64,000 bases of DNA, taken from a virus. A model generated the notes under the pieces. It did not search any database. It saw only the letters and a list, made by a program, of their open reading frames with translations, and was not told the origin of the DNA. The DNA is taken from the IMG/VR virus record IMGVR_UViG_3300045538_000426, positions 1 through 64,000 of that record. The stretch is one strand, 5' to 3'. Every line of letters begins with the position of its first letter. Position 1 is the stretch's first letter. Both the position numbers and the translations under genes were made by a program. This document shows, in pieces, positions 1 to 64,000 of the stretch.

Positions 1-2
1 TC

Positions 3-158
3 GAAAGACTCCACCGTTATAACTTCACAAAACACAATCTTGAGAAAAAATTGGATAAGTTCGATAAAACCTTAACCGAGTGGCAAAACATGCAACTTAA
101 TGGTTATGACCGGATTTGGGATTGTGGTCACAGTAAATGGGTCTTCTCCCCACAATAA
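3..158 (+). CDS. C-terminal end of a phage homing-endonuclease-like protein (partial)
   Basis: The window opens inside a reading frame that continues for 51 codons to a TAA. The visible tail carries a basic, aromatic stretch (RLHRYNFTKHNL) and ends with GYDRIWDCGHSKWVF. From memory, a tail of the form R-Y-x-F-x-K-x-x-L followed by GY-x-R-I-W-D-x-G is common at the C-terminus of free-standing phage homing or HNH-type endonucleases. The catalytic part lies outside the window, so the call rests on the tail alone. A homing gene directly upstream of tail genes would be an ordinary place for such a mobile gene. Confidence 0.4.
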   Translation, partial: ERLHRYNFTKHNLEKKLDKFDKTLTEWQNMQLNGYDRIWDCGHSKWVFSPQ

Positions 159-185
159 TTCCTCCTTAAAATCAAGTCTATGGTA

Positions 186-193
186 TATTTATA
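186..193 (+). promoter_or_regulatory. Candidate phage promoter element TATTTATA
   Basis: TATTTATA ends 11 bases before the tape-measure start codon. The same octamer or a close variant precedes about ten other genes in this window at similar distance, which is the main reason to call it. If it acts as a -10-like element, transcription would begin about 5 bases before the ATG. Confidence 0.4.
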
Positions 194-204
194 CCGTATA
201 AACT

Positions 205-2712
205 ATGGCCGATAAAGACACAACAAAAGAAGCAGAGAGGGCGTCACAGATTCAGGCCAAGTCTATAGATCAAATAAAAGAAAGTCGAGATCTCCAGAAG
301 GAACTCGCAAAAATACTTAAATCACAGGGAACATTATACGAAGAACATACAGATAGCATAGGATTGGCAGCAAAGAAACTCACTCAGATTGATGTCTTAA
401 ATGCCAAAATAAGAAATTCGACCGCGACTGCTAACTCCCTTTCCATGAGAGGCGTTGAGTTGTCGAAACAAATGACTAAACAGTCGGAGAAGGTAAATCA
501 GTTGCAAGAAAAAAGGATTGAACATCAACTGGAGTTGGCCGATCTAGCAGAAAAAATGAGAAATCATGTAAGCGGTGTTGCCGTTCTAGCAGATTTGGCC
601 GCTGTTAAAAGACTTGAACTTGCAATCAAAGATGAAAAACTGGAGATAAAAAAGGCCAAGGGAAGAGAAACATATCAGAGAAATAAGTTGTCGGGTATGG
701 ATAAGGAATTAAAGGCCACCCTTTCAATGAAAAAAAATGAGGAAGAGACTGTAGCTCTGAACAAAATCAAGATACTGATGTTGGAACAGTTAAACAAACT
801 GTCGGCAGTCACTTTATCGTTTTACAAGAAAATTTGGGAAATATTTAAACAGTTCGATGAGGGGATGTTTTCTCTCCGAAAACACTTCGGCCTTTTTAGA
901 AATGAAAGTGCGGTTATCGAGGATATGGCCAAGTCGATTGCTGTAGAATTTGCCGGACTTGGTGTGACAATAGAAATGTCTTCCGGAGCAATCAAAGCTA
1001 TCGGAGACAGTTTCGGCTTATTATCTTCCTTTACTAAGGAGATGGTTTCTGATATATCGCTTTTCTCCGCTTCCCTTGGGATATCGGAAAAAACCTCCGC
1101 TAGTGTATTACACACATTTGCTAGTATGTCCGGAAAAGTTTTAAAAGATTCAAATGAAGGAATGATGGGTTTTGCATCATCACTATCCGCCGCAGCAGGA
1201 ACAAATCTTAACGAAGTGATGTCGGATATAGCCCAATCCTCCGATTCCGTCAGATCGACCTTCCGTGGAAATACAATAGAGCTCATAAAGGCAACGGTTG
1301 AAGCTAGGCGAATGGGAATGAGTCTGGAGGGAATGGCAAAAACATCAGAAAGTCTCCTCGATTTTAATTCATCTGTGAACGCTGAGATGGAAGCGAGCGT
1401 TCTTCTAGGAAAGAATCTTAACTTTATAGAAGCTCGTAGAGCTGCGTTCGTGGGTGATTATAGGAAACAAAGTGAAGAAATCCTAAAAGTGGTTCAACGA
1501 GCCGGAGATTTTGACAAAATGAACATGATGCAGAGGCAAGCTCTAGCTAAAGCAGCAGGCATGTCGGTCGGAGAACTGCAAAAAATGGTTCAACGGAAAA
1601 AGGAAATTGATTACATAGAAAAATCAGGAACAGACGCACAGAAAGCTCAACTTAAACGAGAGAGAGAGATGTTGACGTTGGCTGAGGCCGAGGCCAAGGA
1701 TATTGGGAAGGTGTTTGATAAGAGGATGGCAATGGAATCAAATCAAACACGAATGAATAACCTCCAACAACAGTTTAATAAACTTATTTTGGATATCGGA
1801 AAGCCAATACTAGATGTGATAGAACCTTTGCTTAGACTTGCTGTAGAGATTTTGCCAAAAATAACTAATTTTTTCAAATCGCACCCAGTGATTTTGAAAG
1901 GAACTTTGATAACCATCACCGCGATATCCGTAGCCCTTTCTGCTGCCGTTACAACGATGACGGCGTTAGCTACAATTTCTACGATATTTGGAACGGGAAT
2001 CGCATTAACTTCAATTGCTGCTGCAAAAGCAGCAGCATCGGTTGCTTTGTTTGGGACTGCTATTGCTGCTGTGTGGGTTGCAGCAGCAGCAGCAGTGGGC
2101 GTGTTCTTCTATTATGTAGGAGGGGGAATTTATGATAGATTCACGGAACAGTTCGATGTTCTAGGAGACTGGCTAGTAGAGAAATGGGATATGATATGTG
2201 ATGATTTCTTAGGCGGCATAACATCTATAAACAAGGACATTTTATCCGCACTAACGTGGCCGTTTGAGTCGTTTTGGTCGTGGGTTAAGAATTTGGGAAT
2301 TTTAGGAAATTCCCCTTCCAAGTTAGGCCTAAGTATTGTAGATGGTATAATCTCTGTTGGAACAATGTTGTTAGACGCGTTGATGTATCCATTCAAATCA
2401 GCCTACACCTTCATCACAGAGTTGTTCGGTAAGATTCCAGAATTCATTTCCTCGGTGTTCAAACGTGGCATTGATTTTGCAATGAAACTCCCTGGTATGG
2501 GAGGTCTGATGAAGGTGATGGATAAGTTGACTGGATCCACATCAACCCCAACAGCCTCCGCTGAAACCAAGAATTCGACCAATTCAAAAGATACCGACCA
2601 ACTTGTTCTTGCTAAGTTGACGGAACTCGTTGATTTGATGCGTGCTGGTGGTATTGTTATCAACCTCGATGGACGTAAGGTAAGTGAAGCTCTCGCTCAC
2701 GCATCCCGATAA
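205..2712 (+). CDS. Tail tape-measure-like protein
   Basis: 835 residues. Residues 1-190 are charged and predicted to be largely coiled coil. The middle (about 230-520) is alpha-helical, with Met-, Ser- and Ala-rich repeats typical of phage tape-measure proteins. Residues about 555-640 form a long hydrophobic, Ala-rich segment (runs such as VAAAAAVGVFFYYVGG), and a Ser/Thr-rich linker precedes a short C-terminal tail. Hydrophobic segments plus coiled coil, directly upstream of baseplate genes, are the usual tape-measure signature. The protein would set tail tube length inside the tube and may help DNA ejection. It is longer than T4 gp29 (590 residues), which would imply a longer tail if the ruler rule holds. 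No lysozyme or peptidase domain was recognised. Confidence 0.7.
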   Translation: MADKDTTKEAERASQIQAKSIDQIKESRDLQKELAKILKSQGTLYEEHTDSIGLAAKKLTQIDVLNAKIRNSTATANSLSMRGVELSKQMTKQSEKVNQLQEKRIEHQLELADLAEKMRNHVSGVAVLADLAAVKRLELAIKDEKLEIKKAKGRETYQRNKLSGMDKELKATLSMKKNEEETVALNKIKILMLEQLNKLSAVTLSFYKKIWEIFKQFDEGMFSLRKHFGLFRNESAVIEDMAKSIAVEFAGLGVTIEMSSGAIKAIGDSFGLLSSFTKEMVSDISLFSASLGISEKTSASVLHTFASMSGKVLKDSNEGMMGFASSLSAAAGTNLNEVMSDIAQSSDSVRSTFRGNTIELIKATVEARRMGMSLEGMAKTSESLLDFNSSVNAEMEASVLLGKNLNFIEARRAAFVGDYRKQSEEILKVVQRAGDFDKMNMMQRQALAKAAGMSVGELQKMVQRKKEIDYIEKSGTDAQKAQLKREREMLTLAEAEAKDIGKVFDKRMAMESNQTRMNNLQQQFNKLILDIGKPILDVIEPLLRLAVEILPKITNFFKSHPVILKGTLITITAISVALSAAVTTMTALATISTIFGTGIALTSIAAAKAAASVALFGTAIAAVWVAAAAAVGVFFYYVGGGIYDRFTEQFDVLGDWLVEKWDMICDDFLGGITSINKDILSALTWPFESFWSWVKNLGILGNSPSKLGLSIVDGIISVGTMLLDALMYPFKSAYTFITELFGKIPEFISSVFKRGIDFAMKLPGMGGLMKVMDKLTGSTSTPTASAETKNSTNSKDTDQLVLAKLTELVDLMRAGGIVINLDGRKVSEALAHASR

Positions 2713-2721
2713 TCATAATTT

Positions 2722-4878
2722 ATGGCAATACCAACTCGTTCACCTGTAGGAAAAATACAACAGCTGTATGCTGCTAACAACAAGTCGTTATACACGAGGA
2801 TTTCTCCATACACCGAAAACTCCGGTCTTCTTTCATTTGGTCCAAGGCAGCCGTATGTGACGTCCAATCCGAATCAAGGCAGAAGCGGAATAAATGCTAT
2901 CAGAAGATTCGACAGTCGAGTGTTTCCAATCGGAAGCAGTCTGTTAGACACCCAACGCGTTGCTAAGTTCATGGTATCTGGAAACGGAATAATATTTCTA
3001 GCCAAACAGATTCTTCTACAGAAGTCACAACCGTTCAACGAAACCAGGATTTACAACCCACTAAGTCCACTACTAGCGGTATCAACTAGAATAAACCCAT
3101 TCTCTGATAAAAACCCACTTAGGTTCATTGATACTACCGGAGGTGCATTGGGAGCTTTATCATCCCTCGTTGGAATTTCTATAAATAACACACCAACTGC
3201 TCCAAAAGGAACGGTTGGTGAAGATGCAATGCCCCTTAAAAGCCCAGCGAATTCCAAGGGATTGTTAAGAGCACAAACCGCAATCAGTGGGTATAATAGA
3301 CTGACCAAAGTGTCGGGTGGAGAAAAAAAATTGTCCGATGGTTTAAAGTCCATGGCAAAGAGCTTATTCGGCGGGTTCGGTGTTCAAAAACAACCGGATA
3401 ATACAAACTTCCGCGCCGATGAGGGTGGATATGGAATACAACTGTCGCCGATTCCGTCGAACGAGGCCTCTAAGTTTGATTACTATGATAAAAACGGAGC
3501 GATTGTAAAGTGGGGAAAAGATTACTTCATGCGATTTGAAGCTGGTAAAAACAATGGGAACGCAAAAGAAAACATAAAGAAAAAGGGAGAGGAATCCATC
3601 ACGACGGCGGATAAACTGGTGACTATATTCAGTCGAAAAGTCCCAAAGACATCGAAATACTTTGATGAACCGCTGGGATATGATCCAAAAACAACCGCTG
3701 ACGGTTACATTAGATACGGAGACAACTTAGGACACTTGCGGGCGGAATTGGAGAATTCTCCATTCAAGTTCTCTGAGATGTTATCGATTTACAAGGTATA
3801 CACCGACACAACTTCACTTGATAGAGTAAGGACCGAAAGCAAGTTTAACGATAGAAACAAAAAATCAGTAAAAGACGTTGAGGATAGTCTCAATCGTGTC
3901 ATGCGGTCAATAAAAAACGCAGGATATGATTACGTTACCAAAAATGGTTACGACAAGTCAGTGAAACAATTCTCAGATGGTGGGTTTGTCGGGTTAGATG
4001 AGATCACTTACAGAACAAAGCACGCACAACATACGGGACTTGGTCCGGAAAACTATCTGGGGTCTTACGGAATATCAGTAAAAGATAATCCACATCACAT
4101 AGATAAAGTGAAGGGATTTGCTGGCCATGCACGTGCAGACAAGATAAACACACTGACCATTCTGAGTAAGAAAGTGGGTGAATCCGTTCTCACCAATGAA
4201 GACGGTATACAGAAACTCAACCCATACACGGAAGACCAGATAGCCTTTTTCTTCCACGATTTAGTGAACGACCGATATATACCATTCCGTTGCACCGTAA
4301 AGGGAGTAAACGAGTCTCTCACCGCCAACTGGTCAGATGTGTCTTATATAGGACGGGCTGATAAATTATACAACTACACCGGATTTGGTCGTGAATTGAA
4401 CTTTAGCTTCACCGTGGCTGCTATGAGTATCAAAGAACTTCTGCCGATGTGGACGCGGATAAATTATCTCGCTGGACTTGTAAAGCCGGCAAAATATACC
4501 GAGTCTAATTATACTGTGGAGAAAAACATAATCAACAACAGCAGTTTCATAATTCCACCGTTAGTGGCGATAACAATCGGTGATTTGTATAAAGAACAAC
4601 CTCTCGTATTGAAATCGATAGGAATACAAATACCAGAAGGCGCTTTGTGGGAAACGATATCCGAAAACAGACCGGGAAATGAAGACTGGAAGTATTTGAA
4701 TGATAAGATAGTTTACACCGATTCTAAAGAATTGGGAAAATTTGCCCAATTTCCCCGTGAATGTGAGATAAGTATTAACGGATCGCTGTTGGAGAAGCAA
4801 CGTCCTATGGTCGGTTTGAACAACTTCGGTGGTGTATCTGATGGCGGAAAGTTCTCAAGTAACTTAACACGCGTATGA
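2722..4878 (+). CDS. Baseplate structural protein with tube-cap-like C-terminal domain
   Basis: 718 residues with no signal peptide or membrane segment. The N-terminal 400 residues are unrecognised and rich in Asn, Ser and Gly. The C-terminal 200 residues carry a pattern I associate with baseplate or tube-cap proteins of T4-like marine phages: FRCTVKGVNES, then YIGRADKLYNYTGFGREL with FSFTVAAMS, then LLPMWTRINYLAGL and an IPPLVAITIGDLY strand ending in a beta-rich tail. It starts 9 bases after the tape measure and overlaps the gp53-like gene by four bases (ATGA), so the three are likely translated together. A structural part of the baseplate or tube-baseplate junction is inferred; the exact T4 equivalent (gp48, gp54 or other) cannot be assigned. 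Confidence 0.6.
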   Translation: MAIPTRSPVGKIQQLYAANNKSLYTRISPYTENSGLLSFGPRQPYVTSNPNQGRSGINAIRRFDSRVFPIGSSLLDTQRVAKFMVSGNGIIFLAKQILLQKSQPFNETRIYNPLSPLLAVSTRINPFSDKNPLRFIDTTGGALGALSSLVGISINNTPTAPKGTVGEDAMPLKSPANSKGLLRAQTAISGYNRLTKVSGGEKKLSDGLKSMAKSLFGGFGVQKQPDNTNFRADEGGYGIQLSPIPSNEASKFDYYDKNGAIVKWGKDYFMRFEAGKNNGNAKENIKKKGEESITTADKLVTIFSRKVPKTSKYFDEPLGYDPKTTADGYIRYGDNLGHLRAELENSPFKFSEMLSIYKVYTDTTSLDRVRTESKFNDRNKKSVKDVEDSLNRVMRSIKNAGYDYVTKNGYDKSVKQFSDGGFVGLDEITYRTKHAQHTGLGPENYLGSYGISVKDNPHHIDKVKGFAGHARADKINTLTILSKKVGESVLTNEDGIQKLNPYTEDQIAFFFHDLVNDRYIPFRCTVKGVNESLTANWSDVSYIGRADKLYNYTGFGRELNFSFTVAAMSIKELLPMWTRINYLAGLVKPAKYTESNYTVEKNIINNSSFIIPPLVAITIGDLYKEQPLVLKSIGIQIPEGALWETISENRPGNEDWKYLNDKIVYTDSKELGKFAQFPRECEISINGSLLEKQRPMVGLNNFGGVSDGGKFSSNLTRV

Positions 4879-5174
4879 CTCGTTACGATATAAACAAAAA
4901 CATTAAGACAAGGTTTGATGGAAGGCGTTTTTTTGGAACACGATTGTGTCCAAACATCGCCGAGTCAGACAGTGACATCATCTATATAACTAAGGAAACG
5001 GATTATTTGGATTCGCTCGCACATCGTTTCTATAAAGACAAAACTCTATGGTGGGTGATTGCTGCTGCCAACAATATGGGGAACGGCCGGTTGAGTGTAG
5101 AACCGGGTCTTCAGATAAGAATTCCAATGAGAATCGAACAAATTCTTGCGGGATACAATAAAATAAATAGTTGA
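4875..5174 (+). CDS. gp53-like baseplate wedge protein with LysM-type fold
   Basis: 99 residues. The core reads DYLDSLAHRFYKDKTLWWVIAAANN followed by a Gly, then LSVEPGLQIRIP (given here in parts). This is the LysM-like arrangement of T4 gp53-family wedge proteins: a helix with H-x-F-Y, the W-W-x-I-A-x-A-N-N helix, then P-G-x-x-x-x-I-P. T4 gp53 joins neighbouring wedges in the baseplate. The gene overlaps the upstream baseplate gene by four bases and is followed one base later by another baseplate gene, in keeping with that role. Family assignment is fairly secure; peptidoglycan binding is not implied. Confidence 0.75.
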   Translation: MTRYDINKNIKTRFDGRRFFGTRLCPNIAESDSDIIYITKETDYLDSLAHRFYKDKTLWWVIAAANNMGNGRLSVEPGLQIRIPMRIEQILAGYNKINS

Positions 5175-5175
5175 T

Positions 5176-7548
5176 ATGGCAATTCAATTGTTACCACCAT
5201 ACGCATCAGTCCCAATTAGCGGATACATGCGCAGCGAATTTAAACGACGACGAGACACGTATGGGATGAAATATGTCGGCAACAGTTCGTATGGGACCCA
5301 AGGACCGGATATACCTAGAATGGCTGATTATCGAGGTCCGATGTCATCGTGGATTCGTGTTGTTTCCAATGGAATAACCAACGAACATGGCACTGGTTTT
5401 GTTTTGAAAGGTGGCGACGGATTCGACGCATCCTATGGGTATGGGATAAACGGAAGTAAGAAATCAGTTATTGGATATACTCACAACGGCACCCCACACG
5501 TCATTGACAATTCCCGTGCAGAAACATTACAGAAACACCGCCCGATACCCGGTATAGAGAGCATCGAGGTCGATATCAGAAAAGATGTTTATAGACTGGC
5601 GTTCATAAAGTGGAAGTGTTATTCCGTGGAACAGTTGAATTACATGATGCCTTATATGTTCACTCCGTATACCACGGTGTTATTGGAGTGGGGGTGGAAT
5701 AACTACAATCCACAAAGCTTAATAGATATATCCAAACCAGGTGAACCCACCGAGTTCGTCGAAAATGAAACGGAAATAAAAAAACCAGGGTCAGGGATGT
5801 TGGGGGCTTACATGAACCCGGGGTTAATTGAAGATGGACTTAGAATATCAGAAGGACGATACGATGGCATGATAGGTCACATCGTTAATTTCGACTTCAC
5901 ATTCAATCCATCAGAAATGTGTTTTAATTGCACAACTGAGATTGCTTCTAACAGCAGATTTTATTTTGGATTGATCGCTGATTCGACTTCTGCGGAAATA
6001 GAACAAACCCATTTACTAAACAATTTATCAAAAGCGACAAAATTGGATTTCTTTTCCACAACTGTACCCGCGTTTCTGAACGACTATCTAGCCAATTTCT
6101 CAGTCGAGGGACAGTCAAAAGCTAAAGCTGGCCATGAAGATAAAAACCCGTATCTTAAATTAATAAAAGGAAGGATTTTCTCTCCGAACTATTATCTCTC
6201 GACACTGAATGGCAATAAGACTCAGTCGGCAGGACACATTTACGTGTCGTTTGGATTGTTAGTGGATATACTGAATAAGGAATTCGCCAATCCTACAAAT
6301 CAAATAAACATCAAAATTGAAAATCAGAAAATCGGAGGTCATCCGAATTTGGTTTCCTGTTCTGATAAATTTTTGATACCGAATGCGTCGGCGCCATATT
6401 TCAACCCAAGTACATTATCTGATTCAGTGTCTCCTGGTTATGCCGATGAGCCGGTTTTATACGAGTCTTCAGCTGGAAATGAAAATCAAACGTCGGATAA
6501 ACTTCTCAAGAAAATACTTTTCACAAAAAAACGTCAAAATTTAGATAAAGTTATAAACTATTTGAAAGTGGAGCCGGTGGAAACACAATTTCCATCTTCG
6601 GCTAACCACTATGAGGGAATGTTGAAGAATATTTATTTGAGTTTTGATTTTTTGAAAGAACAAATCAGTTCCACCCCTGATCTAAGAAGTTTTCTAAAAT
6701 CCATATGTGAGATGTTAAATGATAACGTTCCCGTGTGGAGACTTGAAGTCATTGAATGGGAAAACAACATATCAATACGGGACATTAACTACCTTGACGT
6801 GGAAATCCTTACTAAGAAAAAAGCATCATTTGGCATAGACAATGGAGATCCTGCTATCTATATGTTTGACGCTTTTTCACGGAATTCGTTTTTCAAAGAA
6901 TTTGGCTTCAATGTCAAATTATCAGACGCGATAGCTAATGCTGTTGTAAATCAAGTAAACAATCAGATTGTTTCTGATAAGAAAGGTGAACCGGAGAGTT
7001 CTACTGGAAACGTGACGAACCGACTATATGTATTTCCTGTAGTAAACGACGTTTTGCTTAAAGGAATGCCGACACGTAAAGCAGGTTCTATCGAGGGCAT
7101 ACCGAATACACCACTCTCCTCAACGATTGCGGCGAGCTTGGCCGCGATTGTGAAACGTGAAGCCGATGAGTTAACGAACATCGACCACGCGACAATTTCC
7201 TTTAGAAAAAGTATAAAAGTCGACGGAAAGCCGACCACGGGCGTAATCAGACTCGTAATGCCGGGTGAATCCGGTAAGGCTAAGCTAAAACAATTATTGG
7301 ATGACAATAGCGTGGAGTTTTCTAGTATAAGCACCATGCCGATTCCCGGTGTGAAGGTGGAATTTTCAATCTTAGGAATATCCGGGTTCAGAATGTTTCA
7401 GATATTTGGTGTAAACAACTTACCGAAACCATATGACAACGTTTTCTTCCAGATAACGGAGTTGAGACATAGCGTCTCCGATGATGGTTGGATAACACGA
7501 GTCACCGCTGCCGTCCGTCCGAGGGGGTCTATATTATCTTTGATATAA
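5176..7548 (+). CDS. Large baseplate or hub structural protein
   Basis: 790 residues. Residues about 110-190 contain SIEVDIRKDVYRLAFIKWKC, then LNYMMPYMFTPYTTVLLEWGW, a pattern common in baseplate-region proteins of marine T4-like phages, where a helix ending in a Met-Pro-Tyr-Met turn precedes a beta strand with EWGW. The rest is mixed alpha/beta with no enzyme motif seen; the C-terminus (VRPRGSILSL) is beta-rich. It follows the gp53-like gene by one base, and its TAA overlaps the ATG of the next gene. Structural role in the baseplate is inferred from family resemblance and position. Confidence 0.55.
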   Translation: MAIQLLPPYASVPISGYMRSEFKRRRDTYGMKYVGNSSYGTQGPDIPRMADYRGPMSSWIRVVSNGITNEHGTGFVLKGGDGFDASYGYGINGSKKSVIGYTHNGTPHVIDNSRAETLQKHRPIPGIESIEVDIRKDVYRLAFIKWKCYSVEQLNYMMPYMFTPYTTVLLEWGWNNYNPQSLIDISKPGEPTEFVENETEIKKPGSGMLGAYMNPGLIEDGLRISEGRYDGMIGHIVNFDFTFNPSEMCFNCTTEIASNSRFYFGLIADSTSAEIEQTHLLNNLSKATKLDFFSTTVPAFLNDYLANFSVEGQSKAKAGHEDKNPYLKLIKGRIFSPNYYLSTLNGNKTQSAGHIYVSFGLLVDILNKEFANPTNQINIKIENQKIGGHPNLVSCSDKFLIPNASAPYFNPSTLSDSVSPGYADEPVLYESSAGNENQTSDKLLKKILFTKKRQNLDKVINYLKVEPVETQFPSSANHYEGMLKNIYLSFDFLKEQISSTPDLRSFLKSICEMLNDNVPVWRLEVIEWENNISIRDINYLDVEILTKKKASFGIDNGDPAIYMFDAFSRNSFFKEFGFNVKLSDAIANAVVNQVNNQIVSDKKGEPESSTGNVTNRLYVFPVVNDVLLKGMPTRKAGSIEGIPNTPLSSTIAASLAAIVKREADELTNIDHATISFRKSIKVDGKPTTGVIRLVMPGESGKAKLKQLLDDNSVEFSSISTMPIPGVKVEFSILGISGFRMFQIFGVNNLPKPYDNVFFQITELRHSVSDDGWITRVTAAVRPRGSILSLI

Positions 7549-7928
7549 TGAAAAACATTCTCGTTCAGTATTCTAAATTAAGTCCGATTTCGTTGAATTT
7601 CGTGTATGCCGAGGAGTTTCTCCCATCTCCGAGTAAATCGGATTATGACGAAGGTGTAATCACACGATATTTCGTAAGAAAAGTAAACGACCCCGCTATT
7701 ATTGAGGTAGATTTGGCAAATTACGAATCTGTGTCAAGCGCACTGTATAGTAGAGTTGATTTGGAATGGGTAATTTCCGGCCCCAAAAACAACGTATATT
7801 TTGAAGGAAAGATTCAACTATCCGGTGCGTCGGAAAAGAATGCCAAATCCGTGACCGCTGCTGCCAAGTCAATGAACGGAATCGAAAACAAACTGATAAA
7901 TTTTTCTCAGTTTTTCCGAAGCAAATAG
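7548..7928 (+). CDS. Small protein of the baseplate operon, function unknown
   Basis: 126 residues. A longer reading frame begins at 7488, but the ATG at 7548 is preferred because it overlaps the upstream stop (TAATG) and removes a poorly conserved extension. The sequence is beta-rich, with DLEWVISGPKNNVYFEGKI near the middle and a C-terminal helix with KSVTAAAKSMNGIE. I recall similar short proteins with a GPKNN(I/V)YF motif beside baseplate genes of marine phages, all uncharacterised. It is the last gene of the tail block, before a new promoter, and is probably a minor tail component. Confidence 0.5.
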   Translation: MKNILVQYSKLSPISLNFVYAEEFLPSPSKSDYDEGVITRYFVRKVNDPAIIEVDLANYESVSSALYSRVDLEWVISGPKNNVYFEGKIQLSGASEKNAKSVTAAAKSMNGIENKLINFSQFFRSK

Positions 7929-7929
7929 A

Positions 7930-7958
7930 TTGACAATCGACTATGGGTGGTATAAGAT
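7930..7958 (+). promoter_or_regulatory. sigma70-like promoter for the polymerase A-like gene
   Basis: TTGACA (7930-7935), 17 bases, TAAGAT (7953-7958). The expected start of transcription is within about three bases of the ATG at 7968, so the message would have almost no leader. Confidence 0.55.
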
Positions 7959-7967
7959 ATCACCGAT

Positions 7968-9338
7968 ATGGAAGTTGTCGATTCACTATCTTACAAATCA
8001 TTTATAAGTGGGATACACTCACAAGATGTGTTTGTGGATTATGTCCTATCCAAGAATGGAATCCACACCGCTGACAACACCGTGATGTCATTGTTCGTTA
8101 AGAATATCAAAAGTGGTAAAACTTACGTGGTTAACGTGAATCACCAAGACATCGCTCCTACGGGAATAGAAATTCAAAAATTGGTAGGATTGGTCGTGGA
8201 TATTGCAGGTCGTGTTTTTGTCGTCGACAAAAAGAGATTTGTCAATCTGTTCAAAAAATCAAACGTCAATGATATATTGATATTCGAGTTCCAACAGGGT
8301 TACGAGTTGACCGACCTCCTCGAACTTAGGACGGATTATCACGTTCTTATAGAAAGGGAGTTGGGTGAATCGTATGTCGGCCTTAACCACGTCATTCCAC
8401 TTGCAAAACACATTGAACGGTTCGAAAAAACATTCTGTCACTTTAAAGAAAGTTTGGTTGAGTTTGAATCCGATTATTCATTTGAGAAGGTCAATGGAGT
8501 TATAACCGAGACTTTAAGCGACGTTGAGTCGAACGGCATATGCATTGACGTGGATATATTTAACCAACATTTCTCAGATAGAGGGGTGGTGGAGAGGTCA
8601 CCGATGGTCTATTCTGAATACAACCTATTTACATCTACCGGTCGACCGAGCAATCGATTTGCTAAAGTAAATTATGCTGCTTTGAATAAAGACGATGGCA
8701 GTAGGTCGTCATTCATCTCTAGGTTTGGTTCGGATGGGGTTTTGGTGTGTATAGACTATAGTGCATACCACCCACATATAGTGGCGAATCTAATCAATTT
8801 TAAATTAGACCCTACCACGAATGTCTATGCGTTCCTAGGCAAGTCATTCTTTAATAAGGAAGAATTGACTACTGAAGAGATTAAATCGTCAAAAAACATC
8901 ACATTCCAGAATTTCTACGGAGGAATTCGGTCGGAATATATGGGAGTGGAGTTCTTCAAAAAGACCGCTGAATACATCGAACACCGTTGGAATTTCTTTT
9001 TAAAGAATGGGTATGTGGAAACTCCGGTGTTCAAACGTCGGATAACGAACCACCATATTTCCGACCCAAATCCCAACAAGCTGTTCAATTATCTTCTACA
9101 AGCAGCGGAAACGGAATTTTCTATACAAAACATCGCACGGGTGAATGATTTTCTGAAAACCAAACAATCCAAAGTGGTTCTGTATACATACGACTCCATC
9201 CTTGTAGATGCGTCGAAGGAAGATGGTAAGGAAACCCTCATCCGAATCAGGGATATTATGGTGGATAACCAGTTCCCCGTAAAGTGTCACGTTGGAAAAA
9301 ATTATAACGATTTGTGTGAAATTGAACTCAAACATTGA
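7968..9338 (+). CDS. Small family A DNA polymerase-like protein
   Basis: 456 residues. The C-terminal half has the order of family A palm and fingers motifs: STGRPSNR (about 223-230) with NYAALNK; motif A DYSAYHPH (263-270) in place of DYSQIELR; motif B K309-x3-F313-x3-YG (KNITFQNFYGG); and motif C YTYDS (406-410) in place of VHDE. The two catalytic aspartates (D263, D409) are kept. The arginine of motif B and the His and Glu of motif C are changed. The first 200 residues resemble a 3'-5' exonuclease fold without an evident D-x-E motif, so proofreading is doubtful. No 5' nuclease domain. A full family B polymerase lies at 56.7 kb, so this is probably a specialised or accessory polymerase. Promoter directly upstream. 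Confidence 0.65.
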   Translation: MEVVDSLSYKSFISGIHSQDVFVDYVLSKNGIHTADNTVMSLFVKNIKSGKTYVVNVNHQDIAPTGIEIQKLVGLVVDIAGRVFVVDKKRFVNLFKKSNVNDILIFEFQQGYELTDLLELRTDYHVLIERELGESYVGLNHVIPLAKHIERFEKTFCHFKESLVEFESDYSFEKVNGVITETLSDVESNGICIDVDIFNQHFSDRGVVERSPMVYSEYNLFTSTGRPSNRFAKVNYAALNKDDGSRSSFISRFGSDGVLVCIDYSAYHPHIVANLINFKLDPTTNVYAFLGKSFFNKEELTTEEIKSSKNITFQNFYGGIRSEYMGVEFFKKTAEYIEHRWNFFLKNGYVETPVFKRRITNHHISDPNPNKLFNYLLQAAETEFSIQNIARVNDFLKTKQSKVVLYTYDSILVDASKEDGKETLIRIRDIMVDNQFPVKCHVGKNYNDLCEIELKH

Positions 9339-9346
9339 TATTTATG
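9339..9346 (+). promoter_or_regulatory. Candidate phage promoter element TATTTATG
   Basis: TATTTATG overlaps the stop codon region of the polymerase A-like gene and ends 7 bases before the next ATG at 9354. Same motif and spacing as the other elements of this type in the window. Confidence 0.4.
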
Positions 9347-9353
9347 ACACATA

Positions 9354-10940
9354 ATGGCGTCAGATACATTTACAGATTTGGTTTTGTCGGAATGGAGCAA
9401 AATGTCTCCGTCTGGAATCATAGATAAAAACAACATAGACGAACTCCACCGGGTTCTCTCAGAGAAGAACTTCCCGGTAGAATTGATTGTTGAATTTCTT
9501 TCAAATTACGAATCCATTTTAAACAAATTGACTATACGAGATACAACTGATAGAGACATGGTGTTGACGGTAAAACAATCCTTTGTGGATAAACTGTCAA
9601 AGCTGAACGCCGAGTGGGGGGCCTTGGTTTCCAATGGCGACGAGATCGTCCGACAGTCTACAACCGTAGAAGACGGTGATAAGGTTGAGATGAATCCATC
9701 GTCTCTACGACTGGTCGAAAAACCAGGAGACACTTCTTGGAAAATCAAAAATTTGCCAAATGTAGTTTTTTATGCGTCCATCGGCGACAATATGAATGGA
9801 ATGTTGAAGCGATCAGCGGCCAAGACTTCGAGGTTACAATCAACCGACACTGAGGCTTTGCACGAGTGTTTCTTTGTGATTTCAATGGCGGCTCAAATCG
9901 ATACAGCAGGTACTTCGGCGGGGGTGATGAATGTCACAGATATCGCTGGGATAAATGCATTGATAGATTCGACTAGAATATCCATTTTAAACAAGGAAAA
10001 AATTCGTGGTGTGTTTTCGTCGATTCTCTCCAATGGAGAAAAAATTCCCTCGGATGTGAATGATAGAAAAGTCGACGCACATCGTTGTGCCGTAGCCGCT
10101 TATAGAAAATTGGAATCTGAATATGGGAATGAATCTTTCGAGTATGTTACCCGTGTGTTTGATGGTGTGAAGGGAAGGAAAGTTGTAGCTGACATATTGG
10201 TTAAGGTCGGTGGCGAGGAGATGATAATTTCGTTGAAATACAAGAAGGGTCAATTGAATAACTTGAACTGTAACACTGTGATAAAGAACTTGTTTGGTAT
10301 AGAACCCACGCAAATTTCTTTTATGGATGCGTTGTATGAGTTTTCTCCCGAACCGATTGATAATCTACTACGATACTTTATCAACGGCATCAACCAAATA
10401 AACCCTCCCAAGAACAAGTCTTTCTATGTAGATGGTTCCACGGTAACTTATCCCGATTTCAAGAAAATAATTTCGTCGAATCCATATTATCCACTATCCT
10501 ACACTACAATCTCGGGGGAGATAGTAAAGAACGACCCGAAGGCGAAGGATTTTGTGAACGAATATAAAAGACTCAAAACGGCCAATTTGGTCAAAACCAT
10601 AGAGGATTATATTTTTTCAAAACAGACACCGAACACAAACTTTGTGAAATTTTTGTCATATGTGCTCAGATGTGAACCGAGTAAGAGTTATATGTATGTA
10701 GGAGATTCGGGTCGTGCGGTATATACGATACCATCTATCGATAGCATGATGGAACGGGAGATTTTGATAACAACCGAACCAAAGTTGAACGTGACAGATT
10801 ATTCGGCGTTCGTTTCGGTATTTGTGGATGGAAACCGAGCCTTTGATTTCGACGTGAATTTCAGGTGGACAAAATCACAGTGGGTGGGCGACATGAGTCA
10901 AGTTGGAAAAAATTTAAAGGTGTATAAGATAAACTGGTAA
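9354..10940 (+). CDS. Unknown protein with a possible PD-(D/E)XK nuclease core
   Basis: 528 residues, soluble. The clearest feature is at about 240-300: a helix with HRCAVAAYRKLE, then a strand with D280 (VADILVKV), a turn with E288-E289 and S-L-K (K295) in IISLKYKKGQ. The layout D, E, then x-x-K on neighbouring strands fits the PD-(D/E)XK nuclease fold. Large phage proteins with SLKY-type strands are often found near replication or packaging genes. No other domain was recognised. It follows the polymerase A-like gene with its own candidate promoter and sits 5 bases before the next gene. The nuclease role is a hypothesis; a structural role cannot be excluded. Confidence 0.4.
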   Translation: MASDTFTDLVLSEWSKMSPSGIIDKNNIDELHRVLSEKNFPVELIVEFLSNYESILNKLTIRDTTDRDMVLTVKQSFVDKLSKLNAEWGALVSNGDEIVRQSTTVEDGDKVEMNPSSLRLVEKPGDTSWKIKNLPNVVFYASIGDNMNGMLKRSAAKTSRLQSTDTEALHECFFVISMAAQIDTAGTSAGVMNVTDIAGINALIDSTRISILNKEKIRGVFSSILSNGEKIPSDVNDRKVDAHRCAVAAYRKLESEYGNESFEYVTRVFDGVKGRKVVADILVKVGGEEMIISLKYKKGQLNNLNCNTVIKNLFGIEPTQISFMDALYEFSPEPIDNLLRYFINGINQINPPKNKSFYVDGSTVTYPDFKKIISSNPYYPLSYTTISGEIVKNDPKAKDFVNEYKRLKTANLVKTIEDYIFSKQTPNTNFVKFLSYVLRCEPSKSYMYVGDSGRAVYTIPSIDSMMEREILITTEPKLNVTDYSAFVSVFVDGNRAFDFDVNFRWTKSQWVGDMSQVGKNLKVYKINW

Positions 10941-10945
10941 CCAAT

Positions 10946-11674
10946 ATGAATACTATAGAAAATTTTATCAATCAAATGTCAGCAGACGGCCGTATAACCG
11001 ACGGTATCTTTAACGCTGAAAACGAGGAACATTTGAATGTGTTCCAGGAACATCTCGAAAAGATGGGAGCCACGGCGGAAGAGTCGATTGAGGCTAGGAA
11101 TAAAATGACAGAAGGCAAGTATCCTGACAGACAAGCTTACAATGCAAATGGGATATTGGTAACGTTTCCTACACCTGACTATAAACAAAGGGCATTACAG
11201 AGGGGAACGCATTTTGAAAAGAATCCGAAACAGAAGGCTCCTAATGTAACATTTGGCGATGCGCCTGCCAAACCCCAGCAACCCGAACCATCACCAACAC
11301 CAGCGCCTAAGGCAGATGCACCTCCATCGGAGCCAGAACCAAAGCCGGAACCAAAACCAGAGCCAAAGCCGGAACCAGTTGCTCCACCCGAACCTCCGAA
11401 ACCAACGACTCCGCCGCCTCAAATAGGAATTCCGGTGTTGGTTTTGCCTCCGGGCGAACTAAAGAGGAGGGAAGATGCTATAGTTCATAAAGCACAAGAG
11501 GAATATGTTGAGAAGATACTCTCAACTGAATCAGTGAAGAAAAAATTCACAATAGCAGAAGCCATGCAATTGAATTTCTATAACAAGGGAATGAATTGGT
11601 ATAATTCTGACGGTGATTATGTTGGGATATCCTGTTATGATCCCGTAACGTCTACGTGCTTTCTAATAGGATGA
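10946..11674 (+). CDS. Unknown protein with proline-rich PEPK linker
   Basis: 242 residues in three parts. An acidic helical N-terminus (1-90) contains EEHLNVFQEHLEKMGATAEE. A low-complexity linker (about 105-165) is made of PEP and PKPEP repeats. A C-terminal domain (170-242) has REDAIVHKAQEEYVEKIL and ends in a short beta segment with SCYDPVTSTCF. Extended Pro-Lys-Glu linkers of this kind act as rigid spacers between domains. No enzyme motif or membrane segment. It lies between the possible nuclease and another unknown gene, with 5- and 1-base gaps, so it belongs to the same transcription unit. Function unknown. Confidence 0.55.
   Translation: MNTIENFINQMSADGRITDGIFNAENEEHLNVFQEHLEKMGATAEESIEARNKMTEGKYPDRQAYNANGILVTFPTPDYKQRALQRGTHFEKNPKQKAPNVTFGDAPAKPQQPEPSPTPAPKADAPPSEPEPKPEPKPEPKPEPVAPPEPPKPTTPPPQIGIPVLVLPPGELKRREDAIVHKAQEEYVEKILSTESVKKKFTIAEAMQLNFYNKGMNWYNSDGDYVGISCYDPVTSTCFLIG
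11331..11378 (+). repeat. Short tandem repeat coding for PEPKPEP units
   Basis: Imperfect tandem copies of a 12-base unit (ccagagccaaag and variants) code for the PEPKPEPKPEPKPEP run of the proline-rich protein. Such repeats can change copy number by slippage. Confidence 0.6.
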
Positions 11675-11675
11675 T

Positions 11676-12068
11676 ATGAAAACTCAACTTCTTTGTACGT
11701 TCGCCGAGAAGTTGACATGTTCGGATGTAACTAATCGGATAAGAGAATTCTACAATCTCTCGGATCCGAGAATTTTCGTATTTGAGGTTCGTAATGACGA
11801 CTGTTCAATTGTGATAACGTATAACGTTTTTATCACAGATGAATCTCTGAAAAAATTACCATCCACAATATCCATTCATAGGAAGAAAAAAACAGGAACT
11901 CTCTATACTCTGAATGCCATGAATAAGATAATAGAAGAGGAAAATGGAGGTGTCTTGGATAGGAAATTTAATATCGATTGGGAGTTATACAAGAACTGTC
12001 TTATCGTCACATCTCCCAGTGGCTATCGTATAGTTGAACTTCAATTAATTGACGTGATTTCTCGCTGA
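11676..12068 (+). CDS. Conserved phage protein of unknown function
   Basis: 130 residues, alpha/beta. Visible features are an N-terminal LLCTFAEKLT segment, a central SIVITYNVF strand, STISIHRKKKTGTLYTLNAMNKII, and a C-terminal DWELYKNCLIV. I recall closely similar short proteins (HRKK..TLYTINALN) in many marine T4-like and large phages, none with a known role. No signal peptide or membrane segment. It is the last gene before a terminator-like hairpin at 12082, and so closes the unit that starts at 7968 or 9354. Confidence 0.6.
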   Translation: MKTQLLCTFAEKLTCSDVTNRIREFYNLSDPRIFVFEVRNDDCSIVITYNVFITDESLKKLPSTISIHRKKKTGTLYTLNAMNKIIEEENGGVLDRKFNIDWELYKNCLIVTSPSGYRIVELQLIDVISR

Positions 12069-12081
12069 ATTATTCTAAGTT

Positions 12082-12106
12082 AAAACAACTTTCCTTTGTT
12101 GTTTTT
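12082..12106 (+). terminator. Intrinsic terminator after the 7.9-12 kb unit
   Basis: AAAACAAC and GTTGTTTT form an 8-bp stem around TTTCCTTT, followed by a T tract. The stem is AT-rich, so strength is uncertain, but the position between two transcription units fits. Confidence 0.55.
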
Positions 12107-12119
12107 GGGTGTATAGTGA

Positions 12120-12199
12120 TACTTATATTAGGTGATAGGAAAAGAGTTAACTACGTTAGTTATCTATTAACTTATTTACTAATTAACAACTGATAAATT
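12120..12199 (+). promoter_or_regulatory. Promoter motif and AT-rich leader of the SSB gene
   Basis: TACTTATA at 12120-12127 matches the recurrent octamer. Unlike other sites it leaves a leader of about 65 bases before the SSB start. The leader is very AT-rich and holds an inverted repeat TAACTA-CGT-TAGTTA (12148-12162); a second pairing of AGTTAA (12145-12150) with TTAACT (12167-12172) is possible. T4 gene 32 is controlled by its own product binding a structured, AT-rich leader, so an autogenous operator is a reasonable guess here. Confidence 0.4.
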
Positions 12200-13048
12200 A
12201 TGGCACTAAACCTAGATAGAATCAAACAGCGTTTGGGATCTCTCTCAAACTCAAAGTCAAAAACCGCCCTCATTTGGAAACCGAATCCCGGTAAACAAGT
12301 GATTCGAATCGTTCCTTATAAGTTCAACATCGAGAATCCATTCATTGAATTGAAGTTCCATTATGGACTCGGTGGAAAGACTTATCTGTCACCAGACAGT
12401 TTCAATCGACCTGACCCGATTGTAGAATTCAGCAACAAACTGAAGAAATCGGGAAACAAAGACGAGTGGAATTACGGACGGAAGATGGAACCAAAGATGA
12501 GAACCTTTGTTCCTGTAATTGTCCGCGGTGAAGAGTCAATGGGAGTTAGGTTCTGGGGATTCGGAAAGGGAGTATATCAAGAACTTCTCTCAATCATCTC
12601 CGATCCAGATTACGGTGATATCACTGATGTTGTGAACGGACGTGACGTCGTAGTTGAGTTTAAGACGGCGGAAGACTGTGGAAAACAGTATCCAGAGACT
12701 TCGATCCGAGTGAAGCCAAGCGCGACCAATGCGGTCGATCCAAAGGATAAGGACTTGATTTCCAAGTTGTCTAATCAAACCGACATTTTGGAATTGTTCC
12801 CAGAACTATCATACGACGAACTCCGTGGTGTGATGGAGGCATCCCTCCAGAATGGAACGGAAGAAGAAATTCCTCCGGTTTCGGGAAATAATACTCCAAT
12901 TGCGGAATCAACTCCGTCCGTGGATGAACCAAGTCAGGTTGAAAAGCCGGCTGCCCAAACGGCGAAACCAAAGTCACCGTCCGCTGTCGCTTCAAAGTCT
13001 AATACAGATGATGTTGCTAAGGCATTCGACAATCTGTTCAACTCCTAA
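12200..13048 (+). CDS. gp32-like single-stranded DNA-binding protein
   Basis: 282 residues. A basic N-terminus (MALNLDRIKQRLGSL) precedes an OB-fold core with WKPNPGKQVIRIVPYKF, then FHYGLGGKTYLSP, a linker with WNYGRKMEPKMRTFVPVIVR and FWGFGKGVYQELLSI. A variable Ser/Pro/Glu-rich tail (about 215-265) ends in a short acidic-aromatic tip, DDVAKAFDNLFNS. This order is that of T4 gp32-type SSB, which coats single-stranded DNA and recruits replication and recombination partners through its tail. The Cys residues of the T4 zinc site are not obvious. It is followed by UvsX/RecA, FEN nuclease and helicase genes, as expected for a replication-recombination block. Its leader may mediate self-control. 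Confidence 0.8.
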   Translation: MALNLDRIKQRLGSLSNSKSKTALIWKPNPGKQVIRIVPYKFNIENPFIELKFHYGLGGKTYLSPDSFNRPDPIVEFSNKLKKSGNKDEWNYGRKMEPKMRTFVPVIVRGEESMGVRFWGFGKGVYQELLSIISDPDYGDITDVVNGRDVVVEFKTAEDCGKQYPETSIRVKPSATNAVDPKDKDLISKLSNQTDILELFPELSYDELRGVMEASLQNGTEEEIPPVSGNNTPIAESTPSVDEPSQVEKPAAQTAKPKSPSAVASKSNTDDVAKAFDNLFNS

Positions 13049-13065
13049 CCAAAAGTGAGAAAATC

Positions 13066-13089
13066 GGGGAGGGGAATTCTCCCCTCCCC
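13066..13089. terminator. Strong GC inverted repeat between SSB and RecA genes
   Basis: GGGGAGGGGA and TCCCCTCCCC form a perfect 10-bp stem with a 4-base loop (ATTC). Only a mixed ATTCTC follows, not a T run, so it may be a factor-assisted terminator, an mRNA-stabilising hairpin that raises SSB output, or a processing site. Confidence 0.5.
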
Positions 13090-13092
13090 ATT

Positions 13093-13100
13093 CTCTTATA
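13093..13100 (+). promoter_or_regulatory. Weak candidate promoter element CTCTTATA
   Basis: A variant of the recurrent T-A-Y-TTATA octamer, ending 15 bases before the RecA start and just after the hairpin. Less certain because the first two positions differ. Confidence 0.25.
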
Positions 13101-13115
13101 TCATACGGCATTACT

Positions 13116-14279
13116 ATGGCTAAATCTAAAAGCACAACAAAAGTAGAATTCGACGCTAAAGGCAAACGAGATGATTTGCTGACCGACCTACAATCTGAAA
13201 TAAATAAATCATCCAAGGATGGAAAACGGGCATTCTTCCTCGATGAACAAGACGATCCATCCACTGTAAGCGATTGGATTTCAACTGGTTCTTCTATGTT
13301 AGACCTTGCAATTAGCAATCGTCCAAACGGAGGACTTCCAGTGGGGCGCATGGTTGAGTTTAACGGTTTGGAGGGAACGGGTAAGAGCCTCATTTCCGCA
13401 CACATCGTCGCTGACACACAGAAAAAGGGTGGCATCGCAGTCGTAATTGACACGGAAAATGCTGCTGCTCCTGAGTTTTGGGCGAGTCTCGGTGTAGATC
13501 TAAAAAATCTGTTATACATTCAATCGGACACTGTAGAAGATGTGTTTGAGAAGATGGAGAATATCATTGCGATTGTAAGGAAGTCGAGTAAGAAAAGAAT
13601 CCTAACAATCATCGTTGACTCAGTCGCAGGCGTTTCTACCAAAGCTGAGTTGGAATCTGACCACGGCAAGGATGGTTGGTCGACTGGAAAGGCTATTATC
13701 ATCGGAAAAGCGATGAGAAAGATAACCAGTATGGTAGGTCGTCAGGAGGTTCTTATCGTATTCACCAACCAACTGAGACAGAATCTAAACGCGGCAATGT
13801 TCGGTGATAAGTGGATTGTCTCCGGCGGAAAGGCATTAGCATTCCACTGTTCCGTCCGAGTCCGACTGGCAAATGCTGGTATGTTAAAGCGAGGTGATAT
13901 GGTGATAGGAAATAAATGTAAAGCCAAGGTTGTGAAGAACCGAATGGGTCCACCACAACGACAGGCATCATTTGATATCTATCACGACAGCGGAATCGCT
14001 GATTATGGAAGTTGGTTGGAAGTGATGAAGACCCACGATATAGTCAAATATAGCGCTCCTAATTACACGTATCATCAAGACGCAGGAGAACCGGTGAAGT
14101 TCACTGCTAAGGATTTTCCACGTCTTATGTCGGAAACTCCTTCGTTAAAAGCGGAGATTTATGGTAAGATATGTAATGCTGCCATAATGAAATATAAAGA
14201 TCCGAACTCGAGCATCTTGGAGGATGTGACCGTGGATGAAGACGAAGACGGTGTTGTGTCAGACGATTCACAGGATTAA
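13116..14279 (+). CDS. uvsX: UvsX/RecA-family recombinase
   Basis: 387 residues. Walker A is GLEGTGKS (84-91), followed by the RecA-type AVVIDTENAA strand, Walker B in ILTIIVDSVAG, and a FTNQLRQNL segment that corresponds to the L2 and switch region. WISTGSSMLDLAI near the N-terminus matches the RecA pattern that precedes the ATPase core. The C-terminus is acidic (DEDEDGVVSDDSQD), like UvsX and RecA tails that tune DNA binding. The protein would form filaments on ssDNA coated by the neighbouring gp32-like SSB and catalyse strand exchange for repair and recombination-dependent replication. The next gene starts two bases downstream. Confidence 0.88.
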   Translation: MAKSKSTTKVEFDAKGKRDDLLTDLQSEINKSSKDGKRAFFLDEQDDPSTVSDWISTGSSMLDLAISNRPNGGLPVGRMVEFNGLEGTGKSLISAHIVADTQKKGGIAVVIDTENAAAPEFWASLGVDLKNLLYIQSDTVEDVFEKMENIIAIVRKSSKKRILTIIVDSVAGVSTKAELESDHGKDGWSTGKAIIIGKAMRKITSMVGRQEVLIVFTNQLRQNLNAAMFGDKWIVSGGKALAFHCSVRVRLANAGMLKRGDMVIGNKCKAKVVKNRMGPPQRQASFDIYHDSGIADYGSWLEVMKTHDIVKYSAPNYTYHQDAGEPVKFTAKDFPRLMSETPSLKAEIYGKICNAAIMKYKDPNSSILEDVTVDEDEDGVVSDDSQD

Positions 14280-14281
14280 TT

Positions 14282-15352
14282 ATGGATCTTAATACCGACG
14301 AGAAGAAGAAGTTATTCTCATTGTTCTCTAACATAAAGAATGACGCTAAGGTGGATGGGTTGAACACAGTCCAGTCATCGGATGTTCTCGTTATAGACGC
14401 ACTTAACATGTTTATAAGATGTTGGAGTGTAAGTCCATTTATGAACGAAGATGGTGTTCACACAGGAGGAGTGTCTGGATTTTTAAAGAGCTTAGGCTCT
14501 GTGGTGCGATTGTTTTCTCCAACCCGATGTATCCTTGTATTCGATGGTTCCGGCGGGAGCCAGAAAAGACGAAAGATTTATCCGGAATATAAGAATAAAA
14601 GACGGATTAAAGTTCGATTAAACAGAACCTATGTGGATAATTCTACTCCTGATGGCGAGGAGTTGAATTTAAAAAAACAATTAATGCGGACGGTAAATTA
14701 CCTCGATTATCTTCCATTGACCACGGTAGCTATAGATAACGTGGAAGCGGACGATGTCATTGCATATCTGGCAGTAGACAAATTTAAAGACAGTAATGTA
14801 ACCATAGTGTCATCTGACAAGGATTTCCTACAACTAGCTAGCAGTAAAATAAAGATATGGAGTCCTACGAAGAAGAAGTTGTATGGTTGTGCTGAACTCT
14901 TGATGGAATACGGTATAAGTTGTAAGAACTTCATAAATTATCGAATACTAGAAGGCGACACCAGCGACAACATACCGGGAATAAACGGCGCGGGACTCAA
15001 GACCATAAAGAAATGTTTCCCTATCTTCACCGATGACAAACAGTATTCGGTGGATGAAATTATAAACTACTGTGATACTCACAAAGGTAAATACAAGCTC
15101 TATGACACGATATTGGATAATCGAGCGACGTTGGAACGAAACTACCAATTGATGCAGTTGAACACAAGTGAGATGCAGTCGTTCACTCAATTACGTGTAA
15201 ATGATTTGATGGACGAAAACGTCCAACGACTCAATCGGTTTGAAATTTCGAAATTGATAACGGAAGACAAGATATGGAACAATCTTCCCAATTACCAAAT
15301 CTGGTTATCCGAGAACTTCGGCAAGTTGGACAATTTTGTAAAAAAGTCATGA
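14282..15352 (+). CDS. FEN-family 5'-3' exonuclease / RNase H-like
   Basis: 356 residues. The FEN metal-binding acids are in order: D39 (VIDALNMF), FDGSGGSQKRRKIYPEYK with the basic gateway helix, EADD (VEADDVIAYLA), SSDKDFLQL, and GDTSDNIPGINGAGLKT of the helix-hairpin-helix. This is the layout of T4 RNase H and the 5' nuclease domain of Pol I. It would remove RNA primers and 5' flaps during lagging-strand synthesis, matching its place beside SSB, RecA and helicase and the absence of a 5' nuclease domain on either polymerase here. An intrinsic terminator lies about 60 bases downstream. Confidence 0.85.
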   Translation: MDLNTDEKKKLFSLFSNIKNDAKVDGLNTVQSSDVLVIDALNMFIRCWSVSPFMNEDGVHTGGVSGFLKSLGSVVRLFSPTRCILVFDGSGGSQKRRKIYPEYKNKRRIKVRLNRTYVDNSTPDGEELNLKKQLMRTVNYLDYLPLTTVAIDNVEADDVIAYLAVDKFKDSNVTIVSSDKDFLQLASSKIKIWSPTKKKLYGCAELLMEYGISCKNFINYRILEGDTSDNIPGINGAGLKTIKKCFPIFTDDKQYSVDEIINYCDTHKGKYKLYDTILDNRATLERNYQLMQLNTSEMQSFTQLRVNDLMDENVQRLNRFEISKLITEDKIWNNLPNYQIWLSENFGKLDNFVKKS

Positions 15353-15370
15353 TGTAAACTAGAAGTTTCC

Positions 15371-15440
15371 TATTTATACTCAGAGGCTATACAACTCATC
15401 GGTAAAGCAGAAGGCCCGCTCTTTTACAGCGGGCCTTTTG
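15371..15440 (+). ncRNA. Possible small RNA between promoter motif and terminator
   Basis: TATTTATA (15371-15378) matches the recurrent promoter octamer, yet no coding frame follows on this strand. About 57 bases later there is an excellent terminator. A transcript from about 15385 to 15440 would be a short RNA with a 3' hairpin. It may instead be only the 3' end of the FEN message. Part of it (CTCATCGGTAAAGCAG) resembles a tRNA D-arm, but no full cloverleaf can be drawn. Confidence 0.3.
15411..15440 (+). terminator. Strong intrinsic terminator
   Basis: AAGGCCCGCT pairs perfectly with AGCGGGCCTT around a 7-base loop, followed by TTTTG. It ends the SSB-RecA-FEN unit, which faces the reverse-strand gene at 15457. 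Confidence 0.85.
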
Positions 15441-15456
15441 TTATTCACATTTGATG

Positions 15457-16320
15457 TTAAGCGACCCATCCTTTCGGTGGTTTAGCGTAACGTGGAAAAC
15501 TCTTTGGAAACGACACCTGTGTGGTGTTTTGGACTATGACGCCCATCTCTAATAGAGAATCCCTCGAAGCATAATAAATATCTGTCGTCATGAGAAGCAA
15601 TCCACGAACGAACTCCGTATCCACCACCTTGCTATCCTTCGATTTTCCCCAACCGGTTCCCATGTCAAAATCTAGGGCAGGTGAAGATGACCTCAAAACA
15701 GAATTGAGAGAAGTTGCGTTCACGGTTTTTATCGCATCGGAACTATAGACAGTATAATCAGCGCTCGATGCATTCCCAGCCGACGTGGTGATAGTCATGT
15801 TGTCGAGCGTGGTGACGGTGGTGCCGCTGTCGTAGAATGCTGAGTTCGGACCGTCCGCAATAGGTATCCACGTTCTGTGTATCGGTGTATTAAAGGGCGA
15901 AATATTACCGGGTGGTGTCCAAGTTTGAGTGGGAACATCTTCTCCGTAAATAGCTACGCCAATAATACCGCAATTTGATTCTGAACCATCATGCTTAGAT
16001 TTTGCGTAGGATTTGGATTTCTTTGAGAACTTAAATGCACCCACCTTATCGTTGTTATATCTGAACCCTTTTATTTTACAGTTCGAATAACCACTCACAA
16101 CGTATCCACTGTCCTCGGTGGATGCTGATTCGCCGGTCAACACATTTAATCCATCCACACTGGCAACAACCAAAGCCCGACCTCCGGCGTTGTTTTTGAT
16201 GAGGATTTCGTATTCGCTGCCTTCCTTGGCTTCGATATATGTTTTTCCGTCTTTGAAGTGGGTTTTGACGGAGTTCCCATTTACGAGGATTGAAACCTCA
16301 CATGCTGCATAATTTAACAT
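15457..16320 (-). CDS. Beta-rich protein with a conserved phage/bacterial surface-type domain
   Basis: 287 residues on the reverse strand, no signal peptide. The N-terminal 130 residues are beta-rich and contain YEILIKNNAGGRALVVASVDGLNV, then GYVVSGYSNCKIKGFR and GAFKFSKKSKSYA (split here at natural breaks). I recall this pattern, with VVLSVDGLNV and GY-x-L and a W/F-R and A-F-x-F motif, from uncharacterised proteins of marine bacteria and phages, probably a beta-sandwich. The C-terminal half is Ser/Thr-rich with VTTLDNMTITTSAG and ends PKGWVA. Lying alone on the opposite strand between two replication units, with its own upstream octamer, it looks like an acquired accessory gene. A virion-decoration or adhesion role is only inferred. 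Confidence 0.55.
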   Translation of the reverse strand: MLNYAACEVSILVNGNSVKTHFKDGKTYIEAKEGSEYEILIKNNAGGRALVVASVDGLNVLTGESASTEDSGYVVSGYSNCKIKGFRYNNDKVGAFKFSKKSKSYAKSKHDGSESNCGIIGVAIYGEDVPTQTWTPPGNISPFNTPIHRTWIPIADGPNSAFYDSGTTVTTLDNMTITTSAGNASSADYTVYSSDAIKTVNATSLNSVLRSSSPALDFDMGTGWGKSKDSKVVDTEFVRGLLLMTTDIYYASRDSLLEMGVIVQNTTQVSFPKSFPRYAKPPKGWVA

Positions 16321-16371
16321 AGTTTTTTTACCTTTCTTTTTCTGAAGGCTGGCCTTACACCAGATTTCAAG

Positions 16372-16419
16372 TATAAGTAGTTGTACACATCGAAAAGATG
16401 TTGTGATTTATTTCTTATA
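16372..16419. promoter_or_regulatory. Divergent promoter elements between beta-rich gene and helicase
   Basis: TACTTATA on the reverse strand (16372-16379) faces the gene starting at 16320, leaving a leader of about 45 bases. TTCTTATA on the forward strand (16412-16419) precedes the helicase. The two octamers are 32 bases apart and back to back. Confidence 0.4.
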
Positions 16420-16437
16420 TCGGTAACATGATTGAAA

Positions 16438-17820
16438 ATGGAAACAAAAATAATCGATCAACTGAAAAAATTTGGAAATGAGTTCCAATTAAAGTGCATC
16501 TCAAGTCTTCTAAGCGACAAGTCTTTCTTAGAAAGAATCTCTGATATAGTAGATCCCACGAGTTACGAAACCGACGCCCACCAGTGGATAGTCAAGACGA
16601 TCCTTGCCTATTTTATGAAATACAAAGACCTTCCTACGTTGAACGTCTTTAAGATTCAAGTGGATACTATCGAATCGGAACTCCTCAAGAGGGCGGTCAT
16701 TGACCAGTTAAAAGTCGTCTATCAGAAAATTAGCGACAGTGATATCAACTTCGTCAAAGAACAGTATTTGGAATTCTGTAAGAATCAGAAGATGAAGGGA
16801 GCGATTCTTGATAGTGTGGATTTGATCAAGAACGGTCAATATGATAAAATCTCTCACATCGTCCAAGATGCTTTGAAGGCCGGTATGGAACGGAACGTAG
16901 GTCACACTTACATGTCTGATGTTGATTCCAGAATGAGTGTCATGGCAAGAAATACTCTCAAGACAAATTGGGTTGAAGTAGATTCCGTCATGGATGGTGG
17001 TTTGGCTCCGGGAGAACTCGGAGTGATTACCGCTTGTGCTGGTGCTGGTAAGAGTTGGGTATTGGCCAGAATTGGCGCAGAGGCGATGAGACAAGGAAAG
17101 AATGTTGTTCATTTTACACTTGAACTCAATGAAAATTACGTTGGTCTTAGATATGACGCTTGTTTCACTGGAATTGATTTCCAAAATGTTCGTAAGAATA
17201 TTGAAATCGTCAAAGCTAAGATAGCTGCTATACCTGGGAAATTAATCATAAAGTATTTCCCAATCAAGACAGTGTCGGCTCATAGTATAAAACTCCACGT
17301 CGAGCGAATCCAGATGTTGGGAACGAAGGTGGATTTGATAATCATCGATTACGCTGATATCCTACGTCCTAGTTCTTCTGACAAGAACGGAAACAGTTAC
17401 AGCGAGGCTGGTGGAATTTATGAAGAAATCCGAGGTGTCTCCGGTGAAATGCAGATACCGATATGGACGGCTTCACAAAGCAATCGATCTGCCCTTGACG
17501 AAGACATCATTCAGGCAAATAACATATCGGACTCCTATAGAAAAATCATGACCGCTGATTTCGTCATGAGTCTATCGCGTAAGGTTACCGATAAAGTCAG
17601 CAACACGGCCCGTTTCCACGTCATTAAGAATCGATTCGGACCGGATGGAATGACATTCCCAAGTAGAATGAATGCTGGGTGTGGTGACATCCAGATTTTC
17701 TCTGAAAATTCACGCGAAGGCGCAGCTGCTACGAGTGAAATGAGTGAGGGCGAAAATATGGTCAAAAAAATGATTTCTAACAAGTGGAAGACTCATATGA
17801 ACAGTGAAGACGCTGAATAA
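16438..17820 (+). CDS. Replicative DnaB-like helicase (gp41-like)
   Basis: 460 residues from the ATG at 16438; a TTG six bases upstream is an alternative. Residues 1-140 form the helical N-terminal domain. The RecA-like motor follows a linker: WVEVDSVMDGGLAPGELGVI, then Walker A CAGAGKS (200-206), VVHFTLELNENYV, Walker B LIIIDYADILRP, and a TASQSNR sensor segment. This matches DnaB-family hexameric helicases including T4 gp41, which unwind DNA 5' to 3' ahead of the leading-strand polymerase. Residues near the C-terminus (FHVIKNRFGPDG) fit the usual arginine-finger region. No primase domain is attached and no separate primase gene was seen in the window. Confidence 0.85.
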   Translation: METKIIDQLKKFGNEFQLKCISSLLSDKSFLERISDIVDPTSYETDAHQWIVKTILAYFMKYKDLPTLNVFKIQVDTIESELLKRAVIDQLKVVYQKISDSDINFVKEQYLEFCKNQKMKGAILDSVDLIKNGQYDKISHIVQDALKAGMERNVGHTYMSDVDSRMSVMARNTLKTNWVEVDSVMDGGLAPGELGVITACAGAGKSWVLARIGAEAMRQGKNVVHFTLELNENYVGLRYDACFTGIDFQNVRKNIEIVKAKIAAIPGKLIIKYFPIKTVSAHSIKLHVERIQMLGTKVDLIIIDYADILRPSSSDKNGNSYSEAGGIYEEIRGVSGEMQIPIWTASQSNRSALDEDIIQANNISDSYRKIMTADFVMSLSRKVTDKVSNTARFHVIKNRFGPDGMTFPSRMNAGCGDIQIFSENSREGAAATSEMSEGENMVKKMISNKWKTHMNSEDAE

Positions 17821-17940
17821 CCCCACTATCAAACAACATTCAAAAAACACAAAACTTTTTTGCCGAAATTTTCCGACAAATGAATGGTTTCACTGGGTCA
17901 AAGGATAATTATTCCCACGGAAATTAGTTACCAGATTTTT

Positions 17941-19911
17941 ATGACAGATATTATTACAGCAGCATTTTTAGAAAAGTACAAAAACAAACAACCAAATTGG
18001 GGATTCGGAGAATTGGGATATGTCGTCTACAAACGAACATATTCAAGAACCAAAGAAAACGGTGAATCGGAGGAGTGGTTCGAGACGGTGGCTAGATGTA
18101 TAAACGGTGCTCAGAAAATAGGAGCATCTTATACAAAGGCTGAGGCCGAACGTCTGTATGATTTGGTATTCAACCTGAAATGTAATTTCGCCGGGAGGAT
18201 GCTATGGCAGCTAGGAACGTCCACCGTTGACAGATTTGGAGCCAACAGTCTGCTCAATTGTTGGTATGTGAGTATGAATGAACCCAAAGCGTTCACATTC
18301 CTATTTGAGAATCTTATGTTAGGGGGCGGCGTGGGATACAGCATTCGTCGGGAAGATGTCCACGAATTGCCAAAGGTGCTGAAATCAGTATCGGTGGAAC
18401 ATATCAACACAAAGGACGCTGATTTCATCGTTCCCGATACAAGGGAGGGTTGGGTTAAACTTCTTGAGTATACGTTGAATTCCTTTTATGTTAACGGCAA
18501 ATCGTTCACCTATTCTACTATTCTGGTCAGAGGCGCCGGTGAAAAAATCAATGGATTTGGTGGAAAGGCTAGTGGGCCTGCCATTTTGGTTGAGGGTATA
18601 ACAAAAATATCCAAGATATTTCAATCTCGTGAGGGAAAGAAATTAAGAAGTGTGGATGTATTGGATGTATGTAATATCATAGGAAGCGTAGTGGTAGCTG
18701 GAAACGTCCGACGTTCCGCTGAGATTGCTCTTGGAGATCCAGATGACATACTTTATCTCCGAGCTAAGAATTGGAACACCGGTGACATCCCGAACTGGAG
18801 ATCGATGTCAAATAACACTATTTACGTTGATGATTTCGAACATATCATGCAGGAGGTATGGGAGAATGGATACATTATAAACAAGGAGACTGGACAGGCA
18901 AACGGAGAACCGTATGGGTTTTTCAACCAACCGCTTTCTCAGAAATATGGAAGAATCGGCGACGGCCCGATGAAGAATTCCAATATTTATCCGACCGATT
19001 TTGATAACGTAGTTGGAACGAATCCATGTGGAGAAATTTCGCTGGCCAACTATGAGTGTTGTAATCTATGTGAATTACACCTGAATAACATCACGGACGA
19101 AAATGAACTATATGACGCTGCTAGATTGTTATACAAGTCACAGAAAGCGATAGCGTCACTTCCGTTTATCCACGATGAAACCACTAAAATCGTTCACAAG
19201 AACATGCGACTTGGACTCGGAGTGACGGGAGTATGTCAGTCATTGGATAAGATAAAATGGCTGGATGCATGTTATGTGAAGTTGCGTAAGTTCGATCGTG
19301 AATGGAGTAAGGAAAAGAATTATCCAGAAAGCATAAAACTTACCACAATCAAACCATCCGGCACACTTTCCATATTGGGAGGTTCTACGCCTGGAATACA
19401 TCCCGCTTACAGCAAGTATTACATGAGAACCATTCGTGTTGCTAGTTCCGACAAATTAGCGAAGGCTTGTAAAGATGCTGGGTATAGATGTGAATATCTC
19501 CTTAAATACGACGGCACCGAACAACACGACACTGTTGTAATATATTTTCCATGTATGACTCCCGACGGAGCTGTCTTGGCGAAGGATATGGATGTGATTA
19601 AACAACTTGAGATGGTAAAGTTGTTGCAGAGTTCATGGAGCGATAATGCGGTGAGTGTCACTGCTTACTATAAAGAGGAAGAATTGGAGACTCTCAAGTC
19701 TTGGCTCAAGGAAAATTACGAGAAGAATATTAAAAGTGTAAGCTTCCTACTTCACAAGGAACATGGGTTCAAACAGGCCCCATATATAGAAATAACCGAG
19801 AACGAATACACTGAAGCTCGTTCTAAGATAAAGAAGATAGTGATAGTAAACGATGAACCTAGTATGATTCAAGGAATCGAATGTGAGGGTGGAGCGTGCC
19901 CTATACGATAA
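17941..19911 (+). CDS. nrdJ: B12-dependent (class II) ribonucleotide reductase
   Basis: 656 residues from the ATG at 17941; an in-frame ATG at 17884 would add 19 residues. The later start is preferred because phage homologues begin close to FLEKYKNKQPNWGF. Hallmarks: LLNCWYVSMNEP (first redox cysteine), LGGGVGYSIRRED (substrate/effector region), TNPCGEISL (about 360-368, thiyl radical Cys and general-base Glu), KPSGTLSILGGSTPGIHP, and a C-terminal ECEGGACPIR with the re-reducing cysteine pair. The form is the monomeric ribonucleoside-triphosphate reductase that needs adenosylcobalamin. It makes dNTPs for phage DNA and would depend on host or environmental B12. It follows the helicase by a short AT-rich gap. 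Confidence 0.85.
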   Translation: MTDIITAAFLEKYKNKQPNWGFGELGYVVYKRTYSRTKENGESEEWFETVARCINGAQKIGASYTKAEAERLYDLVFNLKCNFAGRMLWQLGTSTVDRFGANSLLNCWYVSMNEPKAFTFLFENLMLGGGVGYSIRREDVHELPKVLKSVSVEHINTKDADFIVPDTREGWVKLLEYTLNSFYVNGKSFTYSTILVRGAGEKINGFGGKASGPAILVEGITKISKIFQSREGKKLRSVDVLDVCNIIGSVVVAGNVRRSAEIALGDPDDILYLRAKNWNTGDIPNWRSMSNNTIYVDDFEHIMQEVWENGYIINKETGQANGEPYGFFNQPLSQKYGRIGDGPMKNSNIYPTDFDNVVGTNPCGEISLANYECCNLCELHLNNITDENELYDAARLLYKSQKAIASLPFIHDETTKIVHKNMRLGLGVTGVCQSLDKIKWLDACYVKLRKFDREWSKEKNYPESIKLTTIKPSGTLSILGGSTPGIHPAYSKYYMRTIRVASSDKLAKACKDAGYRCEYLLKYDGTEQHDTVVIYFPCMTPDGAVLAKDMDVIKQLEMVKLLQSSWSDNAVSVTAYYKEEELETLKSWLKENYEKNIKSVSFLLHKEHGFKQAPYIEITENEYTEARSKIKKIVIVNDEPSMIQGIECEGGACPIR

Positions 19912-19940
19912 TCATTTGTATCTTTTTATAAAATGGATGA

Positions 19941-19948
19941 TATTTATT
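19941..19948 (+). promoter_or_regulatory. Weak candidate promoter element TATTTATT
   Basis: Variant of the recurrent octamer in the gap after the RNR gene, about 50 bases before the ATG at 19998. Weaker match and spacing than the other sites. Confidence 0.25.
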
Positions 19949-19997
19949 GGGAAACCTATGTTACGTGCGTTAACTGGTAAATAGAAAATCTCCGTGT

Positions 19998-20330
19998 ATG
20001 TCAGACGAATCCGAACTACAAAAAGAATGGCGGGACATTGTTATAAAGAAGCTCAATAGTATTGAAGCTGAACAGAAAACAATGCAAATCTCACTATCTG
20101 GTAACGTAGTCATAGCAAATGACGTAGCTGGTATTATTGCGAAAGCTAAAGTCGTGGACGAGGATATAAAGGCTCTACGGATAGAAGTCAAACACGATAG
20201 GGAGGAAGCTGACCGAAAATATGTGTCAAAACAAGAATTTACGTTGGTCGAAAAAATAGTTTACGGAGCATCGGGTCTGATTCTTCTTGCTGTATTCGGT
20301 GCTCTCATTACACTTGTCATAAGAAAATGA
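19998..20330 (+). CDS. Small coiled-coil protein with C-terminal membrane helix, holin-like
   Basis: 110 residues. Residues 1-80 are charged and predicted to be coiled coil (KKLNSIEAEQKTM, EDIKALRIEVKHDREEADRKY). A single hydrophobic helix follows (about 86-107, VYGASGLILLAVFGALITLVI) and the protein ends IRK. Short phage proteins of this shape, with YVSKQEF before the membrane helix, resemble XhlA-type membrane proteins that act with holins. The last codons overlap the ATG of the PAS gene by four bases, so the two are translated together. A lysis role is possible but no endolysin was found nearby; a membrane anchor for the PAS protein is another option. Confidence 0.6.
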   Translation: MSDESELQKEWRDIVIKKLNSIEAEQKTMQISLSGNVVIANDVAGIIAKAKVVDEDIKALRIEVKHDREEADRKYVSKQEFTLVEKIVYGASGLILLAVFGALITLVIRK

Positions 20331-20812
20331 ACCGAAACATCAATGTTGTCACTGACGAGTTGAATAAGATAGAAGAGAGACGAAAGCTGGCTCTCTCAGC
20401 TACGAATACTGGAATTTGGGATTGGGACATAATAAAAGACACTCTGACATGGGATGAGGCTATGTTGGATATCTATGGACTTACAGCTAAACAATTCGGC
20501 GGCCGGTATGAGGCGTGGACGAGTCTTTTGCACCCAGATGATTTGAAGCACACTACCGGAGCGTTACACCGTTGCTTAAGCGACCCATCTAAGGCTTATT
20601 TTTACCGTTTTAGAATAAACAGGTTGGGGGAGACGCGAGTGGTATCCGGGTTCGGAAATTGTATTCGTGATAAAGATGGGAAGCCTATTAGGATGGTTGG
20701 CATAAATATCCTAGAACCACCACATTGCGTTGAACACGATGAACGGGCCAAACGAAATGACCCATGCGACATTTGTCCGTCTCGTTTCATGAAAATGTAT
20801 GAGACGGTGTGA
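20327..20812 (+). CDS. Free-standing PAS-domain protein with Cys/His tail
   Basis: 161 residues. A short helix (LNKIEERRKLAL) leads into a PAS_3-type fold: SATNTGIWDWDIIKDTLTWDEAM, IYGLTAKQF, WTSLLHPDD, YFYRFRINRLGETRVVSG, and the PAC segment IRDKDGKPIRMVGINI (quoted in pieces). The C-terminal tail has C134, H137, C147 and C150 (CVEH, then CDIC), which could bind a metal or be redox-active. No kinase, GGDEF or DNA-binding domain is attached. PAS domains sense ligands, light, redox state or oxygen and pass the signal to partner proteins. Overlap with the upstream membrane-protein gene suggests a functional pair. PAS proteins are uncommon in phages. Confidence 0.8.
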   Translation: MNRNINVVTDELNKIEERRKLALSATNTGIWDWDIIKDTLTWDEAMLDIYGLTAKQFGGRYEAWTSLLHPDDLKHTTGALHRCLSDPSKAYFYRFRINRLGETRVVSGFGNCIRDKDGKPIRMVGINILEPPHCVEHDERAKRNDPCDICPSRFMKMYETV

Positions 20813-20857
20813 GTAAAAGAAATTGATTATAGGTCAGTTCCGATTTACACTTCCACG

Positions 20858-21628
20858 GTGGAATCTCCATGTAATACGACAAAAGTCTATCTTAGGCAAA
20901 TCAATAAGAGTATCGCCAAGGATATAATAGTAAAAAATCACTACAGCCACAAATGGACATTGTGTCAGGTAGCTTATGGAGTGTTTTTTAGGACTGATTC
21001 ACCGAACGATTTTTTTGACGAAAGTGAAGATAAATTAATTGGATGCCTCATTTACGGTCAACCGGTTGGTAGGAGTGCAGCTGCTTCTCTGTCGGATCTA
21101 TTGAAAATAGATGAAGTCTTTGAACTCACCCGTCTTTTCATTTTTGATGGATATGGTAGAAACATCGAGAGTTACTCCATAGCACAGTCATTCAAACTTT
21201 TAAATCGGGATTTTCCACGAATAAAAGCAGTATTGAGTTACGCGGATGGTGAACAAGGACATAACGGTGTGATATATCAAGCCACTGGTTTTCATTATCA
21301 AGGGAATTCCTCACTTGCTCTCATGCCTAACTTTAGTCTAAGTCTCGTCGGACCCCCAAATTACGAGTGGATGCACAGTCGGTCAGTTACGTCTAGGTGG
21401 AAAAGTTGCAACGTAGACCATCTGAAAAGATGTATAGGAAAAACCTTTTATAGAAAGAAAGAATCTACCAAACATAGGTATATAATCTTCATCGGAAGTC
21501 GAGTGGAGAAGAAAAAACTCCTAAAATCCCTAAAACATCCCGTTCTTCCATATCCAAAGTCGTCTCATCACGTCGATGAAATCGAGGAGATAATTGTTTC
21601 CACCACTAAATCGTCTGAGTTTTTTTAA
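20858..21628 (+). CDS. Mom-like (GNAT-fold) protein, possible DNA base-modification enzyme
   Basis: 256 residues from a GTG; no ATG is available near the conserved start. Conserved features are IAKDIIVKNHYSHKWT, GVFF, LIGCLIYGQPVGR, ELTRLFIFDGYGRN-ES, IKAVLSYADGEQGHNGVIYQATGF and FHYQG (longer strings split). The order (N/K-H-Y-S-H, a gap, the E-L-T-R-L strand, then Y-A-D-x-x-x-G-H-x-G-x-I-Y-Q-A) is that of phage proteins related to Mu Mom, which have an acetyltransferase-like fold and in Mu modify adenine in DNA against restriction. The C-terminal 80 residues are basic (KKKLLKSLKHP). The frame is the same as that of the PAS gene, separated from it by one stop codon. Function is inferred by family resemblance only. 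Confidence 0.55.
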   Translation: MESPCNTTKVYLRQINKSIAKDIIVKNHYSHKWTLCQVAYGVFFRTDSPNDFFDESEDKLIGCLIYGQPVGRSAAASLSDLLKIDEVFELTRLFIFDGYGRNIESYSIAQSFKLLNRDFPRIKAVLSYADGEQGHNGVIYQATGFHYQGNSSLALMPNFSLSLVGPPNYEWMHSRSVTSRWKSCNVDHLKRCIGKTFYRKKESTKHRYIIFIGSRVEKKKLLKSLKHPVLPYPKSSHHVDEIEEIIVSTTKSSEFF

Positions 21629-22430
21629 TATACAAAACCCAATCTTTATGAGACGGCCTGATGCCTTTAGTTAATCGATTTACATTTGGTTGGTTCAATG
21701 TGTATTTTTTTATAAAATCGTATTGTGTTCCTGTATACTCTTCTAAAGTTTTACGATTCTTAAATGTGTAGATCGATTTATCTTGCAATAATTTATTAGG
21801 TCTTCCTCTTAATACATCACTCAATTTTTTCTTAGTATCACTGCTTAGAGATTTTCCATAATTAAATCCGTTTTTTCCTGACAACGACTTACGAATTTTA
21901 TCCTTAGTTTTCTCGGAAAGAATTTTTCCGGTTTGACTCACAGACATTTTTTGTCGAGATTCTAATGTGTGGTTCCTCCCCAACATAGGGTGTTTGTGTT
22001 TGGTGTACCTTTTCCTTAAAGATCTGCCAATGGTTTTTTTCATTTCCTCTGTCATTTCTACTCTCCCCGACAAAAACTGTTGGTTATACGAGGAATATTG
22101 TTCGTTTTTTGCAATGTCCAAATATTTTTGTTCAACATTAACAACATCGTCAGATACCTCTATTATCGAAAATAAAAAAGAACTTTCTCCGTAATTATCC
22201 CAAGACCTTTGTAAGTGGATATTATCGTGTTGATGATGTCTTAATTCATAGACGTGATTATACCACCTATTTATAATATTTTTTGATCCACCGACGTAAT
22301 ACTTCCCATTAACGTTGTTAGTTATCTTGTAGACTCCGCTTATTTTTCCAATACCTTTCCATTCGTTTATTGCAAATTTCCTGTTTATTAGATATATAAT
22401 ATCGTTTGGATCTGTTGTTAGATTGTTCAT
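21606..22430 (-). CDS. GIY-YIG homing endonuclease with NUMOD3 repeats
   Basis: 274 residues from the ATG at 22430; in-frame starts at 22529 and 22613 would run against the neighbouring gene and add unconserved residues. The catalytic domain has SGVYKITNNVNGKYYVGGS (GIY and YIG motifs as GVY and YVG), the basic IINRWYNH segment, and ESSFLFSIIE with the metal-binding Glu. Three NUMOD3-type DNA-binding repeats follow (HTLESRQKMSVSQTG, LSEKTKDKIRKSLSG, LSSDTKKKLSDVLRG), and a helix-turn-helix-like C-terminus. It is on the opposite strand to its neighbours and overlaps the 3' end of the Mom-like gene by 23 bases. This is a mobile gene that spreads by cutting related genomes lacking it. Confidence 0.85.
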   Translation of the reverse strand: MNNLTTDPNDIIYLINRKFAINEWKGIGKISGVYKITNNVNGKYYVGGSKNIINRWYNHVYELRHHQHDNIHLQRSWDNYGESSFLFSIIEVSDDVVNVEQKYLDIAKNEQYSSYNQQFLSGRVEMTEEMKKTIGRSLRKRYTKHKHPMLGRNHTLESRQKMSVSQTGKILSEKTKDKIRKSLSGKNGFNYGKSLSSDTKKKLSDVLRGRPNKLLQDKSIYTFKNRKTLEEYTGTQYDFIKKYTLNQPNVNRLTKGIRPSHKDWVLYIKKTQTI

Positions 22431-22548
22431 CGAGTTCTTTCTTGGTTCGGTTGAGTTTTTTTCTTCCCATGTCAATAAGTATTGAGTGATAACATAAAAC
22501 GTGAGAACTTTCAGTCTAAATAATGCCATTGAAACCTTTTTCTGACCA

Positions 22549-22556
22549 TATTTATA
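22549..22556 (+). promoter_or_regulatory. Candidate phage promoter element TATTTATA
   Basis: Perfect octamer ending 4 bases before the ATG at 22561; the closest spacing in the window. Transcription would start at the start codon itself. Confidence 0.45.
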
Positions 22557-22560
22557 GGAT

Positions 22561-23625
22561 ATGAAACAATTTGAACTCAAGAATCTCGTCCGTACATTGG
22601 TGGCCGAGGCCATAGCCGGTCACGAATCACACGACGAAATTCCTGACATAGAACCTTCCGGTGATGCCAAGAAAAAAGTCGAGGGGTTGTTTAATGGCAG
22701 CATGGTGGTATCTTTCACCGACATAGAGGAGATTGCATATAGTTATGTGAAAGATGTGGATCAAGCGGAATCTCTCCGTGAAGAACTTATTGAGTATGCC
22801 AAGACAATTTCCGAACCTCTCGGATATCTACCCGATTCACGGGGTGAATTTTTCATCCGTAGGCCAACTCACGGAGATCTCCAACGTCAATATGGCGATA
22901 AGCTCAAAAATCCAGCTCAGAAGGAATCGGAAGTCGATGAGATCAGAACATTGAATGAATCTAATTTAAATGCGTTCAAAAAGCTGATACGAGAAGTTGT
23001 GGAGGAAGTGAAATCGGAAAATGACAAATCCATCGAAGACGATATGCTTTCTGTGTTGAAGATGTTAAAGGAACACAATAAGAAATTCTCTTTCCGAAAG
23101 AACAAGATGGGAAATTATGACGTGGTGGGATGTTCTCCTACACAGATAGAAGTCAGGCCTATGTATATGGGATCGTATGATGTTATATTCATGGTTGATG
23201 GGACGGATAGGGAAAAGAAGTTGAGTTTGGATCTGAAGGGCGTGAAGGAGTTTATAAAGGGGAAACTCACCTCCAAGTCAGAAAATTATACAAAGACCGC
23301 ATTTAACAAAACGGCAAGTACCACGGAAGATGTTACAAAGAAAACCGCTGGATTGCCGGAAACTAAGCAGAACGACATTAAAAAAGTCGGCGACACTAAA
23401 AACGAAAACAAAGATCATAACGAAGCTGAAGTGAAGAAGGAAGAGGATATGCCGGATAAACCTCTACGTGAAGTCGGTGACGTGAAGAAACAGGATTCCC
23501 ATGACGATGACTCTGGTGCAAAATACAAATTTCCAAAACAAGACAAGGATGAAAAGAAACACGTTGTCAAGGGTGGTAAGGGAAAAGAACTAAAACTGTC
23601 TGCTAAAAAAATAGCCAAGAAGTAA
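22561..23625 (+). CDS. Charged helical protein, possible head or core protein
   Basis: 354 residues. The N-terminus (FELKNLVRTLVAEAI) and a second segment near 140-157 (LNAFKKLIREVVEEV) repeat the same amphipathic motif L-x-x-L-I/V-R-x-x-V-x-E. The middle (160-245) is a compact alpha/beta domain with YDVVGCSPTQIEV and GSYDVIFMVDG. The last 110 residues are low-complexity and rich in Lys, Asp and Glu (DDDSGAKYKF, KKHVVKGGKG). I have seen the R-E-V-L-x-E N-terminal motif in several uncharacterised phage structural proteins. A promoter octamer 12 bases upstream suggests late expression. Internal scaffold or packaged protein is a guess; no enzyme motif. Confidence 0.5.
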   Translation: MKQFELKNLVRTLVAEAIAGHESHDEIPDIEPSGDAKKKVEGLFNGSMVVSFTDIEEIAYSYVKDVDQAESLREELIEYAKTISEPLGYLPDSRGEFFIRRPTHGDLQRQYGDKLKNPAQKESEVDEIRTLNESNLNAFKKLIREVVEEVKSENDKSIEDDMLSVLKMLKEHNKKFSFRKNKMGNYDVVGCSPTQIEVRPMYMGSYDVIFMVDGTDREKKLSLDLKGVKEFIKGKLTSKSENYTKTAFNKTASTTEDVTKKTAGLPETKQNDIKKVGDTKNENKDHNEAEVKKEEDMPDKPLREVGDVKKQDSHDDDSGAKYKFPKQDKDEKKHVVKGGKGKELKLSAKKIAKK

Positions 23626-23645
23626 TTGGATTATTTTAATTTCGA

Positions 23646-23673
23646 TTGACGTATCCGATCCATGTGATATGAT
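23646..23673 (+). promoter_or_regulatory. sigma70-like promoter for the AAA+/VWA pair
   Basis: TTGACG (23646-23651), 16 bases, TATGAT (23668-23673). The expected transcription start is about 2 bases before the ATG at 23682, giving a leaderless or nearly leaderless message. Confidence 0.55.
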
Positions 23674-23681
23674 TGGTTGAG

Positions 23682-24641
23682 ATGAAAAAAACAATATCCG
23701 GTGATATACGTTCTAATCTAAAGTCGTGTAACCGACTTAAGCCTAAGTCTTTGGTTATAGACGACTTGAAATGGAAATACTTGTGTAGAAGTGTCCTCCG
23801 GGGAAAAAATACATTGTTGGTCGGTCCAACTGGATGTGGAAAAACTCTAGCTGCTCAATCCGTCGCTGATGTTTACGCTGAGGATTCTTCTTTCTTTTAT
23901 TTCAATTTGGGAAGCACACAGGATGCACGCAGCTCTTTGATTGGAAATACAAATTTCAACAAAGAATCCGGCACAATTTTCAATGAATCCACGTTTGTCA
24001 CTGCGATACGGAAAACTGGTTCAATAATTCTATTAGATGAGATAAGTCGAGCACATCCGGACGCGTGGAATATATTGATGTCGGTACTCGACCCCATTCA
24101 GAGATATTTACGGCTCGATGAAAAGCGGGATAGTGAAGTTGTCAAAGTAGCTGATAGAGTGACCTTTCTAGCTACCGCCAACGTTGGGAATGAATACACT
24201 TCCACTAAAATCATGGATAGAGCGTTAATGAATCGTTTCAGTGTAAAGATAGAGATGAATCCACTTGATAAAGAAAATGAATTGAAATTTCTTTTGGATA
24301 AATTTGGTATCTCCGACCCTACTGAAATTTCAATTTTAACATCATTGGTGGAAATTGCAGACCACACGAGGAAGTCGGTGAAACAAGAGGATACGTGCCT
24401 TTCGAACTTTTTATCGACTAGAGATAGCGTTGAAATGGCCGAACTTGTTATCGATGGTTTTTCTTTAACTGAAATTGCGGAGAATGTAATTTATCCTAAT
24501 TTTACTTCGGATGGTGGGACTGAAAGTGAAAGGACTTATATCAAACAGTTGGTACAGAAGTATGTTGTAGATACATCTCTACCAAGTCAACTGTTTGATA
24601 AGAAAGATATCAAAACTCCGAAGTCAGATGTACCATTTTAA
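23682..24641 (+). CDS. MoxR/CobS-type AAA+ ATPase
   Basis: 319 residues. The ATG at 23682 is chosen because an upstream TTG (23673) lies in the promoter -10 box. Walker A is GPTGCGKT (48-55), Walker B and following residues SIILLDEISRAHPDAW, sensor 1 FLATANVG, then RALMNRFSVKIEM with the arginine finger. The GSTQDARSSLIGNT insert is typical of MoxR-family ATPases, which remodel protein complexes or insert metal cofactors; CobS of cobaltochelatase is a close relative and is known from cyanophages. It is followed without a gap by a metallopeptidase-VWA gene (TAA then ATG), the standard MoxR partner layout. Substrate unknown. Confidence 0.8.
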   Translation: MKKTISGDIRSNLKSCNRLKPKSLVIDDLKWKYLCRSVLRGKNTLLVGPTGCGKTLAAQSVADVYAEDSSFFYFNLGSTQDARSSLIGNTNFNKESGTIFNESTFVTAIRKTGSIILLDEISRAHPDAWNILMSVLDPIQRYLRLDEKRDSEVVKVADRVTFLATANVGNEYTSTKIMDRALMNRFSVKIEMNPLDKENELKFLLDKFGISDPTEISILTSLVEIADHTRKSVKQEDTCLSNFLSTRDSVEMAELVIDGFSLTEIAENVIYPNFTSDGGTESERTYIKQLVQKYVVDTSLPSQLFDKKDIKTPKSDVPF

Positions 24642-26765
24642 ATGAAAAAGCCGGTTTATTCCGATTTCTGGATGGGCGACGAGGGCGTTCATCAGGACGA
24701 ATCCGTTGAATATATTGAGTTGATACGGATGGCCCAATACAAGCGTGCCATAAGTAATTTCGTTAACATACTGACCGAACGTCGTATTCCTGTCTTGTTT
24801 AACACAGACAGCAAGAACGCCACTGATGGCGAGGTTGTCTATCTGTCGCCGAACATCAATAAGAAAAAAGACTTTGATATCGCCGTCGGACTTGCACTTC
24901 ACGAAGGAGCGCACATAGTTTATAGTGATTTTGTTATCTTACAGACGTTATGGCAGAGAACTCCCCGTGAACTCTATGACGTGGGTATTCGAAAGAATAT
25001 AGACAAGGCCAGAATTGTAAAATTGGTAAAAACCATGTTAAATTACGTGGAGGACCGTTACATTGACTCGTTGGTATATTCTTCTGCTCCTGGATACCGT
25101 GGATATTATATCTCTCTATACGATGCCTATTTTAATGTCAAAAACAATGAAAAGGTATTGAAGTCGAAGGTTTATAGATTCCCCAGTTTCGACGCGTATG
25201 AATTTCGTATCATAAATTTTACAAACGCGGGAACCGATTTAGACGCTCTACCTGATTTGAGAAACATTTATGATCTAATTGACATACCAACGGTTTTGAG
25301 GTTAAAAACTGCAGAAGACAGGCTCTCAGTTGCAATTAAAGTGTGTAAGTTAATACTGAAAAATATAGGAAAGCAACCAACTGATACTGGAGGAAATAAT
25401 AAAGGCAGTGCAAGCGGAACGTCGTCTCCAAAACAAAGTTCATCTGGTTCCACGGCGAAGATGGATTCCGACGAAGAACCTTCCGTTGAAAAGAACGAAC
25501 CGACCGGATCATTGAATCCTCCCGATGAACAAGGTGTGTCGGGTGAGGATGTGATTGGTGGAAATGACGTAGATACTGAGGTAGAACCGGAGGAAAAACC
25601 GAGTTCTTCCGATCCCGTCGACGAGGAAACTGGCAAGGGAGATACAAGCGAATTTACTGATGCTGAGGTGAAGGAAATGGAGAAAAATTTCAAACGCCAA
25701 CGCCGATTTGTGGATGGTGACGTGAAACGGGGAAAACTCTCTCATAGGCAAGCCGCTTCGGTTGACGCTATCGAAAGAAGCGGCATGGTTTTGGTGAGGG
25801 TAGGTAAGGAACTATCGGATAAGCCAGATTTTCGAGGCATCGAGTGTGTGGTTGTAAATAAACTCACAAATGAACTTATCGCAGACCCCGATTTCCCCCT
25901 TAGTAGAGGAATTCCATTAGCCATCGGGAAAGACGAGTCTCCGGTAGCTAAAGCCGTTCGTGATGGAATAGTGAAGGGTAGGATGTTGGGCCGTAGACTT
26001 CAACTGAGAGACGATGTAAGGGTCACTCGATACATGAGACAGCCAGTTGGAAAAATCGACCGCCGACTCATATCTGAACTCGGTTATGACGTAGCCAATG
26101 TATTTTATACATCTCATACGGACAAATTCAATGAGGTATTTTTACATATAAGCGTAGACGCTAGTTCATCCATGTCGGGGGTTAAGTGGGTTCGTGCTAT
26201 AACAACGGTTGTTGCCATTTGTAAGGCGGCTTCAATGATTTCTAATATAAGGGTATCTGTGAGTTTCAGAACCACTGTTCCGTCAGCTTTCACGGGACCG
26301 TCACCGTATGTCGTAATGGCTTACGATTCCAAGGTAGATTCGTTTAATAAGATAATTAGTCAATTCAAATATCTGGTGCCGAATAACACTACACCCGAGG
26401 GATTGACGTTTGAGGCTATCATGGAACATTTGCCGCCGAAGGTTTTTGGTGAAGATCGTTACTTTTTAAATTTATCTGATGGACAACCTTGTTATTCCTA
26501 TAGATCAAAAGAAAACGATGGAAACGCTGTGGATTACATCGGTGAAGTTGGCGTGGAACATACTCGTAAACAAGTGAATAAAATACGAGATATGGGATAT
26601 ACGATATTATCGTATTTCATCGAACAACCTAACACAGAATCAACTACCGTTCAACGCGTAGATTTTAAGAGAATGTATGGGAAATCGGCCTCTTTCATAA
26701 ATGTGGATAATGTCGTTAAGATCTCGAATACGTTGAATGCTATGTTTTTGGAAAAAAACGATTGA
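24642..26765 (+). CDS. Metallopeptidase-like and VWA domain protein, partner of the AAA+ ATPase
   Basis: 707 residues in three parts. Residues 1-230 carry an HExxH motif (HEGAH, 87-91) and, 45 residues later, NYVEDRYID, which supplies a likely third zinc ligand; the following PGYRGYYISLYDAYF is shared with phage proteins annotated as peptidases. Residues 240-345 are an acidic, Ser-rich linker. Residues 470-707 are a von Willebrand A domain with a complete MIDAS: DASSS (506-510), the Thr in NNTTPEG and the Asp in LSDGQP. This resembles DUF2201-type metallopeptidase/VWA proteins and, in the VWA part, CobT. With the AAA+ protein it should form an ATP-driven chaperone or maturation machine. Proteolysis is unproven. 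Confidence 0.75.
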   Translation: MKKPVYSDFWMGDEGVHQDESVEYIELIRMAQYKRAISNFVNILTERRIPVLFNTDSKNATDGEVVYLSPNINKKKDFDIAVGLALHEGAHIVYSDFVILQTLWQRTPRELYDVGIRKNIDKARIVKLVKTMLNYVEDRYIDSLVYSSAPGYRGYYISLYDAYFNVKNNEKVLKSKVYRFPSFDAYEFRIINFTNAGTDLDALPDLRNIYDLIDIPTVLRLKTAEDRLSVAIKVCKLILKNIGKQPTDTGGNNKGSASGTSSPKQSSSGSTAKMDSDEEPSVEKNEPTGSLNPPDEQGVSGEDVIGGNDVDTEVEPEEKPSSSDPVDEETGKGDTSEFTDAEVKEMEKNFKRQRRFVDGDVKRGKLSHRQAASVDAIERSGMVLVRVGKELSDKPDFRGIECVVVNKLTNELIADPDFPLSRGIPLAIGKDESPVAKAVRDGIVKGRMLGRRLQLRDDVRVTRYMRQPVGKIDRRLISELGYDVANVFYTSHTDKFNEVFLHISVDASSSMSGVKWVRAITTVVAICKAASMISNIRVSVSFRTTVPSAFTGPSPYVVMAYDSKVDSFNKIISQFKYLVPNNTTPEGLTFEAIMEHLPPKVFGEDRYFLNLSDGQPCYSYRSKENDGNAVDYIGEVGVEHTRKQVNKIRDMGYTILSYFIEQPNTESTTVQRVDFKRMYGKSASFINVDNVVKISNTLNAMFLEKND

Positions 26766-26772
26766 AAAAGTG

Positions 26773-26800
26773 TTGACAATGTATAAAACCCTGTTAGGAT
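26773..26800 (+). promoter_or_regulatory. sigma70-like promoter for the small regulator gene
   Basis: TTGACA (26773-26778), 16 bases, TAGGAT (26795-26800), with TATAAA directly after as an alternative -10. The ATG is 20 bases after the -10 box. Confidence 0.55.
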
Positions 26801-26819
26801 TATAAAGTAAGTAAAAAAT

Positions 26820-27245
26820 ATGAAAACTGATAACAAAACAAACCAAACATCCGCCACTCCGACTCAAACGACTCCGGTGGCCACACCGTCTACAAAAACC
26901 GGCCGCCGAAATAAGACTCGGTTGGAGTTGAAGTTGCCTGCCTCGGGGACTTATACCATTGAGGAATTGTGTAGTTCCAATCCGGAGTTCGTAGAAATCA
27001 CTCTCCGTGTTCGACTCAAGAAGCTCGTGAGTGATGGCAAAGTAGTTGAATTGGGAACTCTCCACATGGCCAAGGGACGTCCTAAGATGGTCTGTGCTAC
27101 CTCACCGGTATCCGAGTCAACGTTGGCTGCCGCACGAGACGCTGGCGTCTCCTTCAATGAGAAGTTTAACATGCCTATTCTGTCTATTAAGGATGGTGAT
27201 AAAATCACATCTGTTGCTATAGCCGACGCCGTCGTCACGGCTTAA
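26820..27245 (+). CDS. Small winged-helix-like protein, possible DNA-binding regulator
   Basis: 141 residues. An unstructured Thr/Pro/Gln-rich N-terminus (1-35) ends in a basic patch (KTGRRNKTR). Then TYTIEELCSSNP, VEITLRVRLKKLVSDGKVVELG and AKGRPKMVCA (quoted in parts) look like a helix-turn-helix followed by a beta hairpin wing. The C-terminal 50 residues (NEKFNMPILSIKDGDKITSVAIADAVV) are unassigned. It stands alone between a good sigma70-like promoter and a strong terminator, which fits a highly expressed early gene. A role in binding DNA or RNA is inferred from the fold pattern only. Confidence 0.55.
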   Translation: MKTDNKTNQTSATPTQTTPVATPSTKTGRRNKTRLELKLPASGTYTIEELCSSNPEFVEITLRVRLKKLVSDGKVVELGTLHMAKGRPKMVCATSPVSESTLAAARDAGVSFNEKFNMPILSIKDGDKITSVAIADAVVTA

Positions 27246-27267
27246 TTCGGATAAAATTACGTAAGTC

Positions 27268-27290
27268 AAGGCCGCTCAGCGGCCTTTTCT
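27268..27290 (+). terminator. Strong intrinsic terminator
   Basis: AAGGCCGC and GCGGCCTT form an 8-bp stem around TCA, followed by TTCTTTTG. It ends the single-gene unit 26820-27245 and overlaps the end of the small reverse-strand gene. Confidence 0.85.
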
Positions 27291-27509
27291 TTTGTCATAA
27301 ATCTTGTCTATTTTTATAAACTGTTCTCCGTTCTTGTAGTAGTTTATCCTCACCGCTGGATTTAGATTTTTTATTACGGAGCCGACCCTGTTTTTACTTC
27401 CTCTTATTATCGGATAATCCAACTCCGAATCAAATAACACATACGTAGATGTGTCTATTTCTATATAATGAAACACGGTTTCTTTTACATTGATTTTTTT
27501 GAATGTCAT
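27276..27509 (-). CDS. Small hypothetical protein
   Basis: 77 residues on the reverse strand, filling the only sizeable gap here. It begins MTFKKINVKETVFHYIEI and is beta-rich and basic (RGSKNRVGSVIKN, GEQFIKIDKIYDKRKGR). A TATTTATG octamer lies 5 bases upstream of its ATG on the same strand, with the spacing seen for other genes, which supports real expression. No family recognised. Confidence 0.5.
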   Translation of the reverse strand: MTFKKINVKETVFHYIEIDTSTYVLFDSELDYPIIRGSKNRVGSVIKNLNPAVRINYYKNGEQFIKIDKIYDKRKGR

Positions 27510-27514
27510 GGTAG

Positions 27515-27522
27515 CATAAATA
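27515..27522 (-). promoter_or_regulatory. Candidate promoter element TATTTATG (reverse strand)
   Basis: Reads ACTTATTTATGC on the reverse strand, ending 5 bases before the ATG at 27509. It overlaps the gap before the forward gene at 27526, which starts only 3 bases away. Confidence 0.4.
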
Positions 27523-27525
27523 AGT

Positions 27526-28710
27526 ATGAGTTCACCTAGCGATTTTTTTGATGTAGTGGAGTTTGATTACGATCTTGAGAAAAAGAAATTCATAGACAAT
27601 CTCAATTTCTTAAAAAACATGGATGTTCACGAACAGACATTCTATAAGAAGTGGTATGAATTACAATCTTATAATTCACTAATTTCAAATTCTACGTTGA
27701 CGAAGGCCAGTGTATGGAACGCATCTGATATTTTGGACGAAAAATCTACCATATCCGAGATTGAGGCTATGAATCCCACCATCGAACTTGTAAAAACAAA
27801 AGCTGATGAAAATCACTGGCTCATGCTTAGGTTGTTTTGTCACACGATGGAATTCAGTCAGACGCCCGGTAGATTTCTGAAATTTCTGATACACGACGGT
27901 TCGCCTGAGAAAAAGTATCTAGGTGGTATATCTGTGTCCAGTGATGTTATAGCTATAACCGACAGAGACAATTACATCGGATGGTCTTCTGAAAATCGAC
28001 TTAAGGGAAACAAAAGAATAAATAACAGTTCGATAGGTAGTTGTATAATGTCGACGCAACCGTTTGGTTATAATTTCTTAGGTGGTAAGTTGGGTGCGTG
28101 TCTTGTGACTACGGATGTTGTTCGTGAAACGTGGAAATCACAATATGACGCGGTGTTAGCCGGGATGACCACGACAAGTTTATACGGCAGTTTCAGTATG
28201 TATAATAGTCTAAAATGGTGGTATAAATGTGGGACTAGTGCTGGAAAAATCTCGATAAAGCCAGATGATTCTGTTTACGAAATTTGGCATCATTGGATTC
28301 AGAAGAACAAGCCAGCGGAATATGCAAAAATGATGACGCAGAAAGAGGGTGTATCAGGACCTGTCACAGGAGCAAAACAAAGAGTAATATCAACGGTGTT
28401 TAGTCAACTTGGAATAAAAGCGTCCGATTACGTTCACGGATTCCAACGTGGAACGTATTACAGCTCATTTTATGAAAATACTAGGGATTTTCTATGTGAC
28501 AAGATAACGGAAAATGAACTGGTTATGAAACCACTGTTCGCCGGCGACAAGAATTTGATTTTGGAATGGTGGAGGCCTCGTGCGATTGAGCGGTATAAGA
28601 AACTCCGTTCCGAGGGGAAGTTAAAAAGTGACGTTCTTTATTACAATGACATGATTGGAATGGAATACAACGAAGCAAAGGAGAGATATTTAAATGAAGT
28701 TGGAAGATAG
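27526..28710 (+). CDS. DUF4338 / DruA-like protein (first copy)
   Basis: 394 residues, no membrane segment. The central part matches the layout of DUF4338 proteins: FLIHDGSPEKKYLGGISVSSDVIA (residues split at the gap), DRDNYIGWSSENRLKG, NNSSIGSCI, then GACLVTTDVVRETWKSQY, TTTSLYGSFSMYN and WWYKCGTSAGKI. DUF4338 includes DruA of the Druantia anti-phage system, and related proteins occur in phages and large viruses; their biochemical activity is not established. A flanking helical N-terminus (1-110) and C-terminal helix (RERYLNEVGR-like end) are extra. It overlaps the next gene by 17 bases. The second copy at 31.7 kb is closer to the DUF4338 consensus. Confidence 0.5.
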   Translation: MSSPSDFFDVVEFDYDLEKKKFIDNLNFLKNMDVHEQTFYKKWYELQSYNSLISNSTLTKASVWNASDILDEKSTISEIEAMNPTIELVKTKADENHWLMLRLFCHTMEFSQTPGRFLKFLIHDGSPEKKYLGGISVSSDVIAITDRDNYIGWSSENRLKGNKRINNSSIGSCIMSTQPFGYNFLGGKLGACLVTTDVVRETWKSQYDAVLAGMTTTSLYGSFSMYNSLKWWYKCGTSAGKISIKPDDSVYEIWHHWIQKNKPAEYAKMMTQKEGVSGPVTGAKQRVISTVFSQLGIKASDYVHGFQRGTYYSSFYENTRDFLCDKITENELVMKPLFAGDKNLILEWWRPRAIERYKKLRSEGKLKSDVLYYNDMIGMEYNEAKERYLNEVGR

Positions 28711-29098
28711 AAAATTAATCCAAATTGGAGAGGTCGGTAATGAATTTACGAGGTTCATTTCGTCAGCTGGGTTATCTATGGCCACCGGATACAATAGAAT
28801 CGTGTTCGGTGCTAGGGGACCATATATAGAATTCGATCCATCTCATATCATACATACAAACATCCATATACCCGAGAACCAATTGTTTAGGATAAGCGAC
28901 CCACGTATTTACTATATAGAATTTCGTAGTTGTGACGTGGCTGCTGTTAAGGTGTATTATCAGATGAGAACAGTCGCTTATGCTGACTATAAGATAGGAA
29001 TGTTCTACATATCTCCATTGGAACTACAATTAATGGGTGGAGAAAATGTTCTGAAACTTACCTCTGAAAACGAAAAGAGTAGAGAATTTTTTGAATAA
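28694..29098 (+). CDS. Conserved phage protein of unknown function
   Basis: 134 residues. The core reads ATGYNRIVFGARGPYIEF, then NIHIPENQLFRI, YYIEFRSCD, VKVYYQMRTVAYADYKIG and MFYISPLEL. I recall this combination (GYNR-x-V-x-G-x-RGPY-x-E-F with TVAYADYK-x-G-M-F-Y) from uncharacterised proteins of marine phages and bacteria. It appears to be a compact beta-rich domain with conserved Arg, Glu and Tyr residues that could be an active site. It starts inside the end of the DUF4338-like gene and is followed 4 bases later by the metallo-beta-lactamase-fold gene. Function unknown. Confidence 0.55.
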   Translation: MKLEDRKLIQIGEVGNEFTRFISSAGLSMATGYNRIVFGARGPYIEFDPSHIIHTNIHIPENQLFRISDPRIYYIEFRSCDVAAVKVYYQMRTVAYADYKIGMFYISPLELQLMGGENVLKLTSENEKSREFFE

Positions 29099-29102
29099 AT
29101 TT

Positions 29103-29957
29103 ATGAAAACCATTGATCTACAACCTAAAGAAATTGTTCCGATTATGGATCAGTTGAAACAACATAGTAAAGACGGTCTTGTGTTGTGTTTTGTCGGTGT
29201 CGGCAGCGCGTGGAGCAAGAGGAATGTCAATACAAGTTTAATTGTTGCAAAAAATGGGATAACAATCTTAGTTGATATCGGAAGAAACATCCCAGAGGAG
29301 TTAGCTAAGATGGGTGTGGATATGCTTGATTTTGACTACTACCATTTTACACACAGCCATTGTGACCACGTCGGCGGCGCGGAACAACTACTACTCCAGC
29401 TTCGTTATATCAAAAAGAAAAAGGCCAAGGTAATCATAACCAATGAATACCAACAGGTTCTTTGGAACGAAACCCTAAAGGGAGGGTGTGAGATAAATGA
29501 GGACGGTTTGCTTCGGTTTACTGATTTTGTTGAAGTCATTAGGCCGGATTGGATGGCCGGTCAACCTCGTGAAAAATATCACATCAAATTAGACGGTGTC
29601 TTGGAATTTGATATTTTTAGAACCTTTCATGTTCCTGGAAATGTAAATAGTTGGGAGAAGGCATTCTGGTCAACTGGTCTTATTTTGGATAAAAAAGCAA
29701 TATTCACCGCTGACACCAGGTTCGATCTTTCTATATTCGAACATCTTGAATTTGACGGAGTGGAGGCAATATATCACGATTGTCAGTTATCCGGCCCAGG
29801 TTCAGTTCACGCTACATACGAGGAACTCACTCGTCTCATGCCGTCATATAAAGAGAGGATGTTTCTCACTCATTACGGAGACAATTTCGAAAAATTCGAC
29901 CCACAGTCAGATGGCTTCCGTGGGTTTGCAAAGCCGTGGGTGGTATATAAATTCTAA
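29103..29957 (+). CDS. Metallo-beta-lactamase-fold hydrolase (RNase Z-like)
   Basis: 284 residues from the ATG at 29103; a TTG 12 bases upstream overlaps the previous stop. The fold's metal ligands are visible: HSHCDHVGG (H-x-H-x-D-H), the His in RTFHVPGN, the Asp in FTADTRFD and the His in FLTHYGD. The N-terminal FVGVGSAWSKRNVNTS resembles the opening of RNase Z and PhnP-type phosphodiesterases. Enzymes of this group cut tRNA 3' trailers, cyclic nucleotides or phosphonate-linked cyclic phosphates. With no tRNA genes in this window and no clear exosite arm, the substrate cannot be told; breakdown of a cyclic-nucleotide defence signal is one possibility. Confidence 0.7.
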   Translation: MKTIDLQPKEIVPIMDQLKQHSKDGLVLCFVGVGSAWSKRNVNTSLIVAKNGITILVDIGRNIPEELAKMGVDMLDFDYYHFTHSHCDHVGGAEQLLLQLRYIKKKKAKVIITNEYQQVLWNETLKGGCEINEDGLLRFTDFVEVIRPDWMAGQPREKYHIKLDGVLEFDIFRTFHVPGNVNSWEKAFWSTGLILDKKAIFTADTRFDLSIFEHLEFDGVEAIYHDCQLSGPGSVHATYEELTRLMPSYKERMFLTHYGDNFEKFDPQSDGFRGFAKPWVVYKF

Positions 29958-29985
29958 TATAACAAACAAATCATACGAAATGATG

Positions 29986-30013
29986 TTGACTGTTGTACGA
30001 TAGGTGGTAGTAT
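29986..30013 (+). promoter_or_regulatory. sigma70-like promoter
   Basis: TTGACT (29986-29991), 16 bases, TAGTAT (30008-30013). It leaves a leader of about 55 bases before the ATG at 30076, longer than at the other promoters here. Confidence 0.5.
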
Positions 30014-30075
30014 TTAATTACAAATTCGGATTGACTCTGTTGTTAATCTGAAAACAAAACAAAAAACAAAATAGT

Positions 30076-30282
30076 ATGATAACCCGAAAAAACAAGAAAA
30101 ACCGCACAGCGTTTGTATATGACAACCGTGGCAATTTCGAAGCATTTTTGTCCCAGACTTTCACTGGTGCAAAGCAAGCGAGTCGATTGACTCTTAGGAC
30201 TCCTACCCATAGAGTCGACCTCACCGGCGCTGATTTGAGAGTCCTCCGTCGAGTGCTAAATCGAGCGGCTAAGTTGGTCTAA
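30076..30282 (+). CDS. Small basic protein
   Basis: 68 residues, strongly basic (RKNKKNRTAF, RLTLRTPTHR, DLRVLRRVLNRAAKLV). A short beta N-terminus is followed by an amphipathic C-terminal helix. It sits directly behind a sigma70-like promoter at the head of a unit leading to the clamp-loader small subunit and nucleotide-metabolism genes. Small basic early proteins of phages often bind nucleic acids or host proteins, but nothing specific is recognised. Confidence 0.55.
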   Translation: MITRKNKKNRTAFVYDNRGNFEAFLSQTFTGAKQASRLTLRTPTHRVDLTGADLRVLRRVLNRAAKLV

Positions 30283-30293
30283 TCTACCGGAAG

Positions 30294-30734
30294 TTGAAAC
30301 TGTTGATTTCAATTTTAGTTGGGTTGGTATGTTGGTTTCCTAAATGTATTCCGTTAGTCGCAGGACTGGCGGTTTACTTCATTTTGCGCCAGAAGTCTCG
30401 GATGGAAACTAATCTCTTAAATCAAGATGAGAACAATGTTAGATTTAGGTCTGACATTGACACTATCGCAACTAATCAATCAAAGTTAAACGACTCTTTA
30501 CGGACAGTCTCAGCGAAATCACACGATTCTAATGTCCGGCTCAAAGAAGATATAAGTTGTTTGAGAAACGAACTCCGTGTGTTAGAGTCTTCGTTGAAAC
30601 GAGTTAACTCAGATACCAATCATGGCACGACCAAAGAAGACATCCTCGGAAGACAGCGGCGATTCCTCAAAAGTATTGAAGGCAAAAACCCTGTTCGACC
30701 ACATCAATCAGATAAGAAACGTCAAATCACCTGA
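30294..30734 (+). CDS. Predicted membrane-anchored coiled-coil protein, overlapping the next gene
   Basis: 146 residues from a TTG (no ATG before residue 39). An N-terminal hydrophobic stretch (LLISILVGLVCWF and IPLVAGLAVYFIL) suggests a membrane anchor or hairpin, followed by a coiled coil (SKLNDSLRTVSAK, RLKEDISCLRNELRVLESSLKRV). The last 38 codons overlap the clamp-loader gene in another frame for 113 bases, unusually long for this genome, and that end is low in structure. It may be real with a true out-of-frame overlap; the unusual start and overlap lower confidence. Confidence 0.45.
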   Translation: MKLLISILVGLVCWFPKCIPLVAGLAVYFILRQKSRMETNLLNQDENNVRFRSDIDTIATNQSKLNDSLRTVSAKSHDSNVRLKEDISCLRNELRVLESSLKRVNSDTNHGTTKEDILGRQRRFLKSIEGKNPVRPHQSDKKRQIT

Positions 30735-31119
30735 TTATTTTGAGAAGTTAACCGACGGTGATAAAAAGAGTTTCAATCACTACATGATATGTAGGTTCTT
30801 GAGTATGGATCCTTCTTGTATATATGAAGCGTCGTACTTGAGTAAGGTATTTGATAAGATGGATAGCAAGTCGTTTTACAAAGTCTGTTGTGCGATTATT
30901 CCAAATGCTAGATATACACCGTATATAAAGAGTTCTCGTAAGAAGATAAATTCTGAATTGGTGGGATATATTGTTTCTAGGTTCAATGTAGGTAGTCATG
31001 AAGCGGAAGACTATTACAGAGTCTTGATTAACTTACCGACTGGATTAGAAACACTCGGGGAGATATGTAAGGGATATGGTAAGACGGATAAGGAGATAGA
31101 TAAAATTTTAAATGAATAA
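30622..31119 (+). CDS. Clamp loader small subunit (gp62-like)
   Basis: 165 residues. After a Ser-rich start (MARPKKTSSED), the pattern LFDHINQIRNVKSPDYFEKLTDGDKKSFNHYMICRFLSMDP (quoted as family landmarks FDHI, SFNHYMI-RFLSM) and FYKVCCAIIPNARYTPYIKSS are those I associate with gp62-type clamp-loader subunits of T4-like phages. The C-terminus is a helical domain (NVGSHEAEDYYRVL, GLETLGEICKGYGK). In T4, one gp62 and four gp44 load the gp45 clamp. Here gp44- and gp45-like genes are 30 kb away at 61-63 kb. The gene overlaps the next by 8 bases. Confidence 0.65.
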   Translation: MARPKKTSSEDSGDSSKVLKAKTLFDHINQIRNVKSPDYFEKLTDGDKKSFNHYMICRFLSMDPSCIYEASYLSKVFDKMDSKSFYKVCCAIIPNARYTPYIKSSRKKINSELVGYIVSRFNVGSHEAEDYYRVLINLPTGLETLGEICKGYGKTDKEIDKILNE

Positions 31120-31729
31120 CCGTAATAAATACATCGGAGTGTCGGGAGTAGCGAGGGTCGGGAAGAACCTCTTCTGTGATATTGCTAGTGACATATTGAG
31201 AGAAGAATACAACCTGACTTCGGAAACCTTTGCGTTAGCCACTTATTTAAAACGTGACGGTGAAATATTTTTGAGAGAAAAGTTGGGATTGAATGTTTGG
31301 TCGGAAGTAACCGAAGAAAAGTCTATATTTCGACCTTTCCTGATATGGTACGGTGGCGTCAAACGGAATCGTTCAAAGGGTAGGTGTTGGATAAACATGT
31401 TAGATCCGGAGATTCGTGCCAGTAAAGCTGATGTATGTTTCGTAAGCGATGTTCGGTTTGCTACATATGCCGACGACGAAGCACATTGGATTCAAACGGA
31501 ACTGTCGGGAAAACTAATCCACTTGTCTCGGTATAAATTTAACTCCGATGGTCAGTTCGAAGTAACCCCGCCGGCGTCGGACGATGAGGAAAGAAACGAC
31601 CCGATGTTGAATCGAATATCAGATGCATCATTGCAATGGAAGGATTCCGGCTGCAAAACACATGAAGATGCCAGAAAAAACCTAATTCTCAGAGAGAATG
31701 TCCGTCAGATATTATACAAGGTGATGTGA
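31112..31729 (+). CDS. P-loop kinase, deoxynucleoside monophosphate kinase-like (gp1-like)
   Basis: 205 residues. The N-terminus GVSGVARVGKNLFCDIA contains a P-loop of the form G-x4-G-K-N; an acidic pair or Thr is replaced by Asn, as in several phage dNMP kinases. ALATYLKRDGEIFL and EEKSIFRPFLIWYGG fit the family's substrate-binding region (F/A-A-x-x-L-K, then R-P-x-L-x-x-Y-G). VCFVSDVRFATYADDEAHWI is the T/S-D-V-R-x-x-x-x-D-E motif and IHLSRY follows. T4 gp1 phosphorylates dGMP, dTMP and hm-dCMP. The gene would supply dNDPs beside RNR and dUTPase. It overlaps both neighbours by a few bases (8 upstream, 4 downstream). Confidence 0.65.
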   Translation: MNNRNKYIGVSGVARVGKNLFCDIASDILREEYNLTSETFALATYLKRDGEIFLREKLGLNVWSEVTEEKSIFRPFLIWYGGVKRNRSKGRCWINMLDPEIRASKADVCFVSDVRFATYADDEAHWIQTELSGKLIHLSRYKFNSDGQFEVTPPASDDEERNDPMLNRISDASLQWKDSGCKTHEDARKNLILRENVRQILYKVM

Positions 31730-32490
31730 AGGATAATTTATACAATAACGGTGATGTGTTTTTTGACATAGAGAAGTCTAAATTACAAATCCAACTTATA
31801 CAGTGCACGACACCCGTGCAAAATAAGCTATTTCGTGATACCATAGATAAACATCATTCTTATGTAAAATATAAGGATTCTCCCACTCGGAATATACGGT
31901 ATCTAGTTTACGAGGGAGTGAGCGGGAACCACATAGGAGCAGTCGGCCTCAGCAGTGCTACAATTGCTGTCGCTTGTAGAGATGCTTTCATGGGGTGGGA
32001 TAATGAAACAAAGATGCTCCATCTCAACAAACTGGCAAACAACAGTCGGTTTTGTTTGATACGTGATAACATAACGGTGAGAAATGCTGCCAGTATGTGT
32101 CTAAAACAACTCCGTATAGAAGGCGCTCTTGATTGGAAGAAGAGATACGGCGACGAGTTAATTTTATTAGAGACATTTGTTCAACCTGACCGTGACGAGG
32201 AATTGGATGGTCAGAAAAGCAGAAATGGGTGTTGTTATAGAAGCGACAATTGGATTCCGGTGGGAATGACCTCCGGTGCAAGCATACAAAAATCCCCACT
32301 CCTTCTATGGGCTAAGGAAAAAGGAGAACGAGGTCGACTTGCGAGAGAGGATAAGGCCGAGTGTCTGAGAATCTACGGAAAGTATTTGGGAGAACACAAT
32401 GGAAGTGGATATAAAGTCACTGAGAGTAAGAAAAAAATTGTGTTTGTTAAACCATTGGTTCATAATTGGAAAACCATAATATCAAAATGA
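31726..32490 (+). CDS. DUF4338 / DruA-like protein (second copy)
   Basis: 254 residues from a GTG that overlaps the upstream stop (GTGA). It follows the DUF4338 consensus closely: DKHHSYVKYKD, RNIRYLVYEG, GNHIGAVGLSSATIAV, CRDAFMGWDNETKMLHL, LANNSRFCLI, ALDWKKRYGDELILLETFV, then CCYRSDNWIPVGMTSG. DUF4338 is the family of DruA, the only universal part of Druantia anti-phage systems, where its action is unknown. Druantia helicase DruE or other parts are absent, so a phage-borne copy is more likely a decoy, an inhibitor, or a DNA-modifying enzyme in its own right. It sits at the start of the glycan island. Confidence 0.7.
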   Translation: MKDNLYNNGDVFFDIEKSKLQIQLIQCTTPVQNKLFRDTIDKHHSYVKYKDSPTRNIRYLVYEGVSGNHIGAVGLSSATIAVACRDAFMGWDNETKMLHLNKLANNSRFCLIRDNITVRNAASMCLKQLRIEGALDWKKRYGDELILLETFVQPDRDEELDGQKSRNGCCYRSDNWIPVGMTSGASIQKSPLLLWAKEKGERGRLAREDKAECLRIYGKYLGEHNGSGYKVTESKKKIVFVKPLVHNWKTIISK

Positions 32491-33815
32491 ATGAATTTTT
32501 CGAATACGCTTCGCCTGAAATAGAATGTAAGTATAGAATACTTGTTTGGCCAAACATAACCTATTCGGAGGATTTGGAAAAGGATTCATATGTCGTCGTG
32601 TTATCTAATGTGATACGGGAGGTAAATAAAATCGTTCCGGGTGTATTCTGGACGATTGTTACACCGAAGGAAGTCAACAGTCTCAAGTTTCAAAATACTG
32701 AACAGATTATTTACGACTTTCCAACGTATCCAAATTCCATGAGAATCCACTTCGATTTCCGAAAGGTAATGAATCTCATAGATTGGAAAAGAAACGACTA
32801 TGATATAGTTTACAGTCATTTACCGGAACATACTCTCCAGTTATCGAACCTGTTCAATAACCAAACCAATATACGTCCGAAGTTCATAGGATATTGTCAT
32901 TGGTATGAAGTCGAGGAAAATACCGCTTATCTCAAGAATGTATTTATGAACAATATCGCCGGAACACTTGAGATGCAAGAGTGTGGGGTGAATTCTAAAT
33001 GGCTTAAATCTTTGGTATTAGAGAGGGCTGCCAAGTATTACTCAAAAAATGTCTTGGAAGATTTGGAGAAGATAATACAACCTCATTATCTTGGGACAGA
33101 TGCTGACGTGGGAGATAACACAAACATCGTCCAGAAGTCTATTTTATTTAATCACAGACCCAATCAGTATACAGGTTGGAACGAATTCCTATCGACTATG
33201 GACAACCTGTATAAAGTAAGACAGGATTTCACTGTATATGTCACGTTGGCTGAAGAGGAACGACCATATATAAAGAAGGTGTGTCTCGATAGGAAGGGAT
33301 ATTCTAACTTTCTGAAACAGATGCAAGTCGGCGTCGGATTCTTTAAAAGTTACAGTGCGTGGTCAATTTCCGCCACGGACGGTATGAGCCGCGGGCTCCC
33401 GTATTTGTTGCCAAAGAAGTTGTGCTATCCCGAAATGGTCGGTGACGATTATCCTCTATTTTTTAGCAATACAGACCAGTTTTTAATAAAGTTGGAGAAA
33501 GCACTTGATAACCCGGATTTCAGAAAAGACAATTCCGAGAGTTTATTGAAAGTGGTAAATAATTTGACGTGGGAAAATACCGTTCCAAAGTGGTTCAACA
33601 AGTGGAATGTATTTGAATTCGACAAATTAACAAAAGACACCCCGCGGTATAACGATATATTGGAATTGATAAAAACTAAGGGTACTGTTTCCAAGGAAAC
33701 TCTCATGGACTTTTTGGGGTGGGGAGTCAATATTTCCATGTCACCTTATAGAAATAGACTTAGGGATGAAACGGGAATTACATTCTTGAAAAATACCTAC
33801 CAATATAAGAATTGA
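32487..33815 (+). CDS. GT-B type glycosyltransferase
   Basis: 442 residues from an ATG that overlaps the DUF4338 stop (ATGA). Two Rossmann-like halves are evident: an N-terminal half with RILVWPNITYSED, DYDIVYSHLPEH and FIGYCHWYEV, and a C-terminal half with SILFNHRPNQYTGWNEF, FTVYVTLAEEE, VGVGFFKSYSAWSISATDGMSRGLP (quoted in pieces), PYLLPKKLCYPEM. The D-G-M-S-R-G-x-P motif takes the place of the usual E-x-x-x-x-G-x-P nucleotide-sugar site. A 90-residue C-terminal extension (KGTVSKETLMDFLGW) looks helical and DNA-binding-like. First glycosyltransferase of the island; donor and acceptor unknown. Confidence 0.55.
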   Translation: MNEFFEYASPEIECKYRILVWPNITYSEDLEKDSYVVVLSNVIREVNKIVPGVFWTIVTPKEVNSLKFQNTEQIIYDFPTYPNSMRIHFDFRKVMNLIDWKRNDYDIVYSHLPEHTLQLSNLFNNQTNIRPKFIGYCHWYEVEENTAYLKNVFMNNIAGTLEMQECGVNSKWLKSLVLERAAKYYSKNVLEDLEKIIQPHYLGTDADVGDNTNIVQKSILFNHRPNQYTGWNEFLSTMDNLYKVRQDFTVYVTLAEEERPYIKKVCLDRKGYSNFLKQMQVGVGFFKSYSAWSISATDGMSRGLPYLLPKKLCYPEMVGDDYPLFFSNTDQFLIKLEKALDNPDFRKDNSESLLKVVNNLTWENTVPKWFNKWNVFEFDKLTKDTPRYNDILELIKTKGTVSKETLMDFLGWGVNISMSPYRNRLRDETGITFLKNTYQYKN

Positions 33816-33865
33816 GTTCTAATGTTTTCTAATTTTTTCTAATATCGTTCTCATATGTATGGGAA

Positions 33866-34045
33866 ATGGTTGATGAAAAAGATAACACCTCGATCCAAAT
33901 CTCGGTAAGAATACGTGATTTGCTTCGGGATTTTTGCGATGAACGCGGATTCAAAATGAGCCGGTTTGTCGAAATCGCTATCCTACAATCAATCTCAGGA
34001 AGTTATTCAGTACAAAATTATGAAAATGACAAAAGCACAAGCTGA
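33866..34045 (+). CDS. Small ribbon-helix-helix protein, probable repressor
   Basis: 59 residues, too short for usual cut-offs. The sequence TSIQISVRIRDLLRDFCDERGF followed by KMSRFVEIAIL matches the Arc/MetJ ribbon-helix-helix fold: a short beta strand with alternating residues (IQISVRI), helix A (DLLRDFCDERG), and helix B with the typical S-R-F-V-E-x-A-I start. Such proteins dimerise through the strand and bind operator DNA. The last 26 bases overlap the following gene. Its place inside the glycan island suggests it could regulate that island or itself; targets unknown. Confidence 0.6.
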   Translation: MVDEKDNTSIQISVRIRDLLRDFCDERGFKMSRFVEIAILQSISGSYSVQNYENDKSTS

Positions 34046-34208
34046 AGCAAAGGTCTACACCCTCACCGAATCTCTATTAGCAACGAAGCGAGACCAGAAG
34101 GATGTAAATGCGGGATATAAGGAAAAAATCAAGGATGTGGAATCTGAGATAAAGGCGATTATAGAAGACTACAATTCCGCCGGTTCCGTGCCTGCTACGA
34201 CGGTCTAA
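34020..34208 (+). CDS. Small coiled-coil protein
   Basis: 62 residues from the ATG at 34020; a longer frame from 33966 lies wholly within the ribbon-helix-helix gene and is less likely. Mostly one charged helix (TKAQAEAKVYTLTESL, YKEKIKDVESEIKAIIEDY) with a loose end (NSAGSVPATTV). It may act as a dimeric partner of a neighbouring protein. No family recognised. Confidence 0.5.
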   Translation: MKMTKAQAEAKVYTLTESLLATKRDQKDVNAGYKEKIKDVESEIKAIIEDYNSAGSVPATTV

Positions 34209-34229
34209 TCAAACCTACGAACAAGTTGT

Positions 34230-34772
34230 ATGGAAAAGAAAAAGATATTGTTGGCAAGTGATGATCTTAGGATGTTCAGTGGAGTTGCCTGTCAGTCAAG
34301 GGAACTTGTCATAAATACACTACATCATTACGACTGGGTTCAGATCGCGGGCTCAATTAAACATCCGGAGGCAGGAAAGGTGGTTGATATGTGTCAAGCC
34401 GCCAGAGAACAATCGGGCGTGAAAGATGCTTATCTAAAGTTGTATCCGGCAGATGGTTACGGTAACGAAGATATGCTGCTTTCTATCATGGATATTGAGA
34501 AGCCGGATGCAATTATGCATTTTACCGACCCTCGTTTTTGGGGATGGTTGTATCAAATCGAAAGAAAGATCCGACAAACCATTCCGCTTACGTATCTCAA
34601 TATTTGGGATGATATTCCATATCCAATGTGGAATCGTCCGTTTTATGAGAGCTGTGATGCTCTTTTTAGTATCAGCAAACAGACGATGAACATTAACAAG
34701 TGGGTTCTCGGTCCGGAAAATTGCACGAGTGTCGGTGGAGATTATGACAGCGACGGTAATGTTATCATATGA
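34230..34772 (+). CDS. N-terminal half of a split GT-B glycosyltransferase
   Basis: 180 residues. It begins KKILLASDDLRMFSGVACQSREL and has the acceptor-side Rossmann domain of phage glycosyltransferases: HYDWVQIAGSIKHPE, DGYGNEDMLLSIMDIEKPDAIMHFTDPRFWGW (landmarks quoted in parts), LTYLNIWDDIPYPMWN and CDALFSISKQT. It stops at GGDYDSDGNVII. In homologues I recall, this point is followed directly by the donor-binding half, which here is a separate gene starting 70 bases later in another frame. The end overlaps a 20-codon mini-ORF (ATGA). Both halves look intact, so they probably assemble as two chains. Confidence 0.6.
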   Translation: MEKKKILLASDDLRMFSGVACQSRELVINTLHHYDWVQIAGSIKHPEAGKVVDMCQAAREQSGVKDAYLKLYPADGYGNEDMLLSIMDIEKPDAIMHFTDPRFWGWLYQIERKIRQTIPLTYLNIWDDIPYPMWNRPFYESCDALFSISKQTMNINKWVLGPENCTSVGGDYDSDGNVII

Positions 34773-34831
34773 CACTCACGCCCGATGAACAGGAAAAGGT
34801 CGTTGTGGACGAATTAATAAATTTTAACTAG
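34769..34831 (+). CDS. Possible 20-residue mini-gene between glycosyltransferase halves
   Basis: An ATG overlapping the upstream stop (ATGA) opens a frame of 20 codons (TLTPDEQEKVVVDELINFN after the Met) ended by TAG. Stop-start overlaps are the normal gene junction in this region, so it may be translated. It could equally be the remnant of an insertion that split the glycosyltransferase. Confidence 0.3.
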   Translation: MTLTPDEQEKVVVDELINFN

Positions 34832-34841
34832 ATAAAAACAT

Positions 34842-35831
34842 ATGCCAGTAAAAGGAAAACACCTACTTCACTACGTCCCACATGGGATCAACTCCACTGT
34901 ATTTAAACCAGTCGACGCTACGTCGCCCGAACTCGTCAAGTTTCGTAAGAACTTATTTAAAAACGGAGAATATGATTTCGTATTCTTCTATAACAGCCGC
35001 AACATCAATCGCAAGCGGACAGCGAACATCATGTTGGCGTTTCGAACATTCTGTGATAATTTGCCCAAAGAGAAGTCATCCAAGTGCATTCTCGTTCTTC
35101 ACACTGAGAAAATCCTCGACGCTGGAACGGATTTGAACGCAGTTGGAGAAGCGTTTCTACAGGGACTTAACTATCTTGTATTGGAGAGTAGATATTCTCC
35201 GGAAGAAATGAATCTTCTTTACAATCTATCCGATGTTACGGTCAATGTGAGTTCAAACGAGGGATTTGGATTGAGCGTCGCTGAATCAATCGTATCAGGA
35301 ACCCCCGTCATTGTAAATGTTACTGGTGGATTACAAGACCAGATAGGCCAGTTGGATGACGATGGAAAGCCGGTGGAATTTTCACGAGATTTTGGTTCAA
35401 ACAATGTTAAAAAATATACGAAACATGGTATCTGGGCTAAGCCGGTTTGGCCCGTGACTCGCGTCATTCAAGGTTCACCGCCGACTCCTTATATATTCGA
35501 CGATTTGTGTAAGTGGGAAGATGTAGCCGAGGCTATGATGTATTGGTATGTTCTCGGTAAAGAAAAGTGTGAATCGTGTGGAGCCGAGGGTCGCAGGTGG
35601 GCTCTAAATGAGGGCGGGTTGAATCATAAGAATCTCGCCGAACAGTTCATAAAGGCTATGGATTTCACCTTGGAGAACTTCACTCCACGGTCTAGGTTCA
35701 GCCTCCACGGAGACACTGAATATGTTGGGAATAGGATGCCGCAAAACAGTATGGGGTTTGATATTCCAAAGATAGATGTGGAAAAAATGAGGAGTGAAAT
35801 AGTTCACGTCAATCAAACAAACTCTCTATAA
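34842..35831 (+). CDS. C-terminal half of a split GT-B glycosyltransferase
   Basis: 329 residues. It opens with KGKHLLHYVPHGINSTVFKP, the segment that normally follows the inter-domain hinge in one-chain homologues, then FVFFYNSRNINRKRTANIMLAF and a GT4-type nucleotide-sugar site, VNVSSNEGFGLSVAESIVSGTPVIV (E-G-F-G-L with the downstream E). A Cys pair (CESCGAEG) near 245 could bind metal. The C-terminal 60 residues are extended. It supplies the donor domain of the transferase whose acceptor domain is encoded just upstream. Its own ATG and good conservation argue for function as a separate chain. Confidence 0.65.
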   Translation: MPVKGKHLLHYVPHGINSTVFKPVDATSPELVKFRKNLFKNGEYDFVFFYNSRNINRKRTANIMLAFRTFCDNLPKEKSSKCILVLHTEKILDAGTDLNAVGEAFLQGLNYLVLESRYSPEEMNLLYNLSDVTVNVSSNEGFGLSVAESIVSGTPVIVNVTGGLQDQIGQLDDDGKPVEFSRDFGSNNVKKYTKHGIWAKPVWPVTRVIQGSPPTPYIFDDLCKWEDVAEAMMYWYVLGKEKCESCGAEGRRWALNEGGLNHKNLAEQFIKAMDFTLENFTPRSRFSLHGDTEYVGNRMPQNSMGFDIPKIDVEKMRSEIVHVNQTNSL

Positions 35832-35870
35832 TAGATTGATTAGTTGGATGTGATGTGAGAATATACCGAT

Positions 35871-36560
35871 ATGGAAATACAACTTCTAAAGAACGAATAT
35901 TTTGACGATGATTCTAAGTTGCCTAAACATGCCACGGAACGGGCAACCGGTTTCGACATAAAAGCAATCTCCGATCCGGAAATCATAGGAACGAAAGCCG
36001 CAACTTCTGACACTCTCTGGGATTCCATAGATTACATTCAGTATCGGACTGGAATTTTCATAGCAACTCAAGACGAACGGAAATACGATGCTATGTCTTG
36101 TGTTTCAATAAAATCATACGACGTATTGATATGCCCAAGGTCATCTGTGTCAAAATACAATTTGACCTTGGCAAACTCGGTGGGATTGATAGACGCTGAT
36201 TATAGGGGAGAAATTCTTCTTCGATTCAAGTATAACTGGCAGCCAATGGATTTTATTTACGTTCCGACAGCGGACGGCAACGTCACTGCTATAAGTTCGA
36301 GAATCGTTGGAAAACCTAATTTAGACAAGATTTACAAAAAAGGAGATGCCATAGGACAATTGAAAATCACGGTTAACGAACCGGTGAAGTTCAAATTGGT
36401 AGATCAGTTGGATGTCACCGAGCGGAATGATGGTGGATTTGGAAGTACCGATGTCCGTGTAACCTTACCGTCGGTCATAACCGACCTATATCAAAAAGAC
36501 AACATTTCACCGACGCCCAAGAAATACATAGATTTGATTAAAGAAAGAGATTCTAAATAA
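35871..36560 (+). CDS. dut: dUTPase
   Basis: 229 residues, longer than the usual 140-160. All five dUTPase motifs are present: ATGFDIKA (1), PRSSVSK (2), NSVGLIDADYRGEI (3, with the catalytic Asp and base-binding Tyr), AIGQL (4) and the C-terminal arm ERNDGGFGST (5). Insertions of about 30-40 residues lie between motifs 1 and 2 and between 3 and 4, and a 35-residue tail follows motif 5. The enzyme turns dUTP to dUMP and PPi, keeping uracil out of DNA and feeding dTMP synthesis. It is a nucleotide gene inside the glycan island. The gap upstream has only a weak TTGATT-like -35. Confidence 0.88.
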   Translation: MEIQLLKNEYFDDDSKLPKHATERATGFDIKAISDPEIIGTKAATSDTLWDSIDYIQYRTGIFIATQDERKYDAMSCVSIKSYDVLICPRSSVSKYNLTLANSVGLIDADYRGEILLRFKYNWQPMDFIYVPTADGNVTAISSRIVGKPNLDKIYKKGDAIGQLKITVNEPVKFKLVDQLDVTERNDGGFGSTDVRVTLPSVITDLYQKDNISPTPKKYIDLIKERDSK

Positions 36561-36561
36561 T

Positions 36562-37887
36562 ATGACAAAACCGGTTTGCATTCTACAGTCCCCATTATTC
36601 ACTCGCTCAGGCTACGGAGAGTGGTCAATGGCCATGGCAAAGTCGTTACTTCGTTATGATAAATTTGACTTGAAAATAGTCCCTACTCGATGGGGCGGCT
36701 GTCCGTCAAAGTCTTCCTTTAAAGATATCACCGACCCGATGGAACAGGAACTGTTCAACAGAATCCTCCGTCAACCGCTGGGAGCTCAACCGGATGTATT
36801 CATTCAGATGACCATTCCAAGTGAGTTTCAATCCCCCGCTAAGTTTAACATCGGAATGACTGCGGGAATAGAGACGACAGTTCCTCCCGGAGATTGGATC
36901 GAGGGAATGAATCGAATGTCCGTAAACTTCGTTCTGTCTGATTTCGTTAAGAAAGTTTTTTCACAAGCATCGTTTGTCAAACAACATCCAGATGGAAAGA
37001 AAGAAGATTTGAAACTGAGAAAGCCAATCGAGGTCGTTCGGTGGGGAGCTGATACTTCGATATACAAAAGAACGTCTGAAAAAAATGAAGCGGTTGATTT
37101 AGCATTGTCGGGAGTGAAAGAAAACTTCTGTTTCTTGTTCGTAGGTCAGTGGACTCATAGTAATGGGTTATATAGTGACCGTAAGGATATTGGAATGTTA
37201 ATCAAGACGTTCTGTGAGGCTTTCGCTGGCGTCAAAGATAAGCCAGCGCTGATTCTGAAGACAAGTGGTGTTTCTTTTTCAAATGTCGATAAAGCAGACT
37301 GTTTGAATCGGATTAATAAAATCAAACAGTCGGTTGGTGGGGATTTGCCTAACGTATATCTTCTCCACGGTGAGTTGAGTGATGTAGAGATGAATGCTCT
37401 GTTCAATCACGAGAAGGTAAAAACTCACATTAGCTTCACTCACGGTGAGGGATATGGACATCCACTATTGTTGGCCGGTCTAAGCGGTAAACCGGTAATG
37501 GCGTCGGATTGGAGTGGACATTTGGATTTCCTAAATTCTGAGAATTCATATCCAATCAAAGGTGAATTGAAACAAGTGAGGGGAGATTCCGCCAATCAGT
37601 GGATTATGAAGGAATCCGCTTGGTTTAACGTTAATTATGAAAAGGCAAAGGAGAAATTACGTGGAATGGTGACAAACTACGATTCTCTGACCGAGAAGTC
37701 TATTCTCGGATGTGTAGGACTGGCCGAGAAGTTTAGCACGTCAATGATAGACAAACAGTTTCATGGTATGCTTGATAAGTATGTCCCAGAGTTTCCGACC
37801 GAGCAGAAGATAGTTTTGCCTAAGTTGAAAAAATTGGAATTGCCGTCACTGAAGAAGGTAGAGCTTCCGACACTAAAGAAGGTATAA
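36562..37887 (+). CDS. GT-B type glycosyltransferase with C-terminal LPxLKK repeats
   Basis: 441 residues. The N-terminus CILQSPLFTRSGYGEWSMAMAKSLL is the acceptor-side start (Gly-rich loop). NFVLSDFVKKVF and VVRWGADTSIYK mark the hinge, CFLFVGQWTHSNGLYSDRKDI the donor side, and HISFTHGEGYGHPLLLAGLSGKPV (split landmarks) the E-G-x-G-x-P nucleotide-sugar site. The last 28 residues are three units of the type L-P-x-L-K-K-x-E, a simple amphipathic repeat that may be a docking or membrane-surface helix. It starts one base after dut and ends with overlap of the next gene (ATAATG). Substrates unknown. Confidence 0.7.
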   Translation: MTKPVCILQSPLFTRSGYGEWSMAMAKSLLRYDKFDLKIVPTRWGGCPSKSSFKDITDPMEQELFNRILRQPLGAQPDVFIQMTIPSEFQSPAKFNIGMTAGIETTVPPGDWIEGMNRMSVNFVLSDFVKKVFSQASFVKQHPDGKKEDLKLRKPIEVVRWGADTSIYKRTSEKNEAVDLALSGVKENFCFLFVGQWTHSNGLYSDRKDIGMLIKTFCEAFAGVKDKPALILKTSGVSFSNVDKADCLNRINKIKQSVGGDLPNVYLLHGELSDVEMNALFNHEKVKTHISFTHGEGYGHPLLLAGLSGKPVMASDWSGHLDFLNSENSYPIKGELKQVRGDSANQWIMKESAWFNVNYEKAKEKLRGMVTNYDSLTEKSILGCVGLAEKFSTSMIDKQFHGMLDKYVPEFPTEQKIVLPKLKKLELPSLKKVELPTLKKV

Positions 37888-38573
37888 TGTCAACCGTTCC
37901 AAAAATAAGCTATCTCGTTACTTGTAAAAATGAAGGAAAGCAACTTTCCGAATTGGTCGAGTATCTTGCAGAATTTTCGTTGCCAGTCCACGACGAAATA
38001 GTTATCATAGACGACTATTCCACCGAAGTACAGACGTGTAAATATTTGACCGATTGGGATTGGTTCGAAAAGGGAAACATAAACATCCATAAACATGAGT
38101 TAAACAAAAACTACTCTGAACACAAGAATTATGGAAAATCAAAATGTTCCGGTGATTGGATATTTCAAATAGACGCGGATGAGATGCCGGCTGAGACTCT
38201 CATGACTAACCTACATGAGATATTATCTTCCAATGAGAACGTAGAATTGTTTTGGGTTCCCCGTATAAATGTATTTAATGGTGTTACAGCGGAACATGCA
38301 GCGCAGTGGGGATGGGATATAAATAACCCTAACAAGTGGGTGAATTGGAACAGCGGAGATTACCAGGGAAGAATTTTCAAGAATCTCCCACATCTTCGAT
38401 GGGAACGCCCTCTTCACGAACGGATAGAGGGATATAAAGTTTCTTCCAAATTCCCAAAGGAAGAGGAATTCGCGTTAATTCATACCAAAACGATAGAAAA
38501 ACAAATCCAAACTAACATTAGATACAACACGGATTTCAGTGAGGCCATGAATAGAGGACATAAGATACCGTGA
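37887..38573 (+). CDS. Family 2-like glycosyltransferase (GT-A fold)
   Basis: 228 residues. KISYLVTCKNEGKQLSELV is the usual start of GT2 enzymes, IVIIDDYSTE the first acidic strand, and WIFQIDADEMP the D-x-D metal site, followed by LFWVPRIN and the acceptor-loop pattern WNSGDYQGRIF with RWERPLHERIEG (quoted in parts), common in bacterial lipopolysaccharide core transferases of this kind. No membrane helix, so the acceptor is soluble or peripherally reached. It overlaps the next gene by GTGA. Likely one step in building the island's glycan. Confidence 0.75.
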   Translation: MSTVPKISYLVTCKNEGKQLSELVEYLAEFSLPVHDEIVIIDDYSTEVQTCKYLTDWDWFEKGNINIHKHELNKNYSEHKNYGKSKCSGDWIFQIDADEMPAETLMTNLHEILSSNENVELFWVPRINVFNGVTAEHAAQWGWDINNPNKWVNWNSGDYQGRIFKNLPHLRWERPLHERIEGYKVSSKFPKEEEFALIHTKTIEKQIQTNIRYNTDFSEAMNRGHKIP

Positions 38574-39040
38574 ATGAGAAGCGAATTAAATACCTCCGTT
38601 ACATTCGGAATCACGTAGTATCCGTTCAAAAGAGTTTAAATTCATTTGCTTCTGAACTAATAGAACGTGGACGAATCCACGACGCATCGAAGTTTTCTGA
38701 CCCTGAATTATCGGGGTTCGCAGAAAATGTCGATAATGCATCTGACATCGTCTATGGAAGCGATGAACACAGTAAGAAGATGAATGAGATGCGGGTCATC
38801 ATCGACATTCATCATACAAATAATCGTCATCACCCCGAGCACTGGGGAGACGGTGTGAACGAAATGACTTTGTTGGATATACTTGAGATGCTTGCTGATT
38901 GGAAAACCGCATCAGCACAGTATAAAGACGGTGATTTGCTCAAATCCGTTGAGATAAATTGTAAGAAATATAAAGTAGACGACCAACTTAAACGGATTAT
39001 ACTTAACACGATAAGCGACCACATGAACGATTCCAAGTGA
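38570..39040 (+). CDS. DUF5662-like, HD-type helical protein
   Basis: 156 residues from a GTG overlapping the upstream stop. The pattern HDASKFSDPE, then IDIHHTNNRHHPEHWGD, MTLLDILEMLADW and NCKKY matches DUF5662 as I remember it, with the HD-phosphohydrolase-like use of His and Asp (H-D, then H-H and H-x-x-x-W). HD-type proteins hydrolyse nucleotides or phosphate esters, but activity of DUF5662 is not established. It lies between glycosyltransferase genes, joined to both by stop-start overlaps, so it may act on a nucleotide-sugar or nucleotide product. Confidence 0.65.
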   Translation: MNEKRIKYLRYIRNHVVSVQKSLNSFASELIERGRIHDASKFSDPELSGFAENVDNASDIVYGSDEHSKKMNEMRVIIDIHHTNNRHHPEHWGDGVNEMTLLDILEMLADWKTASAQYKDGDLLKSVEINCKKYKVDDQLKRIILNTISDHMNDSK

Positions 39041-39783
39041 AAACTTTGATATATACAACAGCGGTAGATTCTGATACATCGAAGTTCAAAAATTCTTTGT
39101 ATAGCCAGTATTGTATATTGAGCTGGGAGAAGTGGTGTAATAAAAATGGAATCGACTTTCTTGTTATACGAGACAATGACCCTAGATATAAGTTTCCTGT
39201 ATGGAACAAGGATAGGATTTTCGAACTCGTTGGAAATACATATGAAAAGATAGGATATGTCGACTCCGATACAATTGTTAGGTGGGATTGTCCAAATCCA
39301 TTCGATTTGTATACTGACGAATTCTGTGGAGTGAAGGAGATAAGTTCATTGAGATGGATATATAACTCAATTTCAACTTACGGTCATTTCTATCCAAACG
39401 TAACACTTTCACTGGATGAATATATAAACAGCGGCGTGGTTTTCTTTACCAGAGATCATAAATATATTTATGATGAATTGATTGAATTGTATGTGAAGAA
39501 TCAATCTGAATTGGATACTATAAAAGGGGTCGGTAAGGTACAAACTCTCCTAAATCTTTCGCTTAAAAAGAACCGTGTCAAACAGAAGTATTTCGATGAT
39601 AGGTGGAACCTATTTTCCATTCATAAGAAAAACATGTTCGTTCATAACTGGCAATTAAATGAGGATAAGACTCCTTTCTTTGTAAAATACGCCTACGTCT
39701 GGCATTTCACTGGGTTTCCAATTGAAAGTCGGACTGATGTCATGAAGAATGTATGGGAGTCGGTAAAGCATCTATATGAATAA
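39037..39783 (+). CDS. GT-A fold glycosyltransferase (GT8-like), first of a tandem pair
   Basis: 248 residues from a GTG overlapping the upstream stop. SWEKWCNKNGIDFLVIRDND, VWNKDRIFELV and KIGYVDSDTIVRWDCPNPFD give a D-x-D (DSD) site in the order of GT8-like enzymes. DEYINSGVVFFTRDH is the conserved N-S-G-V strand, and the C-terminal VHNWQLNED and YVWHFTGFP resemble the H-x-x-G metal-binding end. It shares layout with the next gene (DADTIVHPNCPD, YYNSGFQV, VMHFNGLP), so the two arose by duplication and probably act in series or on different acceptors. Confidence 0.65.
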   Translation: MKTLIYTTAVDSDTSKFKNSLYSQYCILSWEKWCNKNGIDFLVIRDNDPRYKFPVWNKDRIFELVGNTYEKIGYVDSDTIVRWDCPNPFDLYTDEFCGVKEISSLRWIYNSISTYGHFYPNVTLSLDEYINSGVVFFTRDHKYIYDELIELYVKNQSELDTIKGVGKVQTLLNLSLKKNRVKQKYFDDRWNLFSIHKKNMFVHNWQLNEDKTPFFVKYAYVWHFTGFPIESRTDVMKNVWESVKHLYE

Positions 39784-40531
39784 CATAGTATTCATCATAA
39801 ACGTGAAGAAGGATGGCCAATCGAAGCCAGAGTATGACTTTTCTATAAAGAGTTGGAAGCACTTTTGTCAGTCAAATGGACATGAATTGTTTGTCTTAGA
39901 CACCCCAATCGTAGAACAGTCGGAAATGGGAATCATCTGGCAGAGATACTTTCTGTTTGATTTGTTGGATCACAATCAGATAAAATACAATCAGATATTG
40001 ATAGTTGACGCTGACACCATAGTTCACCCGAATTGTCCGGACATATTTTCATTAACTGATAATAAATACACCCTCGTTCGGGATGACGGTGATTACGATT
40101 GGATTCTGCGGTCAATGGAAAACTACAGAAAGTTCATCTTTAAGGATGAACCGATGTTCGATTGGTGGACGTATTATAATAGTGGATTTCAAGTTGTGAA
40201 TGGAACTCACCGTAATTTTTTTGATACGATGCGTAACTTCTACATATCAAATAGAGAGGAAATAAAATGGTGTCAGAAAACTTTTGGAGTGGGAACTGAT
40301 CAGACCCCACTGAACTTTTTATTGCGACGGGAGAAGATTGAAATAAAGGAACTGTCATATAAATACAATTGTGTTTGTCTTAACAAGAAAGAGGTGTTAG
40401 ACTCCGACATGTTACATACAAAAGTAGCGAATGTAATGCATTTCAATGGGTTGCCGGATAAAGATAAGAGTGTGCCTTATTGGATGGAGACGACATATAA
40501 GAATCTGTATGAGAATAGGGATAATAGGTAG
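39776..40531 (+). CDS. GT-A fold glycosyltransferase (GT8-like), second of a tandem pair
   Basis: 251 residues. FSIKSWKHFCQSNGHELFVLD, IIWQRYFLFDLL and ILIVDADTIVHPNCPDIF hold the D-x-D site; WWTYYNSGFQVVNG and VMHFNGLPDKDKSVPYW complete the GT8-like frame. It overlaps the preceding paralogue by 8 bases and the next gene by 23. The differences from its neighbour in the region between D-x-D and N-S-G suggest a different acceptor. Confidence 0.65.
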   Translation: MNNIVFIINVKKDGQSKPEYDFSIKSWKHFCQSNGHELFVLDTPIVEQSEMGIIWQRYFLFDLLDHNQIKYNQILIVDADTIVHPNCPDIFSLTDNKYTLVRDDGDYDWILRSMENYRKFIFKDEPMFDWWTYYNSGFQVVNGTHRNFFDTMRNFYISNREEIKWCQKTFGVGTDQTPLNFLLRREKIEIKELSYKYNCVCLNKKEVLDSDMLHTKVANVMHFNGLPDKDKSVPYWMETTYKNLYENRDNR

Positions 40532-42314
40532 AGGATACTTCGGAACGAAGATTTATGAGGTGGTAAAGGACAGTCATGAGATTGTGTTTTTTACTGGTCG
40601 TGACATGATGGTTAGTTACGATGTAGATTGGGTGATAATCGCCAGCAGCACCCCTTCACATGGAGAGTTGGTCAAAACTTTCCTTTTTAAAGGAATAAAC
40701 GTTTTCTGTGAAAAGCCACTGACTTCAAATTTCAGCGAATCGCTGATTCTGATGGAACTCGCCGATAGGCTCGGTGTGAAGTTATACATCGACGATGTTT
40801 TTCTTTTCAACTCCGAATATATAAGACGAAAAGATGAATTCCGCGACTCAAATTCTTTGGTTTTTTCGTGGAACAAATTCGGATCATTTGGCGATAACAT
40901 AGTAAATAACCTCGTTTACCACGACATTTATTTGTTATTGGATATATTAGGCCCTCAGCGAATATCTAATTTTTCCACTGCCCGGAATAGAATAAACGAA
41001 AAGCAATATGGTTTTATATTTGGCAACGTTCCGGTTTACTTGTCATATGACAGACTCTCACAAGGAGCGGCCAGAAAAACTATAACGTCTTTGGATTTCG
41101 CTTCATCAACTTCGTCTGAGATAAACCTTTCTTCGCCCGAAAACAATCCCCTACGTGATATGATGGAACGGGTTCTGAACGGTGGTGTGGATTTCAAACA
41201 GAACACGGAACGTCACCGTGAAGTCGAACGCATACTACAATGTCATTTTAAAAATAACAAACCAAGAGTAGCTATCGTAGGCGCTGGTGTCTTCGGTGTA
41301 AGTGCTGCGATGGAACTAAAGGACGACTTCTCTCCGACTATCTTTGAGTCGGAGATGGACATTTTAACCAAAGCGAGTTCGATAAATCAGTATAGGATTC
41401 ATCGGGGATACCATTACCCACGGAGCGCGGACACCGCTTTCGCATCAAAGAGTGGAAATGATTCTTTTCAAAAGACATTTGACTGTAAATCGAATTTAGA
41501 AGTCAAGAGTTATTATTGTATCGCAAAGGATGGTTCGAGGACATCCGTGGGTGATTATGTGTCTTTTTTGGAAAAGACAGGATTGGAATTTGAAGTCACT
41601 GACAACGACAGACTAAAATCGGAAAATTTGGGCATTATTTTGAAGGTGGATGAAAAATTGTTTGACCCGACGAAACTGAAAACTGACGTGTGGAAGAAAA
41701 TAGAAGAACATGGTTTATCGGTTATATTGGGGCGACGATTTGAACGGACGATGGTTTATGAATACGATTACGTCGTCAATTGTTCTTACGCAAATATAAA
41801 TCATATCCTATCTGACAGCCAACGGTTTGATTGTCAATTTGAATTGTGTGAAAAACCAGTGGTCAAACTACCTGACTCATATAAGAACATGAGCGTGGTC
41901 ATTATGGATGGTCCATTTATGTGCATCGACCCGTTTGGTTCAACGGGATATCATGTGATGGGCAATGTAGTTCATGCTATACACGCCACCAATGTCGGAA
42001 AGTTTCCAGAAATACCTAAAAAATACGTTCCCCATATGAACATCGGAGTCGTTCCGGCGGACAAGTTGAAGGATGTTACTAACGTGGATAGGTTCGTCAA
42101 GTCAGCCTCTGTCTTTTTTAAAGATATGGATGCTATGGAACACATAGGATCGATGTTCACGGTCAGAACCGTGTTGCCTGAGAGGGACCATGATGATGCA
42201 CGTCCTAGCTTTATTAAACAACACAATGATAAGGTATACTCGGTCTTTTCTGGAAAAATAACTTCCTGTGTCGATTGTGCTAAAAATTTGAAAGAAATGT
42301 TGTTAAAATCTTAA
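40509..42314 (+). CDS. Fusion of Gfo/Idh/MocA-type dehydrogenase and FAD-dependent oxidoreductase
   Basis: 601 residues from the ATG at 40509; an upstream frame extension to 40446 lies inside the previous gene. The N-terminal domain (1-250) has the NAD-binding RIGIIGRGYFG and the CEKPL motif (67-71) of the Gfo/Idh/MocA family. At 254-263 a second dinucleotide fold begins, VAIVGAGVFG, with FESEMDILTKASSINQYRIHRGYHYPRS (landmarks ESE, N-Q-Y-R-I-H-x-G-Y-H-Y-P) and a C-terminal FAD-family end (SVFSGKITSCVDCAKNL). The second half resembles the FAD-dependent oxidoreductases found in bacterial surface-sugar clusters. Fusion of the two is unusual and suggests successive oxidation or reduction steps on one sugar. 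Confidence 0.65.
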   Translation: MRIGIIGRGYFGTKIYEVVKDSHEIVFFTGRDMMVSYDVDWVIIASSTPSHGELVKTFLFKGINVFCEKPLTSNFSESLILMELADRLGVKLYIDDVFLFNSEYIRRKDEFRDSNSLVFSWNKFGSFGDNIVNNLVYHDIYLLLDILGPQRISNFSTARNRINEKQYGFIFGNVPVYLSYDRLSQGAARKTITSLDFASSTSSEINLSSPENNPLRDMMERVLNGGVDFKQNTERHREVERILQCHFKNNKPRVAIVGAGVFGVSAAMELKDDFSPTIFESEMDILTKASSINQYRIHRGYHYPRSADTAFASKSGNDSFQKTFDCKSNLEVKSYYCIAKDGSRTSVGDYVSFLEKTGLEFEVTDNDRLKSENLGIILKVDEKLFDPTKLKTDVWKKIEEHGLSVILGRRFERTMVYEYDYVVNCSYANINHILSDSQRFDCQFELCEKPVVKLPDSYKNMSVVIMDGPFMCIDPFGSTGYHVMGNVVHAIHATNVGKFPEIPKKYVPHMNIGVVPADKLKDVTNVDRFVKSASVFFKDMDAMEHIGSMFTVRTVLPERDHDDARPSFIKQHNDKVYSVFSGKITSCVDCAKNLKEMLLKS

Positions 42315-42317
42315 AAT

Positions 42318-42887
42318 ATGGAACTAAACGAATTGCTTGCTCTGGTACCGGATAAATCCAAAGACCGAACCACTACCTCACATCGGTTTAAAACCGATCT
42401 GTATAATTTCTTCAAGAAACCTGAATTTGAAGATAAGACGTGCCTTGAGATAGGTTGTAAGAGTGGATACACCACTATCTTCTTGACGTGTGTATTTAAA
42501 TTGGTCTATGGAATAAATTACGATACCGTTGTTGCCCCTGATAATTTTTTGAAGTCACATGGGAGATCGAATTACGAGTTGTTTGCACAAGATGTCTACA
42601 AGCTCGGGCTGCCGGTTAAATCAGCAGACGTTATTTTCGTGGACGCGGTTCATACATACGATGCGGTTATCATGGATGTATCAAACTCATTAAAATTGAC
42701 TTCTTCTGGTAAGAAATATTTTGTGTTTGATGATATAGGATTGTACCCAGAGGTAAAATCGGCTGTTGATGTTCTTATAGGAAATAACATATTGAAAATG
42801 GAGACTAAAATAGGATATAGTCCATTTGAAACGGGATTTGTAGGATTCCTCAACGATTATGAGGGAGTCATTTGTTCCGAAGTATGA
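42318..42887 (+). CDS. SAM-dependent methyltransferase
   Basis: 189 residues. Class I fold motifs: KTCLEIGCKSGYTTIFL (motif I, E-x-G-x-x-x-G), YGINYDTVV (acidic residue after strand 2 replaced by a D further on), DVIFVDAVHTYDAVIMD (motif with the conserved D-x-x-H often seen in Methyltransf_24 sugar or macrocin O-methyltransferases) and KYFVFDDIGLYPEV. The D-A-V-H-T-Y and D-D pair resemble metal-dependent sugar O-methyltransferases. It could cap the glycan made by this island. It starts 3 bases after the oxidoreductase fusion and overlaps the next gene by four bases. Confidence 0.65.
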   Translation: MELNELLALVPDKSKDRTTTSHRFKTDLYNFFKKPEFEDKTCLEIGCKSGYTTIFLTCVFKLVYGINYDTVVAPDNFLKSHGRSNYELFAQDVYKLGLPVKSADVIFVDAVHTYDAVIMDVSNSLKLTSSGKKYFVFDDIGLYPEVKSAVDVLIGNNILKMETKIGYSPFETGFVGFLNDYEGVICSEV

Positions 42888-43900
42888 AGATACATATAGC
42901 GGAAATAAACAAACACAGAAACGAGACTACGTTTAGACCCTATCTAGCGGCAGCCGATGAGTTGGCGCGGCACGGTATTCAGTTCGTTAATGACGAATCC
43001 GAAGCGGACGTTGTGTTTGTCGGACAAGCGTCAATTATAGATAAGAAGAAGTCATTGGAGGAATCTGCTCGAAACGGACTTGCGTTTCTGAAAAACATAA
43101 ATCGACCGTTCGTGGTGTTCGATGGACAAGATTCTTCTAGTTTGATAGGAACGTGGGATGTATGTAAAAACTATTCTGGTTTGAAGTTAGTAAAAAACGT
43201 CATCTTGAATTCTACAGAGGACTATAAGAACAAATATGAAAACGGACGATGGTTTTGGGGAAAATCGGAATGTGGTAACGGTGGATATGGAATAGATGAT
43301 GTAGAATCTCTGAAAGACTCGTTAATTTTAAGTGGAGTTAATTGGTTAAATACATACGGAAATGGATTTTCATTTAACGGCGTCAATAAACAGAAGAAAT
43401 ACGACGTTGCGATAATGATAGGAATATCACCTGAGAATCACGAACATGGGATCAGAACGGATGACCTTTATAACGAATCTCGAAAAAACCTATTTGGTGC
43501 GGCTAAGGACTTAAAGTGTCGGGTGGTTACGACTGAGAAGACCGGTAAGTTGAACAGAAACGAATATTTGGATGTATTACACAACAGCAAATTTTGTATC
43601 TCTCCATTTGGCTACGGTGAGGTTAACATACGTGAGATAGAAGCTCTCATGACGGGAACGGTAATAATTAAGCCGTCAATTTCAAATGTAATGACGAAAC
43701 CTTGGATTTACGGTGATGGAATGTCATTGACTTGTAAACCTGATTATTCGGATTTGGCTGAGATGGTGGAGACTTATTTGCCGGATTACTATAACTTTGC
43801 CGAGGGAATGTTGTATGAACAACACAAGAGGTTTCAAATGGACGCATCCAATGAGGCTGTGGCGGAACACTTAATTGTAAAAGTTCTTTCTAATCTATGA
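42884..43900 (+). CDS. Probable glycosyltransferase (GT-B, exostosin-like C-terminus)
   Basis: 338 residues from the ATG overlapping the upstream stop. The N-terminal half has HIAEINKHRNETTFRPYL and ADVVFVGQASIIDKK. The C-terminal half has KKYDVAIMIGISPENHEHGIRTDDLYN, VVTTEKTGKLNRNEYLDVLHNSKFCISPFGYGEVNIREIEALMTGTVIIKP (landmarks F-C-I-S-P-F-G-x-G-E and R-x-x-E-A-L-x-x-G-x-V-x-I), as in exostosin-type and related transferases. GT activity is inferred from this donor-binding pattern. It is joined to both neighbours by ATGA overlaps. Confidence 0.55.
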   Translation: MKIHIAEINKHRNETTFRPYLAAADELARHGIQFVNDESEADVVFVGQASIIDKKKSLEESARNGLAFLKNINRPFVVFDGQDSSSLIGTWDVCKNYSGLKLVKNVILNSTEDYKNKYENGRWFWGKSECGNGGYGIDDVESLKDSLILSGVNWLNTYGNGFSFNGVNKQKKYDVAIMIGISPENHEHGIRTDDLYNESRKNLFGAAKDLKCRVVTTEKTGKLNRNEYLDVLHNSKFCISPFGYGEVNIREIEALMTGTVIIKPSISNVMTKPWIYGDGMSLTCKPDYSDLAEMVETYLPDYYNFAEGMLYEQHKRFQMDASNEAVAEHLIVKVLSNL

Positions 43901-44892
43901 AAGTAATTAACAAATTTTCTATAGGAACACATGTGATGTTCTATGAAATCGAGATGTTCTCGGATTTCATCGACGGAATGATTAATTTAATGGAGTCGGT
44001 AGATAACAAGGAGAACATCCACATTGATATAGCATTCAATGTTTCACAGTTCTTTGAGAAGATTGATGCTTCTAAGATAGACAAGCGTGGTTTGATAGAG
44101 AAGTTCGAGTCACAATTGTGCCGACTTATTCCATATGTCGATCCTACTACTTTATATTCCAGAATAATTGACGACGACTTGAGTTTTTATACACAAACTG
44201 ATTATCGTAGAGAATACAATTCAAAGTTTTGTAAGATGGTGGACTTTGTCATGTGGGGAGAAACTGATAGTTTTTTTCCAAAACAAGCATTTCAAGCACT
44301 TGATGTTCTTTCCGACTATGCTCGTGAGAACGGGGTAAATCGTTACGTTGCATGCTTTGCCGACCGCAAAATGTGGGATTCTAGTTGGGATGCTACCGTC
44401 CATCCAAAATATCTTAATCATGTATTTGTGGAATCTGATTTTGAGAATGTAAATCAAGCAAAATCGAAAATGTCGGTCGCTGACATGAATAATGTAAACG
44501 ATGACAGTGGTCCGATTGAACTAGCCCACATCAATTATCCAAAGATTGACGGATCGTGTTTGGTTATGAGCAGTGACTTCTTACGTTCCGGTATAAACAT
44601 ACCACCGTGTTTTATTCACAATGACGATGAGAGTCTATCGTTGGTCGCCAAACAGATGATGGGAGATGGTTACTGCCAATTCATTTTTAAGAATATATTG
44701 AAAGTTCACGCTAGGAGACACCCGAACAAGAGAACCTACGTCTCAAATGAAGACAACCCAAATGGATTCTGTAACGAGAAAAAGGGTGAGTGGTGGAGTC
44801 GGTTCATAAAAATGTCCCAGTATAACATTGGTATATTAATAAAGAACCAGGGAAAGTTTTTAACCTTTGAAGATTTCAAAAATAACACATGA
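43897..44892 (+). CDS. Probable GT-A type glycosyltransferase
   Basis: 331 residues. After FSIGTHVMFYEIEMFSDFIDGM, the region around 125-140 reads DFVMWGETDSFFPKQAF, which fits a metal-binding D-x-D-like site (E-T-D) in a GT-A fold. IHNDDESLSLVAKQMMGDG has the acidic pair seen near the end of GT2 catalytic domains, and ILKVHARRHPNKRTYV follows. No membrane helices. Assignment is by fold-like pattern and genomic company only. Stop-start overlaps with both neighbours keep it in the island's chain. Confidence 0.45.
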   Translation: MKVINKFSIGTHVMFYEIEMFSDFIDGMINLMESVDNKENIHIDIAFNVSQFFEKIDASKIDKRGLIEKFESQLCRLIPYVDPTTLYSRIIDDDLSFYTQTDYRREYNSKFCKMVDFVMWGETDSFFPKQAFQALDVLSDYARENGVNRYVACFADRKMWDSSWDATVHPKYLNHVFVESDFENVNQAKSKMSVADMNNVNDDSGPIELAHINYPKIDGSCLVMSSDFLRSGINIPPCFIHNDDESLSLVAKQMMGDGYCQFIFKNILKVHARRHPNKRTYVSNEDNPNGFCNEKKGEWWSRFIKMSQYNIGILIKNQGKFLTFEDFKNNT

Positions 44893-45566
44893 ATGATCTA
44901 AATGTTGTAATATGTATCGACGATGTTCATCCACAAAAAGAATGGATGATACGGGGCGACAAAACCGAGGCTTATCTAAATTCTCTCAATGAAGAATTTG
45001 GTGCTAAGTTTAGTTTATTCATTCCGTCATATTATCATTCACTTACCGCGATAAGTTTGAATAAGGAATGGATTCAATGGCTTAATCACCGAGGTTATTT
45101 TGAACTCTGTGCACATGGTCACTACCACGATTGTAAGAATAAAATGTTGGGTGAACAGGAATTCTTGGAATTGGATTATGCTGATGCGAAAGACAGAGTG
45201 GAACTTATTCTCAGTGAGTGGGACAAAGTGGGTCTTACGCCAAGGGGATTCCGTATGCCGGGCTGGGGATGTTCACAGGGTAGCGCCGAAGCCGTCGGTG
45301 AATCATTTGACTTTGTAGCGGCGCACCGTGACATAAATTTCAACATAAATTTTCCCACGAAGACTTTTTATGGATGTAATGGTATCCACGAAAATTCTGA
45401 GATAAACATACAGAAAGGAAATCTCGTGGTATTTCAGTCTCATATTTGTGGTGACTGGAATAAGAATACTTGGACTGATTCTACATACGAAAACTTCAGA
45501 CTTGTCCTTGACTATATCAAAAACGAGTATACAGTTAACTTTACCACGTTCGAAAAATTGTTGTGA
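44889..45566 (+). CDS. Polysaccharide deacetylase (NodB-like)
   Basis: 225 residues. The NodB metal triad and motifs are visible: VVICIDDVHP (motif 1, the two Asp), LCAHGHYHDC (motif 2, H-x3-H), and PRGFRMPGWG (motif 3, R-x-P-x-W). Motif 5 may be VVFQSHICGDW, with the final His. Family members remove N- or O-acetyl groups from sugars such as GlcNAc. No signal peptide, so it would act in the cytoplasm on a nucleotide-sugar or glycan intermediate. It is linked to both neighbours by overlaps. Confidence 0.75.
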   Translation: MNDLNVVICIDDVHPQKEWMIRGDKTEAYLNSLNEEFGAKFSLFIPSYYHSLTAISLNKEWIQWLNHRGYFELCAHGHYHDCKNKMLGEQEFLELDYADAKDRVELILSEWDKVGLTPRGFRMPGWGCSQGSAEAVGESFDFVAAHRDINFNINFPTKTFYGCNGIHENSEINIQKGNLVVFQSHICGDWNKNTWTDSTYENFRLVLDYIKNEYTVNFTTFEKLL

Positions 45567-46495
45567 ATATAGCGTTTGTCACAGAGATGGGTTTTGTTGG
45601 AAAAATTCCCCGAGAGCACCTTAACATGCGAGTCGAATTCGCGTGGATGTGTGCGCTTGGTGCTGACCACTATCCCCACAACGTAACTCCACATAAAAAG
45701 TATGACATGATTGTGGTTATCCTTCCAAAAAAGGGATTGGATGTGTGGATTGAGTCAGAGGTGTTGCAGAACTTACGAGGTCACTGTTCGAAGCTCGCGA
45801 TAATGCAAGAGGGGCCACATTGGTATTTTCAAGATTACGATGTAAGGGCGCAGTTTTGGTTTCACTCGGCCATGTCTTCGGTAGACGTTATTTTCGTCCA
45901 TAACCAATTGGACAAGAAATATTATAGTGGAATTTTGGAAAATCAGACGATTCATGTTTTGCCGTCACTTATGATAGAGGATTCGGTTAGGAATTTCACA
46001 GTAGATGGTAGAGACGGAGTTATGGTGGGTGGGAATTTCTGTCAGTGGTATGGGGGATTTGATTCTTATATTGTAGCCCGTCAACAAACTGGACCGATAC
46101 GATGTCCGAGCATGGGAAGAAAACAACCACAAGAAGATTCTATACCAGATATTCAATATCTTCCATACCTGACGTGGTCAGCTTGGGTAATGGAGTTGTC
46201 TAACAGTAAAATCGGAGTTCACCTCATGCGAACACATGCGGCTGGAACATTCGCTTTGAACTGTGCGTATCTTGGAATACCGTGTATAGGATACGCTGGA
46301 TTGGATACACAAGAGACGTGTCACCCCGACACGACAGTTGCGTTAGCAGACATACCGACGGCTAAGAAATTGATGCAACGATTGTCGGACCCGGGAGAAT
46401 ACGAAATGTTGGCGAGAAAATCAAGGACATTGTATGAAAAGAACTATAGAGAAACTGTTTTTTTACAATACATGAAAAACATTCTAGGGGAGTAA
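45563..46495 (+). CDS. Probable GT-B type glycosyltransferase
   Basis: 310 residues from a GTG overlapping the upstream stop. MIVVILPKK, KLAIMQEGPHWYFQDY and VDVIFVHNQLDKKYY form the N-terminal half; MVGGNFCQWYGGFDSYIVA, IQYLPYLTWSAWVMELSNSKIGVHLMRTHAAGTFALNCAYLGIPCIGY (landmarks L-M-R-T-H-A-A-G-T-F-A-L-N and G-I-P-x-I-G) the C-terminal half. The A-G-T-F-A-L-N-x-A-Y-L-G-I-P stretch takes the place of the GT4 nucleotide-sugar helix. Last gene of the first overlapping chain before a 49-base gap. Confidence 0.55.
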   Translation: MNIAFVTEMGFVGKIPREHLNMRVEFAWMCALGADHYPHNVTPHKKYDMIVVILPKKGLDVWIESEVLQNLRGHCSKLAIMQEGPHWYFQDYDVRAQFWFHSAMSSVDVIFVHNQLDKKYYSGILENQTIHVLPSLMIEDSVRNFTVDGRDGVMVGGNFCQWYGGFDSYIVARQQTGPIRCPSMGRKQPQEDSIPDIQYLPYLTWSAWVMELSNSKIGVHLMRTHAAGTFALNCAYLGIPCIGYAGLDTQETCHPDTTVALADIPTAKKLMQRLSDPGEYEMLARKSRTLYEKNYRETVFLQYMKNILGE

Positions 46496-46526
46496 ATTAA
46501 AACAAATTCAATGGAAAAAATATAGG

Positions 46527-46534
46527 TATTTATT
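46527..46534 (+). promoter_or_regulatory. Candidate phage promoter element TATTTATT
   Basis: Near-match to the recurrent octamer, ending 10 bases before the ATG at 46545 in one of the few gaps within the island; it may start a second transcript for the sugar-nucleotide genes. Confidence 0.35.
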
Positions 46535-46544
46535 TGAGATTACT

Positions 46545-47408
46545 ATGAAATATACATTCAAAGACAAACTTTTTTTGGTCACTGGCGGCAGCGGATTTCT
46601 AGGAAAACCACTGGTTGCTAGGTTATTGGCCGACGGTGCAATGGTTCGTGTGTTGGCTAGAGACGAGGGCAAGCTCATCGAACTAAAACAATTATATCCA
46701 TCAGTTGAGATATTGACGGGCGACGTTTCGGATGAATTTGAAGTACGACAAGCCATGTTGGGCGTAAACGGTGTGTTTCACCTCGCTGCGTCAAAGCACA
46801 TAGGAATTGCTGAGAAGCAAGTAAGAGAGTGTATAAAATCAAATACGATAGGTTCGATGAATATACTGGCTGAATCTCTTAGAAACCCGGTGGAATTCGT
46901 CATCGGTATAAGCACGGATAAGACAGCGAAGGTATCGGGTGTTTACGGTGCGTCTAAGTTTTTGATGGAGAGATTGTTCAAACAATATGAACAATTGAAT
47001 ACTAAATGTGATTATCGAATAGTGAGATATGGAAATGTGATATACTCCACTGGATCGGTGTTGTGTAAGTGGAGGGAGGCAATTCTAAAGAACCAACAAA
47101 TCACGGTGACGGATTTAGACGCAACTCGTTTCTTTTGGACAGTAGACCAGGCAATAAACCTAATTTATGAATGTCTGGCTAGTGCTAAAGATTCTACTCC
47201 TTTTGTTCCTGAGATGAAAGGTATGAGTCTTAGAAACCTATTGATTGCTATGGAAGAGAAGTATTCTACTACGCCCGCTGTCAGGCCAGACTGGAACATA
47301 ATCGGATTACAGCCGGGAGAAAACCTACATGAGAAAATTGTATCGGATGGACCGGATTCGAGTCAGGTTCAACAATACGAGATCGATGAAATTAAAAACT
47401 TGATATGA
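46545..47408 (+). CDS. SDR sugar-nucleotide 4,6-dehydratase-like enzyme (PseB/CapD type)
   Basis: 287 residues. NAD-binding start LFLVTGGSGFLGKPLV, D-V-S (ILTGDVSDE), VFHLAASKHIGIAE, the catalytic region FVIGISTDKTAKVSGVYGASKFLMERL (T-D-K, then Y-x3-K) and VRYGNVIYSTGSV. The S-T-D-K-x-x-x-x-x-x-x-Y-G-x-S-K and R-Y-G-N-V pattern is that of PseB/WbjB/CapD enzymes, which make 4-keto-6-deoxy (and C5-epimerised) UDP-GlcNAc derivatives. That would be the first committed step for a deoxy-amino sugar such as pseudaminic- or fucosamine-type sugars. The next genes (SDR, aminotransferase) could supply later steps. Confidence 0.75.
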   Translation: MKYTFKDKLFLVTGGSGFLGKPLVARLLADGAMVRVLARDEGKLIELKQLYPSVEILTGDVSDEFEVRQAMLGVNGVFHLAASKHIGIAEKQVRECIKSNTIGSMNILAESLRNPVEFVIGISTDKTAKVSGVYGASKFLMERLFKQYEQLNTKCDYRIVRYGNVIYSTGSVLCKWREAILKNQQITVTDLDATRFFWTVDQAINLIYECLASAKDSTPFVPEMKGMSLRNLLIAMEEKYSTTPAVRPDWNIIGLQPGENLHEKIVSDGPDSSQVQQYEIDEIKNLI

Positions 47409-48271
47409 AATTCCTTATATTGGGCGGAAATAGATTCGTTGGGAAGAAATTAGCAACCAGATTGGTTTCCAAGGGACATCAAGTAACCGTCTTGAATCGT
47501 TCGGGAACCGGCCCAACCGGATGTGAGATAATAAAACACGACCGCAATCTTGGGTTTTCCGACCCAAAATTCGATGATTGGAATCGTCCTTTGGGGGAAT
47601 CTCCGAGGTTCGATGATGTAATAGATTTCTGTCTTTTTAAACCAGAACAAGCGGTAAGTCTGATTACAAAGTTTTCTCCACAACAGAAATACACATTTAT
47701 CAGCAGCGCCGCTGCTTATGCTGATTCTCATTCTCAATTGTATACCGAGTATATGCCTATCGGCGGTAGGAGCGCTTTTGGAGAGTATGGAAAAGAAAAA
47801 TCTCTATGTGAGTATGTTATTGAAAAGAATAATGTCAATTATGTGGTATTCCGTCCGTCTTATATAGTCGGCAACGATTGTCCAAGACCAAGATTGAGGT
47901 ATTACATTAACAGCATTTTGTCGGAGGGAAAAGCATTTGTGCCGGGTGATGGAAAAGCGTTATTTAGTTTAGTTTGGGTAGATGACGTAGTCGACACGAT
48001 ATACAACTACGTGACAAACGTCGACCGAGTGTATTCTGGACGAAGAGATAGATTTAATATCACCGGTTATGATGTATACAGTCACATCGGGTTGGTGACT
48101 GAGATTTCGGAGTTCTTAAAAAAGAAAGTGGATATTGTGTATGAGTCAAAAGACACACCGTTTCTAAACGAGAATTTTATTATCTCCCCCGCTAAACTCG
48201 GAGAGAGGTTCGTGCCAATAAAATATAGACTAATGGAATTTTGCGATTACAATGGGATTAGATATGAATAA
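47405..48271 (+). CDS. NAD-dependent epimerase/reductase (extended SDR)
   Basis: 288 residues. LILGGNRFVGKKLATRLVSKGHQVTVLNR is the dinucleotide-binding start (G-x-x-x-F-V-G). YTFISSAAAYAD and FGEYGKEKSLCEYVI hold the S and the Y-x3-K. VVFRPSYIVG and FSLVWVDDVVDTIYNYV are typical of sugar-nucleotide epimerases and reductases. The N-R-x-G start (VLNRSGTGP) resembles NAD(P)-dependent enzymes of the isoflavone-reductase or chloroplast-type SDR group, so the exact reaction is open. Joined by overlap to the dehydratase upstream and the aminotransferase downstream. Confidence 0.7.
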   Translation: MKFLILGGNRFVGKKLATRLVSKGHQVTVLNRSGTGPTGCEIIKHDRNLGFSDPKFDDWNRPLGESPRFDDVIDFCLFKPEQAVSLITKFSPQQKYTFISSAAAYADSHSQLYTEYMPIGGRSAFGEYGKEKSLCEYVIEKNNVNYVVFRPSYIVGNDCPRPRLRYYINSILSEGKAFVPGDGKALFSLVWVDDVVDTIYNYVTNVDRVYSGRRDRFNITGYDVYSHIGLVTEISEFLKKKVDIVYESKDTPFLNENFIISPAKLGERFVPIKYRLMEFCDYNGIRYE

Positions 48272-49409
48272 ACTATTAAGATCAAAACCGTATATTCCAG
48301 AAGCAGACATTCCCGCTATTGTAAAAAATCTCGAAGAAGTAGTCAGAAGCGGAATGTTCATACAGGGAAAATACGTCGGTCAATTGGAAAAATCATTTGC
48401 TGAATACTGTGGAACTAAGTTTGCTGTTGCTACCAACTCCGGTGCTACTGCGCTTGAGGTTGCTTTGAGAGCAACAGGAGTCGAAAATAAAAAGATAATC
48501 GTCCCAACCCAAACGTTTGTAGCCTCGGTCAGTGCCATAATACGGTCAAATAACATTCCGGTGATTGTTGACGTCGAGGAAGATACACAGAGCCTCAGTG
48601 CACGGATTATACGTGAAAACGTTGACAATGATGTATTCGCGGTAATGTGGGTTCATATGGCGGGCTTCATAAGTCCTGATTACTACAATATAAAGAAACT
48701 ATGTGACAGTCTGGGTATTCTTTTGATAGAAGATGCGTCGCATGCGGTAGGAGCATCAATCGACGGTATAAAAGCAGGTAACTTGGGATTTGCTGGTTGT
48801 TTTTCTCTGTTTGCTACGAAGATTATAACGAGTGGTGAGGGTGGGATTATAACCACAAATGATGCCGATTTTGCTGAGAGATGTAGGGTGATAAGAAATC
48901 ACGGATGTATCCGTAATCCAGCTCCTTATGAGGGAATTGATTTCGGAGTCAATTGCACGTATGCATCCTCGAATTATAGAATGCCGGAATTGTCGGCGGT
49001 AATCGGTGCGAGCCAGATGCCGAGAATAGACCTATTCGTGTTAAAGCGAAATGTCCTCGCCCTCGCCTATGATTTACACATCACAAATCCACGTATCACA
49101 AAACCATCCATACCGGATAACACAACTATGACTTGGTGGCAATACATCGTTTCTCTTCCGGAGGGAACTACATTGGAAGCCAGAACGGAATTATGCACGA
49201 CGTTGTTGAGGGATCATGGAATATCCACTGCGAATGCTTATTGGCCTCCGTGTCATGAACAACCGGCATTCAAGAAATACGTCGCTGCTGGTCAGAAATA
49301 TGAAGTAGCCGATAGTCTCCTTAAACGTCACCTTGCTCTTCCGTTATACGTTGAAATGGATTTGGAACAGGTGAGATTCGTTTCCGACGTAATCAATAAA
49401 ATTGTATGA
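48264..49409 (+). CDS. DegT/DnrJ/EryC1/StrS-type sugar aminotransferase
   Basis: 381 residues from the ATG at 48264, which overlaps the upstream stop region; 48252 is an alternative. Family features: FIQGKYVGQLEKSFAEYCG, ATNSGATALEVALRA, VPTQTFVASVSAIIRS, LLIEDASHAVGAS (PLP-binding Asp), FSLFATKIITSGEGG (PLP Lys), FGVNCTYASSNYRMPELSAVIG (R-M and A-x-G-x-x-Q-x type loop). These enzymes transfer an amino group from glutamate to a keto-sugar nucleotide at C3, C4 or C5. After the 4,6-dehydratase it would give a 4-amino-4,6-dideoxy sugar, as PseC does after PseB. Confidence 0.85.
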   Translation: MNKLLRSKPYIPEADIPAIVKNLEEVVRSGMFIQGKYVGQLEKSFAEYCGTKFAVATNSGATALEVALRATGVENKKIIVPTQTFVASVSAIIRSNNIPVIVDVEEDTQSLSARIIRENVDNDVFAVMWVHMAGFISPDYYNIKKLCDSLGILLIEDASHAVGASIDGIKAGNLGFAGCFSLFATKIITSGEGGIITTNDADFAERCRVIRNHGCIRNPAPYEGIDFGVNCTYASSNYRMPELSAVIGASQMPRIDLFVLKRNVLALAYDLHITNPRITKPSIPDNTTMTWWQYIVSLPEGTTLEARTELCTTLLRDHGISTANAYWPPCHEQPAFKKYVAAGQKYEVADSLLKRHLALPLYVEMDLEQVRFVSDVINKIV

Positions 49410-50101
49410 AGACTATAAGTATTCATCAACCTAACTATCTACCGTGGTTGGGCTTCTTCGATAAGGTAGCCAAGAGTGACACGTTCGTTGTCTTCGATAA
49501 CGTTCAATTCCCGCGTGGAAAACAACACTTCGGGCATAGAAATTTGATAAAATCACCCAATGGAGAAGGTAGGTGGTTAACGGTCCCTCTTATTGGAAAG
49601 AGTGATATGAAAAACTTCAATGAGATTGAAATCAATCACAATGGATGGAACCTAGATCACTTAAATCTAATCAAATCCTTTTACTCCAAATCGACGTATT
49701 TCAGCAAATATTATCCAGAGTTGGAGACTATTTTAAAGAAACCCCACGTCACTTTGTCCGATTTAAATGTGGAATTGATAAAGTTTCTACTGGCTTCATT
49801 GCATATTGACGTGGAAGTGGTTCTATGTTCTGAGGTATGTGGGACGGACGTGTCTGGTGCTGACAGAATCATGTTCCTATTAAAGAAATTGAATGCGACG
49901 CATTATATATCAGGAACAGGCCCAGGGTCAGTGAAATATATCAACGAACAGGAATTCAAGGATAATGGAATAGAATTAATATGGCAGAACTATTCACATC
50001 CTATGTATAAGCAGTTATACGGCGATTTTGTATCAAATTTATCTGTGATTGATTTGTTGTTCAATCACGGTCCATATTGCCGTGACATTTTAGAAAATTA
50101 A
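49406..50101 (+). CDS. WbqC-like protein
   Basis: 231 residues. The start ISIHQPNYLPWLGFFDKVAKSDTFVVFDNVQF, followed by WLTVPL, the pattern HYISGTG and IWQNYSHPMYKQLYG, and the end LFNHGP match the WbqC family (H-Q-P-x-Y-x-P-W-L-G-F-F at the start). WbqC proteins occur in O-antigen and amino-sugar clusters and are thought to act with sugar aminotransferases and acyl transfer, though the activity is not firmly known. It directly follows the aminotransferase with a four-base overlap. Confidence 0.82.
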   Translation: MKTISIHQPNYLPWLGFFDKVAKSDTFVVFDNVQFPRGKQHFGHRNLIKSPNGEGRWLTVPLIGKSDMKNFNEIEINHNGWNLDHLNLIKSFYSKSTYFSKYYPELETILKKPHVTLSDLNVELIKFLLASLHIDVEVVLCSEVCGTDVSGADRIMFLLKKLNATHYISGTGPGSVKYINEQEFKDNGIELIWQNYSHPMYKQLYGDFVSNLSVIDLLFNHGPYCRDILEN

Positions 50102-50102
50102 C

Positions 50103-50759
50103 ATGGCTAGAAAAATAATGGCAATAGGGGCACATCCTGATGATGTGGAATTCGGTTGTTCTGGTACTCTCGTTCGACATAAAGCTGACGGTGACTTCGT
50201 TTCATATGTGTGTATGACGGATACCGAATCCAAGGACGGTACGACTGGTGAACTTCTACGGACGTTGGAACAGAACCGAGAAGAGACATTGGCTGCCGCG
50301 TCGGTGATTGGTTGTGATTTTGTGGATTTTCTCCCGTTTAAAGATCTTCACGTTCCATTCTCATTTGACTCGGTGAGTATGCTTGAGAAGCTCATAAAAA
50401 AATATGACATAGATATGATTTATACTCACTGGGCCGGTGATGCAAATCAAGATCATATTTCTACATTTAGAACGACGATGGCCGCTGCTAGGTATGTTCC
50501 CGATGTGGTCTGTTATGAACAGATTCCCATAGCAAGGATGTCGGAAAATCAAATGGAAACGACGTATTACGTGAATATAACCGACCAATTTTCAACAAAG
50601 ATTTCGGCTTCCATGAAACACAAGAGTCAGATAGAGAAATACGAAAAACATGGTTTGGACGTTAGAGAGAATTTGGAAACGTTGGCTAAATTTAGAGGTA
50701 TACAAGCAAGATGTAAGTATGCAGAAGCATTTCACATCATTAAAATGGTGAAATCATAA
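50103..50759 (+). CDS. PIG-L/LmbE-type N-deacetylase
   Basis: 218 residues. The zinc motif AHPDD (9-13) is followed by VEFGCSGTL and the distal HWAGDANQDHIS, which supplies the H-x-x-D-H-type residues. FEN-like helices with QNREETLAAASVIG (E-x-x-x-A) are typical. The family removes acetyl groups from GlcNAc-containing molecules (PIG-L, MshB, LmbE, BshB). Here it may deacetylate the amino sugar made by the preceding genes. It is the second deacetylase in the island beside the NodB-like one. Confidence 0.82.
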   Translation: MARKIMAIGAHPDDVEFGCSGTLVRHKADGDFVSYVCMTDTESKDGTTGELLRTLEQNREETLAAASVIGCDFVDFLPFKDLHVPFSFDSVSMLEKLIKKYDIDMIYTHWAGDANQDHISTFRTTMAAARYVPDVVCYEQIPIARMSENQMETTYYVNITDQFSTKISASMKHKSQIEKYEKHGLDVRENLETLAKFRGIQARCKYAEAFHIIKMVKS

Positions 50760-50760
50760 T

Positions 50761-51840
50761 ATGAATATAGAATTCGACGTCACATTAAACTGCAATTTCA
50801 GTTGTTTGAATTGTAATCGACATAGCAATTTCAATTCGCTTGAAAATCCACACGACCACACCAAGTCAGCTGGCCTCAATTATTACGACAATACAAACGT
50901 ATCAATGAACGCGGTAGATAAGTTAATTTCCGACGTTAAGTTACATGGTGGTATAAAAAGAATCCATGTTATAGGTGGGGAACCGTTGACACATCCCGAG
51001 ATAGACAAGATAGTGGACAAGCTTCGTGATGAATTGTTGGGGTTGTATGTTCCCGATATTGTCATTATTTCAAATCTTCACCCGAAAATGATAAAAGCGG
51101 GAACATTGGATACCCCAAAACAAATTGTTCAAAACTTTCCATTTGATAGAATCGACACTATACAATGGGGATATACACCGTCGTTCTTGCCTGCTTTAAT
51201 GAAAGCTTTGGCTGATTTGTTGAAATCTACGGGGATGACAACCGATGTTTTATCTGATAAATTATCGGAGTTAGTCGTTCAAGAAGACCCAAATAAAAAG
51301 ACAACTGCACATGATATACTGTCTACTGTAAAGATGTTCAGGGGGATGCTAGTTTCTAACTTCACGATGTTAGCTGATAAATCAGACGTTCACAGATGTT
51401 CCCTTGTATCTCCATATGACTCTGGTCAAGAAATGATTCCACTGTGTAACATACCAAATAAATGTGGGACAAATTATTCATTCGATGGATACTGGCCGTG
51501 TTCGCAAGGTGCCGCGATAGCTAGGATGTTCAATCTCACTCAATATAATCGAAAAGACATACCGATGAAGTTTGAGGATTGGGGAGATGTTGATTCTAAA
51601 GGAAATGCTATTGTAAACTCGAAGTCAAATATGTGGGAATTGTGCAAACACTGTCAACTGTCTGCAAAAACCAAGATGTTAGAGAAAGACCATGGTAGAC
51701 CGATATCCATAAGTTATAGGAAGGCATTGGGTATAGAGGGAGATTCAAAGCCATCGTCTCCCCACGTTGTTCCAAGTCATAAGAAAAATCTAGCCACGTC
51801 GATATACTTAGAAAAGTGTGAAACTGAATGTAAATCCTGA
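50761..51840 (+). CDS. Radical SAM enzyme with SPASM-like C-terminus
   Basis: 359 residues. CNFSCLNC near residue 10 is the [4Fe-4S] motif C-x3-C-x2-C, followed by IHVIGGEPLTHPEI (G-G-E-P) and IVIISNL. The C-terminal part carries CNIPNKCG, YWPCSQGAA and WELCKHCQLS, which looks like auxiliary cluster binding (SPASM/twitch). Proteins of this type catalyse radical epimerisation, oxidation or C-C/C-S bond formation on sugars, nucleosides or peptides. The position after two deacetylase and aminotransferase genes suggests a sugar or nucleoside substrate. Unusual cargo for a phage. Confidence 0.72.
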   Translation: MNIEFDVTLNCNFSCLNCNRHSNFNSLENPHDHTKSAGLNYYDNTNVSMNAVDKLISDVKLHGGIKRIHVIGGEPLTHPEIDKIVDKLRDELLGLYVPDIVIISNLHPKMIKAGTLDTPKQIVQNFPFDRIDTIQWGYTPSFLPALMKALADLLKSTGMTTDVLSDKLSELVVQEDPNKKTTAHDILSTVKMFRGMLVSNFTMLADKSDVHRCSLVSPYDSGQEMIPLCNIPNKCGTNYSFDGYWPCSQGAAIARMFNLTQYNRKDIPMKFEDWGDVDSKGNAIVNSKSNMWELCKHCQLSAKTKMLEKDHGRPISISYRKALGIEGDSKPSSPHVVPSHKKNLATSIYLEKCETECKS

Positions 51841-52762
51841 GTTCGGAATAGAACTAGCCCTAGCAGTTCCTTACGCTTACTGGTTACACCTAAACGGTGA
51901 ACTTGAATCTGTAACGACGTCCCGTGGAATGCGTCCCTTCTATTACTTCTGCAATGACGTCCGGGAAGATTATCAGACGAGAAGCATTGATAACGTAGCC
52001 GCATTGCAGAATGTGCCGAATCAGTGGATACACCACAATGCTATGGCTATAACAGGAAAAGATTATAGTGACATGACCTCCGAAGAACAGTCATCGGTGA
52101 ATGGCGTCCTAGATTATTCCAAGTGGTCACCCGTTCCATTCCGAGAACATTACAAAAACGAGGAGTTTAAGTTTAAGAAACCGACTGTTTTTATAACCAA
52201 TAAGTTCAACATAGAACACGGCGAACCTCCGATGGGATATTTTGATATAGAGTGTTTATATGAGATGTTCAAATATCTCACTGAGAAGGGATATACCGTC
52301 GTTTATAAAAGAGCCACGAATCGTGAGAAGGAGTTTTCTTTAGATTCAAATGAGGAGATGTCTCTCAGAGACGGTTACTTAGATATACAAGCTGATGTAG
52401 ACGGAGTCGGTGTTATGACGGATTTCCAATTAACAAAACACTTTGACGATGTTATTTTGGTGGATGACTTGGTCAGTAAATCTAAGTTATCATATAACGA
52501 AACTCAACTTAGAATAATGGCAAACTGTGATAAATTCATAAGTGTTTGTGGTGGGAATTCAATTTTGTCTTCCATGTTTGGTGGAACTGTGATAAGTTAC
52601 ATCCACAAAGGTAAGGAATTGAGAAAAAATTACTTTGGTGAGAACAGTTATTTCCGAAAGTTATCCGGAGCAAATGTCATCCCCGTAATAGATCCGGACG
52701 TTATGAAAACCGGCATTCACAATTACTCAAGCCTTAAATCCGCTATACTAACTAATTTCTAA
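51818..52762 (+). CDS. Unknown protein of the glycan island, glycosyltransferase-like
   Basis: 314 residues from a GTG; overlaps the radical SAM gene by 23 bases. Features: FGIELALAVPYAYWLHLNGEL, PFYYFCNDVRED, the aromatic NQWIHHNAM segment, FITNKFNIEHGEPPMGYFDIE, and a C-terminal half with ANCDKFISVCGGNSILSSMFGGTVISY. The last pattern (I-S-V-x-G-G-x-x-x-L-x-x-x-F-G) recalls the donor-binding domain of GT-B or fucosyl/heptosyl-transferase-like folds that detect stored or shared acceptors. No D-x-D or clear family signature, so the call is tentative. Confidence 0.4.
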   Translation: MKLNVNPEFGIELALAVPYAYWLHLNGELESVTTSRGMRPFYYFCNDVREDYQTRSIDNVAALQNVPNQWIHHNAMAITGKDYSDMTSEEQSSVNGVLDYSKWSPVPFREHYKNEEFKFKKPTVFITNKFNIEHGEPPMGYFDIECLYEMFKYLTEKGYTVVYKRATNREKEFSLDSNEEMSLRDGYLDIQADVDGVGVMTDFQLTKHFDDVILVDDLVSKSKLSYNETQLRIMANCDKFISVCGGNSILSSMFGGTVISYIHKGKELRKNYFGENSYFRKLSGANVIPVIDPDVMKTGIHNYSSLKSAILTNF

Positions 52763-52763
52763 T

Positions 52764-53936
52764 ATGAATATAAGCTTCATTCAACCCTCCCGTGATAATC
52801 TGAAATACCTGAAGTGGTCATACGCTTCTATACGAAAGAATCTCGCCAATAAGGAACATGAGATATGCGTCGCCGACGACTTCAGCCACGATGGCACAGA
52901 GGAATGGTGCAAAGAAATGGTCAAGTCAGACCCGTATTTTAAGTTTATACGAAATAATGGACCTACTCGATTGGGTCACACGATATTGTATGACAGACTG
53001 ATTAATGACGTTGCAACCAATGATGTTGTTATGATTTGGCACGCTGACATGTATGCGTGTCCCGGGTTGGATACGCAAATAGAGAACCATATCAAACCAG
53101 GTGTGGTCGTTAGCCTAACGAGGATCGAACCTCCTCTCCATCCACCGGGTCCAGAAAAGATAACCGCTGCCTTCGGAGAGGAACCGGAAGATTTTGACGA
53201 AGAAAAATTTCTAAAATGGTTTAAATTAGCAGTAACATCCTATAAAGATAAGACCACCGAAGGTATATTTGCGCCTTGGGCTATATACAAGAAGGACTTC
53301 CAATCTATCGGTGGGCACGATTCACTCTTCGCCCCACAATCCAAGGAGGATAGTGACATATTCAATCGATTTCTATTAAATGGATACAAGTTCATCCAAA
53401 CCTGGGAAGGATGTGTATATCACATGACATGTCGGGGAAGCAGATTTAACCCTACTCTCACGGAGGTTGGAAAGGAAAGTCAAGAGTGGTTGAAGCAGAA
53501 TAACCGAAGTGCTAGGAATTTTATAAGAAAGTGGGGGCACTTCGTTAAACACGACTCTTATATGAAGCCCATCGTTCCGAAACTATACAAAGTAGGGTTT
53601 GTGATACGTAATATAAACGACCCGATGTTATCTGTGCTCGAACCTTGGTGTGGAACTTTATATTCCGATGTTAATTATGACAAATATATAGAATCGGAAC
53701 AGCCTAATACCAAATTTGACTTGCGCTCCAAGTTAAAGAAGTTATCGGAAGTCGGAGATGATGATGTAACTGTGGAGTTTGATGCTAGGGAATTTACGAA
53801 CAATCATTTCAATTTAATATCAAACTTGTCGGATGTTGTAACCGAGACTGGTGAGCCAGGCACATTTGAGTTCTCCATATTTAAAATAACTATCAATTCC
53901 ACAACTTCTCGCGAACTGAGTCTCATAAAGTTATGA
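52764..53936 (+). CDS. Family 2-like glycosyltransferase
   Basis: 390 residues. Residues 1-230 are a GT-A domain: ISFIQPSRDNLKYLKWSYASI, EICVADDFSHDGTEEW, IRNNGPTRLGHTI, VVMIWHADMYACPG (D-x-D-like site, H-A-D) and, after an insertion, IFAPWAIYKKDFQSIGGHD and EDSDIFNRFLLNGYKF. The C-terminal 130 residues are a separate domain with no recognised function. It would add one sugar to the growing glycan; it is the last transferase of the island and its stop overlaps a small membrane-protein gene by four bases. Confidence 0.7.
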   Translation: MNISFIQPSRDNLKYLKWSYASIRKNLANKEHEICVADDFSHDGTEEWCKEMVKSDPYFKFIRNNGPTRLGHTILYDRLINDVATNDVVMIWHADMYACPGLDTQIENHIKPGVVVSLTRIEPPLHPPGPEKITAAFGEEPEDFDEEKFLKWFKLAVTSYKDKTTEGIFAPWAIYKKDFQSIGGHDSLFAPQSKEDSDIFNRFLLNGYKFIQTWEGCVYHMTCRGSRFNPTLTEVGKESQEWLKQNNRSARNFIRKWGHFVKHDSYMKPIVPKLYKVGFVIRNINDPMLSVLEPWCGTLYSDVNYDKYIESEQPNTKFDLRSKLKKLSEVGDDDVTVEFDAREFTNNHFNLISNLSDVVTETGEPGTFEFSIFKITINSTTSRELSLIKL

Positions 53937-54097
53937 GGGGATTTAAGAAACTGTTGATTAAGTGCTTTGACTCCAATGAAAATGGGAAATTGGAGTGGGG
54001 TGAGATAATATACCCGTTGACAGCGTTATTTATTTTCGAATTGTTATCAGGAATCATCGCAAACTTTCTATATGATATCATAAAGGGGGCTCGGTGA
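53933..54097 (+). CDS. 54-residue membrane protein with EF-hand loop
   Basis: Starts with ATGA overlap at the end of the glycosyltransferase and stops with a GTGA overlap to the next gene. Residues 12-23 (DSNENGKLEWGE) match the 12-position calcium-binding loop exactly: D1, N3, N5, G6, L8 and E12. A hydrophobic helix follows (YPLTALFIFELLSGIIANFLY), so the loop sits at the cytoplasmic or membrane surface. Too short for most gene callers. A calcium-dependent membrane mini-protein is inferred; one EF-hand usually needs a partner to bind calcium tightly. Confidence 0.55.
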   Translation: MRGFKKLLIKCFDSNENGKLEWGEIIYPLTALFIFELLSGIIANFLYDIIKGAR

Positions 54098-54432
54098 GTA
54101 TACACTGGGGGTTTATTTCCATCCACGTATTGGCGTTGCTGATATGGTTGAGAACCGAAGCGGTGGTTGAATATGGAAGAATTTTGGGATTATCAAAATT
54201 TCTAAAAATTGACGATTATGATGAGAAACGTCTTTCCAATTTTGAGTTGGATTACATACTTTACCTAAGAACATTCCACGACAGTTTCATCATTAGACTC
54301 ATCACATGTCCAATCTGTCTCATGTGTTGGCTGACCTCGCCGGCTATAGTTTTATATGGCTTGTCCTCATATTCCGCAGATGTGTTGATTACCTTATTCT
54401 TTTACTATTTATTAGTAAAAGTAATGAGATGA
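54094..54432 (+). CDS. Small membrane protein with CPICLMC motif (DUF1360-like)
   Basis: 112 residues from a GTG overlapping the previous stop. Hydrophobic stretches at about 5-20 (IHVLALLIWL), 68-90 (ITCPICLMCWLTSPAIVLYG) and 92-110 suggest three membrane segments. Motif C-P-I-C-L-M-C-W sits in the second and resembles the C-P-x-C-x-x-x-W of DUF1360 proteins, found in phages and bacilli, function unknown. The Cys could hold a metal or form disulfides. The stop overlaps the next gene by ATGA. Confidence 0.55.
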   Translation: MSIHWGFISIHVLALLIWLRTEAVVEYGRILGLSKFLKIDDYDEKRLSNFELDYILYLRTFHDSFIIRLITCPICLMCWLTSPAIVLYGLSSYSADVLITLFFYYLLVKVMR

Positions 54433-54719
54433 ATAACATCAAGATCAACCACTTCACTGACTTATTTAACCTGATTAACTCGGTGGGATTGTCAAACGTT
54501 CATCCATTTGATAATTTTGATAAGACTGTAAGACGTTACGTAGCATTATGTGGATGTGATAGGGCAGCGGAGAAACAACAGGCCGGTAAAGATGCGTCGA
54601 AATTGTATTCGTCTTTGATACGCAACGAAATATCACAACATATTCAGTTGATTAAATCAAAGAAGCAAGCGATATCTATCAGTTTTTTTGAAGACGGTAA
54701 GCTAGCAGTCAAGTATTAA
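54429..54719 (+). CDS. Small hypothetical protein
   Basis: 96 residues from the ATG overlapping the previous stop; a longer frame from 54306 is an out-of-frame reading of the membrane gene. Helical: NHFTDLFNLINSVGLSN, RRYVALCGCDRAAEKQQAGK, RNEISQHIQLIKSKKQA. The end (SFFEDGKLAVKY) is a short strand. The last four bases overlap the tail of the reverse-strand nuclease gene. No family recognised. Confidence 0.5.
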   Translation: MNNIKINHFTDLFNLINSVGLSNVHPFDNFDKTVRRYVALCGCDRAAEKQQAGKDASKLYSSLIRNEISQHIQLIKSKKQAISISFFEDGKLAVKY

Positions 54720-55609
54720 TCCTCCTTAGCATCACAGACGACCTTTTTATGTGGACAATACTTGCAGTTCTTCTTTCCTTTGCCGGGAACTTTAGGAAAC
54801 GAACCGTCTACTTTAAAAGATCCATCTTCAACAAAGCATTCTTCCACAAACGAAGTGAATCCTTTTAGAGAGTCGACTACCGCTGGTCTATTGCTGCACG
54901 GTGAGAACAATTGAATACGACTTTGTGGAAATTTCACATCGCTGAATAATTTCCGTTTTAGGATGAAAAATTCTACTTCAATGTCTTCCAGAGGTACCTG
55001 AAGTTTCTTACTGTAAAAGGCCTTGTAGATTATCAATTGACTGTATTTACTCTCATCCTCTTTCATGTAACTATTCCATCCACTCGATGAGGTTTTGAAG
55101 TCTATGATTTTGTATTTTCCCGTGGATTTGTCTCTGAGAACTATATCCAAAAATCCTACGAATTGGACATTATACTTAATGTCTATCTCAAGGGGAACTT
55201 CAGCTCCTATGAATTCATATTTCTTACTGGGAAAATTCTTCAGTCGGTTAGATGGTTTTGAGAACTCACCCAAGACGTCCTGCGCGTCAAAACAGAATTC
55301 GGTATACTCATCCTCTGTATATTTCAGTGTCTTGGTGGAACCATCTAACAATTCTCTGTCAAATGCGGTCTTGAAAATATCAAATAATTTTATCGAATCG
55401 GCCTCAACGTGACCTTTTGTGTAGAGAACTTCGAGGTATAACTGAAGAGCCTCGTGAATTGCAGTTCCGAAACATGTATTTACCGATCCCTCAAATTTAC
55501 GAAGATTCTGCAGATAATCATGTTTCCACTTAGCAGGGCAACGAAACCATGTCGCATACTGTGAATAACTCACTCTCTTCTTTTTTATAACGGGAACGGA
55601 TTCGTCCAT
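54716..55609 (-). CDS. Cas4/AddB-like PD-(D/E)XK nuclease with iron-sulfur cysteines
   Basis: 297 residues on the reverse strand from the ATG at 55609; a GTG at 55645 is an alternative but lies beyond the promoter-like octamer. SYSQYATWFRCPAKWKHDY (C24) opens the fold, GTAIHEALQLYL provides a conserved His, VGFLDIVLRD and IIDFKTSSS supply the catalytic D and D-x-K. Three C-terminal cysteines (C282, C285, C292 in CKYCPHKKVVC) with C24 make the four-cysteine [4Fe-4S] set of Cas4 and AddB. It is thus a RecB-family ssDNA exonuclease, likely in recombination or end processing, not tied to CRISPR here. Confidence 0.75.
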   Translation of the reverse strand: MDESVPVIKKKRVSYSQYATWFRCPAKWKHDYLQNLRKFEGSVNTCFGTAIHEALQLYLEVLYTKGHVEADSIKLFDIFKTAFDRELLDGSTKTLKYTEDEYTEFCFDAQDVLGEFSKPSNRLKNFPSKKYEFIGAEVPLEIDIKYNVQFVGFLDIVLRDKSTGKYKIIDFKTSSSGWNSYMKEDESKYSQLIIYKAFYSKKLQVPLEDIEVEFFILKRKLFSDVKFPQSRIQLFSPCSNRPAVVDSLKGFTSFVEECFVEDGSFKVDGSFPKVPGKGKKNCKYCPHKKVVCDAKED

Positions 55610-55618
55610 ATACCCCAC

Positions 55619-55653
55619 TATAAGTGGTTTTTGACGAAAGTCCACTACTTATA
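55619..55653. promoter_or_regulatory. Divergent promoter elements between nuclease and FecR-like genes
   Basis: CACTTATA on the reverse strand (55619-55626) precedes the nuclease ATG by 9 bases, and TACTTATA on the forward strand (55646-55653) precedes the FecR-like ATG by 3 bases. This compact divergent pair repeats the arrangement at 16.4 kb. Confidence 0.45.
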
Positions 55654-55656
55654 CCC

Positions 55657-56421
55657 ATGAGATGTATTATACTATTTGTTCTGTTGTTTTTTACTTATCT
55701 TGGTGTCGCTGACGAGATACCATCACCATCGTATATTCTAAAGACGGTGGGTAAGGTAGATAGAGTCGTTTTTTACGATAGTGGAAAAATCGAAACCAAC
55801 AACCTCGTCGTAGGTTCGACGTATCAAGTTAAAGATGCACAGTCGGATTACATCACGGGAACAAATTCATCCGTGGTCTTTTCCATTTCCGATGATGTTG
55901 TGTTACATGTAGAAGAAAACAGCGAATTTAAGATACATACGTCAACCGCTGAACTCGCTGCTTCGTCAATTCCAATGAAAGCGAAGTTTTCGAATAAGAA
56001 CCATGTAATGTCATTGATGAACGGTACAGTCGACATAATAAACTTTTCTACAAACGGAACGTTTTTGTTACAAACTCCACGGGTATCACTTACAATTAAA
56101 CAGGGAAAATACCGAGTGATTGTGCAAGGAAAGACAACCATTGTTGCGACGATTGAAGGCATCGCCATATTACATAAGTTGGTGGATATTAAAACGGGAA
56201 ATGTGGACGCGGGTAAGTTTGCACACATCACTACATATTACAGTCTTCTCGGGAAAGGAATGGACCTGGCAAACAACGGAAAAGCGACCGCTTCCATTGG
56301 ATCGATTGAGCCAGATGATATGAAGAAAATGTCGGATTCGTTCGACGGAGTCGTGAAACTTCATGGTTCTTTTATTTATATAGTAGATGGTGGAAAAATC
56401 CTCGGTGTTAAAATTCATTGA
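55657..56421 (+). CDS. Secreted FecR-like domain protein
   Basis: 254 residues from the ATG at 55657, which makes a proper signal peptide (MRCIILFVLLFFTYLGVADE, cleavage after GVA likely); an upstream GTG at 55624 would break it. The mature part is all beta: VGSTYQVKDAQSDYITGTNSSVVFSI, VVLHVEENSEFKI, VMSLMNGTVDII, FLLQTPRVSLTIKQGKYRVIV and TIEGIAILH (parts). This is the FecR layout (induced G-S-x-x-x-V, L-x-x-G-x-x, T-P-x-x-x-x-x-V-G-T). In bacteria FecR acts with TonB receptors and sigma factors or as a periplasmic structural protein. For a phage it might alter host envelope signalling or be carried from the host. Confidence 0.6.
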   Translation: MRCIILFVLLFFTYLGVADEIPSPSYILKTVGKVDRVVFYDSGKIETNNLVVGSTYQVKDAQSDYITGTNSSVVFSISDDVVLHVEENSEFKIHTSTAELAASSIPMKAKFSNKNHVMSLMNGTVDIINFSTNGTFLLQTPRVSLTIKQGKYRVIVQGKTTIVATIEGIAILHKLVDIKTGNVDAGKFAHITTYYSLLGKGMDLANNGKATASIGSIEPDDMKKMSDSFDGVVKLHGSFIYIVDGGKILGVKIH

Positions 56422-56445
56422 CTTTCAACGGTGATTTGTTATCAT
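56418..56445 (+). promoter_or_regulatory. sigma70-like promoter upstream of the polymerase B unit
   Basis: TTGACT (56418-56423, overlapping the FecR-like stop), 16 bases, TATCAT (56440-56445). Transcription should start at about the GTG at 56453, giving a leaderless message for the next small gene and the polymerase. Confidence 0.5.
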
Positions 56446-56452
56446 ATGTTTC

Positions 56453-56680
56453 GTGAGCACCGAAACACTTAGAGAACTTACACCGGAAGAACTTGATCTG
56501 TTACTTTCTATAGTAAATACAACCACGCCCAAATTGACATCGTATGATTTACATCCGATGGATCTCCGACTCATACATGGTTGGAAACTCAAAGAGATTT
56601 TCGGAAAAGCCGAGTCAAAATTGAAGGATGAGGAAAAAGTTGTGGTAAAATCCATCATCGGTAAGTTAGGAATGTCATAA
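56453..56680 (+). CDS. Small helical protein upstream of DNA polymerase
   Basis: 75 residues from a GTG; the nearby ATG at 56446 is out of frame and stops after eight codons. Helical with TPEELDLLLSIVN, LHPMDLRLIHGWKLKEIFG and DEEKVVVKSIIGKLG. It is separated from the polymerase by two bases and sits behind a promoter. Possibly an accessory subunit or an early host-directed protein. No family recognised. Confidence 0.5.
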   Translation: MSTETLRELTPEELDLLLSIVNTTTPKLTSYDLHPMDLRLIHGWKLKEIFGKAESKLKDEEKVVVKSIIGKLGMS

Positions 56681-56682
56681 TC

Positions 56683-59211
56683 ATGTATCAAAACATTTTC
56701 GTAGATAAAAAGAGTGAGACGGTTTTCATATGGGATGATAAATTGGGTCTTATTCAAATTCCAGTCGACCAAGCAACTTACGCCTATCGTAGGTGTTCCG
56801 GCGGACGTTACCGTTCTCTATACGGCGATGAATTGGAAAAGATTTCTAAGTTTTCTCCACGGGATCCATCTCTATTTGAATCCGATGTCCCATTAACCAC
56901 TCGTGTTTTAATAGATGCATATGAGGATTCAGATGAACCATCAACCGGCCACACGACGCTTTTCTTGGATATAGAAATAGATGTCACCGACGGATTCTCT
57001 ACACCGGAGGATGCTGGAAACGAGATAACGGCTATTGCTATATATGACGACATCACGGCGAAATATACGGCGATGATTCTTGATAAACAGATGCGGGTTA
57101 CCGACTCCCAAAAAGACGGTGTCTCTGTTCTTCGATTCGACAATGAAGAGTCGCTTCTCTCTCATTTTTTGACAAAGATAGAGGAAATCAGACCAACGAT
57201 AATAACCGGTTGGAACGTGGCTCAATATGATATGCCATATCTGTTCAACCGAATTACTACTGTTTTGGGGCGGAGAAGTGCTCAACGGTTATCTCCCATT
57301 AATATCGCTTATGTAAACCCCCGTGAAGGAGAAGTTGTTCTCGCTGGCGTGTCGGTTCTCGATTATTTGATTCTATATAAGAAATTCATCGGTAGAAATG
57401 AATCGAATTACACACTCGGTGCCATTGGAAAACGAGTGGTTAAGATGGAAAAGATAAGTTACAGTGGAAATTTACAAGACTTGTTCAATTCCGATATTAA
57501 TCGTTACATTGAATACAACCTAAACGACGTTCAGATAGTGGTTGCGTTGGATAAGAAGTTGAAATTTATAGATTTGGCTAGAAACGTGTGTCATACGGGA
57601 CATGTTCCATATGAATATTTCGGTATGTCAAGTCGTTATATCGAAGGTGCGATGTTACTTTATTTGAGAAGGACCGGATTGGTCGCTACGAATAAGTCAT
57701 TGGAGGGACAGGCCGACTTTGCAAGACGAACTGAGGAGTCGGAAGAAGGGTTTGAAGGAGCATACGTCAAGGATCCTGTTCCGGGAAGATATGATTGGGT
57801 ATATGACTTGGATTTAACTTCCATGTATCCGAATATCATGATTAGTCTCAACATCAGCCCGGAGACGGTCATTTCCAAAGTAGAAGATTGGAATGTAGAA
57901 CGGTATTTGAAAGGTGACTACAAATCTGTGAAAATGGGTGGGTCTGAATACGACATTGTTGATTTCAAGAAAATGATGGATGAGAAAAAGTTCTCTATCG
58001 CTTCAAATGGTGTAATTTATAGAAACGATAAGCCGGGATTGATACCGGCCATCCTTATAAAATGGTTCGATGAACGAAAATCCCTCCGTAAGCTCGCTAA
58101 GAAATATGCGGAGGACGGTGATATGGAGAAACATGAATTTTACGACAACCGACAACGTGTTCAGAAAATTCTACTTAACAGTGCATACGGTGTGTTGGGA
58201 CTTGAGGTATTTCGTTTTTACAACAAAGATAACGCGGCAGCAGTAACACTTACGGGTCAGGATATAATCAAGACCACAAACAAAGCCATCAATCTATATT
58301 ACAAAAACATATTGAACGTAGACAATGATTATGTGGTGTATGTCGACACCGATTCCGTATTCGCTTCAGCCGTTCCAATCATTGAACATTCTATGCCGGA
58401 GGTAGATTTGAAAGACGATGTTCAGATGACCGCTGCTATTCTGAAAGTTGCTGGTGAAGTTCAATTATTCGTCAACAAGTTTTATGATGTGATGGCTAAG
58501 AAGTTCTTTAATATAAGCACTCATCGGTTTGATATCAAACAAGAGGTTATTTCAAAGACAAGTTTTTGGTTGGCGAAGAAACGATACTGTCAGTTGATTA
58601 TAAACAAGGGAGGTCTTCCCGTGGACGAACTTGAAGTTAAGGGGTTTGACGTCGTTCGGACAAGTTTCCCCCTCGTGTTCAGAAAGTTCATGAATACGTT
58701 TCTGATGGGTCTGCTTAATAAGGTAGAACAACGCGTGATAGATGATACCATCGTAAAGTTTCTGGAAGAGATAAACACGTTGTCTATTTTGGATATGGCA
58801 AAAAGCACATCCGTAAAGTTCGTGAGTCTTGATAAAACAAAGAACTATGACCCCACATCACGGATTCCGTTTAACACGGTATTGGGAACGCCCGCTCAAG
58901 TCAAAGCCGCGTTGATGTATAATGATTTGATTGATAAATGGGGATTGGAAAAACATACTCAAAAGATATTCAATGGTCAAAAAATCAAATGGGTGTATTT
59001 GAAACAGAATGAATACGGAATCGATGCTCTCGCGTTTAAGGCTGACGGAAATGATTCGAAAGAGATATTGAGTTTTATAGATACCTACATAGACAGATCA
59101 GCGATGTACGACCAAGAACTGAAGACCAAACTCCAGGACTTTTACGCTGTATTGAAGTGGCAGTATCCAAGTTTGGAGAGCCGTAAAGCAGAAGAGTTTT
59201 TTAGTTTTTGA
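56683..59211 (+). CDS. Family B replicative DNA polymerase (gp43-like)
   Basis: 842 residues. The 3'-5' exonuclease has FLDIEIDV (D96, E98; Exo I), TGWNVAQYDMPYL (Exo II) and EYNLNDVQIV (Exo III, Y-x3-D). Polymerase motifs: DLDLTSMYPNIMIS (motif A, around 375-388, D-x-x-S-x-Y-P), QKILLNSAYGVLGL (motif B, N-S-x-Y-G) and VVYVDTDSVF (motif C, about 552-561). All are intact, so it is a proofreading replicase. The C-terminal 40 residues (LKTKLQDFYAVLKWQYPSLES) include a possible clamp-binding tail. It lies upstream of clamp and clamp-loader genes. Confidence 0.9.
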   Translation: MYQNIFVDKKSETVFIWDDKLGLIQIPVDQATYAYRRCSGGRYRSLYGDELEKISKFSPRDPSLFESDVPLTTRVLIDAYEDSDEPSTGHTTLFLDIEIDVTDGFSTPEDAGNEITAIAIYDDITAKYTAMILDKQMRVTDSQKDGVSVLRFDNEESLLSHFLTKIEEIRPTIITGWNVAQYDMPYLFNRITTVLGRRSAQRLSPINIAYVNPREGEVVLAGVSVLDYLILYKKFIGRNESNYTLGAIGKRVVKMEKISYSGNLQDLFNSDINRYIEYNLNDVQIVVALDKKLKFIDLARNVCHTGHVPYEYFGMSSRYIEGAMLLYLRRTGLVATNKSLEGQADFARRTEESEEGFEGAYVKDPVPGRYDWVYDLDLTSMYPNIMISLNISPETVISKVEDWNVERYLKGDYKSVKMGGSEYDIVDFKKMMDEKKFSIASNGVIYRNDKPGLIPAILIKWFDERKSLRKLAKKYAEDGDMEKHEFYDNRQRVQKILLNSAYGVLGLEVFRFYNKDNAAAVTLTGQDIIKTTNKAINLYYKNILNVDNDYVVYVDTDSVFASAVPIIEHSMPEVDLKDDVQMTAAILKVAGEVQLFVNKFYDVMAKKFFNISTHRFDIKQEVISKTSFWLAKKRYCQLIINKGGLPVDELEVKGFDVVRTSFPLVFRKFMNTFLMGLLNKVEQRVIDDTIVKFLEEINTLSILDMAKSTSVKFVSLDKTKNYDPTSRIPFNTVLGTPAQVKAALMYNDLIDKWGLEKHTQKIFNGQKIKWVYLKQNEYGIDALAFKADGNDSKEILSFIDTYIDRSAMYDQELKTKLQDFYAVLKWQYPSLESRKAEEFFSF

Positions 59212-59252
59212 TTTATGTTATACTTCGAACGCAAAAACAACGATAAATAATT

Positions 59253-59510
59253 ATGAAATTCAGAACCCGCGCCGAAGATCCAGATTCACCGATGATTGAT
59301 ACCGACAATCTTCCTGACATGGACGCCTTGATTACGGAAAAAGTGATGGAACTCCGTAACTTATGTTATTCTGCTGGATACAGGTGTGTATTGACGGTAC
59401 AACAGAGATACAACGCCACTCTACGTAATGCTTGGTGCATCCATGATTTAGACGACGGTGAAAGTATATGTGACACTGTAAAGTCCGCCATGCAGGAAAG
59501 ACTGAAATAG
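59253..59510 (+). CDS. Small hypothetical protein
   Basis: 85 residues. Acidic start (RTRAEDPDSPMIDTDN), a helix (MDALITEKVMELRNLCYSAG) and a C-terminal helix. Two Cys and several charged residues; no family recognised. Short gap before the next gene. The preceding 41 bases contain AAATAAT but no clear promoter octamer. Confidence 0.5.
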   Translation: MKFRTRAEDPDSPMIDTDNLPDMDALITEKVMELRNLCYSAGYRCVLTVQQRYNATLRNAWCIHDLDDGESICDTVKSAMQERLK

Positions 59511-59515
59511 GATAA

Positions 59516-59881
59516 ATGATTATGAAAATGCCAAATGCAATTCTTATAAATAAGACCGATTCTTCCACTGGAAAAAGGTGGAATGTAGTTTACATAAAAA
59601 CCGGTGTGGAGACTTATACTCACGTTGGTTCGGAATATGTAAAGACAGATGACATCACAAACTTTGACCCATTTGTAAATTGGTTGGATTATATACCCGA
59701 TAAGGAATGGGTTCATCCTGTGGTAGCCACTCCGTCTAATAATGGAGGTTGGAATTTATGTGCATTCGATGGATTCCACAACGCCACTTACAATGGGAAA
59801 GATACTACATTGGATTTCTTGTATAGTAACAATCTTCTATTTAAAATGTTCGATAAACTTCTGAAATCGTATGAAAAGTGA
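59516..59881 (+). CDS. Small hypothetical protein
   Basis: 121 residues (alternative ATG at 59522). Beta-rich N-terminus (NAILINKTDSSTGKRWNVVYIKTG) and aromatic segments (VNWLDYIPDKEWVHPVV, WNLCAFDGFHNATYNG), ending in a helix (SNNLLFKMFDKLLKSYEK). No family recognised. It overlaps the following gene by 11 bases. Confidence 0.5.
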   Translation: MIMKMPNAILINKTDSSTGKRWNVVYIKTGVETYTHVGSEYVKTDDITNFDPFVNWLDYIPDKEWVHPVVATPSNNGGWNLCAFDGFHNATYNGKDTTLDFLYSNNLLFKMFDKLLKSYEK

Positions 59882-60083
59882 CTTGCTGCATGCGTGTTTG
59901 CCACCTGATAGGGATGAAATTTATAGGTTATTAGATCTGTTTGAAAACGCCAAATACACGGAAAATTATATTGTTTCGTCGGTGATGAAACATTTTAGAG
60001 GAAGATGTAACCCTGTATTAGTGAGGGAGATTGTGTCGGAATATCTTGCTGCCCGCCCACGGCAGAAAATAAGAATAGTATGA
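59871..60083 (+). CDS. Small hypothetical protein
   Basis: 70 residues, helical: RDEIYRLLDLFENAKYTENYIVSSVMKHF and LVREIVSEYLAARPRQ (landmarks). Overlaps the upstream gene and, by four bases (ATGA), the DNA methyltransferase, so it belongs to the polymerase unit and may act with one of its neighbours. No family recognised. Confidence 0.45.
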   Translation: MKSDLLHACLPPDRDEIYRLLDLFENAKYTENYIVSSVMKHFRGRCNPVLVREIVSEYLAARPRQKIRIV

Positions 60084-60955
60084 ATTACAGAAAATTACTT
60101 CCGTTTCACGATGACGTTAAAGTCATGACGCAGTTTGGCATGCTTCCTCTTTCCGTGATGGAGTTTTCCAATGATGATAAATGGGACATGGCTTATTTTA
60201 AACAAGACGATTCCGAAAAGCGAAGAAGCGACGATTGTGAGTATCTTTCCGGATTGGGGATGAGCGAGTTTAGCAGTGCTATCTGTGAATTTATTGTAAA
60301 GTATTGGAGTTTGGAGAATGCCAACGTCGTTGACCCGTTCGCCGGGCGTTCAACTAGAGCCATAATAAGTTCAAAGTTGGGTAGGAATTACCAAGGTTAC
60401 GAAATTTCACCACACACTTTCAATCGTAGTTTGGAACAATACAAAGTCGCGGGGGTAAATCCATTGCTTCATTTGTCAGATGGTCGGTATATGTTAGAAA
60501 CCGAAAATGACTTCGCCCACCTCGTCATGACGTGTCCTCCGTATGGATCGATCGAAAAGTATGAGAGTGTCCCGGGACAATTAAGCGACATTAGAAAATA
60601 CGACGAGTTTCTCTCTAACATAAGTGTTTGTATATCCAATATATACAGAGTTTTAAAGCCAGGAGGGTTCTGTTGTTGGGTGGTAGCTGATTGGAGAGAT
60701 GGTCATGGATACCATCAGTTCAGTAACGACAGCATTCAATTGTTTAAAATGAACGGATTGATACCTCACGACACGGTTATTATAAAGAACAATTCTCCAT
60801 TTGCCGCACTTCAAGCGGGCAAGGCAGCTGCTAAACGGATAACCTCAAAGACACATGAATATCTATTGGTCTTCCGCAAGGAAGGTGAGCTGAATATAGA
60901 CGGATTAAAACTAACGGAAATAAACAAATCGGCAAATGCTTTTTTTGAATTATGA
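60080..60955 (+). CDS. DNA methyltransferase (N4/N6 amino type)
   Basis: 291 residues. Motif I is VVDPFAGRSTRAI (83-95, P-F-x-G-x-x-T) and motif IV TCPPYG (151-156, the P-P-Y catalytic loop). The order motif I before motif IV with a helix between, GYEIS after motif I, and YRVLKPGGFCCWVVADW downstream match phage and ParB-linked amino methyltransferases that methylate adenine N6 or cytosine N4. Base and target sequence cannot be read from sequence. It may protect phage DNA from restriction, alongside the Mom-like protein at 20.9 kb. Confidence 0.75.
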   Translation: MNYRKLLPFHDDVKVMTQFGMLPLSVMEFSNDDKWDMAYFKQDDSEKRRSDDCEYLSGLGMSEFSSAICEFIVKYWSLENANVVDPFAGRSTRAIISSKLGRNYQGYEISPHTFNRSLEQYKVAGVNPLLHLSDGRYMLETENDFAHLVMTCPPYGSIEKYESVPGQLSDIRKYDEFLSNISVCISNIYRVLKPGGFCCWVVADWRDGHGYHQFSNDSIQLFKMNGLIPHDTVIIKNNSPFAALQAGKAAAKRITSKTHEYLLVFRKEGELNIDGLKLTEINKSANAFFEL

Positions 60956-61107
60956 GAATGTCAGATACGATTTTACTTGAATGGGAGGATTTGGTACTAG
61001 ATTTTATAAAGATAGGATTTACCAGAGTTGAAGCAAGAATTTGTGCCACTGCAATAATGGAAGATAGGTATAAAAAATTTACAACCCTCGATGATGTGGT
61101 AGACTGA
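60952..61107 (+). CDS. Small helical protein after the methyltransferase
   Basis: 51 residues, too short for usual thresholds. Starts with ATGA overlap and reads EWEDLVLDFIKIGF, VEARICATAIM and KKFTTLDDVVD, two or three helices. Its stop-start overlap supports translation. No family; possibly a regulator or subunit of the methyltransferase. Confidence 0.45.
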   Translation: MRMSDTILLEWEDLVLDFIKIGFTRVEARICATAIMEDRYKKFTTLDDVVD

Positions 61108-61128
61108 TGGAGATATAAAACTAAAATC

Positions 61129-61872
61129 ATGAAAAAACAAACTGTAGAGACATTCATCAAGAAGTATTCACTTAACGGACTCGTTGACTCTGTCAAGTGG
61201 ACCGTTGATTCCGATAAAAAGACACTTACCACCAACGCTATCACGGAGGAAAAGAACGTCTTGATTGCTGTGGAGATTGCTAATTTCGACGCGATTGATG
61301 AGAAGTGTGAATTAGGAGTCTTCGAGACATCTCGTCTATCTAAGATGTTATCGGTTCTCTCCGATACGGTTACACTTTCTCTCAATAAGAAGGACGATAA
61401 GATTACTTCTGTTGGACTTTCTGACGACAATGACACCGTAGCACAATTCATCACATCCGACCTCGCGGTTATCCCATCCGCTCCGGCGTTGAAGAAACTC
61501 CCTGACTTCGGTGTGGAGATACTCTTGGACACCGACTTTGTCTCACGTTTCGTAAAAGCGAAGAATGCTCTTCCCGAAGTAGATACGTTTACTTTACTGA
61601 TGAACAAGAAGTCTAAGTTGGAGATGGTCTTAGGTCATTCCACTTTAAATAGCAATCGTATCACGTTGGGTGTAGATGCGGTCGATGGTAAGGACGTGGT
61701 CAAGAAAAGCGTTAGCTTTAATGCTAAGTATTTCAAGGAAATCTTAGTGGCCAACAGCGACTGCCCATCTGCCGTGTTGAGAGTAAGTGATGCGGGTTTG
61801 TCAACGGTGGAATTCATAAATTCCGATTTCAAGTCGACTTATTACATGGTCGAGGTTAAGATGGTTGACTAA
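61129..61872 (+). CDS. Sliding clamp (gp45/PCNA-like)
   Basis: 247 residues. Two-fold repeat of beta-rich halves (residues about 1-125 and 126-247) typical of gp45/PCNA-type clamps: FIKKYSLNGLVDSVKWTVD and TLTTNAITEE in the first, SVSFNAKYFKEILVAN and STVEFINSDFKSTYYMVEV in the second, with ETSRLSKMLSVLSD on the linker. It tethers the polymerase to DNA. Its ATG follows an AT-rich 21-base gap, and the clamp-loader large subunit starts 18 bases downstream. Confidence 0.8.
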   Translation: MKKQTVETFIKKYSLNGLVDSVKWTVDSDKKTLTTNAITEEKNVLIAVEIANFDAIDEKCELGVFETSRLSKMLSVLSDTVTLSLNKKDDKITSVGLSDDNDTVAQFITSDLAVIPSAPALKKLPDFGVEILLDTDFVSRFVKAKNALPEVDTFTLLMNKKSKLEMVLGHSTLNSNRITLGVDAVDGKDVVKKSVSFNAKYFKEILVANSDCPSAVLRVSDAGLSTVEFINSDFKSTYYMVEVKMVD

Positions 61873-61890
61873 GTTGACTAATAACAAGTT

Positions 61891-62847
61891 ATGAATTTTT
61901 CGTTTGAGGAAGAGGTTCCCAAATCTACGGTTGTAAATTCTCTATGGGTAGAGAAATACCGACCCGATAAATTGGATGGGTATATAGGAAATGACCAACT
62001 TAAACAGACGGTTTCATCCTTTATTACGCGAAATGACATACCACATCTACTGTTTTATGGAACGGCTGGCACAGGAAAGACGACTCTCGCTAAGTTGATA
62101 ACTAAGAACGTCGAATGTGATGTCCTTTATATTAACGCGAGTGATGAAAACTCCGTTGACACGGTCAGATCGAAGATTAAGGGGTTCGCTTCGACTACAG
62201 GATTTACATCGTTAAAGGTGATTATTCTGGATGAGTCAGACTTTTTGTCTCAGGAAGCTCAGGCGGCTCTACGAAATCTGATGGAGACATTCAGTCTCAC
62301 TACTCGGTTTATATTGACATGTAACTATCAGGAAAAGATTATCCCCGCGTTAATCTCCCGTTGTCAGACGTATCAAATAAATCCAATTAGTAAGAAAGAG
62401 GTGGCGATTCACCTCAAATCAATCTTCGAGAAGGAATCGGTCAAATTCTCGATGGAAGACTTGGGATATATAGTGAACACGTATTATCCCGATATCCGTA
62501 AGATATTGAATTTCTCCCAACAAAGTGTGTTGGACGGAACTATCAAAATCAATACTTACGATGCCGTAGGAACTGATTTGAAGAATAAGATAATAAGTTC
62601 ACTGTCAAATTCGAATAACATATCCACTACGTTCAACGAAATACGTCAGATAGTTGCTGATAATGACATTCGTTCGTTCGACGAGTATTATTCATTACTC
62701 TACGAAAGATGTTCGGATTACTCCAAGGGAAAGGATGTTCCTGTAATTATTACAATCGCTGAATACGTTCATCAAAGTAGTTTGGTGGTCGATAAGGAGA
62801 TTACATTCATGGCGTGTATCGCAGCGGTTCTAAAGTCAATAAAATGA
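61891..62847 (+). CDS. Clamp loader large subunit (gp44-like AAA+ ATPase)
   Basis: 318 residues. LWVEKYRPDKLDGYIGNDQL is the standard start of gp44/RFC small subunits. Walker A GTAGTGKT (57-64), Walker B VIILDESDFLS, sensor 1 RFILTCNYQ, and the S-R-C box LISRCQTYQINP are all present. The helical collar (about 210-318) follows. With the gp62-like subunit at 30.6 kb it would form a 4:1 pentamer that opens and loads the gp45-like clamp. A strong terminator lies 34 bases after the stop. Confidence 0.85.
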   Translation: MNFSFEEEVPKSTVVNSLWVEKYRPDKLDGYIGNDQLKQTVSSFITRNDIPHLLFYGTAGTGKTTLAKLITKNVECDVLYINASDENSVDTVRSKIKGFASTTGFTSLKVIILDESDFLSQEAQAALRNLMETFSLTTRFILTCNYQEKIIPALISRCQTYQINPISKKEVAIHLKSIFEKESVKFSMEDLGYIVNTYYPDIRKILNFSQQSVLDGTIKINTYDAVGTDLKNKIISSLSNSNNISTTFNEIRQIVADNDIRSFDEYYSLLYERCSDYSKGKDVPVIITIAEYVHQSSLVVDKEITFMACIAAVLKSIK

Positions 62848-62880
62848 GACAGTAGTAATCTTTATAAGAACTAACATGGA

Positions 62881-62905
62881 AACCGGCCTCTGGCCGGTTT
62901 TTTAG
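62881..62905 (+). terminator. Strong intrinsic terminator after the clamp-loader gene
   Basis: AACCGGCC and GGCCGGTT form an 8-bp stem around TCT, followed by TTTTTA. It closes the polymerase-clamp unit. Confidence 0.9.
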
Positions 62906-62929
62906 TTTGTAGAAACGATAACTGATTGA

Positions 62930-62937
62930 TATTTATA
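62930..62937 (+). promoter_or_regulatory. Candidate phage promoter element TATTTATA
   Basis: Perfect octamer ending 6 bases before the ATG at 62944; expected transcription start at the A of the start codon. It lies just past a terminator, as a promoter should. Confidence 0.5.
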
Positions 62938-62943
62938 GGATAA

Positions 62944-63522
62944 ATGAAACAAAAACTACACGAAAACGACCTCGGTGATAGAATGGCTCTTGGGTTGCCG
63001 TATGGAACATCTGGTGTGGTCAATCCAGGAGCAGGCACATTTAGTTCACCTGACGCATCTCAGACTCCATCTAGTTTTTATCAAGATGGTCCTAACAAAG
63101 TAAGCTCTTATAACAACGATAAAGCAATCGGTATAAATAAAGACGATATTGCTTTGTTGAAGGGAAGAGTCACTCCCGATGAGATACTGTGTGGAATGGA
63201 GTATGAACTCAAGCGAATGGTCGACCGAAACAAAGGAAAGGCGAAGGAAATCGTAGTGGCGAATCTAAAGAGAGATCCTAAGTATTATTCTAGTCTCGGT
63301 ATGCTTATTCACGGAGACGAACGTATAAACGAGTCGGTTGACCCGGAAAAAATGGCTGCGGAAAAGAAGAAAGCATTTGAAGAGATATTCTCCGGTATGA
63401 TGGCTAGTCAAGGAAAGACCACGGTCAGAAACGTTGATGAGAGAGTGGTAAATGCATATAAGGAAACCGCTGCTCGTTCAAACGAACGTCGGAAGCCATT
63501 TGGAACGATTATAAAATTATGA
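62944..63522 (+). CDS. DUF5661-like protein
   Basis: 192 residues. Loose Gly/Ser/Pro-rich start (ALGLPYGTSGVVNPGAG), then a helical unit, GRVTPDEILCGMEYELKRMV, KEIVVANLKRDPKYYSSLGML, and a charged C-terminal helix (EKKKAFEEIFSGMMASQ). The pattern T-P-D-E-x-x-x-G and L-K-x-D-P-K-Y-Y-S matches DUF5661, seen in phage structural and packaged proteins of unknown role. The next gene carries the same unit, so the two are related neighbours. Confidence 0.55.
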   Translation: MKQKLHENDLGDRMALGLPYGTSGVVNPGAGTFSSPDASQTPSSFYQDGPNKVSSYNNDKAIGINKDDIALLKGRVTPDEILCGMEYELKRMVDRNKGKAKEIVVANLKRDPKYYSSLGMLIHGDERINESVDPEKMAAEKKKAFEEIFSGMMASQGKTTVRNVDERVVNAYKETAARSNERRKPFGTIIKL

Positions 63523-64000
63523 GACTATTTGAGTTTTACCCCGATATATCAACTGACAAATTATCTGGCGGAAAGGGAGATGGCGCATTGCCGAGTCATA
63601 CGGACACCGCTGAACTTGCATTAGGCGTTCAGATAGAATCCGAACACACGGATGACCCCGACATAGCCACGGAAATTGCCACCGATCACCTCACTGAAGA
63701 CCCGAAGTATTACTCCAAACTTATATCTGCTGGACTTTCTGATGAATTTCCTTCGATGGTTAATTCTGGATTGGGTGATCCGAATGCACCATTGAATAAA
63801 GTATCCAAGATTGGTAATGACGTGACATATTGTAAGCCTGGGAATAATATAGGCAAAATTACTAAGACATCGGACGGTAATATACCCGGCAGATCAGACA
63901 AGCCCATCGTTGATAAGTCTATATCGGAGATAAAGTCGGATACGACATATGGTGATTATGCTAAGATAGCACAAAGAGTCATTGATGCTCTCATGGTTAT
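63519..64000 (+). CDS. DUF5661-like protein, cut by the window end
   Basis: Starts with ATGA overlap at the end of the previous gene and stays open to the last base, so at least 160 residues are present and the C-terminus is missing. ESEHTDDPDIATEIATDHLTEDPKYYSKL (landmarks H-T-D-D-P, A-x-x-H-L, D-P-K-Y-Y-S-K-L) is a good DUF5661 unit. The remainder so far is Gly/Asn/Lys-rich and loosely structured (NDVTYCKPGNNIGKI). Role unknown; probably structural. Confidence 0.6.
   Translation, partial: MRLFEFYPDISTDKLSGGKGDGALPSHTDTAELALGVQIESEHTDDPDIATEIATDHLTEDPKYYSKLISAGLSDEFPSMVNSGLGDPNAPLNKVSKIGNDVTYCKPGNNIGKITKTSDGNIPGRSDKPIVDKSISEIKSDTTYGDYAKIAQRVIDALMV

Follow-up and report, generated by a model that had tools for sequence, protein, structure and literature searches.

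Phage sensing of the state of the host is known chiefly from temperate phages, where transcription factors and peptides carry it out. The described system nearest to a phage-borne PAS sensor is VqmA of vibriophage VP882, which controls the entry into lysis by transcription (PMC8284805, PMC12802170); this phage VqmA, found in VP882 and in VP882-like linear plasmid phages, is a soluble PAS and DNA-binding transcription factor that acts on qtip in temperate phages. At the membrane, LysF1b of F1 mycobacteriophages is a single-TMD protein that controls lysis timing without a sensor domain, and the lysis genes of T4 are dispersed, not clustered (PMC13056207). LysF1b and the type III holins of T4 and phiKZ are tied to lysis by experiment, and neither a PAS nor any other sensor is described for these regulators (PMC13056207). 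In the openly licensed literature we found no description of a membrane-tethered phage PAS and nothing relevant that links a PAS to holins or to lysis timing.

The locus studied here lies in a window of 64,000 nucleotides, the whole stretch of DNA that was analysed, which corresponds to positions 1-64,000 of a 122,969-base IMG/VR virus record. The record carries T4-like replication genes (UvsX-like recombinase, DNA polymerase, clamp loader and single-strand binding protein). On the plus strand, the gene of a class II-type ribonucleotide reductase (RNR) is followed by those of a small membrane protein (hereafter CC-TM), of a free-standing PAS protein and of a Mom-family protein, with a minus-strand homing endonuclease gene behind them:

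17884..19911, plus strand: class II-type RNR, the upstream neighbour (PF17975, PF02867, PF21995, phrog_367)
19953..20813, plus strand: swapped cassette, at whose edges the DNA homology with the sister phage L001 breaks
19998..20330, plus strand: CC-TM protein, 110 aa (open reading frame, helix prediction; homologue in L155 at 56% identity)
20327..20812, plus strand: free-standing PAS_3 protein, 161 aa (PAS_3 profile match at 20444-20707; homologue in L155 at 61% identity)
20726..20776, plus strand: Cys/His tail of the PAS protein, C134-x2-H137-x9-C147-x2-C150 (alignment; conserved in L155)
20858..21628, plus strand: Mom-family DNA modification protein, 256 aa, the downstream neighbour (PF25680, phrog_1384)

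The homing endonuclease (GIY-YIG/NUMOD3, 21606-22613 of the window) has only a short matching stretch in L001 (8744-8836) and none in L002-L006. The RNR gene of the window is uninterrupted, unlike those of L001, L030 and L031, which contain intein- or intron-like insertions (~6234-6741, ~5586-7051 and ~4882-6294, respectively). Elsewhere, the window encodes a phage-borne DruA-family protein, a component of Druantia defence (27526-28707; PF14236 E=4e-26), and an anti-Pycsar Apyc1-type protein (29091-29954; PF23023 E=1.5e-32). Outside the window, at record positions 81010-85826 (L156/L157), the gene of a PSCyt1-DUF1549-DUF1553 protein (PF07583 E=6e-69; PF07635, planctomycete cytochrome c) adjoins that of a DUF1501 protein (PF07394 E=2e-134); this pair is of planctomycete/verrucomicrobia type, unexpected in a phage, and thus points to such a host.

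The 161-aa protein is a member of the PAS_3 family, as it matched PF08447 with E=2.3e-18 and 66.7 bits, above the gathering score of 25.6, and the PDB folds closest to its AlphaFold model (mean pLDDT 86.6) were those of FixL, LOV-HK and further PAS chains. The initial annotation had described it as a PAS protein without an output domain, and this was borne out: PAS_3 was the sole domain found, with no output domain, HTH or other domain detected by Pfam, PHROG or the model. Like VqmA, which is tied to a lysis decision, it is a phage PAS related to host signalling; unlike VqmA, it carries no DNA-binding domain beside the PAS and is paired with a membrane protein. It shares 32-47% identity with bacterial histidine-kinase-type PAS domains. 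These relatives are parts of larger proteins, most of them with a DIT motif (all 35 inspected sit in open frames of at least 415 aa), whereas the phage copy is free-standing and, in the alignment, the usual 'DIT' exit motif is replaced by the Cys/His tail. It thus has neither the output domain nor the DIT exit linker of a two-component sensor.

All four residues earlier pointed out in this tail (C134, H137, C147, C150) are present and conserved in L155, and the tail is a possible metal site. The suggestion of a redox, oxygen or metal cue gained no support: no LOV Cys motif was seen when the PAS sequence was inspected by eye, the tail was modelled by AlphaFold with low confidence, the alignment of the fused relatives described below contains no invariant Cys or His, and no assignable cofactor emerged. 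When viral contigs were scanned for further PAS relatives, a single-sequence query returned nothing and a two-sequence alignment query returned the L155/L160 contig only. Pseudomonas phage Y10 (OQ572411.1; L243) was rejected as a relative: in this UNVERIFIED record a PAS-GGDEF-like gene stands amid bacterial-looking neighbours, and the DNA is probably host contamination.

CC-TM has a single hydrophobic helix at residues 90-108 (bases 20265-20321; mean Kyte-Doolittle 2.44), and its residues ~1-80 probably make up an N-terminal helical segment; the protein is tail-anchored through the C-terminal helix, with its bulk probably in the cytoplasm. It had been presented as a membrane coiled-coil protein like those acting with holins. 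The membrane helix was confirmed; the coiled coil drew a weak match below the cutoff (Sec3_CC, E=0.037); the likeness to holin partners gained no support in sequence, as neither XhlA nor phrog_937 nor any holin family among the Pfam and PHROG profiles matched at E<=0.1, and the L155 homologue reached phrog_937 with E=0.24 only. The layout, an N-terminal helical part followed by a C-terminal anchor, is nevertheless that of XhlA-type proteins (phrog_937 'hemolysin'). Compared by architecture, CC-TM also resembles LysF1b and the type III holins of phages T4 and phiKZ, which likewise combine one membrane helix, a helical cytoplasmic part and small overlapping genes (PMC13056207); those regulators are known from experiments, the present pair from its sequence.

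The start codon of the PAS gene overlaps the stop codon of the CC-TM gene by 4 bp (ATGA), an arrangement from which translational coupling may be supposed. The initial annotation had made conservation of the pair in other phages a check on its proposal, and this check did not refute it: L155, a 108-kb virus contig, carries the same two genes in the same order and with the overlap kept. No Mom gene was found in the L155 record. CC-TM and PAS are thus a conserved unit, and one that moves.

The position held by the pair between RNR and Mom was then compared across Mom-carrying relatives. In the six closest loci, with five distinct slot proteins, this slot is occupied by one gene of ~200 aa that encodes a fused protein, in which an N-terminal membrane helix is followed by a stalk that carries the motif PNxGxSIKDK(I/V)N and by a PAS_3 domain (TM-stalk-PAS). 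By the positive-inside rule, the PAS domain is cytoplasmic in 12/12 fused proteins checked, a topology like the N-out-C-in orientation of LysF1b. The closest relative, L001, whose Mom is 89% identical, has a single fused gene of this kind in the same slot. Between the window and L001, DNA homology (~78%) ends near 19952 and restarts near 20814, and the fused gene of L001 starts at 7379, two bases past the end of the left flank at 7377; the exchange is thus precise. A tree of the Mom proteins groups the window with L001 as its sister (96/84), within a clade of fused-gene phages (96/89). Because the homology breaks at the slot edges and the window nests among fused-gene phages, the pair is most simply read as a replacement of the fused gene, in which one membrane-tethered PAS would have taken the place of another of separate origin. 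The window pair and the fused proteins share only 14-20% identity over the alignment and their membrane parts show no relation; homology of CC-TM to the stalk was looked for and rejected.

Counted per distinct Mom protein (31 among the closer relatives), nine slots held a fused TM-PAS gene, one the CC-TM and PAS pair, seven a TM-CC protein with a receiver-like protein, five a membrane protein only, six a lipoprotein/TM gene (a lipoprotein with further membrane helices, or membrane genes on the opposite strand as in L020) and three none. In the distant group L034-L060 no membrane gene was found ahead of Mom. The slot labels cluster on the Mom tree (8 changes vs 18.9 when shuffled); despite this, slot content has been exchanged repeatedly, and a membrane part joined to a sensor-type module recurs among the occupants. 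The receiver-like protein was modelled with pLDDT 80 and gave receiver and Rossmann-like matches (TM ~0.6, E ~1e-3), with no Pfam match and an empty PDB sequence search. At the end of strand 3 these proteins have HEN, REN, CEN or HQN, without the phosphoacceptor Asp, so they are not ordinary phosphorelay parts. Their TM-CC partner was considered as a stalk homologue and no relation was found in sequence. Another slot occupant, the protein of CC-TM layout in L009, matches phrog_937 'hemolysin' with E=4e-4.

The downstream protein is a clear Mom-family member (PF25680 E=7e-43, 147 bits against a gathering score of 27.1; phrog_1384 E=6.5e-46). It had been remarked that its gene follows in the PAS frame after one stop codon, and indeed the frame from the PAS stop to the Mom GTG is open after one TGA. 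The last slot gene stands in the frame of Mom in 4/14 slots checked, about the expected third, and the GTG start lines up with that of L001 and that of L005; the shared frame is a coincidence, and a readthrough or fusion of PAS and Mom was rejected on these two grounds. No Mom was found in the flanks examined around the fused gene in L094, L101 and L103 (the contigs of L092 and L093 end shortly after the fused gene). Together with the Mom-less pair of L155, this indicates that Mom is a conserved neighbour of the slot and probably not a partner of the pair. In L033, three tandem Mom-family genes (7106-9151) come right after RNR.

The best clue to what the module may act on comes from the stalk of the fused proteins. 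Each of the 14 fused members hits phrog_9869 (labelled unknown) and, weakly and over the stalk only, the 'holin' family phrog_15431 (best E=3e-4). In 41 loci of uncultivated phages (L104-L144) a stalk-only protein of ~67 aa, with a TM and the motif 'NGGGSIKDK', belongs to the same two PHROGs and is homologous to the fused-family stalk (hhalign probability 98.5%, E=2.3e-15); it has no PAS, and CC-TM is not a homologue of the stalk. In 40/41 of these loci the 67-aa gene lies directly upstream of a gene of one of two families, a CHAP lysin family in 6 loci (CHAP E=1e-13 and 2e-12 in the two scanned) and a family with weak VanY/M15 similarity (E=0.05) in 34, so that elsewhere the stalk belongs to lysis-type neighbourhoods. 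This homology to a membrane protein of lysis cassettes puts a link to lysis on firmer ground than the initial annotation was aware of. At the fused genes that have no RNR beside them in L092-L094 and L101, the neighbours are small lipoproteins and membrane proteins; in L101 a patatin-like phospholipase gene (6890-7831; PF01734 2.5e-27) is directly upstream.

No endolysin gene adjoins the slot in this phage group, where genes for RNR, Mom and an AAA_5 ATPase lie around it; CC-TM therefore has neither the family match nor the endolysin neighbour of a holin. The missing neighbour is not fatal for a lysis reading, given the dispersed lysis genes of T4. Inspection by eye had suggested a SleB-type (Hydrolase_2) endolysin at record positions 65463-66068, but a profile search did not find it. 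The gene of this small SleB-like protein adjoins that of a 322-aa lipoprotein with membrane helices (record 66332-67300; L156 3332-4297), which by eye resembles the 316-aa lipoprotein directly ahead of Mom in L019-L028.

We favour the following explanation, tentatively and at a little short of an even chance as a whole. CC-TM and PAS would act together as a single unit, with the PAS sensor in the cytoplasm and the helical, tail-anchored CC-TM tethering it to the inner membrane; the two chains would do the work of the single TM-stalk-PAS protein of the sister phages. The PAS would derive from bacterial signalling proteins and have lost its output domain; upon binding a small ligand or cofactor it would alter how the membrane partner assembles, and the host would then most likely lyse earlier or later, through an effect of holin or antiholin type that is tuned to the state of the host. 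Binding of the two proteins, ligand sensing and the lysis output are steps that we infer. That the two proteins make up one membrane-tethered sensor unit is very likely. That its output is lysis is possible and would follow from the equivalence of slot and parts with the fused family, since CC-TM itself shows no homology to the stalk or to holin families; lysis timing is the best-supported candidate for the output, owing to the homology of the stalk to a lysin-adjacent protein and the holin PHROG match. Thus, of the original idea of a sensor that times lysis or another membrane event, the conserved pair, the fused parallel and the homology of the stalk to lysis proteins speak in its favour, and the holin likeness of CC-TM and the proposed cue gained no support.

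The same unit might instead play no part in lysis. As a tethered sensor or adaptor it could act early to alter the signalling of the host or the physiology of its membrane, for instance through contact with PAS or two-component proteins of the host, or through exclusion of superinfecting phages. The closeness of the PAS to histidine-kinase-type PAS domains and the receiver-like protein of seven relatives, both two-component-type modules, fit this account, as does the location within an RNR-Mom operon with no endolysin nearby, a nucleotide-metabolism setting which speaks for early or middle expression and against late. The homology of the fused-family stalk to a lysis-cassette protein and the absence of the phosphoacceptor Asp from the receiver-like proteins weigh against it, and we regard it as rather unlikely. 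A unit that responds to oxygen, redox or nucleotide state and localises or regulates RNR or Mom modification at the membrane is improbable: most close relatives do have RNR on one side of the slot and Mom on the other, even with a varying type of RNR, but the fused gene occurs without an upstream RNR in L092-L094, L101 and L103, the pair occurs in L155 without Mom, and neither enzyme has an evident use for membrane anchoring. That CC-TM and PAS are unrelated accessory genes overlapping by chance, as the lack of a joint database family and of direct proof of their interaction would allow, is very improbable and largely refuted by the pair, order and overlap kept in L155 and by the fusion of the same kinds of part in the sister-phage slot.

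The favoured reading of a tethered sensor acting on lysis would, if true, make the PAS or receiver-like module on lysis-type membrane proteins a direct, post-translational sensor, and the question of which cues set lysis timing would become testable with two small proteins. More broadly, there could be a class of phages with an exchangeable module, a PAS or a degenerate receiver on a holin-type helix, through which host physiology sets lysis timing at the protein level without transcription, a doubtful but conceivable generalisation. The slot is in any case a natural experiment, in which unrelated membrane-plus-sensor solutions supplant each other at one locus.

Follow-up and report, generated by a model that had tools for sequence, protein, structure and literature searches.

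T4-like cyanophages P-SSM2, S-SSM7 and S-SM2 carry LPS/capsule-type sugar clusters (Sullivan 2010, PMC3037559; Iyer 2021, PMC7824862), for which epimerases/dehydratases, cupins, sugar kinases and nucleotidyltransferases have been described (PMC7824862). The locus analysed here resembles these clusters in having a large phage-borne run of glycosyltransferases with nucleotide-sugar enzymes that varies between relatives. It differs from them in having a UDP-GlcNAc-type dehydratase and an aminotransferase-WbqC-PIG-L set, and no sugar kinase, nucleotidyltransferase or cupin isomerase occurs among its Pfam matches. Virion glycosylation has been reported for mycobacteriophages (Che8; Freeman 2023, cited in PMC12619734 and PMC11256854), with phage glycosyltransferases linked to glycans on capsid or tail proteins; unlike for the present island, no amino-sugar pathway is described there. 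Virus-encoded bacterial-type sugar synthesis is also shared with the Megavirinae giant viruses, where it has been proposed for capsid-surrounding fibrils (PMC10117803); those viruses differ in infecting eukaryotes. The isolated Vibrio phages V-YDF132 and vB_VpS_PG28 have a PIG-L gene with WbqC immediately after it and a glycosyltransferase nearby, but their stretch has a second WbqC-like paralogue and no annotated aminotransferase or dehydratase. Their WbqC is 25–34% identical to the island WbqC over part of its length.

The window, a 64-kb stretch of DNA, is the first part of a 123-kb virus record. Its source is a large aquatic tailed phage that probably infects Planctomycetes-like bacteria; a contractile tail sheath gene is present in a 174-kb relative, and a DUF1501 protein has matches of up to 55% in Planctomycetota in a sampling without Verrucomicrobiota. 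DNA matching found no close relative among sequenced phages, in which the aminotransferase, WbqC and dehydratase have matches only below 60% identity.

Gene content and conservation

The original prediction of a 21-kb sugar run was borne out as a same-strand series of about 23 genes at 32487–53936 (Table 1). Judged by comparative genomics, the island is real, far beyond chance, because every gene has an ortholog in the same order in two other phage contigs, G001 and G002 (84–100% and 50–87% amino-acid identity) and dN/dS against the nearest related contig is 0.00–0.16. The genes were said to be linked mostly by 4-base overlaps; exact 4-base overlaps occur at only seven of 22 junctions, and 18 of the 22 lie between −23 and +3. 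Two genes in the run, encoding a dUTPase and a DUF5662 protein, are not sugar genes.

Table 1. Predicted genes of the island and the adjoining nuclease gene (window positions)
Position	Strand	Product	Evidence
32487..33815	+	Conserved protein, putative GT	No Pfam/PHROGs match; ortholog in G001, G002; dN/dS 0.03
34230..34772	+	Split GT4 glycosyltransferase, N-terminal half	Aligns to N-part of fused 481/496-aa GTs, G005 and G006
34842..35831	+	Split GT4 glycosyltransferase, C-terminal half	Pfam Glycos_transf_1 3.1e-9; fused in relatives
35871..36560	+	dUTPase, inside run	Pfam dUTPase 4.2e-10
36562..37887	+	Glycosyltransferase, GT-B type	phrog_2170 glycosyltransferase 1.7e-14
37887..38573	+	GT2 glycosyltransferase	Pfam Glycos_transf_2 1.1e-10
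38570..39040	+	DUF5662 protein	Pfam 8.9e-33
39037..39783	+	GT8-like glycosyltransferase, paralogue of 39776 gene	26% identity, E 7e-19
39776..40531	+	GT8 glycosyltransferase	Pfam Glyco_transf_8 1.3e-8
40509..42314	+	Gfo/Idh/MocA oxidoreductase fused to FAD-dependent (DAO) oxidoreductase	Pfam 2.6e-14 and 4.9e-7; start set at Met preceding Rossmann GxGxxG motif
42318..42887	+	SAM methyltransferase	Pfam Methyltransf_24 3.1e-6
42887..43900	+	Possible exostosin/GT47-like glycosyltransferase (weak)	Pfam Exostosin_GT47 0.0067, below cut-off
43897..44892	+	Conserved phage protein, retained widely among related islands	Orthologs in 7 phage loci; no Pfam match
44889..45566	+	DUF2334 polysaccharide-deacetylase-like protein	Pfam 3.4e-11
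45563..46495	+	Possible GT4-like glycosyltransferase, BshA-like C-domain (weak)	Profile vs PDB: three BshA/GT4 chains, E 0.05–0.27
46545..47408	+	UDP-GlcNAc-type 4,6-dehydratase, short, soluble	Pfam Polysacc_synt_2 3.4e-58; PDB 2gn4 6.8e-40
47405..48271	+	Extended SDR, nucleotide-sugar reductase/epimerase type	Pfam Epimerase 3e-16
48264..49409	+	DegT/DnrJ/EryC1/StrS sugar aminotransferase (PLP)	Pfam 4.7e-92; PseC profile 3.5e-72
49406..50101	+	WbqC family protein, proposed N-acylation of amino sugar	Pfam WbqC 2.8e-66; AF2 pLDDT 94
50103..50759	+	PIG-L (LmbE/BshB-type) zinc N-deacetylase	Pfam 5.6e-23
50761..51840	+	Radical SAM enzyme, optional member	Pfam 4.7e-8; CNFSCLNC; in few related loci
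51818..52762	+	GT-B fold glycosyltransferase, heptosyltransferase (GT9)-like, cassette-linked	AF2 pLDDT 85; Foldseek WaaC 2h1h 5.6e-5
52764..53936	+	GT2 glycosyltransferase, last island gene	Pfam 2.6e-8; present in most related islands
54716..55645	−	PD-(D/E)XK nuclease adjoining island, also adjoining core module in relatives	Pfam 1.4e-20

Pfam matches agree with the enzymes first proposed from the sequence: the dehydratase, second SDR, DegT aminotransferase and WbqC, the methyltransferase, the radical SAM enzyme (with its CxxxCxxC motif) and the oxidoreductase fusion, while the two deacetylases correspond to PIG-L and DUF2334 proteins. With multiple glycosyltransferases beside epimerase/dehydratase genes in a phage genome, the island is a sugar cluster of the cyanophage kind, and its reading as a phage-borne nucleotide-sugar and glycosyltransferase locus is well supported.

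The inventory of at least nine glycosyltransferases holds in outline, but family-level support extends to only five or six. Pfam or PHROGs support the genes starting at 34842 (GT4), 36562 (phrog_2170), 37887 (GT2), 39776 (GT8) and 52764 (GT2); glycosyltransferase signals are weak at 42887 and 45563, and the 32487 and 43897 products have no family match in Pfam and PHROGs searches. The open reading frames listed separately at 34230 and 34842 belong to a single GT4 gene, fused in relatives, of which they encode the N- and C-domain, respectively. An intron or intein in this gene was considered and rejected, since the halves have separate starts and, in G001 and G002, small unrelated open reading frames between them. 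The split gene has no Rfam match.

The catalytic motifs are intact in all aligned phage loci. In the dehydratase, TGGSGFLG, STDK and YGxxK are kept, so that the family match is accompanied by the GxxGxxG, Asp-Lys and Tyr-xxx-Lys signatures. The SDR has GGNRF.G and Tyr-xxx-Lys in 10 of 10 aligned phage loci, and Lys190 of the aminotransferase, invariant in the aligned loci, corresponds to the PLP Schiff-base lysine and not to the His of dehydrases. PIG-L, which is nearest to BshB and diacetylchitobiose deacetylases, has invariant AHPDD and GD(A/S)NQDH (the distal His motif) in 10 phages. For WbqC, the literature searched yielded no functional study. The best fold matches of its AF2 model lean to PanC, NadD and TyrRS and are weak (E 0.06 or worse), and profile–profile comparison with PanC and NadD was negative (probability about 0.05); none of the fold matches is significant, and a HIGH-superfamily adenylating ligase is a weak lead at most.

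Modular organization and relatives

By gene content, the island is modular, with a core and a downstream cassette. The core (PD-(D/E)XK nuclease, GT4, GT, GT2 and 4,6-dehydratase) is seen in roughly two dozen viral contigs, with about 24 for GT4-GT-GT2-dehydratase. Its dehydratase is the shared hub of the island and occurs in at least 67 viral loci, 22 of 67 with the nuclease. The cassette (SDR, DegT aminotransferase, WbqC, PIG-L, GT-B enzyme and GT2) has a fixed order in more than 12 viral contigs; the ten close phage WbqC loci (L118–L127) all have this order, as do the further dehydratase loci L201, L202 and L234. Phage sugar clusters are already known; this recurring cassette appears to be undescribed so far.

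WbqC, PIG-L and DegT aminotransferase genes also occur together in bacteria of many phyla (PIG-L near 51 and the aminotransferase near 45 of 80 bacterial WbqC loci). The bacterial order is often WbqC-PIG-L-aminotransferase, whereas the phage order is aminotransferase-WbqC-PIG-L behind the dehydratase and SDR, and the phage proteins fall in separate clades. Phage WbqC, PIG-L and aminotransferase each form a single clade (SH-aLRT 99) in trees whose bacterial sequences were drawn solely from loci with WbqC; bacteria may therefore have dehydratases or aminotransferases that are closer.

Pathway assignment

The gene order had been likened to O-antigen and to pseudaminic- or fucosamine-type clusters. 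The pathway is not a pseudaminic or L-fucosamine one, because neither a NeuB/PseI-type synthase (PF03102) nor a UDP-GlcNAc 2-epimerase (Epimerase_2/FnlC-type, PF02350) was found in seven phage records, which may be fragments; the NeuB search had positive controls. Where the PseB cut-off is 408 bits the dehydratase reaches 164, and the aminotransferase reaches 243 where the PseC cut-off is 424; both are homologous to these enzymes and fall under the equivalog cut-offs. The FnlA score is 122 against 730. The phage is unlikely to make and export an O-antigen or capsule on its own: searches found neither a Wzx flippase (PF01943) nor an initiating phosphosugar transferase of PglC/WbaP type (PF02397) or WecA type (PF00953), and the only predicted transmembrane signal among the sugar genes is a single marginal window within WbqC.

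Proposed mechanism and alternatives

We propose, with a probability of about 0.5, that the phage uses the island for glycosylation in the cytoplasm, with a virion protein as the likeliest putative acceptor. The dehydratase would convert host UDP-GlcNAc to a UDP-4-keto-6-deoxy-HexNAc, the SDR would reduce or epimerise this product or a related intermediate, and the aminotransferase would add an amino group to give a UDP-amino-deoxy sugar. PIG-L would take off an N-acetyl group and WbqC would re-acylate an amine, for which the acyl donor may be an amino acid. A short glycan with this amino sugar would next be assembled by five to ten soluble glycosyltransferases, which would build it and transfer it in the cytoplasm to protein, and the glycan on the virion may alter particle recognition or adsorption. 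Since genes for a flippase, a lipid-carrier transferase and a clear membrane protein are all missing from the island, sugar transfer is probably cytoplasmic; against this, the host could contribute flippases and ligases for the membrane steps that the island lacks. A virion protein is our best guess for the acceptor, with abundant surface proteins (capsid decoration, tail fibres) as the likeliest candidates.

The island lies among replication genes and does not adjoin the tail genes, a position that counts against the proposal.

Remodelling of the host surface (LPS, capsule or S-layer glycan) through host lipid carriers and flippases, which would block superinfection or maintain cell integrity, is possible but doubtful. 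The closest published precedents, the P-SSM2 and S-SSM7 clusters, have been read in this way (PMC7824862, PMC3037559), and the grouping of bacterial WbqC, PIG-L and aminotransferase genes across phyla is consistent with it; the island, however, brings no initiating transferase, flippase or multi-pass membrane protein of its own. Addition of sugars to phage DNA against restriction, similar to T4-type glucosylation, is very improbable. Virus glycosyltransferases that act on DNA are known (cited in PMC12619734), and a Mom-family gene at 20858–21628 suggests that the phage DNA is probably modified. Against this reading, the only thymidylate-synthase homologue seen looks ordinary and no source of hydroxymethylated pyrimidine was seen. 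The homologue keeps Asn, which we take to be the mark of the ordinary dUMP enzyme, and therefore argues against glucosyl-hydroxymethyl-cytosine DNA. In addition, no DNA-modifying system is known to have as many as ten glycosyltransferase candidates plus amino-sugar synthesis. A soluble glycoconjugate or secondary metabolite (e.g., antibiotic-like or bacillithiol-like) in place of a surface glycan has little likelihood: a second cyanophage cluster has been interpreted as being of this kind (PMC7824862), PIG-L is related to BshB, the 45563 product weakly matches BshA, and methyltransferase, radical SAM and FAD enzymes are present, but the many glycosyltransferases, and the fact that no ligase or synthetase is recognisable from sequence, speak against it.

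Under the cytoplasmic virion-glycosylation reading, a more specific and speculative proposal, rather unlikely as a whole, is that PIG-L and WbqC deacetylate and reacylate a 4-amino-4,6-dideoxy-hexosamine, the acyl group being an uncommon one that may be an amino acid. A widespread lineage of large aquatic phages would then build this sugar into a phage-specific particle glycan, and the core with its exchangeable cassette may be a virion serotype-like locus.

Implications

Phage sugar clusters have been suggested as possible stuffer DNA (PMC3037559). Strong purifying selection and a pathway order kept over deep divergence favour a functional product here. At least 67 viral contigs have the dehydratase as the marker of a phage glycosylation core, and the cassette gives WbqC a defined pathway context together with a laboratory-accessible relative in isolated Vibrio phages.

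Novelty and gene content of the sugar island

Sugar clusters are already known in phages such as P-SSM2 and S-SSM7 (PMC7824862, PMC3037559), and the island is therefore of a known kind. No description of a dehydratase core with an SDR-aminotransferase-WbqC-PIG-L-glycosyltransferase (GT) cassette was found in the literature searched, and sequenced phages have only distant matches to the island. What appears to be new here, within known phage sugar clusters, is this combination of core and cassette. The gene list of the original prediction, which described a bacterial-type sugar island, holds in outline on the basis of family matches. Two of the listed ORFs, 34230-34772 and 34842-35831, each encode one half of a single GT4 enzyme. 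This enzyme is encoded by a single fused gene in the related phage contigs G005 and G006; in the relatives G001 and G002, small unrelated ORFs that vary among relatives lie between the halves. Gene starts were reset to 32487, 40509, 42887 and 48264 from motifs and orthologs. Two DUF5662-type genes are carried by this one phage, with one located inside the sugar run (see table).

Predicted chemistry

The dehydratase is nearest to UDP-GlcNAc 4,6-dehydratases (2gn4, 6.8e-40), and the DegT aminotransferase to perosamine/PseC-type sugar aminotransferases. The closest relatives of PIG-L are diacetylchitobiose and BshB deacetylases. Catalytic motifs are intact in the dehydratase, SDR, aminotransferase and PIG-L across the aligned phage loci. 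The gene at 51818 encodes a GT-B enzyme whose closest relatives are the heptosyltransferase WaaC and GT9. Among the best 80 bacterial WbqC loci, PIG-L occurs nearby in 51 and an aminotransferase in 45, frequently in the order WbqC-PIG-L-aminotransferase, and in isolated Vibrio phages PIG-L lies directly 5' of WbqC. Because WbqC and PIG-L are paired in both bacterial loci and Vibrio phages, they probably cooperate on an amino sugar. We hypothesize that PIG-L would deacetylate this sugar and that WbqC would then re-acylate it. Vibrio phage V-YDF132 (locus L183, 7327-11064) has PIG-L, WbqC and a second WbqC-like gene, annotated as hypothetical, near the terminase. Fold comparison of WbqC gave a hint toward adenylating ligases, which was not upheld by a sequence-profile test.

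Module conservation and selection

A dehydratase profile scan of viral contigs yielded 67 loci, and the order (PD-(D/E)XK)-GT4-GT-GT2-dehydratase is kept in about 24 of these 67, some of which end at a contig edge. A WbqC scan yielded 21 viral loci. The order dehydratase-SDR-aminotransferase-WbqC-PIG-L is intact in all ten of the closest loci, where it is followed by the GT-B gene (9/10) and the last GT2 (8/10); in the others, the locus ends too early to include them. The ordered cassette is missing from all 11 more distant viral WbqC loci. The radical SAM gene is an optional member among related loci. Three of the closest loci (L120-L122) share the same adjoining phage genes in reversed orientation. 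In each of the trees for WbqC, PIG-L and the aminotransferase, a single branch (SH-aLRT 99) sets the phage sequences apart, with bacterial sampling drawn from WbqC-bearing loci only, such that closer bacterial dehydratases or aminotransferases may exist.

All genes of the island are matched by collinear orthologs in G001 (84-100% identity) and in G002 (50-87%). Most also have orthologs in G005, where the gene order differs in part. The genes retained in G006 are the dehydratase, a pair of GT4-type genes and two GT2 genes, one of which is the last GT2 of the island. Comparison of the window with G001 gives dN/dS values of 0.00-0.16 for island genes with defined dS, which are similar to those of phage core genes (0.02-0.16). 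Between neighbouring island genes (39037-53936), dS varies from 0.06 to 1.8 in the same comparison; this swing suggests allele exchange or recombination among co-infecting relatives along the island.

Phage record, host and defence-related genes

The record G000 is 122,969 bases long, of which the window covers bases 1-64000. Replication genes in the window encode RecA, a 5'-3' exonuclease, a DnaB-like helicase, a gp32-like SSB and a class II ribonucleotide reductase, and this one phage genome has both PolA-like and PolB polymerases. G000 has a tape-measure-like gene, and a gene for a contractile tail sheath is present in its relative G002 (173,817 bases). Planctomycete-type PSCyt1/DUF1549/DUF1553 and DUF1501 genes occur in both records, as assigned by a domain scan of the G002 copies, to which the G000 copies are 82-89% identical. 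The DUF1501 protein has at most 55% identity to Planctomycetota proteins. We infer that the phage host is a PVC-group bacterium, and the gene pair could represent host-derived metabolic genes as well as a host marker.

The ribonucleotide reductase gene of G001 (L026, about 37146-36639 of the contig) is interrupted by ~0.5 kb, possibly an intron or intein, at a position close to residue 495 of the protein encoded in the window. The tRNA arrays (see table) include a CTA-anticodon (Pyl-type) tRNA called by ARAGORN in G002, a candidate suppressor. Upstream of the sugar island is an anti-defence neighbourhood of Mom-family, Apyc1-like and two DruA-family genes. G000 also has a NAD salvage pair, which possibly serves in counter-defence.

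Coordinates of features in G000, its relative G002 and individual loci (L-numbers)
Feature	Window	G000 beyond window	G002	Locus
PolA-like polymerase	7968-9338
Mom-family DNA modification gene	20858-21628
DruA-family proteins (n=2)	27526-28710, 31726-32490
Apyc1-like (anti-Pycsar) gene	29091-29957
Gap between GT4 halves	34772-34842		43452-44313
DUF5662-type gene inside sugar run	38570-39040
PolB polymerase	56683-59211
PSCyt1/DUF1549/DUF1553 gene adjoining DUF1501 gene		81010-85826	94681-99451	L008/L009
Second DUF5662-type gene (recognised via similarity in G002)		92464-92937
NUDIX/cytidylyltransferase-like gene adjoining nicotinamide phosphoribosyltransferase		120457-122942		L010
tRNA array, 20 genes				L010 1388-12538
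tRNA array, 24 genes				L018 4718-16545

Destination of the sugar

NeuB and Epimerase_2, which are markers for pseudaminic and L-fucosamine routes, and Wzx, Bac_transf and WecA-type transferases, which are associated with membrane steps of surface polysaccharides, are absent from all seven records searched, which may be fragments; controls were positive. No transmembrane helix is predicted in any sugar gene except for one marginal window in WbqC, and the thymidylate synthase looks ordinary from its sequence. Together, the missing transferases and flippase, the lack of clear transmembrane helices and the ordinary thymidylate synthase favour cytoplasmic transfer onto protein. The sugar would thus most likely be put onto protein in the cytoplasm, with a virion protein favoured as its target over the host surface or DNA.
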